DNA from: Heterotrichella gracilis
Taxonomy: Eukaryota; Sar; Xanthophyceae; Tribonematales; Xanthonemataceae
Direction of reading: 5' to 3'
DNA: 64,000 nt
Assembly (NCBI GenBank): GCA_032358255.1
Contig: JAULBX010015311.1
Coordinates: forward strand, 29,024-93,023
Part shown: piece after piece, positions 1-64,000 of the stretch
Numbering within the stretch: the stretch's first letter is position 1
Layout of the letters: every line of letters starts with the position of its first letter
Translations under genes and position numbers: made by a program
Notes under the pieces: generated by a model
Told to the model about the DNA's origin: nothing
Seen by the model: the letters and a program-made list of their open reading frames with translations, nothing else
The model's database searches: none

Positions 1-1954
1 CCACGCATTTCTGGATGGCGGCGCCACCCTGATTGAGTGGAAGTGCCCCCAATATGCCCCCCGTGGTCGCTGCGCGTTTGAGGGGGTGAATCTCTTCGAG
101 TATGAGTGGTCTTATCCCAGTACCCTTGCTATCGGTGGCCATGCACAGTGGGGAAAGGAACACAGGTGTACATGCCGTTGCCGTAAGGCCCTCGTTATGG
201 AGTGAAAATCGCCCTGCTCTCATATCTGCCATGCATTTGTGGAGAAGGACCTCATTGGTGGGATGGTACCACGTCCACCCTTTGCCGCACACATGGTACA
301 CTTCAAACAAGGCCCACCTCCCTGCAACCCACTGCCCGCCTGCACCACCCAACCTCCCTCAAACCCTAAACCCTAAATCCCCCACCCGCAGGCTGAGGTC
401 CAATCCTTCTATGCGGACGGGACCACTGCATTGCACACGCGAAGCACCAAATATGGCAAGGTGGGAGGCAACAATGGGACGTGTGGACGGCTCGCAGCAT
501 TGTTTCACATGATTGTGTATCATTGGTATTGCTTTTAATCTTTAAACACTGCACACACTTGGACACCAATCATGAAAGGGGAAAGCCACAGGTTTATCAA
601 TAATAACCATTCATCTCCATCGATCCTTTGGTTCATTCATTACCCCCAAACCCCTGCGCCACTCTGCCCTTGCCTGGCAATTGCAGCTGGTGGCCGCACC
701 CGCACAGTGCATCAAACTCCTAAACCCTACAATCCAAACCCTACAAACCTCACCCCGCCCTGCCCGGTCTCTACATTCAAATCGCGGCCAGCTGGTGACT
801 GCGCCCGCACTGCGCATAACACCCTAAGCCCCAGCCCTAAACCCCAAGCCCAAAGTCCTGACGTTGCCCTGCCCCCTCCTCTACAGTTGAAGCGCGGCCA
901 GCTTGTGACGGCACCCGCGCTGCTCATCAAGAGGCAGAAGCAGCACTTTGTCACCCTGGAGAGCTGCGGTGAGTAGGACAATCCCTTCTCGTAGGGATTT
1001 CTGCAGACAAGGCAATAAGCTGATGACGGCTGGGAATGCCTGTTTGTTAGTCTGTTTGTTTGTAGGGATTTCTGCAGACCCCAAACTTTGTTGTTACGCT
1101 GGATAGCTGCGGTGCGTGAAAAGGATGGCAAATTGCACTTCAGCCCACCCCACCATCTTTAATCACATTCACGTTTGTATTAACAACCATAAGCTTGGGC
1201 ATAGCACGCCTGGCACCCAGTGACAAACCCCAAACCCTAATAAAATGTCTCACGCTTGCTACTTGACATCCAGGGGTGGACATCATACTCGGGTGCAACG
1301 GGCTAGTGTGGGTGGCACCCCACACACCCCACCAAGACCCGCTCCCCTCCACAAACGACGACGAGCCACCCCCCGAGGCGCCCCTGCCCCCCCCCACCCC
1401 CCAGCAGCTAGAGGCCACATGCAGGGTGGCCAATGCAGTCACTGCGCTGGCTAAACTCTACCTGCCCATCCACACTGCGAGTGTTACAGAGGCGTACCAG
1501 GTGAGCAATGGGGATGCGGGTATACCTTTACATTTCTATGAATTTGCAAAGCAAGGTAGCCATAACATGGTAAAGTGGCAAAGAAATTAGTGAGAAAGGA
1601 AGGAGCAATGTGGCAGGTAGGAAAGGCGTACAAGGTGAGAAGTGGGGGTTTGAAAATGTGTACATTAATGTACAGTACGCTCTCTGAATTGGAGGAGCAA
1701 ATGGCCGTAGCCTGGGGCACGCATAATAAATGGTAGGCTCGACTGTAGGAGTCATTTCAACCCTACCAATGGCTTTAGAACATGGAGTGAGCGGATGGAT
1801 CTTGAGTCACTACCCCACAAATTTCTCACCTACCTCCCTTGGCGTGCAGGCCAGCCTTGACCAGGGGGTTGCATTGAGCGACATGGAAGGGGAGGATTTT
1901 TTGGCTGTGGTGGTGCAGCTGGAGGGGCAGCGGAGGGAGCAAATGGAGCAATAG
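1..1954 (+). CDS. RRP4: Exosome complex component RRP4 (EXOSC2-like), 5'-truncated by the window edge
   Basis: RRP4 is the S1/KH cap subunit of the RNA exosome, the 3'-5' RNA processing and decay machine of nucleus and cytoplasm. Four in-phase exons are clear: 392-460, 887-968, 1274-1500 and 1850-1954 (stop). They encode an S1-domain end (AEVQSFYADGTTALHTRS), then YGKLKRGQL, LIKRQKQHF, the KH-type GxNG motif (ILGCNGLVWV), and a C-terminal helix region (CRVANAVTALAKL) like plant and animal RRP4. A proline-rich insert (about 1320-1400) lies after GLVWV. A further exon ending near 265 (HAFVEKDLIGGM) would join in phase 0, but its donor (GTACCA) is weak and this part is tentative. Anything upstream is outside the window or unresolved. 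Telomere-like repeats sit just before the acceptor at 391. The gene converges on the minus-strand gene ending at 2559. Confidence 0.88.
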
Positions 1955-2558
1955 CAGCAGTGGGGGATGGGGAAGGAGGGAATGACACAGCTGGAGGATC
2001 TATTTTCTGTTCATTTGTGATTTGGATTTCACACCAGATTTCTAGATTTTTTGTGACACAGCTGTAGGGTTTCTGCAGCGGGTGCAGTGCGAGGCGCAAT
2101 ACAGCATTGGCTTCCCAGGGTATTACTTATGCAATGCTGGCAATGCTGTTGAAGTTGCCGTTACTCAACAAAACAACTGGCAATTCTGCCTACGGTACAT
2201 AGCTGCACTGTAACTGTAGTACTACGTTCCTTGCTGCACTGGTACAATTACAATATCAATTTGAAATGGGTAAAATTTACTGAGACATCCATGCTGCACA
2301 CGCACACACCGTGCCACACCCGTATACTTGTGCCACTGGCAGACAGTCATGCCAGCGCTTGACAAACCCATGCAAATCCTCGTGCCACACTGTGGATGTG
2401 GTTACCATATACCGTAGTTGCAAGAGATGTGCATCGAGCATGTGCCTCAACCATAGTCCTGCTGAAATAGAGCTCTGAGCTGTGGGTTAATTGCCACAGC
2501 CCCTACATAATTGTCAATACTGAAGGTATGCAGTACAGCATGATTGCCCCTGGGACCC
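1955..2558. other. Convergent intergenic spacer
   Basis: This is the spacer between the RRP4 stop (1954) and the stop of the minus-strand gene (2559). It must hold both 3' UTRs. A TGTAA pentamer, the usual green-algal poly(A) signal, occurs near 2209 on the plus strand. I see no coding exon and no structured RNA. Confidence 0.5.
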
Positions 2559-5500
2559 TCACGGCAGTGTTTGGGGACCCTCCGCCTCATCACAATCCCG
2601 GAACATGAACGGCCTGCCCTCAAACTGCCCAAACTCAACAAAGTGGCCAATCAACCTGTCAGGCAGCGCGCCCGTCAACCCTAAATCAGGGTTGTAGGTG
2701 CGGTAAAAGTGCACGTCGAAGCACTTCCCCTTGACGCTCCTCCCCTGGTGCGTCAACCCCCTAGGTGCCCTAAACCACAGCGGGAGCTCTGTCCAGTCAT
2801 TGGTGGAGACGTCAGGGGAGGGAACTGGAGGAGGGGAGGAAGGGGAGAAAAGGCGGGACTGAGGGGGCTCCAGATGGGGTTGTTGGCGCTGCTGGGACCA
2901 CTTGTCGTATTTAAGCGCCTTGGTGGCTGAGGACCAGTGCATCTGCTCGTTTAGCTCTTTCACCTGGCCAGAGAGGCATGGTGGCAGTCAGGACATGCAA
3001 GGGTTTCAGTTTAGGGTTCAAGTTAGGGTTTAGGTTCCGCTGCCAACCCTGTGTGGATGCTTATCAGCTGCCAATGGTTATTTTTACTGCATCGGGATGG
3101 TTTAGGCCTATCCTGACAGCACCAATAGCTGCTCAAATGCACTCAAATGCATCTAATTTTACCGCATTGTATCCACATGCAGCACCTACATGCTGCGCCA
3201 TGCACGCAGATGCAACCGCATGCACTTACATGCATTTGGATGCGCGTACAACCAGAGCTGTTTTGGCTAAGTGGCTTGCTTGTTTGGATCAGCGTGTTGA
3301 GGTGGCCTGTAGCCTACAGCTCCTGGGTGCATCCAACACGCCGAGCAAACAAGCAACGCTCTAGGATAAAACAGATCTGGTTGTAAGGTTGTAAGGCTAT
3401 ATGGTTGCTGCAAGGCATGGGAACTAATCCACCAAGGTTAAGGCAGTCCCTCCCTTTTGTAAGTGGGAGGGACAGTGCCCTACCAAATAAATAACCAAAG
3501 ATGTCAAACTAAATCTATTCTCCTCTTTTTTATTTTATTGCAGAATTCCCTAGCGTTCGCTAGTGCACCTCCCACCTTGACAAAGATTGTCTCCAGTGGA
3601 TCCACCGACACCCCATCATAGTGCCCGTCCATGTATGGGTTGAGGCCAGCGTTGCAGGACCAGGTGGAGGGGTCACGCCAGTCGACATCCTGCGCAAGGG
3701 CGTGGTTGGTTGGTGTCCTGTCATGCCAGATGCAGGTGGCGAGTGTGCACTCAGGCTGCTGTGGAACTCTTACGCATGTGGAACACCACTTAAGCCCTCC
3801 TATTTCACCAATCAAAACATCCATTGCAACTCAAACTACTATACCCTCCAATCACCTTCCCCCCATCACCTGCACACTACCCAGCTGGTACCACTTAATG
3901 AGGCAGTCCAGCCCAATTCCTGCCTGCGGCACTGCCCAGCTGGCACCCAAAACCCTACCCAAGGGCAGCACCAAAACCCTCTCCGAGTAATGCTAACAAT
4001 TGTGGGGTAAAACAGTTTGATTATTTTGGCCCCCCTCCCCTCACCTGGTACCGCTTCATGAGACAGTCCAGGCCAAACCCCGCCTGCAGCACCGCCCAAC
4101 TGGCACCCAGCTCGCTGTGGTAAATTACATCAGGCAGGCTGTAGTGGCAACAAAAAGCAGGCAGGGAACCTCTAAAACCCTCTTCTAGAGCTCTACACAC
4201 CTCACCCCACAAACCTCCCACCACACCCACCTGGTACCGCTTCAGGAGGCAGTCCAACCCAAACCCCGCCTGCAGCACCGCCCAACTGGCACCCAGCTCA
4301 CTGTGGTAGATCACATCAGGCAGGCTGTAGTGGCACTCAAAAACCCTGCCAGAATCCCGCAGTATGGCCAGGCCCGTGGCGTCTGTGGCCAGGAGGTATG
4401 ACTGCACGTGTGGGTTGCGGCGCGCATCGGTGGCGGTGGTGTTGGTGGCGGGGTTGTGGGTGGTGAGGATGGTGCCCTCGCAGCTGCGGAGAAGGGTTTA
4501 GGGTTTAGGGTTAGGGTTGTGGGTGGTGGGTGGTGAGGATGGTGCCCTCGCAGCTGCGGAGAAGGGTTTAGGGTTTAGGGTTTAAGGTGGTGAGGATGGT
4601 GCCCTCGCAGCTGCGGAGGAGGGGGGGTTGAGGGATGAGGGATCTGTGCTGGTTACTGTTCTTATCATAATTTTAAATTATCAATCAATGTTCTTATTCA
4701 TTATTATGGTGCCCTTGCAGCTGCATAGCAGGAGGCCAGGAGCGGTGGGCAAAATAGGAGGGAAATGCTGGTAAAGAGAAGGCAATGGAGCAGAGTTACA
4801 TTACGATATGAAGTGGCTACTGCCAGAGTTGCTAATTGCCAAGAATTGCTTGATGGCGCACGCGCAAGGCGGTCTGCTGACCTGGCTGTAATGCTGGGCA
4901 TGCATGTACATCCTGGCAAGACTTGCTATGGTTTGCATGTGAACATTTCACCTAGTAATACAACGTGATTATGGAAAATGTACCAGTGACCAGAACGCTC
5001 CCTTCCCCTACCTTATTGTTGCCCCCACCAGCTTGACCTGGTCTGTGATCCTGCTGGTAAAGGGGACCCGCCAGTGCACCCCCTGCGGCCAGTAGGCAGG
5101 CAGGAATGGGCCCCGCACCGAGGAATTCAGGAAAATGTAGAATTTGTAGGACGAAGTGTCCACCCCTCTCTCCTCCAGCAGCCAGCCAATTGTGCCCCAG
5201 TCAAAGCATGAGTTGGTGTGGTGCTCGTAGCGCGCGTTGGGGGGCAGGGGGGGGAGGGACTCGAGGGGAGGGGAGCGGTCGCCCTGCGGATGCATGCAGT
5301 AAGCAATTCATATGCAATGTGCACTGGGGCGGGGGTTTGAGAGGGGAAACAGGGCAGTTGGCTATTTCTTTGTGGCCGGGCAAGCAAGCAATTTGTGATC
5401 CTTTGGTGCATAGAACCTAGAGTAAAAAACTTTGCGGCGTGTTGGGTTGGGGTTAGGGTTTTTTACCAAGCCCTGACCTGTGGACACCCCTCCACCCACC

Positions 5501-6873
5501 CCGCCCACCAACCGCCCACCCACCTGCTGTAGGATGATGATGTATCTGCAGCCGTCGTTGTTTCGAATGCCCTCCCTCACAAAGTAGCGCAGGTTGGCCT
5601 CGTACTCTTGGGGCAGGGGAACAGGGTTTAGGGTTTAGGGTTTTGTCCGCACCCAACACCATGGTTGGACATGCTTCAAGTGTCAACAGCATGCGCGTTG
5701 TACCCTACAGAAACAGATAATGCTGTTGACATTTGAAAGCTTTCAAAGTTTCAGCCGTCCTCATTGTACCCTACTAAGGGACTACTTACCGGGGTCGGTG
5801 TTTGAGAAGACATACACCACCAACGTATCCACAGCGGCGGCCACCTTCCCTCCCCACTGATCACCACGTGATGTGCGCCCCTTGGAGCTGCCCACAAACC
5901 CTAGGGTATCCGCGTCGACCTGCCAGGATTCGGCAAGGTGTCGAGGCCTGCGGGGCAGAACAAGGATGTTCAACAGTGAATTCTAGATGCCACCACCGGT
6001 CCAAGTTTGTATATCTTCATGACGTACGTACATGCAAATTCTGGCAAAACTGCTATGGTCTCATGTAACGGTTGGCTTTTGCAGCCCTCTTGCACAAGTG
6101 CTCCTGGTCCAGGTCCCGGGCCAGGCGCGCTCCATCAATTACCCTGCCATATTTTGAGCCAGTGGTGATCAAATCTACCATTTTCCATTCTACTTTGCTG
6201 CATTTGTTACATTCTATTAATGGGTTACATTTCTTTTGCATGGGATACCTATCATAACGTCATTCTACCGCTGATCAGATGACCATGGGGTGGTGGGCCT
6301 GAGTACACAGGGTTTGCCTGGATGTCACATGATGACTTAAAATAAATACCCTGCGTAACTCTTGATCATGCTCCAAACCCTACCAGGCGCTGGCAGCTCT
6401 GAAGCTCTGATGCCCGCCTTGCTGCTCGTGATGTAAACCCTAAACTGCGCTGCGCAACCCAGGCTCAGAAACCCTAACAGGCGCTGCCAAGTTCCACCAC
6501 CCCCTTCCCACGCCTCGCACAGTCCCCCATCCTACACCCACACCACCACCCCGGTGCAGGGGCTCCCGTACAATTGGATACATCCCCTCAGCTATCCTGT
6601 TTATTTACCCCTCTGGCTTAGCCCCACCCATCCCTGCATTTGCACCCCCTACCTCACATGCTCCCTCCCCTGCAGCGCCCCCTGATCGCAGCCTTGCACC
6701 CCACCGGCACCACCTGGCAGCTGCCTCCCATGCAGCGCCAGCGTCACGTACGCCACCACCACCACCGCCAGCAGCAGGTGGGTGGCCAACGCCATGCGGG
6801 AGGTGGCGGCGCGGTCAGCAGTGGGGGATGGGGGCCCATGCTTGGCCCTCATGAGGGTGTGGTGGGGCAGCAT
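2559..6873 (-). CDS. Putative Golgi type II membrane protein, glycosyltransferase-like algal family
   Basis: Seven exons join in phase to give 501 residues: 6873-6653, 5947-5790, 5606-5524, 5283-5012, 4483-4231, 3689-3576 and 2963-2559. The first ATG (6873) precedes an uncleaved signal-anchor (ALATHLLLAVVVVAYVTLAL, about residues 28-47), so a type II secretory-pathway topology is likely. The lumenal part has DTLVVYVFSNTDPEYE, NSCFDWGTIGWLL, FYIFLNSSVRGPFLP, FTSRITDQVKLVGATISC, VQSYLLATD and PLETIFVK. It ends with FDVHFYRTYNPDL and HFVEFGQFEGRPF, a module also seen beside bacterial glycosyltransferases. I recognise the family from algae and fungi but know no demonstrated activity; the sugar-transfer role is inference. 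A segment at 6078-6190 looks partly coding but is not needed for phase. Both edges of exon 4483-4231 have decayed copies in the flanking introns. Confidence 0.75.
3884..4160 (-). repeat. Donor-side exon-edge echoes of exon 4483-4231
   Basis: The 3' end of the minus-strand exon at 4231-4340, including its donor, recurs downstream in the intron. A close copy is at about 4040-4140 and a more diverged, shorter copy at about 3884-3950. The first copy remains open in frame with the exon, so a splicing machine could use either donor. Copy order runs from nearly identical to degenerate away from the exon. Confidence 0.85.
4459..4625 (-). repeat. Acceptor-side exon-edge echoes with telomere-like repeats
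   Basis: A unit containing GGTGCCCTCGCAGCTGCGGA, the acceptor and first bases of the exon starting at 4483 read on the plus strand, occurs three times. The copies are near 4471, 4537 and 4599, separated by GGGTTTAGGGTTTAGGG runs. Only the copy nearest the exon is expected to be used. Confidence 0.9.
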
Positions 6874-9069
6874 GGCCGCTGGGGGATGGGCGGTGGTGGC
6901 GGCGGTGGCGGTGGTGGTGGTGGTTCGAAGATGCGGTGTTGTGGTGAAGCGCTGCCAAGGGGTGGGGTGAAGCGGTTCAGGCGGTGGTGGTGGTGGTGGT
7001 GGTGGTGGGGCTGCGCAGGTGCGGGCTGTGAGGCTGCATGATTTGGGCAAGGAGGGATTCAGCTCTAGCCAAGAGCCATGGTGAGAAAACCCTTGTGAAG
7101 TGAGTGATTGTTACCACACAGCCTGCAGCAGGTCCACAATAGATTGGGTGAGATGCACTGCCAAATATGGTGGTGGTGCTATTGTGTTGTCAATCGCTTA
7201 GCTTCCATAGTTTGCAACGAGGATGCTCTTTGCAAACTATGGAAGCTAAGCTATTGGCAACACCTCCCATGATGGTGTACTGCCCTGCCCGGCCAATTCT
7301 GACCACACCTGCCGTGGAACGAAGTTCTATATTAATGCACAATAGTAGAAGTTACGGGTAGAGTGCAGGGTGTCTGCAAACTGCTAGTGCCGCTGACACC
7401 GCGCCCGCTAACCTTGTGTAGTCCTAGGTGGAGGCCTTATCGTGGCTCCACCTCGAAGGCTTCGAACGCCAGAGGCTCAAGATTCCTAGCTTGTTAGTAC
7501 GGTGCCCTGTCTTGGTGCACCCCATTAATATTAGCAACAAGCTCCAAGGAGCCTGTCGCAGTTTTGAGAATTAATACCTTGTACGGGCGTGGTGTCGACC
7601 TCGCCGGGCGCTTTCAGTTGCACCCAGTACCCATGGATTAGCCTCAAAAATATGCTTCCATCACCCCGGTGAAAGGAACTTCCTTCAAGGACAAACGGCT
7701 TTCAGAAGAGCAATGAGGTGACTTGGCAATGGCCATGGACATGACGTTTGTGGCGATGACGATTACCGATGCAGTTTGTGCGAGCGAGCGTCACTGAGCA
7801 TGGGCGATGCTAACCCCCAGGGGGGTTGACACCACAAAAAATGCAAAAAAAGGGATCCGTGTGGTTTGCCCAACCGCCGCCAGAAGCTGCCGCCCCCTTC
7901 CGTACCCACTGCTTGCCGCGTTGCCTGGTATCTGGGGTATAACTGCCAGGTGTCTGGCAGTGATACACTCCATTCTGTGCCCCGTGGGACCCCCAGGGTT
8001 TCCTGAAGGAAGCACGTGACAATGCTGCCCCAAGGCAGTTTCAGAAAGCAGTGCTTGGGACGGGGATGGAAGGCTGACAACTGGCTGGCGGCGTTACAGG
8101 CTGGACAATCGGCCCAGCCCATTTCCTGGGCCGACATGGAACCACACGGACGACCAACATTGATTTTCCATGGCTTATGACCTTGGCAAGGTGCCGGGTT
8201 CGAATCCTGGGGCTGTTTGCTCTAGGCAGTCTGGACAGTCACTGAAGTGACATGCAATTAGAACAAATTCAGCCAGTGGCTGAACTGATATTTTAAGTGA
8301 TCTTCCAGCCAAGGCTGAAATTTGACAGCTGATAACGTTATCAACACATCGTTGTGTGATACAGCATTTGCATACTTGACTCAAAAAAATCTGCCCCAAC
8401 CTACTAGGTGCTTAGCAAGTTGCCGTTGTTGCATGCATGCCACGGTACTACCCTTAGTAGTAGTACTCAAGTAAACTGTCCATGGGCGCACCCATAATGG
8501 CATGCATGCAACATGCATTGAATGTCACAGTGACAGACAGAGTTGTCAATGATGCATAATGGCATTTCCCTTGAAAATCTTAGGCATAAGGCTTAGCCAG
8601 AAGTGCACGACGGGAGTGCTGATATGACGATTGGAGTCATATCTAATTGACATAGATAATTCACTTCACCTGTTCTACATCCTACCCATATGGCACCAAA
8701 TGCCAGTTCACAAAACAATAATGTTTCAAGTTGCAATGCCAGTCCCAATAGCTGTATGATTTTGCTGGGGTATGATGGGGCTGACTCAGTTCATATACGA
8801 CTTGAAAGCTCATGAGTAATGTAATACTATCTTGTATCAGACTTGAAAGCACAAATTCTAGAAAATAGATGCGTACCTCTGTATTTGCAGGTGGTGAGCT
8901 GCTGAGTACAGTAGCGTGTAATGCCAAATGTTGGTTCACAAATCTACACCATGTGCCTGTCTCTACCACGATATCTGCTCAAATCCAGTGCCTAGCTACT
9001 GCTACAGAAAACCTATCAACCTTACAAAAAGAAATCCAATTGTGCAACCAGTAGCTGGTTTCTCCTCAC
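6874..9069. other. Spacer upstream of the glycosyltransferase-like gene
   Basis: This stretch has no exon I can support. It holds trinucleotide-rich DNA next to exon 1 (GGT/GTG runs near 6890-7010), the strong inverted repeat at 7184-7263, and short palindromes. One palindromic pair is TTGCATGCATGCCA near 8427 and its complement near 8498. An isolated pol III B-box-like string is at 8197-8207. The promoter of the minus-strand gene starting at 6873 must lie in its left part. Confidence 0.5.
7184..7263. repeat. Near-perfect 34-bp inverted repeat (hairpin)
   Basis: The left arm is 7184-7217 and the right arm 7230-7263, with a 12-nt loop at 7218-7229. The inner 22 bp of each arm are perfectly complementary (from GCTTAGCTTCCATAGTTTGC inward). 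Over the full 34 bp there are only two differences, and one of them would be a G-U pair in RNA. This could be a small-RNA precursor, a MITE remnant or a cruciform. Nothing in the sequence alone decides between these. Confidence 0.9.
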
Positions 9070-9183
9070 CCCCGGCACGAAGCCCATGATGGCAAACACG
9101 TCCAGCGCCATCGCAGCTGAAGTGTCATTGTAAGAAGCCGTCAGCCAAAAGTTGTTAGCCTCGGTGTTTATGGCGGCATCGTG
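9070..9183 (-). CDS. Orphan putative exon of an unknown protein
   Basis: On the minus strand an AG acceptor at 9184-9185 and a GTGAGG donor just below 9070 bracket 38 open codons in phase 0. They read in part INTEANNFWLTASYNDTS and ALDVFAIMGFVPG. The composition looks like protein rather than intron, but I do not recognise the family and found no partner exons in phase on either side. It could be an alternative exon of the neighbouring SRIP-repeat gene, a remnant, or chance. Confidence 0.3.
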
Positions 9184-9332
9184 CTAGTAGCCACACGGCC
9201 CCTGCAACTGCTAACAACCCCATCACGCATGATGCCCTTTATCCCCCTCCGCGAGGTGCCAGCTAGCCCCTCACTAGGCCCCTCGCAAAGTGCATGAGCT
9301 GGCACATGCTTCCCTCAGTTAGCCCATAACGT

Positions 9333-9540
9333 CCCTCGCTTGCCACCTGGCGCTGGGCCATAACATGCTGGCAACCACATGGCCCCGCAGCTGCAAGCCC
9401 ATTGCATGCACTCCATGGTTTGCACCAGCTGTCCCATGACCCTCTCATGTGTCCCACACCAGCTGTGCCTACCCGCTGCATGCTGTGTCCCATGGCCCTC
9501 TCATGTCACCCCTCGCCTGCCACCTGGCGCTGTGCCCCTA
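9333..9540. repeat. Imperfect tandem duplication next to the CaaX exon
   Basis: GCCACCTGGCGCTG with flanking CCTCGC occurs near 9333 and again near 9512. CCCATGACCCTCTCATGTG near 9434 resembles CCCATGGCCCTCTCATGTC near 9490. The second copy runs into the last exon of the SRIP-repeat gene (stop at 9538-9540), so this resembles the exon-edge copies seen elsewhere. Confidence 0.6.
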
Positions 9541-12500
9541 CATGACCACGCAGCACTTGCATCCGGCCTGGGGCACGTAGCCATCGTCCTCATCCGCATC
9601 CGCTGCCGCATGGTGCACCTCGGAGCGGTCGGTGGCGGTGCGCCGGCGGCTCTGCAAGGTGGGGAGGGCAGACCCTGGCTTAGGGTTTGTAGCAGCTGGA
9701 TGACTATGTGCGGCGGCATGCTTTGGCGTGCAGCAGAGGGCACAGCGTTGTGCCGCCAGGTGCCAATAACCAGTGGGTCAGCCCCACGCCATCACAGGCA
9801 GCTGCCACCACTCGCTCACGCAACATGACTGTGTTGTGGCATATCTGAGATATGACTTGCAACACATGAATTTGCCCAGCCAACTGACCCTATCTCCTCC
9901 CTTCCCACAGATGCGCCTCACCCAGGCACACCACTTCAAGGGTTTTCACGCAAAAACCATAAACCACAAACTCTAAAACCTGAAGCCAGGGTCCAATCAG
10001 TCTGCCCCGCCATACCTTGGCGGCCACTAGTGCACCGCCTGCACTTGAGTGTTCAGTGTCAGGTTTGATAGGGTTTCCGCCATCCTACAGTACCGCTTAA
10101 GCTTTTCAGTTCTTTTGCTTTTAGGGTTTGTGCCTCCCTACCTTGACAGCTTGGGCCACCTCCAGGGTTGCTTCTGCGGAGGGTGCCTCGGCTTCAGCAG
10201 TGGGCTTGGCGGAGGTGGGGGGGATGGGGATGCGGGAGGGGAGGGTGCCCATTGGCTGCGGGCGTGAGGGCACAGCACTGGCGCGCGCCTGCTGCAAGGG
10301 GGTCAGGGTTCGTTGCAAGGGGTTCAGGGCATGACAAGGCTATGATCCTGTGCAAAGCAAGCATGTGTGCCATTGCATTGCACATGCTGGGGAGGCATGA
10401 GACAGCAATCGCCATCGCAAACCCTACTGAAACCCTATGTGCGCCGCACCTCTGTTTCCAGCGCCATGCGCTGCGAAGGCTGGCGCAGCTTGGAGGGGGT
10501 GGCTGAAGCCATTGGTGGGGACCTGACGCCGTCGCCAGAGGGTGGGGTGGGGATGCGGCTCACAGCCACCCCACCAGCCACCACCGCCGCCTTGGTAGGT
10601 GTCACAAACTGCTCAGATGCAGGCGCCTCCTCCTCTTCCTCCGAGTCTTCTTCATCCGAGCTCTCCCCCTGCTCTGAATCCTCCTCACTGGTGGCCTCAA
10701 TGGAGTCCACAGCTATGGTCTGCTCGCCCTCGCTTTCCTCCCCGTCACTCTCCTCCTCACTCTCACTCTCCTCCCCTGACGCGCTCACCTCCTCCTCACT
10801 CATCTCCTCCCCTGCCTGTGAGCTGTCGTCGCTATCGCTGCCACCTGGCGAGGGCCCCTCCTCCTCGCTGTCCTCATCCGCTGAGCTGGCACCTTCGCAC
10901 AAGAGATCCAAGGGCTCGATCTCGGAGATGGCGGGCAGGGCTGACGCATAGGGAGCAATCTCGAGCTCTTGCGCTCCCTCTTCCATGAAATCCTCAGAGG
11001 GCGCATTTCCTTCGGCCCCTTCCACCACTGCATCTGACTCCAAGCCCCCCTCATCCATAAGATCATCTGCATCAATGTGAGTCTCCGAGGCCGGCACCAT
11101 GGGAGTGTCCCCAGCTGCCAGCGGCTCAAGGGGAGTACTGGGAGGGTACCACGCGGGGATGGCCAGGGGGAGCGGGGAGTCAATGTCATGGGGAGTTACG
11201 GCGCTGTCTGCTGGCTCCAGGCTGGTGCTTGGCTCTGGTGATGGCGGATCTTGGGCGCCAGAAGATGTGGCCGATGCTGTGTTTGTGGCTGCGGCTGCGG
11301 CTGCGGCTGCCAGGCCTGCAGTGGCAGCCTCCGGGAAGGCGGCTGCGCTGTGCTCCACTAGCAGGGGGTCCACCCCACGGGCAGTAACGACATCCCCTCC
11401 CAATTCTGCATGAATGGTGCTTGGCTCTAGTGTTGGCGGATCGGTGGCGCCAGCATGTGTGGTGATGGCTGCAGCTGCCAATCCTGCAGTGGCAGCCTCC
11501 GGGAAGGCAGCTGCGCTGTGCTCCACCACCCACTCCTTGCCCTGGTCCTCTGGCTCATCACCACCAACAAAACCTTGCTCGGGGTTCTCCTCAGTGAGGG
11601 GAAGGGCTGCATCCTGTGCTGGGGCTCCTGCAGCCACTGGCCACGTGCCAGGTGGCGCCTCAACTGCCTGCTGCACAGGATCGGCATCCAAGGATTGGGC
11701 TGCCTCCGCCATGTCTGCATCCAATGACTGTGCTGCCTCCGCTGCCTGCTGGAGTGGTGCGGCGACACCATGCACAGCCTCCTCCTCCTCCCCTCCCTCC
11801 TCATCTGCACTGAAACCCTGGGAGGGGTTTTCGTGCCCATCCTCTGCCCCGTCCATCGCTTGCACATCGCCATGCTCCTCAGGTTCTGAGTAATGCCAAG
11901 GCTGCACCACCAGACGCACATCCCCGATGGTTGTGGCATCTGCCTGCTGAGATTGCTCCCCAGCTGCAAAGCCCATGCCAGTGGGGCCATCATGGTGGCC
12001 CTGGGGATGCTCCACAGATTGCGCATCCCCAGCATCGTCGCTCTCAAGGTCCTGGAATTGCTCCACAGATGGTGCCTCCCCACTGTTGACGCTCTCAGAG
12101 TCTTGGAAGCGTTCTGCTGCAGTAGCGTCCACAAACTCCTCACCGGCAAATTCCTGGGATTGCTGCGCATCCACAAACTCCCCAGTACCAAACTCCTGGG
12201 ATGGCTGCGCCGAGACAGCATCCACAAACTCGGCGCCGGCAAGCTCCTGTGGCAGCTGCACCGCCCCTCCGTCCCTGTAGCCACCCTCCCCAGGCCCCTC
12301 CCCAGCCTCCTCCTCCGGTGCATCAAACTCCTCGTCGCTCATGTCAGTCACCTCAAAGGACTGCAGGCGGGTGGGCAGCCCGCGCGCTGCGGCGGGGGAG
12401 TCCACCCTCCCACCACCATTGGACACAGCCGCTGCTGCTGACATGGCGGCCTGGGCGGCAACGGGTGGTGGTGGTGGTGATGGTGCTACCACTGGTGATG

Positions 12501-14970
12501 GTGGTGTGGGAGCCGCCGGGAAGGAGGCTTGCTGGGCTGCTGCGGCAGGTGGCAGGGGTTGCGCAGGAGCGGCTTCTTCAAATGAGAGGACACCTGCAGC
12601 AAGAGGGGGGCATGACTCGTGAGTCGCCTGCTTGTGAAACCTTTAACCTTAGGCATGCCATCAGGCTATGGTTTAATTTTATTGCATTTTCCTGTACATG
12701 AATTCAGCGCTTTATACGGCATCAAGCCTTGATTCAAGGTCAAACTACTGAATTGTGCCAATTTTAAGCGGAAACAGAAATGGAAACTACCTAATCATTG
12801 GCCAATCAGGGTCGATCATTGCGCTGAAGCCCATGCAGCAGCCAACATGCACCACACACGTACCAATCCCGCTCACCCAAGCCCATGCTTCCACCAACCA
12901 CAGCCACACCCATCTCCCACCCATCAAACACGGCCACAAAACCATCGTCCAACCAACCCCCTTCCCTCTGCCCACACTGCACCAACCCCCACCTGGCCGC
13001 TGCTTCTTCTGGCTGGGCTGACTGGCCAGGTCTCCCTCCCCGTCACGCATGCGCACAACGCTCCCCTCGGGTGACAAGGGGGGCGAGGCGATGCGGCTCA
13101 GGCTGCGCATGGTGCTGAAATCCCTGGCTGCTGCGCCCCTTGCTTCCTTGGGCTGCGGGGACTGCGAGGCTGTGGGGATGCGGGAGCCAACCCTGGAAAA
13201 GGGGGGGTTGAGTGTCAGCAGAGAGGTGTGTCAGCCATGGGAAGGGCAGGACAACATAGGTATGTGGGGTAGGTAACCATTGTCTTATACGTTAATACAA
13301 GGCAGAGGTGTGGGGCATTAACCGCGCATGGGTTACCTGGCTGTTCTGCCAGAACACATGTAACCGAAATCATGTGCAAACCAATCCATTACATGCACAC
13401 GATGTGGATCATGCCCCTGCAATGTCACACCACAAGCCCATGTGTGTGCCCGCCACATGCCCCAACCGCACCTCTTGAGCGACCTGCTGTCGAGATCACT
13501 GACGCTTATTGACGGGGACAGCGGTGGGGTGGGGATTCTGGAATTGGAGCCCACCCGCGACAGGCTGCGCACAGATCCCTCGCTGAAGGACTGGGGCTGT
13601 GCCGGGGATGAGGAGGGTGGGGTGGGGATTCTGGATGGCGCGCCATCCCTTGAGGTGGCGGTGCGAGAGGAGGGGCTCCTGGTGAGGCTCTTTGCCAGCT
13701 GTTGCAGGCGGGAGGGAGCAGTGGGTGCGCCTGGCTGTGGGCTGGGTGGTGGAGGGGAGGAGGTGGGGCTGGGGAACGGGATACGGGAGGTTCCTACTTG
13801 GGGAGGAGGGGCATGGTGGTCAGGGAAGTGGTTTTGATAAAGGTGAGAATTGTAGGAGCAGGGACTTTACTTTCATTTTTGAAATGCTGTCTTTAAGTAG
13901 GTGCAGGAAGCATGGGATATAATTAGATGAGCAAGAAAAAATATGCAATTGAGTCTCTGACTACAAGCAATTGAGGATGCAGGGCCACTTTCAACATGGT
14001 GGCACCCAGAGCCATGCACACGCCTGGGGCCGTTGCGCATGTGTCCATACCTCGGTCAGGCGTGCTTGATGCCTGGCGCGTGAATGACGCCCCTTTGCTA
14101 GAACTGCCCCGCTCGCTGCTGTTCCTGCGGGAGGAGGGGGGGCTGCGCCACCAGAGGGGGGAACATGTGTTAGGCGCCGGGGCGACAAGGGTAGGTGCAT
14201 GGTGGCACAGTAGGGCCGTGACTGATTTGTGCAGTGTGTGGCAGGCAAGTGCTGCAACAACCATGCAACGCCTCCATGCCACTGTGGTGTATGCAAAGGG
14301 TTCACGGCAGGTTGGTCTGTGCGGCAGCGTGTCTTGCAGGGGTTGCGCCAAGTGCATGGTCTACCAGTAGCCTGCGGTGGGTAACCTCAGGCAAGGTATC
14401 CACCAGTGTTGTAGGGTACTAGGGGCTAGGGCTGACAGGTTGAAGGGTATACCCCGGTGGTCTCAAAGCCCTGACCGGCAAGATACCACACTGTACACAA
14501 TGGCTGGATAAACGAGCTTTCTCAGGTGAACCTCCGCCACCTTGAGCCCTACCTGACGTCCAGTGAGTAAACCTGGCCAGTCTTGGATTGCGTTTTCTTC
14601 AGTTTGCTCGCCCCTGGGGAGGGCATGAGCCTGCAGCACAAGGGGGACGGTTGGTATCCCACTAGTAGTTGGCTAAGTAGCTAGACGTGATGCCGCTTGT
14701 GACACACTGCAGCCAACACCCTGAAACCCTAGAGCCAATCCAGGTTGAGAGCTTCTTTGTGCCAGGCACGGCTATTCTGTGTGAGAAAGGCGGTTTGAGT
14801 GTTGGCAGTACTTGCCCAAGTACTGCCTAGCCTCCAACCCGGTGCGAATTTGGCGGTATTGGGCGCTAACGTGAAGCAGGGATCCCTACGTACCAGTTCT
14901 CTTCGGACGTGTCAAACTCCAGGTCGTCTAGCTGGAGGCCGCCGCTGGGTGGCCCTTTCGGTTTGGCCAT
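9538..14970 (-). CDS. Large disordered SRIP-repeat protein with acidic middle and C-terminal CaaX box
   Basis: Eight exons chain in phase to 1058 residues: 14970-14894, 14630-14553, 14142-14051, 13793-13472, 13192-12993, 12593-10450, 10291-10142 and 9651-9538. The protein is predicted disordered. Its N-terminal third is basic and Ser/Pro-rich, with SRIPFP, SRIPTP twice and SRIPTA. Near-repeats of RSLSR followed by SPPLSP also occur there. The long exon is very acidic (Glu/Asp/Ser tracts) with a tandem repeat of VEHSAAAFPEAATAGLAAAA. It ends with a fifth motif (SRIPTPPSG), and a sixth (SRIPIPPTS) is in the next exon. S-x-I-P in a basic Ser/Pro context is the known EB1-binding motif of microtubule plus-end proteins. 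The final exon ends GCKCCVVM, a CaaX prenylation signal. Its link to the rest rests on phase and acceptor only and is less certain. A microtubule plus-end or membrane-linked role is inference; I know no homologue. Confidence 0.7.
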
Positions 14971-16525
14971 GGCTGGTTCCGGATGGCCCCTAAACAGAGG
15001 TATCCCACCCCTACACAGGGTTGCAGACAAGGAACAGTCAGGGTTGGTGCCGTGCTACAGTCAGGGTTGGTTCGTAAGGGCGCAACCTAGGTGTGGGAAG
15101 TATCAAGCTCAAGAGCAGGTGCTACTGGGGAGAGGTGTTTGCCAGCTACGGGACGGCATGCATTTGCATGCACCGAGTTTCAAAGCCTAAAGTGCCTTTG
15201 CCTTGCAGCAAATCACTGATTACAGGTCAACAGGGTAATATTTCATATAAAAAGTGTTTGTCTCAAAACAAGAGAGACGAGCTGCACCTCCGACGCAGGC
15301 CAAACCGGATTGGTCTAAAGGAGTGAGTTGCAGATCGTAGCGAATTGAACAAAATGAGGTGCACCTCTTTCAACACTACCAGTTGGAGTTCAGTGTTCCC
15401 AACAGAGGATAGATCTGATGACATGAAGTCCACCGTAATAGCCAACCAAGGTGTTTTGCCGTATAAGTACCCCTCCAGGAGGTCCTAGTGCTAGCAATGC
15501 AAACCTGGTACGAGACTTACCACTGCCTACTCACTGCAAGCTTCGCCTATTGCTTACTCACTGAAGCCAAATACATATCTCGACGGGTGTGCTTGGAAGC
15601 AAAAGCTCAGAGAGTATTTGGCAATTTGGCAAGACTGCAAGTCAGATGTGCTATCCTGCGGTTGGATACCTTGGAAGTGTGGGGTTGTGTTCACGATAGA
15701 GGTCGTGGTTCACAAGCAATTGTTCGCTCAACCATCCTGTGTTAAAAAGAAAAAAAGCCGGTGTTCCTGCCTCCACTTGGTGCGTTTTACGGTCAAACAG
15801 AATTTGCATGCATTGCCTGGCAGGGTTTAGAGAAGGGTTCTCATAACTGGGGAAGACGACATGACTGTGAAACGGGGAAGCTGAAGGTGCATGCATTTGA
15901 GGAAAACACCCAACGAACTGCACAGCCAGTCTGCTTGTTTCGAGCCTAACGACTACATCAGGACAGCTTTCCATATCCTTCCATGACACAGCCAGTGGAC
16001 CACCACACGCACGAAGCTGGGTCACACCAACAGATGCATCAAATGCACTCCACCTCAGCATGTCACGTTTAAGCCAGTCTCACACAGGCCTAGTGTTTAT
16101 TTCATGTGGCTTTCCTACCACCCTGTTGAACCTGCTTCGCCATCTTGGCTCGATGCGAGCTTGCCTGTGGCCAAAGGCCCAAGACTACCAGCCAGAGATC
16201 TTGTTTGTATAGTTGGAATTATCAGATCCCACCTGCCTTTCAACGCACATTCGACACCCCATCTGCGACCTGCGCACAGTGATAGCACTTAAGTCAGCCA
16301 TACAGGCGTCTTCAAGGGGGAAACTCTGTGCCAAGCCCAGAGCCCATACCCCACTCACCCTACTTGCAACCCACCCACACCATAGCCAACCTCAGCAGAC
16401 TTCCCAACGCCACAAACCTCTGCCCTCAACCACCCAATGGCATCCAAGTGGCACGTCCTCAAGTCAACAGTGCACCACCGCACATACTGAACCCCTCACA
16501 CAGCCCTTGACCAGCGGGATCAGCC
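14971..16525. other. Divergent intergenic region
   Basis: This 1.55-kb region lies between the start codons of the SRIP-repeat gene (minus, 14970) and RELCH (plus, 16526). Both promoters should be here. I see TGCATGCA-type palindromes (near 15160 and 15890) but no TATA box, exon or repeat that I would stand behind. The minus-strand open stretch at about 15651-16061 has no recognisable protein features. Confidence 0.5.
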
Positions 16526-19500
16526 ATGGAGGGTGCCAGGCGGTTGTCTGAGGATGCCCAGCCGTCAGCCAAGTCCTCACAGAGCCTCAGCTCGCAGCCC
16601 AACTCCCCCACGGGGCTGCGACCAGTCAGCACGCTGCAGGTGCGGAGGTGGTGTGGGTGGTGGCGGGTGCGCCAAACCCTTGACTAGGGTCTGCAGCGTG
16701 GTTTGGACCAAACCCTTGACATGGATCTAGTCGCTTGTGGAGGGAAACCAACTCTTGACCAGGTCTGATGCCTTGGAGGGCATCGAACCCTTGGGGGGGA
16801 CCTCGAGGGACAGTAAACCCTTGACTAGGGTATCGTGGCCCAGTGATTGCGGGTGGCCTGATACCCTTATTACCCTCCAAACCCCCACCCCATCCCCCAC
16901 CGCAGATCATCCAACACTTTTTGCCCACACACTATGTGCTGATCGCCCTTCAACTCACGCTACCCCCTTTCACCGCACTCCTTGCCCCACATCCCATCCC
17001 ACCCAACCACCCACCCTGCCAGCGCATCCACCACTTTAAGACCCCTTCTCCCACCCCACCCTACCCCACCCCCAATACCCCAACCCCCCGCCGCAGGTCA
17101 TCCAGTACCTGCTCGCCCACAACTACGTGCTGACTGCCCTTGAGCTCATGGTGGAGTGTGTGGAGGTGGGGCGGGAGGGCGAGGTGGAGCCCCTTGTGGC
17201 TTTCTTCAGCGACAGGGCAAAGTTCCCGCCTGAGGAGCTGGCCAACTTCACAAGCAACGATGGTGGGTGTGGGAGGGTGGGTGGATTGTGGGGTGGAGAG
17301 GGTGGGGCGTGAGGGAGGGCAGCAACTTGACACGATTGATGATGGAAGGGTGGAGGGTTTGGTGTGGGTGCACGCAGTGGCGGGGTGTGTATTCTGGTGC
17401 TGTGAAAGAGGGTGTGGACATCGTGCTCATTGATGACATATGCGCATCACCCCCTTGTGTGCAGTGCTCAATATGCAGCGCCTGGCCAAGGAGCGCGAGG
17501 CGCGGCTGTCCCTGACCGAGTACGAGCTGCGCCTGGCAAAGGAAGACCTGGAGGAGATGCAGGTGGGGGGAGAACCCTTATAGGGAAAACTCATAAAAAC
17601 CCTAACAAACTCCCTGCCCTTGGAAAAACGCACTGCGACGCTGTGCAATTTACACACTGCATGGACAACATACTCAAACAATGGGTCCCTTGACACCCTG
17701 GGGCAAAAGCCAGATAACATCCATGCTCTGTGCGTCCCACACCTCCTGCCATTTGCTCGTCCCCTGGCAAACCCCTCATCTACCCATTTGCAGGCCCGTG
17801 TGCCTGCCGAACCCCCGACCTCTTCCACCTTACCCTCTGCGGAGCCCTCCCAGGATGGCGCACCCCAGGGGCTGCAGGCGGCGCCCTCGCTGGAAACCCT
17901 ACACCAGGGTAACGTGGGGGTGGAGGCAGAGGAGCTGTCTGCAAAGTGAGCTTGATACCCTAATCCTGCTATACCTGCATTTCTCCATGTATTCTTTTTG
18001 GAAGTGCAATTGAATCTAGTTACCACGCCGATCTTCGTGTAGATTCACCGCGGTCCCTGCTTGTCGCTGAAAACCCCACACAAGGGTACCAAAATCCCTG
18101 ATCCTGAAGGTTTAGATTACTTAATTTTTTCTATTCTGGTGTTATGATTCTGAATGTTGTGATGAGTTGTGTAGGGACCGGCGGCGGCTCAATCGAGCGG
18201 TACAGGCTCACCTTGTGGGGCAGGGGTACCGGGCCAGTGCGCTGACGTTTGGGGAGGAGGCGGATGTTGGGGCAGGGGGTGAGGGGGGCCAGGGGCCAGC
18301 GCTGGCGCAGTGCTTCATCGCATACCACCGGCTGCAGGAGGCTATGGAGGCGGCCGAGGTGGGTGCACCCCAGTTTAGGGTTCTGGTGAGCATGATTGGT
18401 TGACCAACTGGAGGTGGCAGAGATGCCATGGAGGTGGCACAGATGTGTAACCCTAGCGTAGGGAATGATGCGAGCTGGGATTGGAGATACAGCTACATTG
18501 GCCTCGGGGAAGGCAGCTGATAAAGGAAACTGAGCGGCATTGTATCTCTCAAAGACCCCCCTCGATGCAGGCGGCCCGAGCTGAAGCCAAAGCCGTCACC
18601 GCCGCCGCCGCCGCTGCCACCTCCCAACAGCAGGCACTCGAGGCACAATTGGCTGTGGCTGCTGGCGAGGCCGCCAAGCTTGCGGGGGACGTTGAGTACC
18701 TGGAGCGCAAGGTGGAGAAGCTGCAGCGCCAGTTGGCGGGTGCGGAGGAGCGCGCGGCGGCGGCCGAGGGGGCGGCGGCGGCGGCGAGGGTAGGGTGGCG
18801 GTGGGTGGTTGTGGTTGTGATTGTGGTGGCGGTGGTGGTGTTCACGGTGATGTTGGTGGGGGGGGTGGCGGCACTGGGGTGAATGCATACCCAGCAAAGC
18901 TACCCTGGCTGAACAGCTGGAGTGTCCTGGCCAATCGACCATTCAGGTTAGTTTATGACACAACCCCGGCAACCAGCTATATATGCATGGTTGCGCGTGT
19001 CGGTTTGTAATGGTGTATGATATTGAACCGTGAGAGATTATTGTGTACTTACCTGTCATTTCCCAACCCCCACAGGACATCGCGCATGTGGCCCCCCTCC
19101 CCACCCACCCCACCTCAGGGGGAAGGTCATCACCCGAATCACAGGGGGAGGAACCGGTTGAGCCAACCCTAGAGGAGGGTTATGAGGTGCTGGGACCTGA
19201 GCAGGCTCTGGCGGTGGTTGCGGACTGCATGCCACGGATTGTGCCACACATGCTGATCAACAAGCGGGAAGGTGAGGGTGGTAGAATGTACGAAGGGTTT
19301 CAAGGTGAGGTTTTAGGGTTTCATGGTTTGAATTGGGTGGTGCGAAAGGGCACATGTCCAAGATCGTGCTGATTAACAAGCGGGAAGGTGAGGGTGGTAG
19401 GGTGTAGGGTGTAGGGTTTCAGGGTTTGAATTGGTTCTGGAGGAGGGCACATGGCCACAGGATCCTGCCACACATGCTGATTAACTTCCGGTGTGATACC

Positions 19501-22500
19501 GCCAACCTCTTAACAATTCCCCGGTTGCACTCTATATGAAACCCTACCAAGCACTCCTGAAATCCCTATCTCCTAACAAAAACACCATTTTCCCTGCAGA
19601 GGTCATCCCCGCCCTCATCCAGGAGCAGCGCCAGCTGGCATCTCCTTCGGAAACCCTCTCCCAACCTTTAACAATACCCTAAGCAACCCCATTTTCCTAC
19701 AGAGGTCATCCCCGCCCTGCTTGCCCTCATCCAGGAGCAGCGCCAGCTGGCGCCCCGCTGCGCCCTCATCCACACGCTGTTTGACCTCATTAAACCCTAC
19801 GTTCCCCACACCAAACCCTACCCAAAATTACTAAGAACCTTGCCAAATTGCGATAAAACCTCGAGAAGTAATAAACCCCCGCCTGCAGAGGTCATCCCCG
19901 CCCTGCTTGCCCTCATCCAGGAGCAGCGCCAGCTGGCGGCCCGTTGCGCCCTCACCCACACGCTGTTTGACCTCATCAAGCGGCCAGGGGGGGAGCAGCG
20001 CGCAATGATAACGGGGGCGTGCGCGCAGCTGGCGGCTAGGGTGGGGCCCCAGCGCACGACGGCGGAGCTGGTGCCGCACCTGGTGAACGAGGTAGGGCTT
20101 GCGGTAGGGTTTGACTAGGGTTTGGGTAGGGCTTTGGGTAGGGCTTTGGGTAGGGTTTTGGAGTGGTGTACACAGCACCAGCCTCGCCGCCGTGCACTGC
20201 CGCCCCACCCTACTAGAATTCTCGGGCCGCAGTGCATGGCGGCAGGGGTGGTGACGTACTTGGTGGACAAAAATTACGTATTTTTAGACTAAACCCCCCA
20301 AAATAAGACCACCGCTGCCCCTGCATGCCACCCACAAGCACATGCATGTGTGGTTACGGAAAAACTTCCAAAATCCCAAAACTTACACCCTAAATCCTCC
20401 CATGCAGGCCACCCACAAGCACGTGGAGAGGCGGGTCCTGGTTTCAGAGACATGCGCCGCCATCGCCCCCCTGCTCCCCCCCGCCCCCCTCGTGGACACC
20501 ATCCTCCCCCTACTCACCCGCCTGGCGTGCGACCCCGAGTTCTCAGTGCGCCAATCTGCGGCGGCCTCACTCGCGTGCCTGCTGAAACACCTGCCTAGCG
20601 GGGGTCAGGGTGGGGGGTATGTGGTGTGGGAAGAGGCGCTGCTGGGGCTGCTGCTGGACCCGGCGCAGGTGTGTGGGTGTGATGGATGGGGGGATGATGT
20701 TGTCTGCTAGTCTGCTGATCTGAGAAAATCACAAAGAAATTTACACTCTAAAACTCTGAAACCCCTAAATTTTGCATCTTATACCCTGTCTGAGTGTCCA
20801 GGAGGCTGTCTTCAGTCAATTCCTGTTTAAGGTTTAGGGTTTCTTAGTCGACCCTAATGGTGAATCCAATCTCTCGCAGGATGTCCAGGAGGCTGTGTTC
20901 AGCCAGCTGCTGCCCGCTGCTGGCAAGGCGCTCGACAATAGCCAACTCATGTGGGAGTCGCTGGTGCCTGGTGAGTGGGGGGTTGGTCTTCTCTGCAACA
21001 GGGATTATGGCTGAAACGCTTTTTTGGCAGGATCCGCCAAAGCTGTGCATACACCTGGGAAAACCAAGCGTCGCAATCCTAGTCAAACCCTAGCTGCAAG
21101 CTTCAAACTCCCAAACTAACCCTCAATGCTAATTTCCGCAGGTGTTCTCTCCACCCTGACCAAGCAGCTGCAGCGGTGCCCCTACGTCGCCGGAACAGAC
21201 GAGGGAGCAGCCTTCGATTATAAACCCTAATGACACCCTAATGATACATTTTTACAGACGTTGTACATGGCCTTACTTAATCCCTGAACCCCAAATCCTA
21301 AGCGCACTCCAAAAACCCCAAAATGACAACTTCTGCAGGTGTTCTCTCCACCCTGACCAAGCAGCTGCAGCGGTGCCCCCATGTCGCCGGAACAGGCGAG
21401 GGAGCAGCCTTTGGTTTTAAACCCTAATGAAAACCCTGATGCTAACGGACGCCGTACATGATCTTACTCATTTTCTGAACCCCAAACCTTAACCGCACTT
21501 TAAGCCCCCCAAACCCTAATATACGCAGGCGTTCTTTCTACCCTAACCAAGCAGCTGCAGCGGTGCCCCTATGTCGCCGGAACAGACGAGGGGGCCCTTT
21601 CCAGGGGGGAGGCGGAAATGCGCGCGCTGGGCGACGGGCCCCAGGCCCACATTAGGACCCTGCTTAGGGTTTACCTCCAGCTGCTGCCTGCGGTGGGGTG
21701 TGCGGTGGTGCGGGAGGCGCCGGTGTGGTCTGGGCTCAAGGGGGAGATGGCGGAAGGGAGGTGAGAGGGGAGGAACTGGGTGGCTGTGGCAATGGCGGTG
21801 TGGTGTAGTGTGTTTAATATGTGGATTGCATGTCACATGCTATTCCCGGGCCATGGCATAGCAGGAAGACACATCAACCCTCGCGACACTATTCCCTTCT
21901 CAAATTTGTCTTTTGCCATTCTGCGCATCTGACACCCCCCTGTCCCCTCCCCTGTACAGTCCCACCACAGTCAGCCCCCCTACATCCAACGGGAACACAC
22001 CACCCACCCCCGAACCACTCCCCCACCCCCCGCCACCCACCACCACCGAGACCCAAAACCCCGAGCTAGGGCTTCTACACCCCGAGAGTAGCAGCGAATC
22101 CCAGCTACCCTCAAGCATCGACTCTTCGCGCCAACCCACATGCGAAAACGGGGAGGGCGGGGGTGATATCATCGACCCCCTGGGGCTGCTGCAGCCCACA
22201 TTTGGGGATGGGTCCGAGGATTTGGACCCCCTAGGGTTGTTGCAGCCTGTGGGTGGGGAGGATGGGCCAGGGGAGGATGAGGAGGAGGGGCAAGCAGGGG
22301 AGGACGAGGCTGCTTCGCCTGGCGTGGCAGGTGGGTTTGCTGGCATCAAATATGCATCTCAAAACCCTCTCCAAACCTTATCCTAATCCCTACTTTTGTG
22401 GACCGGATTACCTGCCCACCCGCCAACAAGAGCATCAAAGTCCCTGATTGATGAGGTTCTGTTATTTTGGGGCCAAACCCTGCTCAAAACCCTATTTATA

Positions 22501-25500
22501 AACCCTCGACTCCCCACCGCCCACCTGCACTAAAACAAAACTGTTCCTAAACCCTACTCCCATCTCCAGGCGACACCGCCCACCTCCACTCCTGCCTGGC
22601 CACCTGGCTCACCTCCCCCCAACACGCCCAGTGGGGGCCCATCACCTACCTTGCCACCTCCGCCCTCCCCTCGCTCATCGACCTCGCGCGTATGATACCC
22701 CCCCTGGAAGACCACGAGGGCATTCGAAGGAGGCTCAACCAGTGTGTGAAATCCAGCTGCCAAATTTTGGGCCCCGACATTACCCGGGGGGCAATTGTGC
22801 CCCTATTTGTTGCGTCGGCGGCAGTGCCGGGGGGGGCAGAGGGTGGCGGAGGGAATGTCGCGCATTTGGTGGGGGCGCTGGCGCCGAGGAGTGGGGAGGG
22901 GCAAAGGGTGGGGAGGCTGTGCGTGCTGCCACTGCTGTTGGGGGCGGTGCTGCCAGGTGGGTGGGGGGAGTGGGGTGTGTGGGGGGTGGGTGCTTGTGCT
23001 GTTATTTAGGGTCGTGCTGCTGTGAAAACCCTAATTATGGTGGAAAGTCCTAAATTGGGATGTGTTGGCTAATTAGCACATGCACTTGGGAACCCCCAGG
23101 TTTGGGTATGTGATCAGGAGATTGGGGACCCGTACTGTGGCTGCGAACGACCCGCTAATCAAATTGCCATTTACCCTCGTAATTCCCCTGATTTCCCTCC
23201 CCTGTAACCCCCGCCCCCCCCGCAGCCATCGACCCCCCTGCGCTGGCCACCTTCCTGCGCTCCCTGCTGGCTGAGGGGGCGGAGGGTGAGGGGTGGGCAC
23301 TGGAGCACCCGCAGGAGGTCGCCGCCTCCATCCGGTGGGCCGCGGGTGAGGAGGGTCTGGAGGCGCCCCTGGCCCAGCTGATGTGGGAGATGACCGTAAA
23401 ACCTAATGTAGGGTTGAAGCTGTGCGCGGCGCTGATCGCGGGGGCCATCACGCCCGCGGCCACGGTCAGGCAGGTGGGTGTAGGGTTAGGGTTTAGGGTT
23501 TGGGGTTTATGCAGGTAGGTATAGGCTTAGGGTTTAGGGTTTAAGCAGGTGGGTGTATGAAGGGTCGATGCTTGAGAGCAAATGATAAAAAGGGTGCTGT
23601 CTATAATCAAATGACAGGAACAGGCCCCAAGCCGTGACACAAGAATTCGATTGTGACCTGTAATAATTACGTGGCATGCATAATAAATAAGGACGATTGA
23701 GTCTTTTACATGGTAATGGAGTGCAGTTTCTGTTGAAGCAGTTTTTCTAAAAGGTTTTTCTAATGCATCTTTTTTGCCACCTGCCAGGTGACCAAGCACG
23801 TGCTGCCCGCCCTGGTTACCCTAGGGTCTGATCCAGACCCCGGGGTGCGCGAGCTGTCCATCGATGCCATGGCAGAAGTGAGCCGCGTGTTTGGTCGTGA
23901 GGGTGCGGTGGTGGCCAAGCTGCATGACGAGCTGGATGGCATGATGGCGGGGGGCGTGCACGAGGTGAGAAGGGGAGAAGTGGGGGAATGGGAGGGCATG
24001 TGAGAGTCTATGTTTGACACCTTGTCTCTTGTGTCCTGTCCATTGATTGTCCACTGCATGTATCCTGGCCCACTGCTTGAACCTGACAGCTGTCCTGTAC
24101 TTTGCTTTGTCTGTGAATCCCACCCGACGCCACCAATCCCACTTCCTATCAAATCCACCGATTCCTACCAACACCTCACGCCACCACCCCTCCTCACCCC
24201 CCACCCCCCTACCCCCCAGATCCAGGTGGCTGTGCTGCGCGCCCTCACCCGCAACGCCACCACCGCCACCCCCCACCAGCTGGAGTGGCTGGTGCAGAAG
24301 GTGCTGGTGGTGCTTGCGGGCATTCACCAGCGGGGGGCGGGGGGGCGATCGCTGCACCAGCTCCGGGAGGCTGCGGGGGCGGTGTTTGATGCGCTGCGGG
24401 CCATCGATGCATCGGAGGTGAGGTGGAATGTATTGGAGTGGGTGGTATGTGCGCAAGGGAGTGTATGGGTTTACGTGCGTGTGTGTGTTGTGGGAGAGGG
24501 CGTGCTCAGGCCATAGGTGCAACCATGATAAGTATGGGGAGCCTCATGCCGGGGGACCACAACCATGCTATTCCATCCCTCCATCGCAGTTGGGCAAGCA
24601 CAGGGGCATTGTGCTACTTCTTTGCGCTCCAATCGCTGTGCAGTGAGTCCAGTATACATGGAAGAACCCAGCAGGGCGCTGTGGTACCGCGACTCGCTGC
24701 TATCTTGCGGTACCACAGCCAGAATCAAGAAAAAAACGCATCCCATGCCCACACCCTGTTTCTCCCCTCCACGGTTCCTGCCCGTCCTCCTATCTCCCAC
24801 TGCAGCTGGGCGAGCACAGGGGGCGGGTGCACCACTTCTCCGCCCTCCATCGCTGCGCAGAGAGTCCAAATCAATCCAGTCCATTAATGGATAATCGCTG
24901 TTAATCGCGCGCTCCAACCGCTGCCACAGAATGTCCAAAGTAATCTGTAGAGCCCAGCAGGATGCGCTTGCTGCTATGCCTCGGCACCACAGCCAGACCC
25001 AGAATTCACATTTCCTTGCCCCAGACACTGTTTTTCACCTCCTTTTGTTTCATATTGCAGCTGGGCGAGCACAGGGGCCGGGTGCACTACTTCGCCGCCC
25101 TCCAATCGCTGCGCAGGGAGTCTGAGCTGATCGGGGCTGCCCAGCGGGACGCCCTGGCTGCCATGCTGAGGGACCACAACCAGCCCAGTGGGGGGGGCGG
25201 GGGCACGCCGCCGGCGTCTCCTGCGGCGGGGGCGGAAGGGGGGAGCCAGCGGGGTGTGGCGCCGACCGGTGGGTTGTGGCGGTGGGAGGGGTGTGGGTGG
25301 GGGAGGGGTACCCCGGCGGTGGGAGGGGTGTGGGAGGGGTCTTGACGTTGTTGGTTTGGTTCCGGAAGAGGAATGTGAGCATTCGCAGGTTACCTTTTTG
25401 GCAAGGTGTTGTTGGTTTGGTTGCATGCATGTTGCTGCGTCTCACCTGGTGAGGGGCATATCATTGTACCTGTATATGGCATTAAAGGTTTGGGGTTTAG

Positions 25501-25767
25501 GGTTTTATGCTTGGCAAGGATAACCCCACATCAACAGGACCTGGCTGCTCTCACTGCACCTAAGCAGAATCCCAAAACCTGATCCCCAAAACCTAGACCC
25601 TAAGCCCTCGTGTGTTTCCCTCCCCTGCAGGCGCCCCCATCCCCACCCGCCCCCTTGGCTCCATCTTCCAGCCCCGGCGCCAGGGGGGGAGTGCGGCTGG
25701 TGCACCCGGCAGCGTGTGGGACAGAGCGGCGCTGTTCAGGTCAAGATCAACCAGCCAGGGCAATTAG
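16526..25767 (+). CDS. RELCH: RELCH-like protein: LisH motif, coiled coil and HEAT repeats (KIAA1468 family)
   Basis: Eighteen exons give 1213 residues, close to human RELCH (about 1216): 16526-16639, 17097-17262, 17465-17562, 17794-17945, 18175-18358, 18571-18789, 19076-19271, 19889-20091, 20408-20668, 20880-20970, 21529-21760, 21960-22330, 22570-22956, 23226-23473, 23788-23964, 24220-24417, 25061-25268 and 25631-25767. In animals RELCH is a RAB11 effector that tethers recycling endosomes to the trans-Golgi network for cholesterol transfer. Exon 2 carries the LisH motif (VIQYLLAHNYVLTALEL). A second LisH-like stretch is AVQAHLVGQGYRASALTF. Exon 6 is an Ala-rich coiled coil (YLERKVEKLQRQL). 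HEAT repeats run from about residue 312 to the end (IPALLALIQEQRQLAARCAL, FSVRQSAAASLACLLKHL). An acidic linker in exon 12 repeats DPLGLLQP. Several introns hold multiple copies of exon edges. Confidence 0.9.
16900..16962 (+). repeat. Echo of RELCH exon 2 acceptor edge (LisH)
   Basis: The stretch starting CCGCAGATCATCCAACACTT is a diverged copy of the acceptor and the first roughly 60 bases of exon 2 at 17091-17153 (CCGCAGGTCATCCAGTACCT). It keeps the AG and most third-base-independent identity, then decays. It lies about 190 bp upstream in the same intron. Confidence 0.85.
19272..19792 (+). repeat. Echoes filling the intron between RELCH exons 7 and 8
   Basis: Two donor-side copies of the exon 7 end occur near 19362-19395 and 19465-19490 (containing AACAAGCGGGAAGGTGAGG or part of it). 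Two acceptor-side copies of the exon 8 start are at 19593-19640 and 19696-19792; the real edge is at 19883. The second acceptor copy preserves about 90 bases of exon before breaking into TAAACCCTAC. The first lacks nine bases found in the others. Confidence 0.92.
20800..20832 (+). repeat. Echo of RELCH exon 10 start
   Basis: GTCCAGGAGGCTGTCTTCAG at about 20797-20816 repeats the beginning of exon 10 (20883 onward, GTCCAGGAGGCTGTGTTCAG) and is followed by TTTAGGGTTT. A shorter echo of the exon 9 start (GCCACCCACAAGCACATGCA) lies near 20327. Confidence 0.85.
21138..21597 (+). repeat. Triplicated intron-exon unit at RELCH exon 11
   Basis: Three units start at about 21138, 21334 and 21525, with periods of about 196 and 191 bp. 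Each contains GCAGG(T/C)GTTCT, about 75 bases of exon, and then intron text with CTAATG, GTACATG and CCCTAA strings. Only the third continues into the rest of exon 11. Use of copy 1 or 2 would meet a TAA shortly after the exon-like part (AAACCCTAA). Confidence 0.93.
24552..25060 (+). repeat. Successive degenerate copies of RELCH exon 17
   Basis: Copies of the exon 17 start (GCAGCTGGGCGAGCACAGGG) occur near 24586 and 24802, ahead of the real one at 25057. Pieces of the exon end (GGGGACCACAACCATG near 24552, CCCAGCAGG near 24667 and 24953) lie between them. Copies therefore span most of the exon. They carry substitutions and small losses that break the frame. Confidence 0.9.
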
Positions 25768-26348
25768 GGTGCTGCCAGCTCGCAATTACTCTGCGCTGCA
25801 GTTGTGCCTATCCCGCCCTTTGTTTTCCCGGCAGCTTGTCAACACACTGTCAGTGTACGTGGATGCTGTAAGTCGGTAGTATATTGTATTGAGCTGTTGA
25901 CATGCTCAGGCTGGGAGGAAGGTGTCTGTAAGGGTACACTTATGTAAGTAGTTGCTGTAGCGATGTTGGGTATTGGTGCAGGCAAGGTGCATCTCCCAAC
26001 CTCCCATCGGCATGTTCGCGTTCCACAACGTGGAATGAGCAAAGTGCTACAGCATAGGGGAGCGAAACAGACGAGTCTCAAATCTGCGGCAAACCTTGCC
26101 TTTGCTAGGCACAAAACCCAGCGGCTCTGAGGCCATTGGCACCGTGCCCCGGGGGCCAAGCGGGAAGGGCGTCGCTATAAAACCCTAAAACCCTAGCTTA
26201 GGGAACTGGGCGCAGTCTCGCCCTTTCTCGCTCACGAAAGTTGCTGTTAAAGCAACCGTTGAGCAGCTGCAGCTGTTCAAACCAACATTCTTTGGTAGGA
26301 CGTGCACCGCCGCCAGTATCCCGAGGTCCGTCAGTGGGCACCAGCACC
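25768..26348. other. Spacer between RELCH and NOC3 (same strand)
   Basis: This is a 580-bp tandem spacer. TGTAA pentamers near 25927 and 25943 are plausible poly(A) signals for RELCH, about 160-180 bp past its stop. An AAAACCCTAAAACCCTAG run lies near 26181, just upstream of NOC3. No exon is supported. Confidence 0.55.
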
Positions 26349-29300
26349 ATGGCCGGCAACAAGCGGCAGAAAGTGGGGCGGGGCGGTGGGGGCGGGGGCG
26401 GGGGGCCGCCCCAGCGTGGGGGCAAGCCCGGCAAGAAACAGGTGGGATATCAATAACACGGTCGTAGTATTGCTACGAAGGAGGGTCTTTTCGGAAAGAG
26501 GTGACTGGTGGCTTGCATGCATATGCATGCGTGGTGGCGGCACATCTGCACCGAGGTGTGCGTTTGGCCCTATACGATGCCAGCTGTATCGGGGGTTAGG
26601 CGAAAACGAATGTGATCTTGAGCGTCTTATTACCCTGAAGCAGTTGTGCTATGAGCCAGCTTGTTGAGCGGTTGGTACGTTCGTGTAGCGGCGGCAGCAC
26701 TCGCATGCATGCAAGTGCATATCACTATCACACCGAATATGCAGGTTGTTACGGTGATAAGTGGCAGCCATCGCACCTACGATGGCGTTTTAAACCTGTT
26801 GTTTTCGATTCTATACGAGCTGTGCACGCTGGATCCCGATCTACTTGCGTGCCATGCGTTGTATGCACCCACCTGGGTTATATAGAGAAGATACGTGCAC
26901 ATGGATGCACGCCACCAACGTTGCTAGGTGGTTTTCACACAGCAGCGTGACAGAGCTTTCAATGTATGTACTGGCTAGTGGTGTGCGCTTGGTGACTTGT
27001 GTCGTCACATCTTACCTCAGTACCAAGACTGGTGAGGTATTTATAATGAAAACACTGTGTAGTCAGGGCCCTCTTCAGTACAGGGTACCCCCACCTTGTG
27101 ATACCACACACACCCTGCCACACCCACCGCACCACACCCCACAAACGGAACCCTAGGGTAAGCGCACCATCCCCCCCCCCCATCCACCTCACCCCCAAAA
27201 CCCCCCCTGCTGCAGAAAAGCCCTCACCACCAGCCGGTGCCACTACCAGAGGAGGATGGGAGCGATGTGGAGCTGAGCCACGAGGATATCCAGTTTGTGC
27301 AGAAGCACAAGAAGCGGCTAGGGTTTCTGGCGGGGCTGGAGCAAGGGGCGCTCGACAGGTAGGGTTTTGCTAGGGTTTCGCTAGGGGTTTGCCAGGGTGC
27401 ATGTGCGTTTGGAAGCACAAGAAGCGGCTAGGGTTTATAGCAAGGTTGGAGCAGGGCGTGCTGGATACCTAGCTGGAGCCGTAGTTAGGGTTTCATAGGG
27501 TTTTTGGCGGTGCTGGGTTGGGCTTCTGCTAGGGGGACCCTGAAATAGCTGGCCCAATCTGGCAGCCTGGCATGGTATGAAGCGCTTTCACCTGTTCACA
27601 CCTTCACGATGCGATCTTGTCCCACACGCAGTGCTATCGCATTCGGTGCTATCACATGTGCAGAGACACATGGAAGTAACTATATGGCACGGTTACATCA
27701 CCACCTACCCACAGGGCCGTGCAACCGAAGGGCAAGGGGGAAAAGGGAGCAACACAGCCCGTAAAGGAGACGGGGGAGTCGTCCAAGCCCGCTGCCAGGT
27801 CAGCGTCGGTGGCTGAGCCAGAGGCGGAGTATGAGCGCGCACCCAGGCAGTCTGTCAGGGTGGGTACAGCCGTCATGTTGCACTCACAGGCGAATGGTAC
27901 ATTATAGGGGTGATCCTGGCCGGCAAGCATAGGATAGGGATGGAAAGGGGGGTTAGACTTGCATGGAATGTGATCCCCCAGTTTGGAAGTGGTGTTTTGT
28001 GGTATGAAAATGCATATACCTGAAGCGGAGTATGAGCGCGCACCCAGGCAGTCTGTCAAGGCGGGTTTACTACTCATATTGCAACCGCACACCCTCCTAA
28101 GGGTATCCAGGCTGAGGAGGCTCCTTATCAAGACCCTTGAGGGTGGCTTGGTGCATGGGCCGGCAGCGGCACGCACACGAGATTCCTGTATGAAGTCATT
28201 TAAAACCCTATGTAAACTCTACTTTAACCCCAAGCAAGTCTTACCTGCACCCTTACTCCCAGGCTGAGGAGGCCCACCTCGAGAGCCTGCCCATCAAAAC
28301 CCTACCTAAACCCTAGGTAAATCCTAGGTAAACTCTAGCTAAACCCTTGCCCCCAGGCTGCTGAGGACGCGCACCCCGAGGGCCTGCCCATCAAAACCCT
28401 AGAGGGTAATTTGGTGTACGAGGCTGCTGCTGCACGCAAGGAGCGGCTGGCGGGTCTTCCCCAAGTGGAGGGGGTGACGATACTGGATGAAGACGAGGAA
28501 GGTAGGTGTGCAGGGGTATCTTTATCATTGGAAGTGGTTTCAGTCTTGGTGGTGGTTGTGGCTGTGGCTGTGGCTGTGGTTGTGGTTGTGGCTGTGGCTG
28601 TGGTCAGATCTATGTATTGCCAATCGCAAATGCAACTGCAATCGTGACTAATCATCAGATTGTTCGGCAGGGGAGGATGCAGAGGGTGGTGACGCAGCCC
28701 CCAAGGGGGTTAAGCAGCAAAAGAAACGCAAGGGGAGGGACCAGGGGGAGACTCCAGGGGAGGATGGTGCAGGGGAGGAACCAGAAGTACAGGAGGATGG
28801 GGAGGAACAGGAGGAGGATGAGTACCAGGAGTTGGAGGTGCGGCCTCGCTGGGACAAAGGTCCTAAACCCTAACCGCTGCAGCAAGACCCTAAACCCCAA
28901 TGGTGCTGCAATGGATGCCATGTCCAGGTTGGCCATGTTGCAGCATGCGGGTGCTCAGGTCTTATCCTCAAACCCTTGGGTGTTACCATAAAACCCTCAT
29001 GTGTTAGCTGCATCCTTGCTGCCTCGCTGGGAACCCCTGAAACCCCGATTCCTGTAGCCCTCGTAACCCCCCTGACCCCTTTCCCATCACTCCTCCAGGC
29101 GTACGCCAGCCGGGAGCAGCGCCTACACCCATCACCCTAAACCCTACACCCTTGAATCCCCTTCCCATCACTCCTCCAGGCGTACGCCAGCCGCGAGCAG
29201 CGCCGCGCCTCCCTCAAGGCACAGATATTCAAATCCTAAACCCTAAACCCTTAAACCCCTAAAATCCCCCTCCCCATCCCTTCTTTAGGCGTACGCCAGC

Positions 29301-32300
29301 CGCGAACAGCGCCGCGCCTCCCTCAAGGCACAGATGGCCTCGTGTGCTGGCCACCTGCTGGAGGACCCCAACCGCAATGTGCGAGAGCTGCGGGTGCTGA
29401 ACGTGCTGGCCGGGGATGAGGACAAGCAGGTGGGTTACTGCCTGTATTTGCCTGTGTATTACGTGTACATTTTACTGGCAAATTTTGAACCTTCAAGAGC
29501 TGAACGTGCTTGCGGGGGACGAGGACAAGCAGGTGGGATACTGTCTGTGTTTATATGCAATTACGTGTACATTTCACAGGTGCATGAAATTTCTTTAAAG
29601 GGCTGAGCGTGCTTGCGGGGGACGAGGACAAGCAGGTGGGTTACTGTCTGTATGAAATTGCATTTACGTGTACATTTTACTGGCGCGTTTTAAACTTTCA
29701 AGAGCTGAACCTGCTGGCCGGGGATGAGGACAAGCAGGTGGGCTGGGCGGTGGGGAGGTGGTGGGTTACTGCAAAAATAAATCCCCAAATATGCAGATCA
29801 CATGCTGGAGAATGCTGAACACAGGCTGGAAATGCCCTTTGTTACCGCACATCCCTTCCACAGGTTGCACGCATGGCCTTGGACATCCTGGCTGGCCACC
29901 GCACCCGCTTGCCCACGGATGTCAAGCTGCCGACCTACCGCATGCATGGACAAACTACATTCTAAAAACCTCTTGGGAATAAAATACTGGACAAATGCTA
30001 CAGAAATGCTATGCAAACCCCTCACTTGTCCCCCCTCGCCTGTAGGTTGCTCGTCTGGCCCTGCTCTCCCTTGCAGCGGTGTTCAAAGACATCCTGCCTG
30101 GCTACCGCATCCGCCTGCCCACAGAGGCCGAGCTGCGGGTGCCTGTGAGCAAGGACGTGAAGGCGCTGTGGGACTTCGAGGGGGCGCTGCTCAAGGCGTA
30201 CCAGGTCTACCTAAAGACACTGCTGCAGGTGAGCAAACCCTCGTGGGCTCACACGCTGATTGTGGTGTCTATTCCAGCTGGTGTTGGCACCTTCAGCTCG
30301 GATGTCCCCCTGAAAAATGGCCCTGAAAACCCTAGTTGGGGGTTTGCTTGTGAGAATATCACTCGGGGACTGCTCCTCCCACCTCAGAGATTCTGCATCC
30401 CCATATCACAGATACACACCATACGCCGGTCCTACCCCTCTCTGGGTAATGCACAACCCTCCTTCCCCTCCTTGCTGCAGGCCTCCAAGGACCGCACCGA
30501 CCGCCCCACCGCCCGCACCGCCCTGCGCTGCATGACCACGCTGCTCCTCTCCCAGCCCCACTTCAACTTCACATCAGACCTGCTGCAAGTGGTGGTGCCC
30601 CACATGGCCTCCGGCTATCCCGACATCAGCGCGCACTGCTGCGGGGTGGTGGCGGAGGTGCTGGGTTCCGACCCCGAGGGGGGGCTGGCACTGGAGGTGG
30701 TGCAGCTGGTGGCTGACCTGGTTCTGCAGAGGAAGTGCAGGTGGGGGGTGAGGGGGTTTGGGGCATTTGATCGTAAAATTCCACCGGGTTCAGAAGAGAT
30801 TTTTGCGGAATTTCCATCATTTATCGGGGGTATATGATCATTGACCATGAATCGTGAAATTTGGTAAGTTTGTCGGTCGTTTGGTGGTGGTTTACCCTGT
30901 AGGGTTTACCCAAGGGTAAATTCTTGGTCATGTCACACAGTCATGTCACTTCCAGCAGGAGGTTTCCTCAAATCCTCCCTCCGCTTGCAGGTGTCCCGGG
31001 GAGGTTGTGCGGTCGCTGCTGGGGATGCGGTTCAGTGACACCACAAGGGAAGACATGCAGAAACAAGGTGAGGGGAGGGAATGGACCTCCCAGTTCATTG
31101 ACACCTACCTTCTGCCACCCATACTGCTGGTTTTTGGCACCACACTGTGTGTGCATGCATGTCACCCCGGAAGGTTGCAGTATCGGCAATGTTTTTGCTA
31201 ACAACATAAACACCCTTGACATCAACCCATTGCCTCCATAACCCGCAGACCGCAACCCAACCTAAACCCTAAACCCTAAACCCGTCCCCTGCAGGCCGCT
31301 CTGGCAAGGGCAAGAAGGGCAAGAAGGGGAAGCGGAAGATGGATGACGTGGATAGGGAGTTCCAGGAGTCTTCGGCTGCCCCCGACGCCGAAAAGCTGCG
31401 GGAGCGGCAGTCCCTGACCCTTGAGGCCCTGTTTGAGGTGTTCTTCCGGGTGCTGAAGCAGTGCACCAACTCGGGGCACATTTCTGGGAATGATGGGGGT
31501 AAGTCGGCACCAAAAATGCACATAATTCCTAAACCCTATTTATAAACCCTAACGACTTAACAGGCCGGCACAAAAGTGCATGGTTTGTTTGTGACAGCAA
31601 ATTGCCAATTTGGGGTACATTGCGGGGAATGATGGGGTAGTTGGCATCCAAGTTGCAAGCCCAGACAGATTCCTTAAATCATGCAAATGCCTAATCCCCT
31701 GCATGCGCGCCCACTCACCACAACCATCTCCACCACCATCACCACAACAGCACTCTCCTGACTCCCCCTTCCCCTTCCATTTCCCCCCTCCAGGCTACCC
31801 CCTGACCACTGACCACTTCCAGCGCCTGTACCCACTCCTGCACCCCTCGCTGGAGGGACTGGCGCGCTACGCCCACCTCATCTCAGTTGATTACATGACC
31901 GATCTAATGGCGGTCATGCAGCAGGTGCGATCGTGGTTACTGCTGCATGGCGATACACGAGCGATTACATGGTTCTTTTAAGTACAAGTAAGCTCAACGC
32001 TGTTACACCACTTACAACCCTGTCTATTACAACCCACTGCCAGGTGTCGGCTGCACATGAACCTGTGCCCATAACACCCCTTCTGATTTAGGTGCTGTCC
32101 TAGGGTGCCATCCCCCTGCGAGAAAGGGTCCTGATCCATATCACAGTGTCCAAAATTTAAAAAATTCTGACAAATAGGGCCCCACTTGATGCAGGTGCTG
32201 TCCTCGGGTGCCATCCCCCTGCGAGAAAGGGTCCTGGCCCTGCTGACGGTGTCCCAAATTCTGCGGAATCAGGGCGAGGCCCTCAATGTGGACCGGGGTT

Positions 32301-34610
32301 GGTTATATGAGGAGCTGTATCGAACCCTGCTGCTGGTGCCTGTGGGGCCCCTGCAGGGGGAGGATGACATGGAGGAGGAGGGCGATGGTGCGTGGGGTGG
32401 TGGGATGGTGGTGGTGTGGTGGTGGTGGCCCAACTGGTGGTGGCATGGGGGATGGTGATGCTCTGACTGTGTGTTTTAGGGTCAAGGGTGGGGGAAGGAT
32501 GATTAGGGATAAGGTGCAGGGTTATGCGAGCCCCATATACATGTACACACCATCACAATCTTGCTTACCCATTTCTGACAACAGGAGACACAAATGGCCT
32601 GGCATGTCCCAAACCCCCTGTCTACCTACTCATGTGCCACCCTTCCTTTTCCCCCCTTCAGACCCCACCACCACCACCGCCGCCGCCAAGGCGGACGCCG
32701 CCCCCCACCCCCCCCAGGGCGACCAGCCCGTGAGCGTGATGCTGACCACTGTGTGCGAACACCTACTGCTGGATAGCAAGTCCCTGGATACCCTAGGGTT
32801 GGAGGCCTTTGCCAAGCGGATGGCCACCGCCGCGCTGCATGGGGGTGGCGGGGTCGGGATGGGGCTGCTGGCGGTGGTGCAGCGGCTGCTGAGGTGGGTG
32901 GTGGAGTGGGGGGTGGGTGGAGTGGGGGATGGTTGGTGTGCCTGGCTGATGTGTTTGCACAGCATATGAGGAAACGGAAAGGTGAGTGTGAGGAAACGCA
33001 GTGCAATATGAAGGTATACAAACACACCGTCCCATCCTCTGTTTGCCAAGGCCCCATGACACTCACTGTGCACGTCACATAAAATGCTGCATCGGTGTTT
33101 CTTCCGGTGGTCGTGGGTGCATTCACCCACTTTCCCCCCATTACGCACCCTTCCCCCCACCCCACACCCACCACCCATGCATGTCCGCATCTACATCCTT
33201 TCCACCCACCCCATCTCCCATTCCCCACCTCCCACCCACCCACCCACCCACCCACCTCCCACCCCCCAGGCGCCATGGCAAGCTGCGCAGCATGCTCGAG
33301 CAGGAGCACGGTGGGGGCGGGCTGTTTGCCCCCCTGGCATTGCCGTATTTCGACGCATACCCGGGGGTGCCCAGCGCGCAGTCCCTCATGCTGTGGGACC
33401 TCTCCCTCCTGCACTCACACTACCATCCTCACCTGGGAGAGGTACGCCTCCAATTTCTATACTTTCTGAACTCGTTGTTACAGCCTATAGACAGGGAAAG
33501 GGCAGGAAGAGAATGGCCCCAAGGCTTCTACTCTTGGCGCACATAAGTTCCGGGCATTGGGTCACGTGGACTCTCATGTCGGAATATTTCCCTTCCCGTT
33601 TCACAAGCCAGCACCCTTCTGTGGGTTCTCGTCAGGCGGCAATTTTACGTGCTGCCACTTCAACCCCTCCCCATGACACACAAACAGGCCCTAATCAACA
33701 ACACAATCCCCGCCCCCCAGGCCGCAGATTCCATCGCCAAAATGCCACCCCAGGGGGCCACCGTGAGCACCACAGGGCCCCTGGCCGCCTCGGTGCACCC
33801 CCACGAAATCTCACAAATGTACGACAGCACCATGGGCACATTTAGGCCCGCCCCCCAGCCCCCCAGGAAGGGCAAACCCCACCAAGGGAAGCCCAGCGCG
33901 CACAAAAGCAAGGGCAAGGGGAGGGACAAGGGGGGTGAGGGGGCTGTGGATGTGGAGGGGGAGGTGGCCGCCCGGCTGGCGGCGGCGGATGCGGAGGGTG
34001 GTGGCGGTGGTGGTGGTGCGAGTGCGAGTGGCGGTGGTGAGGAGGAGGAGGAGGTGGCTGCGGTTCTGCAGGGGTACTTCAGGTAGGCCACAAGATTGGT
34101 CCATACCCTAAAACCTACTAGGTCATGAAGGAGGTACCTAGCTGGCGGGAGGGCATGCGTTGATGATCATCATCCACACAGCCACGCTGTCATCTGCGCT
34201 GTGCCATACAGCAGTGCTCAAGAGCTTGGCCTACCCATTCCTTCATATCTCAGTTTTTCATAATATATTATATTATGATGTGAGATGATTAATCGTAATT
34301 AAGTACGTTCTCTATTTACAGGAGCTCCAGGCGGTTCCATCGCAACGGCCTGCTGCGGCGCCACCTGGCACTCACACAGCGCCAGCTCAGCCTCATGGAG
34401 GGCCACCTGGCGCAAGCAAAAACCCTAACCAAGGGCGCACAATCGAAAACCTTGGCCAAGGGTTCAGAAGCCAAGTGCAAAAGCAGTGCCAAGTCCCGGA
34501 AGGCGGAGGGCCAGGCGGGTGTGAACGGGATTGGGAAGAGTGGTAGCGGTGGTGGTGCGGGTCACAAGGGAGGGAAGGGAAAGAAGGGGAAGCAGCCTGT
34601 GGAGGCTTGA
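26349..34610 (+). CDS. NOC3: Nucleolar complex protein 3 (NOC3)
   Basis: NOC3 pairs with NOC2 in late nuclear pre-60S ribosome maturation and has a role in replication licensing in yeast. Sixteen exons chain in phase to 978 residues: 26349-26441, 27216-27358, 27715-27859, 28357-28501, 28671-28837, 29289-29429, 30046-30228, 30481-30740, 30991-31067, 31295-31498, 31794-31924, 32195-32387, 32662-32893, 33270-33441, 33721-34082 and 34322-34610. A Lys/Gly-rich start is followed by SHEDIQFVQKHKKRLGF, LPIKTLEGNLVYE and an acidic stretch. The NOC3 domain includes AVFKDILPGYRIRLPTEAEL and ALLKAYQVYLKTLLQ. After a basic insert (GKGKKGKKGKRK) comes the C-terminal CBF/Mak21-type half (FRRSSRRFHRNGLLRRHL). 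The exon 5 donor was chosen at 28837, not the later GT at 28860, because only this keeps phase with exon 6. The Lys-rich tail fits nucleolar targeting. Confidence 0.92.
27407..27480 (+). repeat. Echo of NOC3 exon 2 donor edge
   Basis: GAAGCACAAGAAGCGGCTAG and the following GGTTTATAGCAAGGTTGGAG repeat, with changes, the last 70 or so bases of exon 2 (27298-27358). The copy sits about 110 bp downstream in the intron. A similar copy of the exon 3 end (AGTATGAGCGCGCACCCAGG) occurs near 28028. Confidence 0.88.
28106..28306 (+). repeat. Two echoes of NOC3 exon 4 acceptor edge
   Basis: CCAGGCTGAGGAGG starts two copies, near 28108 and 28259; the real edge CCAGGCTGCTGAGG is at 28353. The second copy shares GCCTGCCCATCAAAACCCTA with the real exon. 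In it the coding string AAAACCCTA slides directly into CCTAAACCCTAGG telomere-like text, which shows how coding and telomere-like sequence abut. Confidence 0.88.
28545..28606 (+). repeat. GTGGTT/GTGGCT microsatellite
   Basis: This is a run of GTGGCT and GTGGTT hexamers inside the NOC3 intron after exon 4. It is simple sequence with no coding value. Confidence 0.9.
29095..29738 (+). repeat. Echoes on both sides of NOC3 exon 6
   Basis: Upstream, two acceptor copies start near 29095 and 29176 (CAGGCGTACGCCAGCCG...). The nearer one matches over about 50 bases. Downstream of the donor at 29430, three donor copies occur near 29495-29540, 29600-29637 and 29702-29738. Each contains GAGGACAAGCAGGTGGG preceded by GAGCTGAAC-, GGGCTGAGC- or GAGCTGAAC-like text. 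Thus one 141-bp exon has five edge copies arranged symmetrically. Confidence 0.94.
29862..29932 (+). repeat. Echo of NOC3 exon 7 start
   Basis: The sequence ACAGGTTGCACGCATGGCCT continues into CTGGCTGGCCACCGCACCCGCTTGCCCAC-type text. It resembles the exon 7 start at 30042-30125 (TAGGTTGCTCGTCTGGCCCT ... CTGGCTACCGCATCCGCCTG). It is well diverged, so it is probably an old copy. Confidence 0.7.
32090..32181 (+). repeat. Echo of NOC3 exon 12 acceptor edge
   Basis: The sequence from TAGGTGCTGTCCTAGGGTGC to GACAAATAGGGC is a copy of the first roughly 90 bases of exon 12 (32192-32286) with scattered substitutions. It lies immediately upstream, so the two copies are nearly head-to-tail. A stop (TAG) falls in the copy where the exon has TCG. 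Confidence 0.93.
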
Positions 34611-35425
34611 TCAGTTGAGAAGATCACCGTGACTCGTGACGACGGTCATCACCTGGGGGATGATATGATGGATTGCAATTACGATGGCTGTCACAGGCAG
34701 AATTTGATGCTAATATATTATACCGTTGCGTACCCAGGGCCTGCTCAGGGCACATGTGTACAGCCAATAGCGGTGGTTTACCTGACAGTCAGACTGTCAC
34801 ACCTTGTGTAATGACAGGTTATGCCTTCTGATTCACGCATTTTTGGTAACACTGGTGCCAATGGCAAGGTGGAACATGCCTGTGTGTGTATTTCATGCCT
34901 GGCTGTCCGCTGTGGGCGTTCCTTATTTCTACAGCTCAGATACTGACGTCAAGCACTTGTAGCTGTGGCATGCAGAAGATCATCCTGGAGCCTTTGGATT
35001 GACCATCATCGCCAGTGTCTATGTTGAGTGGTGGGTTTTATTTGAGCCATGCTTGCAACATGGGTGACACTGTTACACTCGTCACGAGGGCACTTAGCAA
35101 CATGACTCGAATGCAACCCAGCACATAACATGCACAAAGGCGACGAAGGGCAAACCAGAGCTTCCAGGATGATCTACATGCCGCGGCGCCTCCTGGCTGT
35201 GCAGTGACTCCATAGCAGTAGTTGTTCCCAGGTACAAACTGTTGCACGTTGCAGCTCCCTATCCTGCTACCCCATTCTGCGCAAAACATAATGTCCAACA
35301 TCCCCCTTCGCCGCGCGCTTTTCCACCATCACCCCCACTCCCCGCAAACCCATGCCCTCTCAAAGGATTCCTCCCAAATCAGGTATCTCCCTTCCTCCCC
35401 CACCCCCCCTTCCTCCCCGCTGGCC
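34611..35425. other. Convergent intergenic spacer NOC3 / CSN6
   Basis: This 815-bp region holds both 3' UTRs. A plus-strand TGTAA near 34807 is a candidate NOC3 poly(A) signal. The reverse complement TTACA near 35072 could serve CSN6. No coding exon is recognised. Confidence 0.5.
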
Positions 35426-38400
35426 TCACATCCCGTGCACCCCCAGTGGGAACCCCCTCCCACTCCTGCGCCCGCCCCCCTGCTTGTCAGCAAATGTTGT
35501 GTTGTACTTGTCCACTACCTCGTTGGCTACAAAGGCAGTCTTGGTGACGGTGGCCAGCAGGATGCTGAGCATGGTGTCGTTGTACTCCTGCACAAGGGGG
35601 AAATGGGGATGAGGGTCTGAAACCCTTCCTAAGGGTTGCGGTGGCCAGCAGGATACTGAGCATGGTGTCGTTGTACTCCTGCATAAGTGGGGGATGGGGA
35701 TGAGGGTTTGAAACCCCTCCAAAGGGTTGCGGTGGCCAGCAGGATGCTGAGCATGGTGTCGTTGTACTCCTGCAGGAGTAGTGGTGTAAAGACCTTTGGT
35801 GCGCACACCATAGAACCCTCTTTTGGAGGTAGGGCAAATATACACACCTGGCTGTATTGCCGAAATGCATGCTTCAAATAAAACAAACCAACTAAACTAT
35901 ACATAGTAGTGTGTTCCAGCTTCAGGGTGTACATGGCATTGTATGGCGCCGCATCAGCAAAACACCTGCTTAGGGGTCCACCACGTGTACACAGCAGTGT
36001 GCCGCCATGTGTGGGGGCGTTTTGTTTCCTTCTTTCCTTTAAGATACAGGGTCAGGATTCAAGCTGTGGCCGCCATTGTGCAGCGCCGCACCGTGAGGGA
36101 GTCCTTTGAGAACTCTAAACCCTAAACCCTGAAACCCTAGAACAATCGTGCAGCGCCTCACCGTGAGGAAGTCCTTTGAGAACTCGGGTGTCTGCAGCGC
36201 CGGCAGGCGGTTGAGCAGGCTGGATGTCTGGCGCAGCAGCCCGTGGTCGTACTCAATCTCACCTGCAGCCACGCGCCATGTGAGCATGCGCTGCAATATG
36301 TGCTTTGGGCGTGTGCAGGTGTGTAAGGTTGTTGGGCATGTGCATCTATATGGGTGTAGGTGTGAGCTCGGACTTTTAATACTGCTTGGGTATGGGCTTG
36401 GGCATGGGCATGGGTAAGGGTATGAGCATTGGCTTCAGCGTGCTTGGGTCAAGGTATGGCATGAGAACAGGTCTAATTTTTGGCAGAGGGTCATAGCTAG
36501 TCGCATGGAGCATGTGTGTGTGTTCATGGGTGGCCCCTGCGCTTACCCTTGTACATCTTGTCCACCACCACCTGCAGGCTCTGCAGGCGCAGGTGAAGCA
36601 TCTTGAGCGCAGAGTGTATGCCCGCCAGGTGGACAGTCACTGCAACAACAGCACATGCATGGCAGGGTCAGCACCACTCTGCATCTGAGATGCATGCCCA
36701 GGAGGTACATGTGTACTGTATTACAATTTGATATCAAACCATGTATGTAGAAAGATAGCATTACTTTTTCAAGTGCGCTGGATATTGCGCGCAGCGTACA
36801 ACTCTTAGTGTGCCGCAAGAGCAACATGCATGTAAGGTCTCATCTTTGCATGAAGCGCGCCACCCAGCACCTGGTGACTGCCATTCTTGCTGCCCGGCCG
36901 GACAACCAGAGGCCGAACCACCAAGCGCACGTAGCAGGCCTCAGCGGCGATACCAGCAAAACAGCAGATGCAGACAGGCAATGGTCATACATTGATCTGA
37001 GCGCTGCCCATTAACCCTACCCTAAACATGTAGGGTTTAGGGTTTATGGGGTGCACATTGATCTGCTCAACATGTGTAGGGTGTAGGGCTTGGGATCTGC
37101 AGGGCGTACATTGGCCTGAGCCGCTGGCCATGCATAGTGTGTAGGGTGTAGGGTTTACGGGGCGTACATTGGTCCGAGCCGCTGGCCATGCCCGATGGCG
37201 CGATGCGCGCCACTTGGTTCACGCCGATTCGCTCAGCCTCAGACGTCTGTGCGAGATGGGGAGGGTGGCCATCAGTGCAAGGGTTGATTACCATAAATGA
37301 CTTGCGCATGGGTGAATTACGACCGTGCATGAGTGGTGGTACTGCTGGTCCCACAGCGTGGTTACATGGATCAGGGCACAGGGCACATGGCTCAGGGCAC
37401 ATGGCTCAGGGCGCATGGCTCAGGGCATCAGGATGGTGTGTGAGGCTCAGTGTTCCCGGGTGCCTACCTCAATGGAGAATTTGGCTTTGACCCACAGGAA
37501 CACCGGGCCCCCTTCTTGTATGTGGAGCTCTGCAGTTGCACACAGAGCGATTTTTTGTCATGGGTCTATCAAAAGGCCTGGTGTGATCAGCATGCTCAGG
37601 CATGTAGTAGCTGGAAGGCAACCTACCGTTCTCATACAGCGTGACGGGGAGGTCTTTCCTGGTGGCGTCCAGTTGTGTGTCTAGTTGGAGGTACACCGGG
37701 CTCTCGTTCAGCTCAGTCACCTGGGGAGGAGGAAACGCTGGGGACATAAAAAACGTGTCTCCACCCCCACTGGTGCAATTGGGGCCATTTGGATACATTG
37801 TGTGTGATGCCACCGTCCCACCATCCCAACGTAGTTACATGCAGTGAATGAAGTTTACTGTACCTTTCGATGAATGTCCATGTCCACCGGCTCCACTTTT
37901 GACCCTGTGCCATACCACCCCACCACGTCCAGCGTTGCAAACACCTGCTTGTCTGCACACAACAAACACCACAGGGTCATGTATACTGTTGTACCCACAA
38001 GATGAAACCAACACTGGAGTAGCTAGAGGGTGACGTACACTGTTCTGCCTTCTTGGTGAGGAAGGCCTCGTCGATGACTACCCCCCCTTCTGGTGTGGTG
38101 TCGAACTTGAGCTCGAAAGAGTTGCTGATGTCGACAACCCGGCCCGTCTGGTGACCTAACAAGCAACCCAGCACGCGGATCGAGGTAGAGGGTCCGAACC
38201 CATGGTCGTCGCCGCCTGGGCCTAGTTGGCTGTTTGCTCTGGTGCGCATATGGTGGTCGCTGATGTTGATCAGGACCAGCTGCAGGAGTGGGGGATGCAT
38301 GTGTGGGTGGTGCTGGATGTTGATGGATTGGTAATGGGTCCGTTGCTTTTGATGGAGGTTGTGGTGTTGTTTATCAGTACTAACCCCCATCGCAGTCGGG

Positions 38401-38534
38401 GAGCATGCATTGCGACCAACGCATGTGATATGCATGCATTGTGGGTAGTGACGCAACGGAAGCTGACAGGTTCTTACCGGGTGCAGTTTGAAGTCCAGTC
38501 CCGAAGAACTCGTCCTGTCTTCCACAACCGCCAT
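35426..38534 (-). CDS. CSN6: COP9 signalosome subunit 6
   Basis: CSN6 is the catalytically inactive MPN subunit that partners CSN5 in the deneddylase complex acting on cullin-RING ligases. Nine exons give 325 residues, the usual length: 38534-38478, 38279-38039, 37952-37864, 37720-37627, 37529-37468, 37246-37168, 36639-36547, 36262-36162 and 35587-35426. The MPN domain includes HPLVLINISDHHMRTRA, LGCLLGHQTGRVVDI, VVGWYGTGSKVEPVD, ESPVYLQLD and ELHIQEGGPVF. The position that holds HxH in active JAMM enzymes reads GWYGTGSK, so this is MPN-minus as expected. The C-terminal half has LAGIHSALKMLHLRL, LLRQTSSLLNRLPAL and EYNDTMLSILLA. It ends in a Gly/Arg tail like plant CSN6. It shares a 715-bp divergent spacer with the HSF gene. 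Confidence 0.93.
35636..35775 (-). repeat. Two echoes of the CSN6 last-exon acceptor edge
   Basis: GGTGGCCAGCAGGAT(G/A)CTGAGCATGGTG and the following GTCGTTGTACTCCTGCA occur at about 35549 (real), 35640 and 35730, a 90-bp period. The intron part (GATGAGGGTCTGAAACCC and GGGTTGC) is repeated with it. The copies are nearly identical, so this looks recent. Confidence 0.95.
36007..36042 (-). repeat. Dispersed repeat, copy 1
   Basis: On the minus strand this reads GGAAACAAAACGCCCCCACA followed by CATGGCGG, preceded by an A/G-rich GGAAAGAA stretch. It matches elements at 51570-51612 and 59567-59611. It lies in a CSN6 intron. Confidence 0.75.
36984..37170 (-). repeat. Serial echoes of the CSN6 exon 6 donor edge
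   Basis: The real exon end and donor read on the plus strand as GCGTACATTGGTCCGAGCCG (37162 onward). Decayed copies lie near 37104 (GCGTACATTGGCCTGAGCCG), 37045 (GTGCACATTGATCTG) and 36986 (CATACATTGATCTGAGCG). They have a period near 59 bp and are interleaved with TAGGGTTTAGGG text. An echo of the exon 8 donor edge (GCACCGTGAGGGAGTCCTTT) lies near 36087. Confidence 0.9.
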
Positions 38535-39249
38535 GGCTATTCCCCTCTGCTGCAACTCCCCGAACTTTGGCAATGAACACCCGATGGAGTTTAATAGACT
38601 GTCCACCAAGCCAGTATCAACACAGTCCCTTCTTGAAACAGGACAGTTTTCGACGGCCAGAAATGTGTTGCTTGTATTCGCGTTGTTGGCAACAAATACT
38701 GCAATGGAACGCCCTGCAATGGAACGCCCTGACAATGCATGCATATGCACTGGTTCACAAAGTCTGAAATGATCAGAGATGATGGAACCAAGGTTGGATG
38801 ATTTGTCATTCTAGTAGCCTACACCCCCTTGATGTTGCCACGGTGGTAAATCACCAAGTCACGTCAACCGTTGTCCTAATCACATGATACCACCCCTTTG
38901 TGAAGCGGGGAGGGAATTCGAAGCACTCGACTGGTGGACGCGGATCTGCCTGGCCCACCAAAAGAAACCTTCTTCCGCCAACCTTCCAAAAAGGTATCTT
39001 CCTGCATGTTCGGCGCTAAAAGTTTGTTTCGTGACGCGAACAGACACCAATCGCCCTGTCTTTCGTGCACAGTCCACCACCAGAGTCACGTTCGTGAGAT
39101 GATCAGCGCCAGCCGGGTCCTAAGTTGGAGGTTTTGGGCGGTGACTTCTCTTCTACCAACCACCAGTGGAGAGGCAGAGTAGCCAGCAACCGCAGCCGCA
39201 TTCTGCACAAACACGCATCACGCCCGCTGAGTCCGCCAACGTAACGCTC
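38535..39249. promoter_or_regulatory. Divergent promoter region CSN6 / HSF
   Basis: This 715-bp region lies between two start codons facing away from each other, so it must contain both transcription starts. A direct repeat (AATGGAACGCCCTG twice near 38701-38730) and a GAATTCGAAG string near 38927 are visible. I looked for canonical heat-shock elements (alternating nGAAn / nTTCn in 5-bp steps) and saw no convincing three-unit array. Confidence 0.5.
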
Positions 39250-42200
39250 ATGTCCAAGGCGGGCGCCCAGCAGAGTAGCCAACCAGCTCCTTTTCTTCGG
39301 AAAACGGTGCGTGGCAATGAGCCGAGGCAGCGTGACCTTCTCCTTCCCGCAGGGTCCATTGGGTCCAAAACTAACCCATCCACTGACTTTATTGCACCCT
39401 TTTTTGCAGTATGAGCTGGTTGACGACCCAACCACACACCATGTGATCTCCTGGTCGGCGAGTGGGGCAAGGTACGCATCATCGCTTTCCCTCTTTTGTG
39501 CCAGTGGTAGCACCCTCCCCACCTGGCTTTTGGCCGAGTAGGGCTTGTGTAACACCTGGCTGAGCGTGCCTTGTTTGTGGCTGTGTGCAGCTTTGTGGTA
39601 TGGAAGCCGGCGGAGTTTGCCCGAGACATCCTGCCGAAGTTCTTCAAGCACAATAACTTTTCGAGCTTCGTCCGCCAGCTCAACACCTATGTGAGTCCAC
39701 GTCCTGTAGGCAGTGGGTGGGTCCATTGGTCACCAAATGCCGACGTTGCACGCCAATGCTCCCCAGGCCTACACAGCAGCGTGCTGGTGGCGTGGCTAGT
39801 GTTCTGAATTGGTGTGTTTGGTGTCGTTTTTCCTGGAACGACTTCTCAGCCGGCTGCGCCTGGGCAACGTTCTTCTAGAACGTTTTCCGCTGTCCCTTGC
39901 GTTGTCAAGACCAGAGGCTTTTCCCGCTTGTTGTTGACTGTACCCGTCGTCGCCGCCCGGTTCCTTGCGTACTTACGCACGAACACCTTTCCGTGCGTTT
40001 GGGCAACGTCCACATGCACGGGGTTGCACCGAAGCAGCGATGTGGCCATGGCCATCCGACGCATCAGCATGGCTGGCTCACCCACCAAGGTCACCGATTG
40101 GGGTTCCATCCGCAGGGCTTCCGCAAGGTGGACCCCGACAACTGGGAGTTCGCCGGAGAGGGCTTTATCAAGGACCGGAGGGACCTGCTGCTCTCCATCC
40201 AGCGGCGGAAATCGTCGTCCACACGTGGGCACAAACCCGCCCAGCGTGATGAGGAAGACGAGGACGGGCTCCAGGCGATGGACCAGGGCGGCAGCAACAC
40301 CCCCGTCGCCGACGCCGCCGTGGAAGGCTCCGGAACCCCCGTCTTCCGCAGCGACTCCCTGACCCCCAGCCCGCCCCAGATGTTCCAGGACATGATGCCC
40401 CCCATGATACAGAGCAGCGGCATGCTTGTGGGGAGCGAGTACTCTGCTTTCTCCCGCCCTGCCCAAGCTCCTGTGGGGGGCCAGCGCCTGTCTGGGGGCG
40501 GGGGGTCGGGCTCTGGTGGGAATGGGAACGGGTATGGGGGCGAGACGCCAAGTCTGGGGGAGCAGAGTGGGCATGGCAGTGGCCATGGTGGGAGCGAGCA
40601 CGGGCACCAGCAGCAGCACCACAGGCCAGGGGAGGCGCTGCTGGCGGCCATCCAGCAGGAGGAGCCAACCACCAGCAGCGAGGAGTCTGCTGGACCGGTA
40701 AGAACGCAGCCTTGTGGGGCCCTGGCCAAGGCCTCTGCTTTCGAGTTGGTGAAAAGCTGCCCAGAGCTCCCAAGCCGCAGCGGTTGAAACAAGTGCCAGC
40801 TTGATTATAAGCACGCACTGAAATGGCTGCTTAACTAGTGCACATCTGCACCCCCCTACACCCCTCTGTGCCCCCATACATCTATGCACCGTGTGCCAGC
40901 GAACGATGGTTCCAGTGTTCCAATTGCGCTGAGCAAGGTATATACTTAGTTTTTAACTGTTGAACCTGTTCAGGATAGTCTTCTTTGTGCATACATATTT
41001 ACAGCTTTCTGTCTCACCTTGTGCAGGCCAACGGTGACCCCTCAGGGCCAGCAGGCGCTGGGGCAGGCGGCCAGAAGAAGCGCCGCTTTGGGAGGGCCAC
41101 CGAAAACGCAACCATCAAGGAGGAGTGGCCATATGACGAGGACCAAAAGTCTGGTAAGGGCAGGGAGTAGGGTGTGGGACCTTGGTCATAGCGCTGGACA
41201 ACGGCCCGTCAGCCCTGCATCGCTGCCCTGGGCAGCCAGGACAGATCCGCGTGTCGTACTATACAATCGCTTCCATACATGGGTACTGCTTGTGCCACCC
41301 CATAACCCTGCAAGCCCTCTTGTGACGTATGTAAACCTGCACCACCACGCCAACCCTCGCGCCCTTGCTGCCCTATACTAACCCCCTACCTCCTCTTCCG
41401 CAGCCGAGGTCTCGGGCGGGTCCGGGGGCGGCTCAGCCGGCAACAACCCCCACCACAGCAGCGGCAGCGGCGGCAGCGGGGGGCGCCACTTCGTCACCCG
41501 CCCCACACCCGTCCAGGTGGCAGGACCCACGGCTGCGCTCATCTCCGAGCTGGCCACGCAGGTATGCCCCACACCCTAAACCCTAAATCGTAAAACCCTA
41601 AAACCCTAAACCCTAAAACAGGTTGTTGCTGACCTGTTTTTAGCGCGTTTTACCCCCGCACGCAGCTGCCTCTGGCTGTTGCGCCACCCCCTGCCGTCAG
41701 TTCAGGCTGGAGACCCCCACCTCCTCCACCTTATTGACCTGTGTGTGGTGTTTGCCCTGCAATATAGCACCTGCGCCTTGCCGTTGAACCCCCTCTGCCT
41801 GCCTCAGGTTGGTTGGGTAAATAGTGAGGTAGGTAGTGTGCGGCGGTAGGCCAATTATCCTCCTCCTGGCACATGTTTCGTCATAACCCCTAGGGTTCCC
41901 CTCCTAGCCCAGACCCCAACGTTCATTGTGCCAACTCCTCGCAGGTGTCCCGCCTGTCCAACATGGCCCTGGAGGTTGAGAAGCTCAAGGCCGAGAACGC
42001 CAACCTGCAGATCAACATCAGCGAGCTTAACAAGGTGACAAATATCTGCAGCGGCTTGAAGCGCGCAACCAGCGCCAGCTGCCCAGCGTCCCCTAGCCCA
42101 CTCTGTGCCTTGTGTCCCTCGCGTGTTCGGTGCCTAGCTAGCTGTATTACCCCCTGTCTATTTTCCCCTGGACTGTCGACTGCACCGCCTCCCTTTCCCC

Positions 42201-45200
42201 TTTGTAGTGCCCCCCCCCTGCATTTATATGTGCCAGTGGTTTGCTTCCTGCCCTAGCCTCGGTCCCAAGCCACCAGCCACCTTGGGTACTCCCTGTTAAT
42301 CCTGAACCCTAGCCCCCACCCTGCATGTGCCCGGGCGTCGGGCGCCGGCCCTCGCGTATTGGCACCAGTTCAGCGGTGTACTTATCGCCTGTAGGTGTAC
42401 GACCAGAAAGCGTGCGACGAGCGCAACGTGAACGCCTACAAGCACCAGCAGCTGGAGAACCGGCTCAAGGTGGCGGAGGACTGGCGGTCCGACCAGGAGC
42501 ACAAGCGACAGGTGGGTGGCAGTGGGTGGACCCTAGTGATTAGGGTTTTGAGGATAGGGTTTTGGGTGTAAGGCCAGCGGGTTTATACATCTATGGTGAC
42601 GGTGAACAAGCAGTCCTTGCTATCTGTTCAGGGTTTAGGGTTCCAGCCCACACAGGTCCCCGCTGTCTGTTTAGGGTTTTAGGGTCCCGGCGCCACGCAG
42701 GGCCCTGTAGTTCTCTGTGTGTATTCCTCCCTGGTGTTGAAGGTGTGCGTAACCCCCCTCCCCTGGTGTTGACCGCCCTTGTGTGTTCCCGCTTGTAACC
42801 CCTGGCAGGGTGCGATGCAGGTCGAGGTGGAGTGGAAGGCCAGCCAGGACGCGCGCGCAGCCGTGGAGGCAAACTGGAAGTATGAGCACCAGATCAAGAG
42901 CGACGCCATCATCCAGCAGGTGAGCGTAGTGTGGTTTGGAAGTTTGCCGCCAAGCAGCTGGCTCCTACAGCCTTTGCGTGCGGCGTGGGTGCGCGCTTGC
43001 CCTTTTGAACGCACGCCTGGGTTTTTTGCCTCAACGCGCCTGTACATCATCACGTGCACAAGGTCCCCACTGCTTCCAGGCTGTGCACACCCAGCCTACA
43101 CTTACAACGTGCCTGGGCTTCAAGCACACTGATTGGCCTGTGCCTGACCATTTCGCCCCCACGCAGATGCTTGCGCACAACCGTGCCTGACACCTCGCTC
43201 TCCAAGACATCCTAAGCTTCCCTGGAAACCCTGAACCCTAACCTCCAACCCCCCGCCCCGCAGATGCTCGCCCACAACGAGGAGTTCCGGCAGACGCGTG
43301 AGCGCAACACCGTGCTGGAGCACCGCATGGCGCTGCAGGAGGCCGCTGCCAAGAGCACCATCGACAACCTGCAGCACCAGCTGGACCACCGGCTGGGGTC
43401 GGGGCCAAGCAGCGGCAGCGACGACTCGCTGCGGGCGCGCCTGGATGCCCAGGTGGGTTTTAGGGTTTTAGGGTTTTAGGGTTCTGCTGTTTTGAAGAAA
43501 AGCCTGGATGTCCAGGTAGCGCCTGGGGTTGTGTTGATGTAGGGTGTCAGGGGCTATGGGCTAGATGTTTTGTAGGGGCAGCGGCGTTGGGTTGTGGCCG
43601 CACCTCTAGGGTTTTGCGTTGGGTATAATGAGCCGACGCTCTGCAGAGTACTGTTTATGGCTCGCCCCTCCCCCCCTCCCCCCTATTTGTGTGCCTGTGT
43701 GTGCGCGTCCCGGGCAGCCCATGCCCAGCGTTTGACCCTGCATCCCCTCAGGCGAGCGCCGGAAGCGCTGTGCCCATTGAGCCCCTGGCAAATGGACCGC
43801 AGGAGGAGACTAACCGCGCGGCAGGGGCGCGCAACCAGCAGCTGGAGGCCAAGGTGGCGCAGCTGGAGGGCATGCTGCACGGTGCGTTGAAAACCCTAAA
43901 AACTCTGCGGAAAACCCTAAGTCCTAAACCCTGTGTCTTTGAGCGCTGGAAGCAAAGGTGGCGCAGCTGGAGGGGCATGCTGCACGGTGCGTTGAATTCT
44001 AAAACCCTACAAAAACCCTACAACCCTGTTTGTTTGAGCGTGAGAAGCAAAGGTGGTGGAGGGCAAGCTGCATGGTACGTTGCACTCATTTCCCCTGCTG
44101 AAACCCTAAAATCCTACGCATTGGTGTCCGAGCCCTAGGGGCAGCCAGCATCTAAGAAGGGTGCTGTGTGTTATGTCACATAAGAGCCAGCGTGCATCCA
44201 TGCCTTCCACCAATTTATGGGCGTTCAGAGGATGTTGCATGTACAGTCTACTGCATTGGCTGTGAACAGATCCCTCCCCCCTCTCCACTTCACCTCCTTT
44301 CCTCCCCTCATCCGTGCACCCCACCTTCCCCATTGTAGCGCCCCTCTCTTCCCCTTCCTCTTCCCCCTCCTCTTCCCCTTCCTCTTCCCCCTCCTCTTCC
44401 CCTGCCAACCTCCTCTGCACCAAGCAGAGCGGTGTGGCATGCTTTTCACATTTCACATGCACATTTCCGCACACACCACAACTGCCACACAAGCCACCAC
44501 TTGCCCTGTGCCCAACCACGTCAGTCCGCATGCACTTGCACCACCCTGGGGTCCCCCTTCCTCACGCCCCCAGCTGGCACTGGGTGTGGTAGGACTCCAG
44601 AGCGGTTGCGCCTTGCACCCTCATCCCCACCCACGACACCCATTGCACCCCCTCATCCCCACTCATTGCACCCCCCCTCCCTGCCCTGCCCTGACGCCTG
44701 TCCTGCTGGCTCGACGGTGCTCAGAGGTGGCCTGTTCCCGCACAGAGGAGGCTGAGGCGGTGCGCCACGTGGCGGAGGCGAGGGTGTGGAGCGCGGTGCA
44801 GCGGACAGTCACCGACGCAGCCACGCACGCAGACGCAGCCAGGTATGGGGTAGGGTTCGGGGGATTTGTGAAACGTCAATTAGATAAAAGACAAAGGAGT
44901 TCCAACACAGTGTCTGTCTCGGTTGTGTTACACCTTTTTAATGTGGCGTGCCGCAGCGCCCCCGCGCGCAGGGCTTCTTTACGTCCTTTGCCGCCCTGAG
45001 GTCCTTCAGTCCCTTTTGTGTCACATGCCACAGAAAGGGGTTGAAGGCCCTCAGGAGCAGCAAAGAACGCCAGGGCCCCCTGTGCGCGGGGGACGCTGTG
45101 GCGCGACAAATCAGCTATATGTCCCTTTTGTGTCACATGATCCGCCATAGGATGCAGAGTGTAGGGTGTAGGAATTTCAAGGCAGCCGCTCGAGGAGAGC

Positions 45201-46123
45201 CACCGCCTACTGATACCAGCTGGGCAGCGCACACAATGTATGGTTTAGGGTTTCCTGTGGCTGGCATTTTGCCCGAGGGAGGCATTGATGCCCCTGTTTA
45301 AGGAGAGGCACAAGCAGTTGTAGGGTGTAGGGTTTCCATGGCTACAAGTGAGGTGCTGATGCGCCTGCTCCCTTTGTTTACCCAATGCAGGCAGTTGCCT
45401 CTGAAAAGTCAGGGCAAGCTTGGGCAGCGCACTCAGTGCAGGGTTTAGGCTGCAGGGATTAGGGTTTAGGGTTTCCTGTGGCTGGCACTGACCCCTGCCC
45501 CCCTCTTGACCCCCTTGCAGGCAGCTTCTTGAGGAGAGCCAGCGCAAGCTTGGCAGCAGCAGCGGGGGCACACCCCGGGGATCGCAGCGCACCCCCGCAA
45601 GCAGCGGCAGCAACCGCGGGGACGACCCCCACACGCAGTCCAGGTCCACATCACAGAGCCTGACGTCAAGGTAATTCTAGAGGGTTTTAGGGGTTTAAGG
45701 CTTAGGGTTTAATACCCAGGTCCACGTCCACACCCAGCCCAGGTCAACCTCCCAGAGCCTGCCATCAAGGTAATTTTATAGGGTTTAGGGTAGATTGGGG
45801 CAGTATGGTGCGGGTGGTTTTCGTTGCCACCAGGGTTTCACAGCCTGACCTCTCGTCCTGTATTGGTTCTAGCCTGAACAGCCGATGCTTCTGGAGGCCT
45901 TACCTGACACGAATCCTAAAGCCCTGAGCCCTAATCCAATGTTAAAGGATCCTGGGCATTGAACCCTAAACAGCCCTGTCCCCGCAGCTCTGGCGTGACC
46001 CTGAACCCTAAACCCTACGCCTTGCACCCTAAACAGCTCTGCTCCCGCAGGTCTGACCTGACCCCCTCCGTTGGGGTAGACAGCTGCGACACCAAGGGGG
46101 ATAGGGACAGGGACATGAACTGA
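39250..46123 (+). CDS. HSF: Heat shock transcription factor
   Basis: Fourteen exons give 687 residues: 39250-39306, 39410-39471, 39591-39690, 40116-40697, 41027-41153, 41404-41561, 41945-42034, 42395-42511, 42809-42919, 43264-43452, 43752-43881, 44725-44842, 45521-45670 and 46051-46123. The DNA-binding domain spans about residues 12-105, with [47 protein letters not shown] and [12 protein letters not shown]. The intron after NTY is at a position conserved in plant HSF genes. A linker with basic residues (QKKRRFGRA) may hold a nuclear signal. Heptad-rich segments follow ([20 protein letters not shown], then further helices to about residue 570), longer than the usual HR-A/B trimerisation zone. 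The C-terminus is Ser/Gly-rich without a clear aromatic AHA activator. ATG at 39250 is the first in frame after an open but ATG-less stretch. Role: stress-induced activation of chaperone genes. Confidence 0.92.
43164..43205 (+). repeat. Echo of HSF exon 10 acceptor edge
   Basis: CGCAGATGCTTGCGCACAAC repeats the exon 10 start at 43260 (CGCAGATGCTCGCCCACAAC), then decays. A short donor-side echo of the same exon (GCCTGGATGTCCAGGTAGCG) lies near 43501. Confidence 0.88.
43943..44085 (+). repeat. Two echoes of HSF exon 11 donor edge
   Basis: GGTGGCGCAGCTGGAGG and CATGCTGCACGGTGCGTTGA occur in exon 11 with its donor (43852-43888) and again at 43958-43995. A more decayed copy (AGGTGGTGGAGGGCAAGCTG) is near 44051. 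All are separated by AAACCCTA text. Confidence 0.92.
44341..44402 (+). repeat. CT-rich microsatellite in HSF intron
   Basis: This run of CTCTTCCCC/CTTCC units forms a strong polypyrimidine tract about 320 bp upstream of the exon 12 acceptor. It is simple sequence. Confidence 0.9.
45178..45445 (+). repeat. Echoes of HSF exon 13 acceptor edge
   Basis: Diverged copies of GCAGGCAGCTTCTTGAGGAG...AAGCTTGGCAGCAGC occur near 45180 (CTCGAGGAGAGCC), 45295 (AAGGAGAGGCACAAGCAG) and 45386-45430 (GCAGGCAGTTGCCTCTGAAA). A donor-side copy of the same exon (CAACCTCCCAGAGCCTG, CATCAAGGTAATTTT) is at 45717-45778. Exon 14 also has an acceptor echo near 45984 (CCCGCAGCTCTGGCGTGACC). Confidence 0.85.
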
Positions 46124-47896
46124 TCAAGGGGGGGGAATGGCAAGGGGAGCCCCGAGACACCGTTGTGAAGAAAGAACGGAGGAGGGTGAAGTGGAGTGGG
46201 GGTGGGGTGGGGGGTGCAGCTAGGAAGCATGCGGTATGTCTGCGTGTTTTCCCCAACCCCTCGATTTGTGTTTTTCAAAGAGTTGCTGTTTAGTGTGGTC
46301 TGTTGTGTGTGGAGGAGCGGTCCGTTGTGTGTCGGCTGCTTTGAAGCTGCACCTGGTTTCTGCCCTTGACCACTTGTACAGGTGAGGTACACAGTCAGAA
46401 GGCTTAGGGTTTAGGGTTTTAGGGTTTAGTGTTTTAGGGGTTTTTTATCTTCATGTGGCACCAGATGAGGTGCATTGTCAGCAGGCATCATGCGCCTGCT
46501 GGGGGAGGTGGGTCGGGGTTTTGGGTCTAGGGTTTCCTCCAATATGTCGCTGCGAGTGTGGGTGGCGTGAAAGTATGTAGTGTGTGGGTTTACCATTTCG
46601 CCACCGCCAGCATGCAGAAGCATGCCGCTTTTTGCCACTTTTTCTGTGCGTCCATGTGCATTTTCCATGCTTTCCAAGGTGCGTGCAGTTCGCATACACC
46701 CCCAAGTTGCCCCTCTGCATTGGATTCCGGTGTGCGCTCTGTGTGCTGGTGATTAAGAAGTGCACAACGGGTGTGGGTACCCCATCTACGTACATCCACC
46801 CACACCACCTGTCGAGGGTTCACAAGCTGCGGAATCGATCTCTGTGCCATTATGATAGTGCATGCTTGTCGTGGGCTTGAAGCGCCCTGAATTTATCTCA
46901 CTGTTCTATTTGTGAGGCGCCCTGTTAGGGTAGAGTTTAGGGAATTTACCCTTAGCCAGTAGCTGGCCGCGCCATGTTTTCCAATAATGATTTATGTTTT
47001 GATTGAAAGGGAGCGCGCAATGCGTGGGTGTTTGTTTTGTCAGCATGCAGTACTGCCAGGCAGTGTGTGTCTGGCGGAGTCAAGGGTCTGCATGCGCCAC
47101 CAAAAAATTGTTTTTGTTAACCTAATAGGCTGCCATCCTCGTTGAGAAGGGGTGGCATGCACATTGTGCAGCAGTGCCACTTGCTGCAGCTCTTTTAGCC
47201 AATTAATTTTACAGAGCACTTAGTAACTCCATCTTTGAGAAACGCTGTCAATAATTGGTGATTTCAGAGTCCTTTCGGGCAGCTCCCAATTCTATGAACG
47301 CACTGTGGGGCCCAAACTGAAGTTGTTAAAGTCGACTGAATCAGATCACACATATGATGTGTGAAGCAAAGCGCTGAGGCTTGTAAACGTAATAGCGACT
47401 GCCAGATCATGCATGATGATTCCTTTGCTCAATGGGGAAGGACTTCCTCCAAGTAACTTACCCCCCCACCACCTGTGCAGAAGCTCATGCTGCCTTAGGG
47501 TTTTATTTAGGCTAAATACAACCCTACCCCGCCCCCATTGCTCGTGCACCACACTGGGTGACCCTGCCGCTGAAGGTACAAGGCGCATGCTACTCACACC
47601 CAACCCCTCCACCTTCCAATGAGGCTTCCCATGCACAACCGCTTGCACCCTGAACCCTAGAAACTACGTCCAATACCCGTGGCTCAAGGAGCAAGGGCTC
47701 ATGCTCTCGGCTCCATGCCTCCAGAGACTTTCGGAACCCTAAACCCTACGCCCTAAACCCATTGCCCGAGCTCATGCGCATGCCTCCATGAACCCTGCAC
47801 CCTCCTCCTCCTCCCAAAACCCTCCGCAAGGGTTTATGCTCCTGCCTCCATGACATTGTCCTGCATGCCCCCCATCTCTAAACCCTTTGGCAGGGT
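46124..47896. other. Convergent intergenic region HSF / P-II
   Basis: This 1.8-kb region is the longest gene-free stretch between convergent genes here. It contains TTTAGGG runs just after the HSF 3' UTR (46400-46440) and copies of the P-II terminal exon at its right end. I saw no exon, tRNA or transposon in it. Confidence 0.5.
47692..47875 (-). repeat. Echoes of the P-II terminal coding edge, stop codon included
   Basis: The plus-strand string TCATGCTCCCGCCTCCATG marks the real stop and last codons (47897-47915). Related strings occur near 47836 (TTATGCTCCTGCCTCCATGA), 47771 (TCATGCGCATGCCTCCATGA) and 47698 (TCATGCTCTCGGCTCCATGC), each near CCCTAAA text. These copies lie downstream of a stop codon rather than a splice donor, which matters for the mechanism. 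Confidence 0.85.
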
Positions 47897-50847
47897 TCAT
47901 GCTCCCGCCTCCATGTCCTGCATGCCCCCCTCCATCCTCTCGGCATCAGTGCCGGTCTCACCGGTGCGTCTGCAGCAAGGGGGGTAAAACTTTAGGGTTT
48001 ATGTCTCCAGCGGGTAGGTTTAGGGTTGACAAGTGCAGCAGGGGGGACGGGAGCTGAAAAGCAGCAAGAAGGGCGGGAGGGAGGGGTTTTCGGAGCATGG
48101 AAGAAAGAAGAAATTACGGCATCAGTGCCTGCACCAGTGGTGTGGTCCCACAAGCGTGTGGTGGGGGGTGGGTGGGTGGGTGGGTGGGTGGGTGATCGGC
48201 AGACAGGCAGGTGACAAGAGCATGTGGCGAAGTGCGAGCAAGACCAGCAGAAAACCCTAAACCCTAAACCCTAAACCCAGGCACCACCATCCTCTGCCTA
48301 ACAACAAAACTGGTGCAGCATACACAAAACAGCGTGGGGATCGTATACCAACACATATATACAGCGTGGGTATACCCGGAACCCTAAACAGTGTCTCCTG
48401 CCCCCCCAGCAATGCTGCGCATTCACTCACATCCTGATCACCTCCGCCACCGGGTGCACAAATATCTTGCCATCCCCGATCTCGCCGGTGTGCGCAGCGG
48501 CAGACACAATGCGCACCACCTTGTCCACCTGGGCCCTGGAAACAGAAAACGGGGATTTGGAAACTCAGACGGGGATTCCGAGCAAAGTGCGCACCACCTT
48601 GTCCACCTGGGCCCTGGGAACAGAAACCACGGCAATTTACCATTTGAAGGGTGCTTGAAGCATGCGCGGGGTAATCCGCATCAACCTAAACCCTGCCCCG
48701 TGAAGCACGCGACCGGTCCCATCTCACAATCCCCAAGCTTCCTGATGCACTCTCTCAGGACTGATATGAGGCTCAAAGCTTCGTCCCTAGGGCAGGATGA
48801 GCACCCCAACAGGCAGCTGCACCACCCCGGGGTCAGCTGTGGAAAGTGAGGGGCCCTCCCCTTAGGGTTTAGGGTTTTGTAGCAGATGTGCAACGTGGGG
48901 CCTTCCTACACCCTAAACCCTGGTGGGAACTACGGTGCTTGCGCCCCACTTACCCACCTCACAAACCCTAAACCTGAACCCTAATCCTGCATGCTGGGAG
49001 GAACTGCTTGTGCCCCACCCACCCACCCACCTCACACACACGATGTTGAGCGCAGTCTTCTCAACCAGGAAATGCTCCGTGCCGGTGCCGTACTCCGTGC
49101 CGCGGTAGCGCTCCCTGCGGCCTGCGCACATGGGCAATTACACTTACATTCAAGTTACCAATTACAGCTACAATAACAACTCACATGTAATCTGGAGTGT
49201 CACGGTAGAGATCCCTGCGGCCTGCTCACAAGGGCATGGCATGTGAAACAAACCAAACCCGATTGGGACCCCGGGCCGATGCGGCGCCGGCCAAAGCGCA
49301 ATGCACCCGGGTTGTTGTCCTGTCATGTCGTGATTTGCTATGCCATCCCAACCACGCTCTCGGTGATGTTATATTTGCCTCGCCCTGGCATTCCATGCCC
49401 CCAGATCAACAGCAAGATGCCGCAACCTGCCGCCCATCACGGCGTTGGGCTCCGATGATAAGCGGCAGAAGTTGGGAAGTACAGAAGTTGGGCAGAAGTT
49501 GGGAATTACAACTGTACACTGAATCTACACCTACCAGTATTTGCAGGTACAGTGTCCACCAACAAATACAACTGCCACTACCAATCACAGTGACACGTTG
49601 TGGTTTACCCTAAACCCTAAATCCTAAACCCGCACTGTATCGCACCTCCCTGTACCCCTGCCCCTTGCACGCGCGTGGCGGTCATGGCCCGCACCCCCTC
49701 CTTCTCAAGCTCAGCAACCACCTTGTTCAGGCGCCAGGGGCGGAAGATGGCCTGGGGGTGGGGGAGAGGGGGTGTGAAGGGAGCGGGGGTGAGGGGAGGG
49801 GAGGTACGCATCAAGGTGTGGGAGTGGCAGATAGAGGCCAGGAGGGTGTGTGGGGGTTTAGGTTAGGGTTTGGGGGTTCAGCAGCGGCACATGCATGCAT
49901 ATGGCAGACAGTGTGGCTGTGAGTGTGGCTTGCTGGAGGGGTTTGCAAACCTCGCCATGACTGTGCGCATATTGGCAGCGGTGGTGGTGTGCGCGTGGTT
50001 GTGTGTGTGAGGTGTGGTGTGTGCATGTGGTGGTGTGTGTGTATGGGGAGAGGGTGCTCACCTCCACCCTAAAGAAGGTGTAGTTGGGGAAGCCCGATAG
50101 GTCGCAAGTGATGGCCTGCAGCTTCTCTCGAACGGTGCCTACCGCTGGGGTGCTGGAGCCGTTGGCATCTGGTACGTACGCGGGGGAGTAAGCACGGGGA
50201 TGTCATGGTGTGTGCATGCATGCCACGAATTTCACACACGACTGGAATGGACGTGGGGAGAATACCAGAAATAGGTACAACAAATTATGTTCGACTAAGC
50301 GTATGCGCAACTATGTGGAACGGCCTGTATTTGAAAAACGCATCCCAAGGCGAGCCACCACCACCAGCGCCACCACCACCAGTACCCACGCCCCCACACA
50401 CCTGCTTGGCACCTGATAGCCCTTACAACTCTCCGGGACTGGTGGGTAGACAGTGAGGGGGTGGTGAGCGGCGCACTCCGACTGGATTGCCTGGGAGCAG
50501 GGGTGTGTGGCGGTTGGGCTGTGGGGTCAAACACGAGTTGCCATCACGTGTGTTGCAGGTGTCCCGATGCATGCTCCCCTACGAAACGTACCTCCGCACA
50601 GCACCCGCCGCGCAAGGCGCCACGCTTGTCTGCAACATGCTGCAGCTCGTGCCCGCCATCTAAGCGATTTAACCGGCTGGTATCGAGTTGAGGCTGTGCG
50701 TATATCTGCTGCGCAGCTGTGAAAGGCCAGATCACGCCTGTGCACGTGCAGATTGGAAAGGTGGGGTGTGAGGCGGCGGTTGAACAGAGCCGGGGCAGGC
50801 GCCACCAGACTAGTTGCGTGGGTTGAGGTCTTCGCAGAGAGCGACAT
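47897..50847 (-). CDS. GLB1: Chloroplast P-II nitrogen/carbon signalling protein
   Basis: P-II trimers sense 2-oxoglutarate, ATP/ADP and, in green algae and plants, glutamine; in chloroplasts they activate N-acetylglutamate kinase of arginine synthesis. Six exons give 245 residues: 50847-50592, 50168-50062, 49751-49646, 49121-49031, 48535-48431 and 47969-47897. The first exon is rich in Ser, Ala and Arg with almost no acidic residues, a typical chloroplast transit peptide of about 85 residues. The P-II fold follows: [20 protein letters not shown], then the T-loop ([16 protein letters not shown]), QVDKVVRIV, and the nucleotide-binding B-loop [14 protein letters not shown]. The C-terminal segment [18 protein letters not shown] resembles chlorophyte P-II. 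The exon 4 donor at 49031 was chosen because it alone restores phase and the expected four-residue spacing before QVDKVV. Tyr in RGTEY occupies the position uridylylated in enterobacterial GlnB. Confidence 0.92.
48168..48193 (+). repeat. GGGT microsatellite
   Basis: This is a short run of GGTG/GGGT tetramers inside the last P-II intron; it is simple sequence. Confidence 0.85.
48595..48625 (-). repeat. Echo of P-II exon 5 acceptor edge
   Basis: CACCACCTTGTCCACCTGGG with CCCTGG(A/G)AACAG occurs at the real acceptor (48516-48545) and again at 48594-48625. The copy lies about 78 bp upstream in transcription direction. A related copy of the exon 4 acceptor (GATCCCTGCGGCCTGCTCAC) is at 49210. Confidence 0.9.
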
Positions 50848-51657
50848 GGGCGCCTGGTCTTCGCCTTTTGTCGTGGGACTTGTGTGCGTTTCGGCAACTC
50901 GCAGGCGTCCGAGTGGGTGTTTGACACGTGTTTTGTCAAGCAGATCCCCAAAAACATCCCAGGGATAGACGATGCTGTATTCCACAGGGAATGGAAGGCA
51001 CGAAGTTCCGAAGTTCAAGGGTTTGATGCAAATTCCATGCAAATTCACAGGTGTAGAAGGAGACTCTCATGGTGACAGTTCCACTTCTGGACTGCCTCCA
51101 GAAACCCTAAACCCTAAGCCATAAACCCTAACCATAGGGCTCTCTGCTCTGCCTTCAACCGACCCCGCTTGAAAGGCTGCCTGACCACCAAAGAACTTCG
51201 TGCCCTGTGGGGATGCTGCCTAAACCACAGTGGGCACTCGTTTTCCTCCTGTTATTGCTCAAATTAATTGGCTGCTTGCTACAATTTACCAGCAGCAGTG
51301 ATACACACATGCCGCTGCGCACGCACACATGCGCCCCACCTAACTCACACCTTGCTTGGTGCATGTCAGCGTCTGCTTCGCAGTTGCAAACCCTAAACCC
51401 TACACCCCAAACCCTAAAGCGCCTTGCCCCAGGGGCAAACTCACTGCCTGCGCCACACAAAAAGAAATACAGTGGCAAGGGCTTCCAGTTAACCTAAACC
51501 CCCTAAACCCTCAACCGCTGTGCCTTCCTATAGCCAGAGCCCCCAGTACCAAATGATCTACTACCAATAAAAGGAAAGAAAAGAAACAAAACGCCCCCAC
51601 ACTTGGCGACGCACCATAGCCAAGACAAACAGACATGTAGGAATTCCTCCCCATCAC
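50848..51657. other. Spacer between DHRS7 and P-II (tandem, minus strand)
   Basis: This region contains the P-II promoter and the DHRS7 3' UTR. AAACCCTAAACCCTA runs lie at 51101-51130 and 51388-51415, and the second copy of the dispersed GCCCCCACAC element is at 51570. No exon is supported. Confidence 0.5.
51570..51612 (+). repeat. Dispersed repeat, copy 2
   Basis: AAAGAAACAAAACGCCCCCA followed by CACTTGGCGACGCACCA, preceded by AAAGGAAAG. It shares a core of about 30 bases with the copies at 36007-36042 and 59567-59611. It lies just past the stop codon of the DHRS7-type gene, in its expected 3' UTR. Confidence 0.8.
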
Positions 51658-54600
51658 TCACTGCGCTCCCCCCTTGGCCCCACCCCCCACCAGCTGCCGA
51701 ATGTCATACCCACTCCTCCCGGTGCGAATGGCCGCCGCCCTCCCGGGCCCCACCCGTTTCATAATCAACCACCCCAGCCAGGGGGCATACTGCATGATGT
51801 AGCCTGCAGGAAGGGAACGACGGAAAGGTAAGTGGCCGCGACGGGTACATTATTATTATATTTCTATTTCTAAGTGGCCACCATCACGTGCGACCACAGC
51901 ACAGGAGTTCAAAGGCGGTTTCAGTTTTGTGTTGCTCCATGCGTGTACAACATGCCGTCAATGCAGGTAGAGCCTCCATTACCGCCATGCACCCCACCGA
52001 GCAGGGGTGCCTCTGAAACCACTCTGTGTTGGGCCAGTGTAGGCAGCTGCTGCCGACGCTGCCCCCAGCTCTCCATTTGCGCACAAACACACCACCCCCA
52101 ACCCCCGCACCCCACCCCACCGGCACCACCAGATCACCAATCCCCACCCTGCACCCATCTAGCAGCAGCACAGGATGCCTCGCAATCCACACGGCGTCAA
52201 GCTTGTGATAAGCAGCTGCCGCAATGAAGTGCACCACACACTTAAGAGCCACCCGACTGCCCGCTAACTCTCCCTTGCGCACAAACTCATCTCCCCCCAA
52301 CCCTCCCCACCCACCCACCAGCATACCCACAGCACCAAATGACCACCCATTGGCCTGCACGCACCTAGCAGCAGCACAGGATGCTTCGCAATCCACACAG
52401 TATCAAGCTTGTGGTAGGCTGCTGCCGCAATGAGGTGGGCCACACGCTCAGGAGCCACCCTGCTTCCCCTGCTCCCCGTTGTGTTTTGTTGCTCCATACC
52501 CCTGGGGCCGTACACCGTACGGGGCTTGCCCCCACCTCCGGTGGCCACGGGGCCTGGGCAGCAGACAGTCACCTGCACACCCCTGGAATGGAAAAGTGGG
52601 CCCAAGTTAGAGATGTGTGGCATCTTGATCCTAAGTGGATTCTAAACGGACCCTAAACCCTAATGCATATCCCCTTGGTCCGTGCGTCGTGCATGGCTTG
52701 CGCCCCCTTAACCATGGCCACAGGGCCTGGGCAGCACATCGTCACCCGCACCCCCCTGGAATGGGGAAGTTGGTCAAAAGTAGCATGTCACCCTAGATAG
52801 GTAGCGATGCCGCTTGTTGTACGCGCATGCTCGACTCGAGCATGCGAAACAGGGGTTGGGATTTTGAGCTTTGAGGTTTAGGGTCTAGGGTTTTCCGGCC
52901 CCACCTGTCCGCCAGCTCACTGTTGATTGAGTCGAAGTACCCCTTGAGGGCGCTCTTGGTGGCGGCATACACTGACTGACCCGGGGAAGGCACCTGCAAC
53001 AAACATGTATGCCAGTTGTTGGCAGACCATGTCAACCCCTGGGACCACACAGGCATTGCGTACAGAATTGAGATGGCACCTGCACCGCACCCACACCCAC
53101 ATGGTCGCAAACTGTGGGCACTGGTTACCCAACTAGGATTTCCCCACCCACCTACACCGCCATGTTTCATACCACCACATGGCCCCTCCCCCCTGGCAAG
53201 CATCAGAGAACCCGATTGCCATACCAAAAAAATCTAACTAGGCTACCATCAACACGCCAACTAAATAGCATCAATTAGGGTATTTACCAAAACCCCAACT
53301 AAGGATTTTCCCCCGCCCACCTGCGCCGCCATGCTTGACACCACCACGTGGTGACCCTTGCCCCTGGCCAGCATCAGGGGGGTACCAGAATACCCAATTG
53401 AATTCCATCAATACCCCGACTAGAGTATCACCAATTACCCTCTCCCCCTTTGCCAAAACCCCGACCAGGGTTTCCCCAATCCACCTGCGCCGCCATGCTC
53501 GACACCACCACGTGGCGCCCCTTGCCCCTGGCCAGCATCAGGGGGGATACAAAGAACCCTATTGGTTTCCACCAAAACCCCGACTAAGGGTTTCCCCCGC
53601 CCACCTGCGCCGCCATGCTTGACACCACCACGTGGTGACCCTTGCCCCTGGCCAGCATCAGGGGGAGTATGGCACGAGTGAGGCGCAGGGGGGAGAGGGT
53701 GTTGAGGTCAAACACCTGCTCCGCAACGCTGGGCAGGGCCTCATCGGCAGACGCATGCTGGGTGGCGCCTGCGCAGAGGTTTTGGATAAATGCTGTTGTA
53801 CCATGCATGCAGAAAACCGCGGGTTATTTACTGTACCATGCAGCGTCTGCACAAAACTTTGGAAAGTTTTTAACACGACAGGGGATGTGAGGTCAGAGAC
53901 TTCCTCTGCCACACTTGGGAGGGCCTCCTTGGCAGATGCATGCTGGGTGGCGCCTGCGCAAGGGTTTAAAAGAGGGCTAATACACTATGAAGACTGTTGA
54001 GCGTGCTGGATGGCGCTTGCGCAAGGGTTTGCAAGGGTTTGGTTTTGCACACAGAGGGCACCATGCATCAAGATAGTAATCAGGGAGTTGCCTATACTTG
54101 CACCGAACTGTAGCTGGGCTCTTCTTCACTGCATTCCTCTCCCTTCTATTCTATTAACCATATTAACCATACTGTCTTGTGTCTAGGAGGCCCTACCCGC
54201 ATTATGCACCAAGTACGGTAGTCCACCCCTGCCCATTACTATCATAATAATTATATCATATTCTTGTGCAATTTTCAAAGGGCCCTACCTGCATTATGCA
54301 CCAGGTAGTCCACCCCTGCCCCCGTAAATGCCGCTTCCCCTGCCGCCGCCACCCCTTGGAAAGTGTCAAATAGGCACCATCATACACCATTAATTAATTA
54401 ATTTACGGGGGACTTACCCGCGTTATGCACCAGGTAGTCCACCCCTGCCCCCCCAAATGCCGCATCTGCTGCCGCCGCCACCCCTTGGAGGGTGTCAAAG
54501 TCCGATGTCACGTCAAAGGGGAGCACAAGGATGTGATCGGAGGGGAGGACATTGGCAAGGGAGGATTTTACGGCCTGCGGGAAGGGAAGGGAAGGGAACA

Positions 54601-55851
54601 CGTGCAGATGAGGCAGAGGAAGGGGAAGAGGAACAGGAACAGGAACAGGAACAGGAACAGGAACAGGAACAGGAACAGGAACAGGAACAGGAACAGGAAC
54701 AGGAACAGCATGGCATTCCACAGGGTTCAATATGGATGTTCAATAAGATGTTATGTTGAACATGGACGTGAATCTGCTTATCACATATGAGCCAGAGTTG
54801 GAGACAAAGCCAGAGGATGAATTAAATGCAACTCCAGGATCTGAATCCATTGGCTCCTTAATGCAGTGCAGTCCCGCCAATGCATGCAGTATGTAAAAAC
54901 AGATGCGTTCCCATTTTAAAACCAAATTAGCACGCACGCGGTCAACCGCATCACAGTAGGTTTATTGCCTAGCCCCACCTCCAGTTTCTCCTTGCTTCTG
55001 CTGGACAGGATCAGCTTGGCGCCGTGGCGAGCAAACAAGCCTGCCAGTGTCTCTCCCAAACCCTGCGCAGGGCAAAAACAGGCCATCACAACACGCGGCG
55101 CCACAAACCCTAAACCCTAAACCCTACACTCCCACACCTCGTCCAGGGGTTCCAGAAGGCATCACAGCGTCATGCGGAGTGTGCTTGGAAGTTTAGGGGT
55201 TAGGGTTTAGATGCTGCGCGGCCCGAAAGAGGCGGGTTGTTTGGCAATTGGTGTGTAGGGTTTAGGGTTTGGACCTGGTAATAGGTGATAAGGAGGTGGC
55301 GGGTGCACAGTTGGACTGTCAATACCATTCTGATGGACAGGCTTGTGGAACGTGCACCCTGTGCGCAGTACTCCAAGACGGCACCGCACGCCACAGAGTC
55401 GGGCATGCATGCATGTGCCACTCCCCTTGCCAATCCACATGCATGCTTATGCATATTCTCCACCACCCACCTGGCTTGCCCCCGTGATCCACACCACCTT
55501 GTCTTGGAACGCCCTCGCAGGTATCCTCGACTTGCTCAACAGCTTCAAGTCGGCATCAGCCCTGCGGAACCAGCGCCACATGCTTACTGGCCCTGATAGA
55601 GCATTGGGCAGGTTGCAACACCAAATGTGCAAAGCTGTCCAGTGCACTGGATGACAAGAATGAGCGAATGCAGCACGGCAGGTTACTTGCACCCATCCTT
55701 ACAAACGTGGTGTGCACGTATGTGTGGGAAGAGAGAGAGTTTGTGCCTTTCCCCATGGCGTCCTGCAGGCATGGCATGGCACCCACCTGGCGAACCGAAC
55801 CAGCGTCCACAGCCCATACCCCACCAACAGCCATGGTGCTAGCGCAAGCAT
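51658..55851 (-). CDS. DHRS7: DHRS7-type short-chain dehydrogenase/reductase, ER membrane
   Basis: This is an NAD(P)-dependent classical SDR; DHRS7 members reduce carbonyl and retinoid/steroid substrates at the ER, and the substrate here is unknown. Eight exons give 337 residues (human DHRS7 339): 55851-55787, 55561-55471, 55062-54979, 54574-54418, 53768-53605, 52993-52905, 52582-52365 and 51803-51658. An N-terminal membrane helix (LAPWLLVGYGLWTLV) precedes the Rossmann start VVWITGASQGLGE (TGxxxGxG). FDVTSD binds adenine, and YLVHNAGATQ holds the NAG motif. The catalytic Ser is in VVVSSMAA and the YxxxK pair in YAATKSALKGYF. CCPGPVATG follows. The C-terminal VWIAKHPVLLLGYIMQY and LGWLIMKRVG match DHRS7 better than ketosphinganine reductase, the main alternative. 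Introns on both sides of exon 5 and after exon 4 are built largely of exon-edge copies. Confidence 0.9.
52140..52250 (-). repeat. Echo of DHRS7 exon 7 donor half
   Basis: Plus-strand text CTAGCAGCAGCACAGGATGC and CACACGGCGTCAAGCTTGTG at about 52159-52205 copies the exon 7 end (52365-52440), about 210 bp away, with substitutions. An acceptor-half copy (GGCCACAGGGCCTGGGCAGC, then CACCCCCCTGGAATGGGGAA) is at 52718-52769. Confidence 0.92.
53147..53560 (-). repeat. Three echoes of DHRS7 exon 5 donor edge
   Basis: CCACCTGCGCCGCCATGCT and the following CTTGCCCCTGGCCAGCATCA occur at the real exon end (53602-53663). Copies are near 53492, 53320 and, more decayed, 53150. Each is followed by GGGG and then AACCC-rich intron text ending in CCC(A/C)C. 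Periods are about 110 to 170 bp. Confidence 0.95.
53884..54040 (-). repeat. Echoes of DHRS7 exon 5 acceptor edge
   Basis: The plus-strand strings GCATGCTGGGTGGCGCCTGC and GTGAGGTCAGAGACTTCCTC (53886-53960) copy the exon 5 start (real acceptor at 53769-53771). A shorter copy is near 54008 (GCTGGATGGCGCTTGCGCAA). With the donor-side copies, exon 5 has at least five edge copies. Confidence 0.93.
54187..54370 (-). repeat. Two echoes of DHRS7 exon 4 donor edge
   Basis: GTTATGCACCAGGTAGTCCA marks the real exon 4 end (54423 onward). Copies are at 54293 (CATTATGCACCAGGTAGTCC) and 54200 (CATTATGCACCAAGTACGGT). The nearer copy extends about 85 bases through CCGCCGCCACCCCTTGGA. Confidence 0.95.
54631..54708 (+). 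repeat. Thirteen-copy GAACAG microsatellite
   Basis: This is an uninterrupted (GAACAG)13 tract in the DHRS7 intron upstream of exon 4. It opens long artificial reading frames on both strands, which are not genes. Confidence 0.97.
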
Positions 55852-56506
55852 CTGAGAGGGCTGCACCACCCCTGCACTGCACTGCACGGCACCACCCCGG
55901 CGGCGGTGGTGCGCACCCCGCCTGGCGGACTGTGGTCTGTGGCGCACCGGATGGGTGCCACGGATGGCGTGGGGTGCAACTGCGATGGCTGTGGGGCGGC
56001 GGTGGTGGTGTTGGCAGCTTAAGCCTGCGGGTTGAGTCCCCATGTCATACGGACACTGACTGTGGCCGGGCCAGGGCCCCAATATGCGGGAGACAGCTTG
56101 TTTCAGCGGTTTTTATAGGAGAACTTCTGCAAGCCACGACTCCCAAGGGTACACATATTCGTATCGGACATTCCAAAGTGGTACATACCCAGCTGCTGCA
56201 ACGCGCTGCTCTTCTCTTTTTCGCAACCACTACCACGGACCACGCAGTTGTACACTGTCTGTTACCCAAAGAAAGGGCACAAGTTGGCATGCCGTGGCGC
56301 TGGGCAGCATATGACCTCTGGTGAACTTCAGCTTGCTTCACAGGTGCTCCAAGGGCGTTGTCCCTCTTGAAAGGAATTTCAGGGCAACTCTTAGAGTTTG
56401 GTACCAAGCACGTCTCCTCAGGGCTAGTAGCTAGTAGTCCCCTCAAGTACCTCCATGTGCATGCCGTGAGCCAGTGGGGTTGCCTACCCTGCCCACCTAG
56501 CAAGTC
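55852..56506. other. Divergent promoter region DHRS7 / At4g00755-like
   Basis: This 655-bp region lies between two divergent start codons. A long minus-strand open frame crosses it and the plus-strand exon 1 (about 56045-56896). It has no protein-like features and I treat it as an artefact of GC-rich antisense. No TATA box or repeat stands out. Confidence 0.45.
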
Positions 56507-59014
56507 ATGGAGCCCGACCCAGGCGATTTTTTCCCGCGCAACCTGCAAGGCTGGCCCCGCAACGTCCACAACCGCCTGATCAGGCACGCGCTGGGCCAGC
56601 AGGGCTTCGCCTTTTGCGATGGCGAACAGCCGTCCGTGGCGGTGGTCGACGGGGAGTGGCAGCAAACAGTGGTGAGCGGCACGCGCAACCTGGCGCTGGC
56701 GGCGCTGCGCGCCTCTAGCGAGGACCATCCCACGCAAGGGATAGGTGGGTGGTGGCGGCGGTGGGGCCGAGCAGAGTGGATTTTGCTTGCATGCATATGG
56801 GTGGCATATGCATGCAATGCATGCGTAGCTAGTTAGGGAGGGAGGTTCTTGCGTGCTAACCAGCGCAGGCAGACTAGCTGTCAACCTTGCAAGCACACGT
56901 CACTCAGCTGTCTAGGCAGGCTTGTGCCACTCCTTGAGTGTGTACACCCCCAGAACCCTAACTGAAACCCTACCAACGCGCCCCGCACCACCCAAGCAGA
57001 TGGGCCATCTGCTTGTGAACGCCTGCTGGTCATCCTTGGGTAGCTGCGGTCCCATCACCGCAGAACCCTGGAAGACCGTAGCAAAGTCTCACCGCGTCTT
57101 GCCCTACCGAAAACCCTACCAACCCGCCCCACACCCTGCAGCCTGCACCCTCCAAGCGGACGGCACCTTCTGGTCGTCAGTGGGCAGCTCCGACCCAGCC
57201 AGCTCGGAAACCCTACTCTATCGCATGAGAAACCCTAGCGTGGTCAAGGCCGTGCAGCTCAGGGTGTACCGGGCAAATTTCCAGCATGGAGAGCCCATCT
57301 ACCCCCCTGAACACATCCAGGTGGGTAACTCTATAACCCTTAAACCCTATACTTTGAACACATTCCAGGTGGGTAAACCCTACACCCCTAGGTGCACGTT
57401 AGGGCAGGTAGGCCATGTGCAAAACCCTGAATCCTAAAGCCGAACCCTGAACCCATCCAGGTAGGTAGGCCTACACGCCACCTGGGCCAGCAGCACTGTG
57501 GATGGCACAGATTTAAAGGTGGTTTGAGCAAGGTGAAGCTGCTTGGCGCCGCATGTGCAAGAAATTTTTTTCTTTTATAAAATAAAATATTCAAGACAAA
57601 TCATTACTACTTTTTGCTGGCTGCTCATTTGGCTGTGATTATGCCCATCTAACTATCATCATTGTATTATTGCTGGACGCCATGTTGCTAGGAAACTAGC
57701 CCACCCTCAAAGCGCACCTACACATTCACTCCTCTAAATCCTTGTTGCGCCCACCCTCCCACTCCCCTGCTTACCTTCACCCCTCAATTTACCCCCTATT
57801 GTACCTTCAGGTCCACATTGGGCCCACCCCCGAGGCCCTCCAGCCGGCCACTGATTTCCTCCCCGTGGCCAGCCACGACGGCTGGCAGCTCTTCCCCCTC
57901 TCTCCCTCGGCCCCCACCGGCCAGTACATCCAATTTACCCTAAAGGGTAAACGCCAGAAGCAGCTGGAAGACATGCTGTTCTACCTGGCCATCTCAGGTG
58001 CGAGCAGGAGGTTCTGCCTGGCCGCGTGTGAACAGGAGGTTCTGGCTAGCGGCATTTGAACAGCAGGTTTTGCCCTTGCCGCGTTTGTATAGGAGGTTTT
58101 GCCTGGCCATGTCAATAATGAACAAGAGATTTGGGCCAGGTAAGGTGTGAAGAGGAGGTTTTGCATGGACCCTGCCTGTATCAAGGGTTCAAGCGGTTCA
58201 AGGTTTAGGCCTTCTGCCTGGCCATCAAAGGTGATCTCAGGATTTCCTCCCGTTGAACCTGGTTAGGGTTGCGTGGTGTTCCAAGAAGGCTGTGTGTTTG
58301 TTGTGTTTGTTGTCATGCGCAATTGCAGCTGTAGGTTGTAAAATTCAAGTGCAGTTGTGATCAAGCCACTGACTCGATGCTTGCAATTTGTCAAATGCTT
58401 GCAACCTCCCGCAGGTGTGTGGGCGTGCGGGTGGTGCCTCACCCCCTCGCTGGTCAATCAGTGCACCGCCCACCTTGCCACAAGCAGCCAGGCAGTGCCA
58501 GGTGGCACAAGCTCAGTGCCAGGTGGCGCAAGCTTGGTGCTGCCAGCAAGGCGTGTGTGCGAGCTGGCTGCCAAGGGGGAGGCGGCGGAGGGGAGGGGGG
58601 GGAGGAGGGGGCTGCCGCACCGGCCCAGGGGGGATGTGTACTGTGGGGGGGCGACGGTGGCTGGGGAGGAGCTGCAAGGTGAGGGCATTACGAGAAGAGT
58701 GCATGTGCATGGAATCGGTTGGGGGGTGCTCTGGTTGTATTGCATGGCTGGACAATGCAGCTGCTCTCCTGGGATGCAGTTCTAGGGTGCAGGTTGGGGG
58801 GTTGTGTGGTGGCGCGTGGTGTGAGGGAGTCAAGGACGGAAGCTGTTCTACTTGATGTATGCCCCCATGTATGTCAACAGGAACTTTTCTGGAGAGGGTA
58901 GTTCCTGTCAACATAGGCAGGAAGAGCAAGGCAGTATATACTGATTTGCTTCCTCCCGCAGGGCAACCCGTGAGGGTGTGGGCTGGCAGCTGCATCACTG
59001 GCGATGACACGTGA
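56507..59014 (+). CDS. At4g00755-like protein (F-box-associated C-terminal region, no F-box seen)
   Basis: Five exons give 306 residues: 56507-56744, 57142-57320, 57811-57997, 58415-58678 and 58962-59014. The middle resembles the C-terminal region of the plant F-box protein At4g00755. The visible elements are TFWSSVGSSDPASSETLLYR, VVKAVQLRVYRANFQ, GEPIYPPEHIQVHIGPTPE and a Gln/Lys-Leu stretch before DMLFYLAIS. I do not see the N-terminal F-box helices in exon 1. The protein may therefore lack the SKP1 contact, or the true start may be upstream. The last 100 residues (Gly/Ala-rich) match nothing I know. The final stop at 59012 overlaps a perfect GTGAGT donor, so the gene may continue by splicing and the C-terminus is uncertain. 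A role in ubiquitin targeting is inference by family. Confidence 0.65.
56990..57060 (+). repeat. Echo of exon 2 acceptor edge of the At4g00755-like gene
   Basis: AAGCAGATGGGCCATCTG with CTGGTCATCCTTGGGTAGCT is a diverged copy of the exon 2 region at 57152-57198 (AAGCGGACGGCACCTTCTGG, TCGTCAGTGGGCAGCTCC). On the donor side, ACACATTCCAGGTGGGTAAA (57358) and CCCATCCAGGTAGGTAGG (57451) echo ACACATCCAGGTGGGTAACT (57311). Confidence 0.85.
58001..58170 (+). repeat. Minisatellite of about 28-32 bp units
   Basis: About six imperfect units of (A)CAGGAGGTT(C/T)TGCCTGGCCG-(C)GTGTGA type follow exon 3 of the At4g00755-like gene. They resemble the end of that exon (CTACCTGGCC). They may have grown from an exon-edge copy by further tandem duplication. 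A later single copy (GCCTGGCCATCAAAGGTGAT) is at 58215. Confidence 0.85.
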
Positions 59015-60300
59015 GTCAAGGCTCAGTTTAAAAAAGTGCCGAGATGTGATGACCAACAGAACCTGATTGAATGAACCGAACAGAATGCAGTAGCCAATTG
59101 GTTGATGAGATCATCGTCTGTGTGAGAAGGCAGCTACACAGCTACATCCATATGGCAATTGCTAGCTTCGAGGAATGACTGGATTTCCGAAAGATGGCCA
59201 GGGTTATGCCACAGTGATCAGTGATCGTCTGTGCGTGATGACATTGTTGTTGTGGCAAGTGTAGAGAGTGACAAGTGTAGAGAGATTTGCTCAGCCATTC
59301 CAGTGGTATGAGGAGCCATCCAGTAACAATGCGTTCCCTTAATCAAGTTTGTTCTTTCTTTCTTCTACTCACCGTTAACAAAAAAGTGTCTCCAAAGCCA
59401 TACAGTGTATCATATGTGACGTCATTGGCGTGACTCATGTCAGGGCAACTACAGGGCCGATAATAGTGCACTGCATGCTGCCCTTAGTGCTAAAGCCTGT
59501 CTGTCCTCCATTAGCCCTGCAGTGCCCTGTCATCAGTGGCAGAATCACACCAAGATTACTGTAGAATGAAGAAAGAAAGAAACAGAACGCCCCCACACAC
59601 GGCGACTCACCACAACCAGCAACATAGAACGAACGGGAGCGCACAGTCTTGGAAGGGCGGATCCACATGTAGGGCTCGCACAGGACACCAAATACACTGT
59701 ATAATATATTGGTGTTGGTCATGTTCTTAAAAGGACTATTAAAAAATCCTGATGTGACCATAGCAACTGCCCAGTTTGAGACATGGGCACACCTTGGCTG
59801 CACCTTGGCTTTGCAATGGGCCAGGGGCAGGGCGCGGTCCTAATGCATGGACACTGTCATTCTAAGGTGTTGCTGTGCAAGACGAATGAATATCAGTATT
59901 TGCCGACAAACTTCCAACTAGTGGGAGCTCTGTCCTGCTGGGCTGAGTTTTGTCGTGCTTGCGTTTCCGGCGCCAGTTTGGCATGCATGCATTTTGGTTG
60001 TCAATGCAATGCCCATAGTTAAATACACCGGAGGACACAGCCTCGACGCCATGAAAGGTTGAAAAAACAGAAACCCCATATCCTCATGCACCAGGGACTT
60101 GCTGCATTGAACATTCGTTGCATCGTTTTATATGTTTTTGGTTTTCCCGCCATATTCGCGTCCACTATTGTTGCAGCTTAAGCAACGTGCATTTGTTCAG
60201 GCCAGCAGCTTTCGTGGGGCTTCAATTAGATCCAACAAACCTATTTTCTGTGTGGCTACCAGGCTTCCCACAGCAGCTGACTTCTATTCGTGTGGTTACG
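59015..60300. other. Spacer before the P-loop ATPase gene
   Basis: This 1.3-kb region has no recognised exon. It contains the third copy of the dispersed GCCCCCACAC element (59567-59611) and, presumably, the unrecognised first exon or promoter of the downstream ATPase gene. Confidence 0.4.
59567..59611 (+). repeat. Dispersed repeat, copy 3
   Basis: GAAAGAAACAGAACGCCCCC followed by ACACACGGCGACTCACCACA. It shares the core and the A/G-rich leader with copies 1 and 2. Confidence 0.8.
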
Positions 60301-63300
60301 CCCGTCCAAGCTTGAGGCCTTGCTGAGAAGGCAGCGTGTGGCACCTCCTAACAACCGCAAGAAGGTGTCCGTGGTGAGTTTACAGACATGGGTTATCTCT
60401 ATATCCATCTCTGAAAGTAGTTTGGATACGGCAACCGGTTGCTGTGGCTCCTTAGCTCGACGATCGTGCCTGGTTCCCGCCACATGGCTCCATGCCTGGC
60501 TATTGTAAAAAGTGGGTTGTGACTGGCCCATATACCCCGCATAAAAGGCAACAAACTTGCAGCGTTGAACTGGGTTTTGATCGAAATACACGTTTCCGTA
60601 AAGCAACACGACCACGATCCCACGACCACCAGCACGACCTACACGACCAGACACAAGTGAATCACGACAGTGGACTGCAGAACTAACCAGCGCCCCGTAC
60701 CTTCTGCAGCCACGGCAAGCTCGAGTTTGGTCTTCTAGTACGTTCAGGAACTGTTCACTGTCAATGGGTTTGTGTGTCCCACTCGCCACTGTCCACTCAC
60801 TGCAACGTTATGCATGCATTGACAATGTCATGGCCTGTGCTCCAAACGGCTGGACCACCCTGTGAGCTTTAGAGTGTTCAGGCCCTTTGTCCCGTACTCA
60901 AGGTGACCATACCTCACGTGTTTTTAAAAAAGGTTCACCAGAGCTCTGTTCCTGCAGGCTTCAAGCGCAGTGCTGCTTCCCACTAGTCACCACCAGCACA
61001 GGCTACCCCTTGCCAGCTTTCTGCGTCAAGGTACCTTCCCCAAGATGAGCATACAAGTGCTGGCGAGTGGTGGGCATCAGGTACGGGTAGCAGACCCAGG
61101 TGCCTCCTCACAAGGAGACCAGACCGTTTTATGGTTGTAGGGTTTAGGGTTTAGGGTATCAGGCACCGTAGCAGATCTAGGTGCCTGACAACTAGGCCAG
61201 AGCATTGATCAATCAGCGATGCTCCGATCTTCGGTCATGGCCACAAATGACTTGCACAGAGCCTGTCAACATAGCGTTGAAGCATTCTGCTGGTCTGCGT
61301 TCGTGAAATCCATGGTGCGCTACTTGTCTTTGGAATGCAAGAACATGGGTAACAACCCTCCCCAACTCACTAGGTATAGTGCATGCACAACTGCTGCACA
61401 TTGCAGTAGGAATGGAGCTGTGCGCCACTTGCACCCTGCACAACTGCTCCTTTGAACCTCTACATTCGATCCACCCGCTGGTGCAAATCTACCTTGTGTC
61501 TTTCTCAGGGCGAGGTGGGCGCAACAGCCGTCACCAAGCATGTGGCTGCACCCTACAGCCGCAGCAATGGCATGAGCCCTAGGGTCCCACATGGCTCCAC
61601 ATGGCCCCGCCCCAAGCTGGCTCAGCACCTGCAGGTGAGCTGGGGCCTGCAAACCAGGGTTGTTTTCACACAGTGCTTGCATGCATGCAACTCAGCGGTT
61701 GTTGGGCAAAGCATGAAGGGAAATGACTAAATTATGTTTTAGAATCTGGCCATAAATCCATTATTATTTAGCCCCTACGGTGGTTCCATTGGCTATTTCC
61801 CATACAGGACCGCTTCCACCTTGCTGCCACTTCTCTTTGAGCTGTTTGCATGACAACACTTGCCAATTGACACAAACGTCTGCGCGCGACCATTGAAACA
61901 CTTTCTATGCCACTGTCCAGGGTCGGCTGCACAAGCCTGCCCTGCAGCAGCGCCGCAGCCTGCTTGCTCCAGCACAGGCATCCAGCACCACCCCACCAAA
62001 GTCCCGGTCGAGGGATGCTGACATATATGGCAGGGAGGCCGAGAAGGAGCGCCTGGAGGCATTTTTTAGCAGCCAGTCCCCCAGCATGTGCCTCATGACT
62101 GGCCCTCCTCGCACTGGGAAAAGCCGCATCCTGCATGCAGTCATGTCTGGGAAGGACAACGTGGTGTGGGTCGACTGCACTATTGTGCATCCCCCATTGG
62201 GCGTCGAGTACACCACCCCCTGTCACACCCCGCAGAGGTTTCTCCAGAGGCTGTTGATGTCAGCAGAGGGCAAGCTTGCCGGGTACAGCGAGGAGGGCCT
62301 TCCCAGGTTCCTGCAGGCGGGGGAGCGTTACCTGAACAGCAGGTCGCCCAGTGCCGGTGCCGAGTTCCTGGATATGTACTCCAGGTACAGGGCCGGCGAA
62401 TCACTTGACATATCGGAGCCTGAGCCAAAGCCTACGACGGAGCTTGGGTTGCAGGGGGAGACGGAGTTTGTGCTTGAATTGATCGGGTGCGTGTCACCGC
62501 AGTGGGTAGTGTTCAGGATATAGGGTACAGGTTTGACGAGCTTGTACCTTGGATGCTCTCTCTGTGCATGTGCTGCATACCACCAGAATGGCCGTTTTTG
62601 ACAGCAATATTTATTGCCCCCTTTTGGCATAGATGCCTGTCATCAATGTGGACCCTTTGTATTAAATGGGGTCGATATATCGGATCTCGGTCCCCAACTG
62701 CATCCCCGCTTCTAACATTCTGCATGCATGCATAATAATGAACGTTGTGAGAACAACAAGCCCCACAGCCACTGGTGTTGAACCTCGCTCCCATTCCTAG
62801 CAAGGGCCATCCTGGTTGCATGTCATTCCCGCCATATCTGCCCTAAACCCTAAATCATAAACCCTACCCCTGTCTGTGACTGTGTGGGACCACACTAGCG
62901 CACTCCATTTAGTACTTCATTTGCATGTTTCATCAAATGCACGCTGCTGCATTTCAGCCGGTACATCTCAACAAATTTTGACTGTAACCTGATGTACCGT
63001 ATGTTTGTTTACAGGGTCATCTTTGAGGCCTGGAAGGAAGGGCTCCCCACCCAGCCCGGGAGTCCCTGCCCCGTGCTGGTTGTGGATGGCGCGCAGCTGA
63101 TGATGGATTGGGAGGATCATGAGAGGCATGGGGTGGTGCATGGCCTTGCGGAGTATGTCAACAGCGGCCTGTTCAGTGTGCTGCTGATCACTTCAGACCC
63201 TGCTCTGCAGGCATGCGTGAGGGCAGGTGAGATTTTAACTTAAGAAAGGCATAAGATGTAGTGGGGTGACGAGTTTGAGGCATACGAATGATGCGTGGGG

Positions 63301-64000
63301 TAGGACAGGTTGCATGGATGGCATGGGGGGGTAGCTGTCCCGGTGCGGAGGCCATGCAGCAAGTAACGCATTATTGCGGATTATGCGTTTATATGACTAG
63401 TTTTTAATGCGCATTGTATGTGACAGCATGCTACTTGCTGGTTAAGGGTATATGTTTTGGGGTTTAGGGTTTTAAAATAGGGTTCTAAATTAGGGTACTG
63501 ATCACTTCAGACCATGCTTTGTAATGACTTGGAGGGTAGGTTCTGAAGTGCGCGAGCTGTGGGATTCCAAGCGCCTAGGCAAGGGTGTATATCGTAGATA
63601 AAAGGGTTTTGCCAACTTTAGTGATACCTTGAGCTTTACACTCAACATTCTGTGCTTTATTCTGTAGCTGATATGTGTAGCATGTACCCTGTTCCAAAAG
63701 CAATCTGTAGTCATTTACTGCTTTTCTATCCTGCAGAGGTGGATAATGACAACCTGCACCGCATGGTGGTGCGTGACTTCAATGAAGCAGAGGCACGCGG
63801 CTTTGCAGAATGGCTACTGGCCAGGCAAGGCAGCACCAAGACGTTCTCAAGTGGGGTTGAGCTGCTCTTGTGGGTCGTGTTGTTTGAGGTGAGAAGAAAT
63901 AATGAAATAAATAAATAAATAACTACGCTCCTCATCTCAAGAACGAGGGCGTTGGTTGAGGAAGAGACAGAGTGAGAGAGAGCCAGCCTCGGAGGCTGGT
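60301..64000 (+). CDS. P-loop ATPase of the AAA+/archaeal ATPase (ATPase_2)-like group, both ends incomplete
   Basis: Exons that join in phase are about 60318-60375 (LEALLRRQRVAPPNNRKKVS; its 5' limit is uncertain), 61509-61634, 61921-62486, 63015-63226 and 63737-63888. The gene continues past 64000. A basic, Ser/Pro-rich leader is followed by IYGREAEKERLEAFF, the usual lead-in to an ATPase_2 domain. The Walker A loop is GPPRTGKS (about 62101-62124). NVVWVDCTIVHPP then follows. The Walker B strand is PVLVVDGAQ, where the residue after Asp is Gly rather than the catalytic Glu common in AAA+ proteins. FSVLLITSDPALQA resembles a sensor-1 strand, and VVRDFNEAEARGFAEWLL the helical lid typical of STAND/ATPase_2 proteins. 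Function is unknown; signalling or DNA-related switching is the usual guess. No start codon is proposed. Confidence 0.7.
63490..63522 (+). repeat. Echo of an internal edge of the ATPase gene
   Basis: ACTGATCACTTCAGACCATG with CTTTGTAATG repeats CTGATCACTTCAGACCCTGC with TCTGCAGGCATG from exon 63015-63226 (63184-63215). It follows a TTTAGGGTTTT run in the downstream intron. Confidence 0.8.
63902..63922 (+). repeat. AAAT microsatellite
   Basis: This is a short (AAAT)n run just after the last visible donor of the ATPase gene. Confidence 0.85.

Follow-up and report, generated by a model that had tools for sequence, protein, structure and literature searches.

Probable origin of decaying exon-edge copies in about one intron in five from local head-to-tail duplication in a 64-kb window of Heterotrichella gracilis

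The window, by which we mean the whole stretch of 64,000 nt that was analysed, has a GC content of 0.56 and was read as a single 64-kb piece from its sequence alone. Its predicted genes are intron-rich, and 11 of them enter the counts below. Gene models came from a home-made gene finder that was run twice, first uncurated and then with the intervals of the repeats described here barred from exons. The RRP4-like gene was identified via a PDB match, the NOC3 and CSN6 genes by matches to known proteins, and the HSF and SDR genes by Pfam matches (adh_short for SDR). A gene for a HEAT-repeat protein (Pfam HEAT) is presumably RELCH-like, and the best PDB match of the PII gene is 4ush, which we take to be the Chlamydomonas PII protein. 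The gene at 2559-6951 has no Pfam match and is called GT as a tentative label; F-box-like is likewise a tentative label for a gene for which a Pfam search gave no match. The AAA-like gene matched AAA_16 under the cut-off and AAA_22 barely over it, and one predicted gene encodes what we labelled an SxIP-rich protein. Relatives of CSN6, PII, and HSF were sought in viral contigs, and those of HSF also in genome contigs, and none were confirmed. The introns are rich in the telomere-like motif TTTAGGG, a telomere type that is termed ancestral to green algae in PMC8226300.

Comparing the window with itself at a BLAST threshold of E<1e-3 revealed 49 repeat pairs, of which 42 are local and direct (copies 63-471 bp apart), one is local and inverted, and six are distant; the 42:1 ratio of direct to inverted local pairs has a binomial p of 1e-11. 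Grouped by hand, the 42 local direct pairs form 28 loci: 14 acceptor edges, 10 donor edges, two whole small exons, one exon-internal locus, and a sole intron-only locus (45239/45460), so that edge loci outnumber intron-only loci 26:1 at this threshold. A more sensitive search, extended to E=0.5, returned 66 local pairs, and many of the extra weak ones lie at edges, some in exons, and some in introns only. TRF detected head-to-tail arrays at five edge sites (4451, 29134, 29396, 35548, and 53283), and the units are spaced by a median of 107 bp (range 57-255, hand list of 43). The copies are thus head-to-tail, nearby, and on the same strand, as expected of local tandem duplication.

On the plus strand, the copies of exon edges in adjacent introns, hereafter echoes, come from self-comparison unless another source is given. 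The RRP4-like exon 887-968 has a decayed echo on its acceptor side, at 684-817 in the upstream intron, that has lost its splice AG, and a weak one (E=0.002, sensitive search, outside the 26 edge loci) at 16900-16957 precedes the acceptor of exon 17097-17262. The RELCH-like gene has two echoes at 19367-19485 (19367-19425 and a weak one at 19454-19485) that follow the donor of exon 19076-19271, and two at 19581-19793, upstream of acceptor 19889, the nearest of which is identical in 87 of 91 positions of its exon part. At 21107-21600, two echoes and the true acceptor near 21529 form units of about 190-199 bp, and another two echoes (24583-24866) precede the acceptor of exon 25061-25268. In the NOC3 gene, an echo whose donor GT is lost (27412-27465) follows the donor of exon 27216-27358, and exon 29289-29429 is flanked on both sides, by two echoes upstream of its acceptor (29076-29226, TRF and self-comparison) and three in 103-bp steps downstream of its donor (29499-29742, TRF 103 x 3.4). 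Further echoes follow the donor of exon 27715-27859 (28019-28066) and precede the acceptors of exons 28357-28501 (28202-28304), 30046-30228 (29882-29930, decayed), and 32195-32387 (32084-32157). The HSF gene has two downstream of donor 43881 (43945-44115, the farther one weak), one downstream of donor 45670 (45728-45790), and one upstream of acceptor 46051 (45956-46001).

The minus strand presents the same picture, again by self-comparison where no source is named. Exon 4231-4483 has two echoes downstream of its donor (3879-4156, made up of 4042-4156 and 3879-3949, with 104/113 and 55/65 identical positions in the exon part) and a head-to-tail array at its acceptor (4451-4634, TRF), whose units of about 70 and 57 bp are separated by telomere-like repeats. 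The CSN6 gene has two echoes in 91-bp steps upstream of acceptor 35587 (35639-35774, TRF) and one downstream of donor 36162 (36075-36115), and in the PII gene single echoes upstream of acceptors 48535 (48588-48638) and 49121 (49197-49236) would each be an insertion relative to PII if read as coding. Two small SDR exons, 52365-52421 and 52537-52582, were copied whole together with intron flanks (52159-52262 and 52666-52773, respectively), and which copy of the former is in use is not certain. The same gene has three echoes downstream of donor 53605 (53128-53545, TRF and self-comparison), an echo (53888-53967) and a fragment (54001-54030) upstream of acceptor 53768 (together 53888-54030), and two echoes downstream of donor 54418 (54186-54370). 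A long coding exon, with limits set by hand at 10450-12593, contains in-frame tandem duplications with periods of 192, 51, and 42 bp (11223-12210, TRF and self-comparison); with a weak fourth of 93 bp (E=0.02), all four exon-internal periods are multiples of three, which has a chance of 0.012 if they are independent.

A sequence-only reading of the same DNA had proposed that exon edges with their splice sites are copied outward into introns, and had named five intervals as examples. All five hold same-strand repeats across a splice site: 4459-4625 at the minus-strand acceptor of exon 4231-4483, 21138-21597 at the acceptor near 21529, 29095-29738 at both edges of exon 29289-29429, 35636-35775 at CSN6 acceptor 35587, and 53147-54040 at the two ends of a single SDR exon (donor 53605, acceptor 53768). 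The check that this reading had suggested, aligning introns with their own flanking exons and with shuffled partners, was run within the window on 116 introns of 50-1000 bp at a score threshold of 36 (exons below 20 bp were left out of the own-edge counts and those below 120 bp out of the far-edge test; the shuffles kept all). Own edges matched the adjacent intron in 28/208 cases, compared with 0/2,320 shuffled pairings, 0/105 far edges, and 2/208 on the opposite strand. The excess holds for acceptor edges against the upstream intron (own 14/105, shuffled 0/1160, far 0/53, opposite strand 1/105) and for donor edges against the downstream intron (own 14/103, shuffled 0/1160, far 0/52, opposite strand 1/103), and at a score of 50 there remain 11/105 own acceptors and 8/103 own donors. 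The predicted side bias, with acceptor-edge copies upstream and donor-edge copies downstream, is therefore borne out. A repeat of the curated test on the uncurated gene model, which predates the barring of echoes from exons, gave 22/238 own edges versus 0/1,380 shuffled pairings (acceptors 12/120 and donors 10/118, shuffled 0/690 each, far edges 1/55 and 0/54). The echoes are thus confirmed as a real feature of these introns, and they occur in 24/114 introns when scored by gene or 23/116 by hand-drawn intervals. They had been said to affect nearly all genes; we found them in nine of the 11 predicted genes, the AAA-like gene being counted on a single weak match (score 38), and none at score 36 in the SxIP-rich and F-box-like genes.

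Comparison with known proteins agrees with the echoes being skipped. The CSN6 protein match is continuous over the 35587 junction, the two PII echoes that were coding in the first gene model are insertions relative to the known protein, and the NOC3 and RRP4 models without echoes align to known proteins with small gaps (four residues near 29429/30046). Without its echoes, the SDR protein matches adh_short in one stretch (1.5e-46), and with them in three (1.3e-44). The uncurated model read several echoes as extra exons; in the curated model, where echoes were barred from exons, they sit within one predicted intron each. Most echoes carry part of an exon, a whole exon being copied at just two of the 26 edge loci, and of the 16 gaps between aligned exons and echoes, 14 would shift the reading frame. 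Tandem alternative exons would offer a complete exon, both splice sites, and an open frame per copy, which is not what these copies contain.

Introns with echoes are longer than the others by approximately the length of the copies, as had been proposed. Their median is 528 bp (n=23), which falls to 263 bp once the hand-drawn echo intervals are subtracted, and that of the other introns is 255 bp (n=93). Telomere-like filler was considered as a driver of the duplications and is not supported, the motif density being similar with echoes (2.67 per kb) and without (2.40 per kb), although at least one such motif is present in 13/23 echo-bearing and 30/93 other introns.

The two parts of an echo diverge to different degrees. 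In 40-bp windows at 29 loci, the exon side has an identity of 0.84 and the intron side one of 0.64 (unrelated baselines 0.51 and 0.48), and corrected divergence is 0.33 and 0.69, 2.1 times larger in the intron; these figures include RELCH 19889 and 21529 with mis-set edges, which were corrected for windows of 20-30 bp. In the latter set, from which RRP4, 27358, and 30046 were dropped and to which far copies at 25061, 35587, and 53605 were added, the intron/exon divergence ratio is 2.9-3.4 (bootstrap limits 2.1 to 5.05 over three windows). This ratio exceeds the value of 2 that simple neutral decay predicts. Between exon and echo, 45 differences affect first codon positions, 35 second, and 101 third, a third-position share of 101/181 or 56% compared with a rough neutral figure of about 46% (p=0.005, from several pairs per locus that are not independent). 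One-sided drift of the echo, combined with synonymous substitutions in the exon, accounts for much of this pattern, and the excess over 2:1 and the third-position excess are left unexplained by it. Decay was said to increase with distance from the exon, which is true in part. The exceptions are the NOC3 donor array, where the farthest copy is best in the exon part (33/34 versus 31/34 and 30/34), the CSN6 copies (near 39/40, far 40/40 identical), and the SDR donor, where a 61/61 copy lies farther out than a 58/61 copy.

Repetition of the whole unit without an unrelated spacer can be followed into the intron at half of the places compared: the intron part of the unit beats every other intron in 15/30 comparisons (p at its floor of 0.018) and is not clearly above unrelated introns in the remaining 15. 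At RELCH 19889, at the donor of GT-gene exon 4231-4483, and in the far CSN6 copy, similarity ends at the splice site: the exon part is well preserved, and the intron side does not rise above the level of unrelated introns. These three are not accounted for by simple tandem duplication unless later insertion or replacement is added. The intron side at 25061 proved alignable. At 32195, 53768, and 27859, a short match next to the splice site is visible by eye but does not stand out from unrelated introns (p of 0.76, 0.09, and 0.67). Of the copies scored, 17 of 18 at acceptors retain the splice AG and 10 of 14 at donors the GT (26/29 kept, plus RRP4 and 27358 lost and 30046 kept, with some far copies unscored). 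Anchoring by best match favours retained sites, and the total of 27/32 is unremarkable at a per-site survival of 0.81 (p=0.41); with a survival of 0.65 it becomes marginal (p=0.013).

We consider it probable that frequent local head-to-tail duplication has left decaying copies of the neighbouring exon's edge in about one intron in five. The genome would often duplicate segments of approximately 60-250 bp in this manner. If a segment spans one splice site, the spliceosome may use the copy contiguous with the exon, leaving the protein unchanged, and the other copy, composed of part of the exon, the splice site, and some intron, would stay behind within the intron. In this way, acceptor-edge copies would come to lie upstream and donor-edge copies downstream, and further rounds at one spot would build arrays. 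The side bias would arise because selection keeps the arrangement in which the joined copy preserves the protein, the alternative being one that reads intron. The exon-contiguous copy is presumably the one that is spliced. The duplications themselves may stem from fill-in and end joining of staggered breaks, and the exon-internal duplications are the same mutation class, tolerated in coding sequence at multiples of three. As the orphan copy would decay next to a constrained exon, duplications that span an edge should stay recognisable for longer than those within introns.

Systematic copying of exon edges, as the sequence-only reading phrased it, holds up as repeated local duplication over exon-intron boundaries; an aim at the junctions is not supported. 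The strict side bias needs no such aim, since only copies left in introns are harmless. When units were placed at random on the sequence from which hand-drawn echoes had been removed, a fraction of 0.446 fell on an edge or whole exon, 0.281 within introns, and 0.131 in intergenic sequence. With simulated duplication and decay at the same BLAST threshold, the edge fraction is 0.54-0.60 overall and 0.66-0.69 without intergenic loci, and it rises with age from 0.53 through 0.54, 0.72, and 0.86 to 1.00. The alternative that exon edges are true hotspots, with duplications aimed at or preferentially kept at junctions, for example through transcription-coupled breaks, draws on the observed 26/27 edge loci, which exceed simulated fractions of 0.53-0.73 (p from 9e-7 to 0.002; 0.73 is our own weighting by age) and also those of the four youngest age bins. 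The simulation may, in turn, overstate the lifetime of intron similarity, and the excess over intron-only loci may largely be one of visibility, with the exon copy held by selection and two intron copies both drifting. Masking exons and echoes leaves five edge and two non-edge loci (45239, and 58002, seen in the masked run only), which fits random placement at 0.52-0.61 (p 0.26-0.44), seven loci being few enough for a preference to go unseen, and the tolerant coding exon bears duplications away from edges. We rate hotspots as unlikely on this balance, and are equally doubtful of their extension, in which orphan copies keep working sites and introns grow outward from their ends as a ratchet; if true, this growth would leave a reserve of surplus splice sites on which alternative splicing could draw. 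Given an edge excess in the raw count and 5/7 after masking, duplication aimed at exon edges is not established and we do not claim it.

The retained AG and GT dinucleotides, the more than twofold conservation of the exon part, and the third-position excess could also speak for functional echoes, maintained by selection as alternative acceptors, donors, or exons. Broken frames, partial exons at most loci, and a splice-site retention that is unremarkable to marginal and favoured by the anchoring make this very improbable. Mobile elements (introners) or processed retrocopies that bring exon pieces into introns would fit the telomere-like motifs shared among introns, yet no shuffled pairing reached the threshold, distant repeats are rare, local repeats are nearly all direct, and the copies cross the splice site into the intron. 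The last point rules out an origin from spliced RNA, and one sequence at many unrelated sites, as introners would provide, is not observed among the pairings tried, so we give this explanation almost no weight. Tandem repeats are often misassembled, and an assembly artefact might be suspected for that reason; most copies differ, with private gaps and with pair identities ranging from about 70 to 100 percent, unlike misassembly of one sequence, and the suspicion is next to baseless.

Local head-to-tail duplication over splice sites has relatives among known systems, and internal duplication was reportedly presented as a source of introns by Gao and Lynch in 2009. In the potato RdRp gene, a tandem duplication over an intron-exon boundary supplied splice signals from its copy (Ma, Lan and Niu 2016, PMC4974935). 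The boundary-crossing duplication is alike; there a new intron arose, whereas here copies lengthen predicted introns at many edges within 64 kb. The work of Hellsten et al. 2011, as summarised in PMC4974935, shares local tandem duplication within genes tolerated through splicing, and differs in that here no new intron is evident, AGGT is not needed in the exon, and existing splice sites are duplicated. According to PMC8355091, CST-Pol alpha-primase in mouse and human cells fills in staggered breaks that have complementary 3' overhangs, and end joining then yields small tandem duplications. These are likewise short, head-to-tail, with or without extra mutation, and independent of prior repeats, although the breaks there had 43-54-bp overhangs and the spacing here is wider. 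Lipomyces stwintrons (PMC7138796) also show a splice element duplicated at an intron edge, namely a donor duplication ascribed to break repair, which there comprises 4-7 nt and leads to a nested intron. Single boundary-crossing tandem duplications are known; for exon-edge echoes at a density of about one intron in five, we found no description in the open-licence literature searched.

With the constrained exon as a reference, how intron sequence arises and decays becomes directly visible, and a genome-wide count would yield a duplication rate and test edge targeting. Echo-bearing introns are roughly twice the length of the rest, and local duplication of this kind is a testable route for intron growth. 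Echoes also mislead gene prediction, as seen in those that our gene finder took for extra exons.

A gene finder run without homology input called several of the echoes, which are decaying same-strand copies of an exon edge and its splice site within the adjoining intron, as extra exons in the window gene models. In a genome of this kind, automatic annotation may therefore contain false duplicated exons. The same pattern may extend to the end of the PII gene, where a sensitive local-repeat search found a weak duplication pair (47753-47813 and 47878-47939, E = 0.007). This duplication possibly spans the PII stop codon, its copy lying in the 3' flank; if so, it would represent the exon-edge echo pattern at a gene end.

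The telomere-like heptamer CCCTAAA/TTTAGGG occurs 90 times in the whole window, versus about 9 expected, and 81 of the 90 copies lie inside introns as assigned by the uncurated gene model, i.e., the first gene-finder output, before echo intervals were barred from being exons. With positions likewise taken from that model and read in gene sense, C-rich heptamers are concentrated toward acceptors, with 19 of the 40 falling within the final fifth of the intron, and G-rich heptamers toward donors, with 14 of the 41 falling within the initial fifth.

TRF identified two short-unit arrays: a hexanucleotide array (unit GGAACA on the plus strand, 54610-54708) in an SDR intron, adjoining the acceptor at 54574, and, in the region of the F-box-like gene, a minisatellite (58002-58168) whose unit is about 28 bp long. 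In the self-comparison, this minisatellite emerges as a non-edge repeat locus only when exons and their echoes are masked. Self-comparison of the window additionally revealed a repeat, about 45 bp long, dispersed over three sites (35997-36040, 51570-51622, and 59571-59618), in both orientations.
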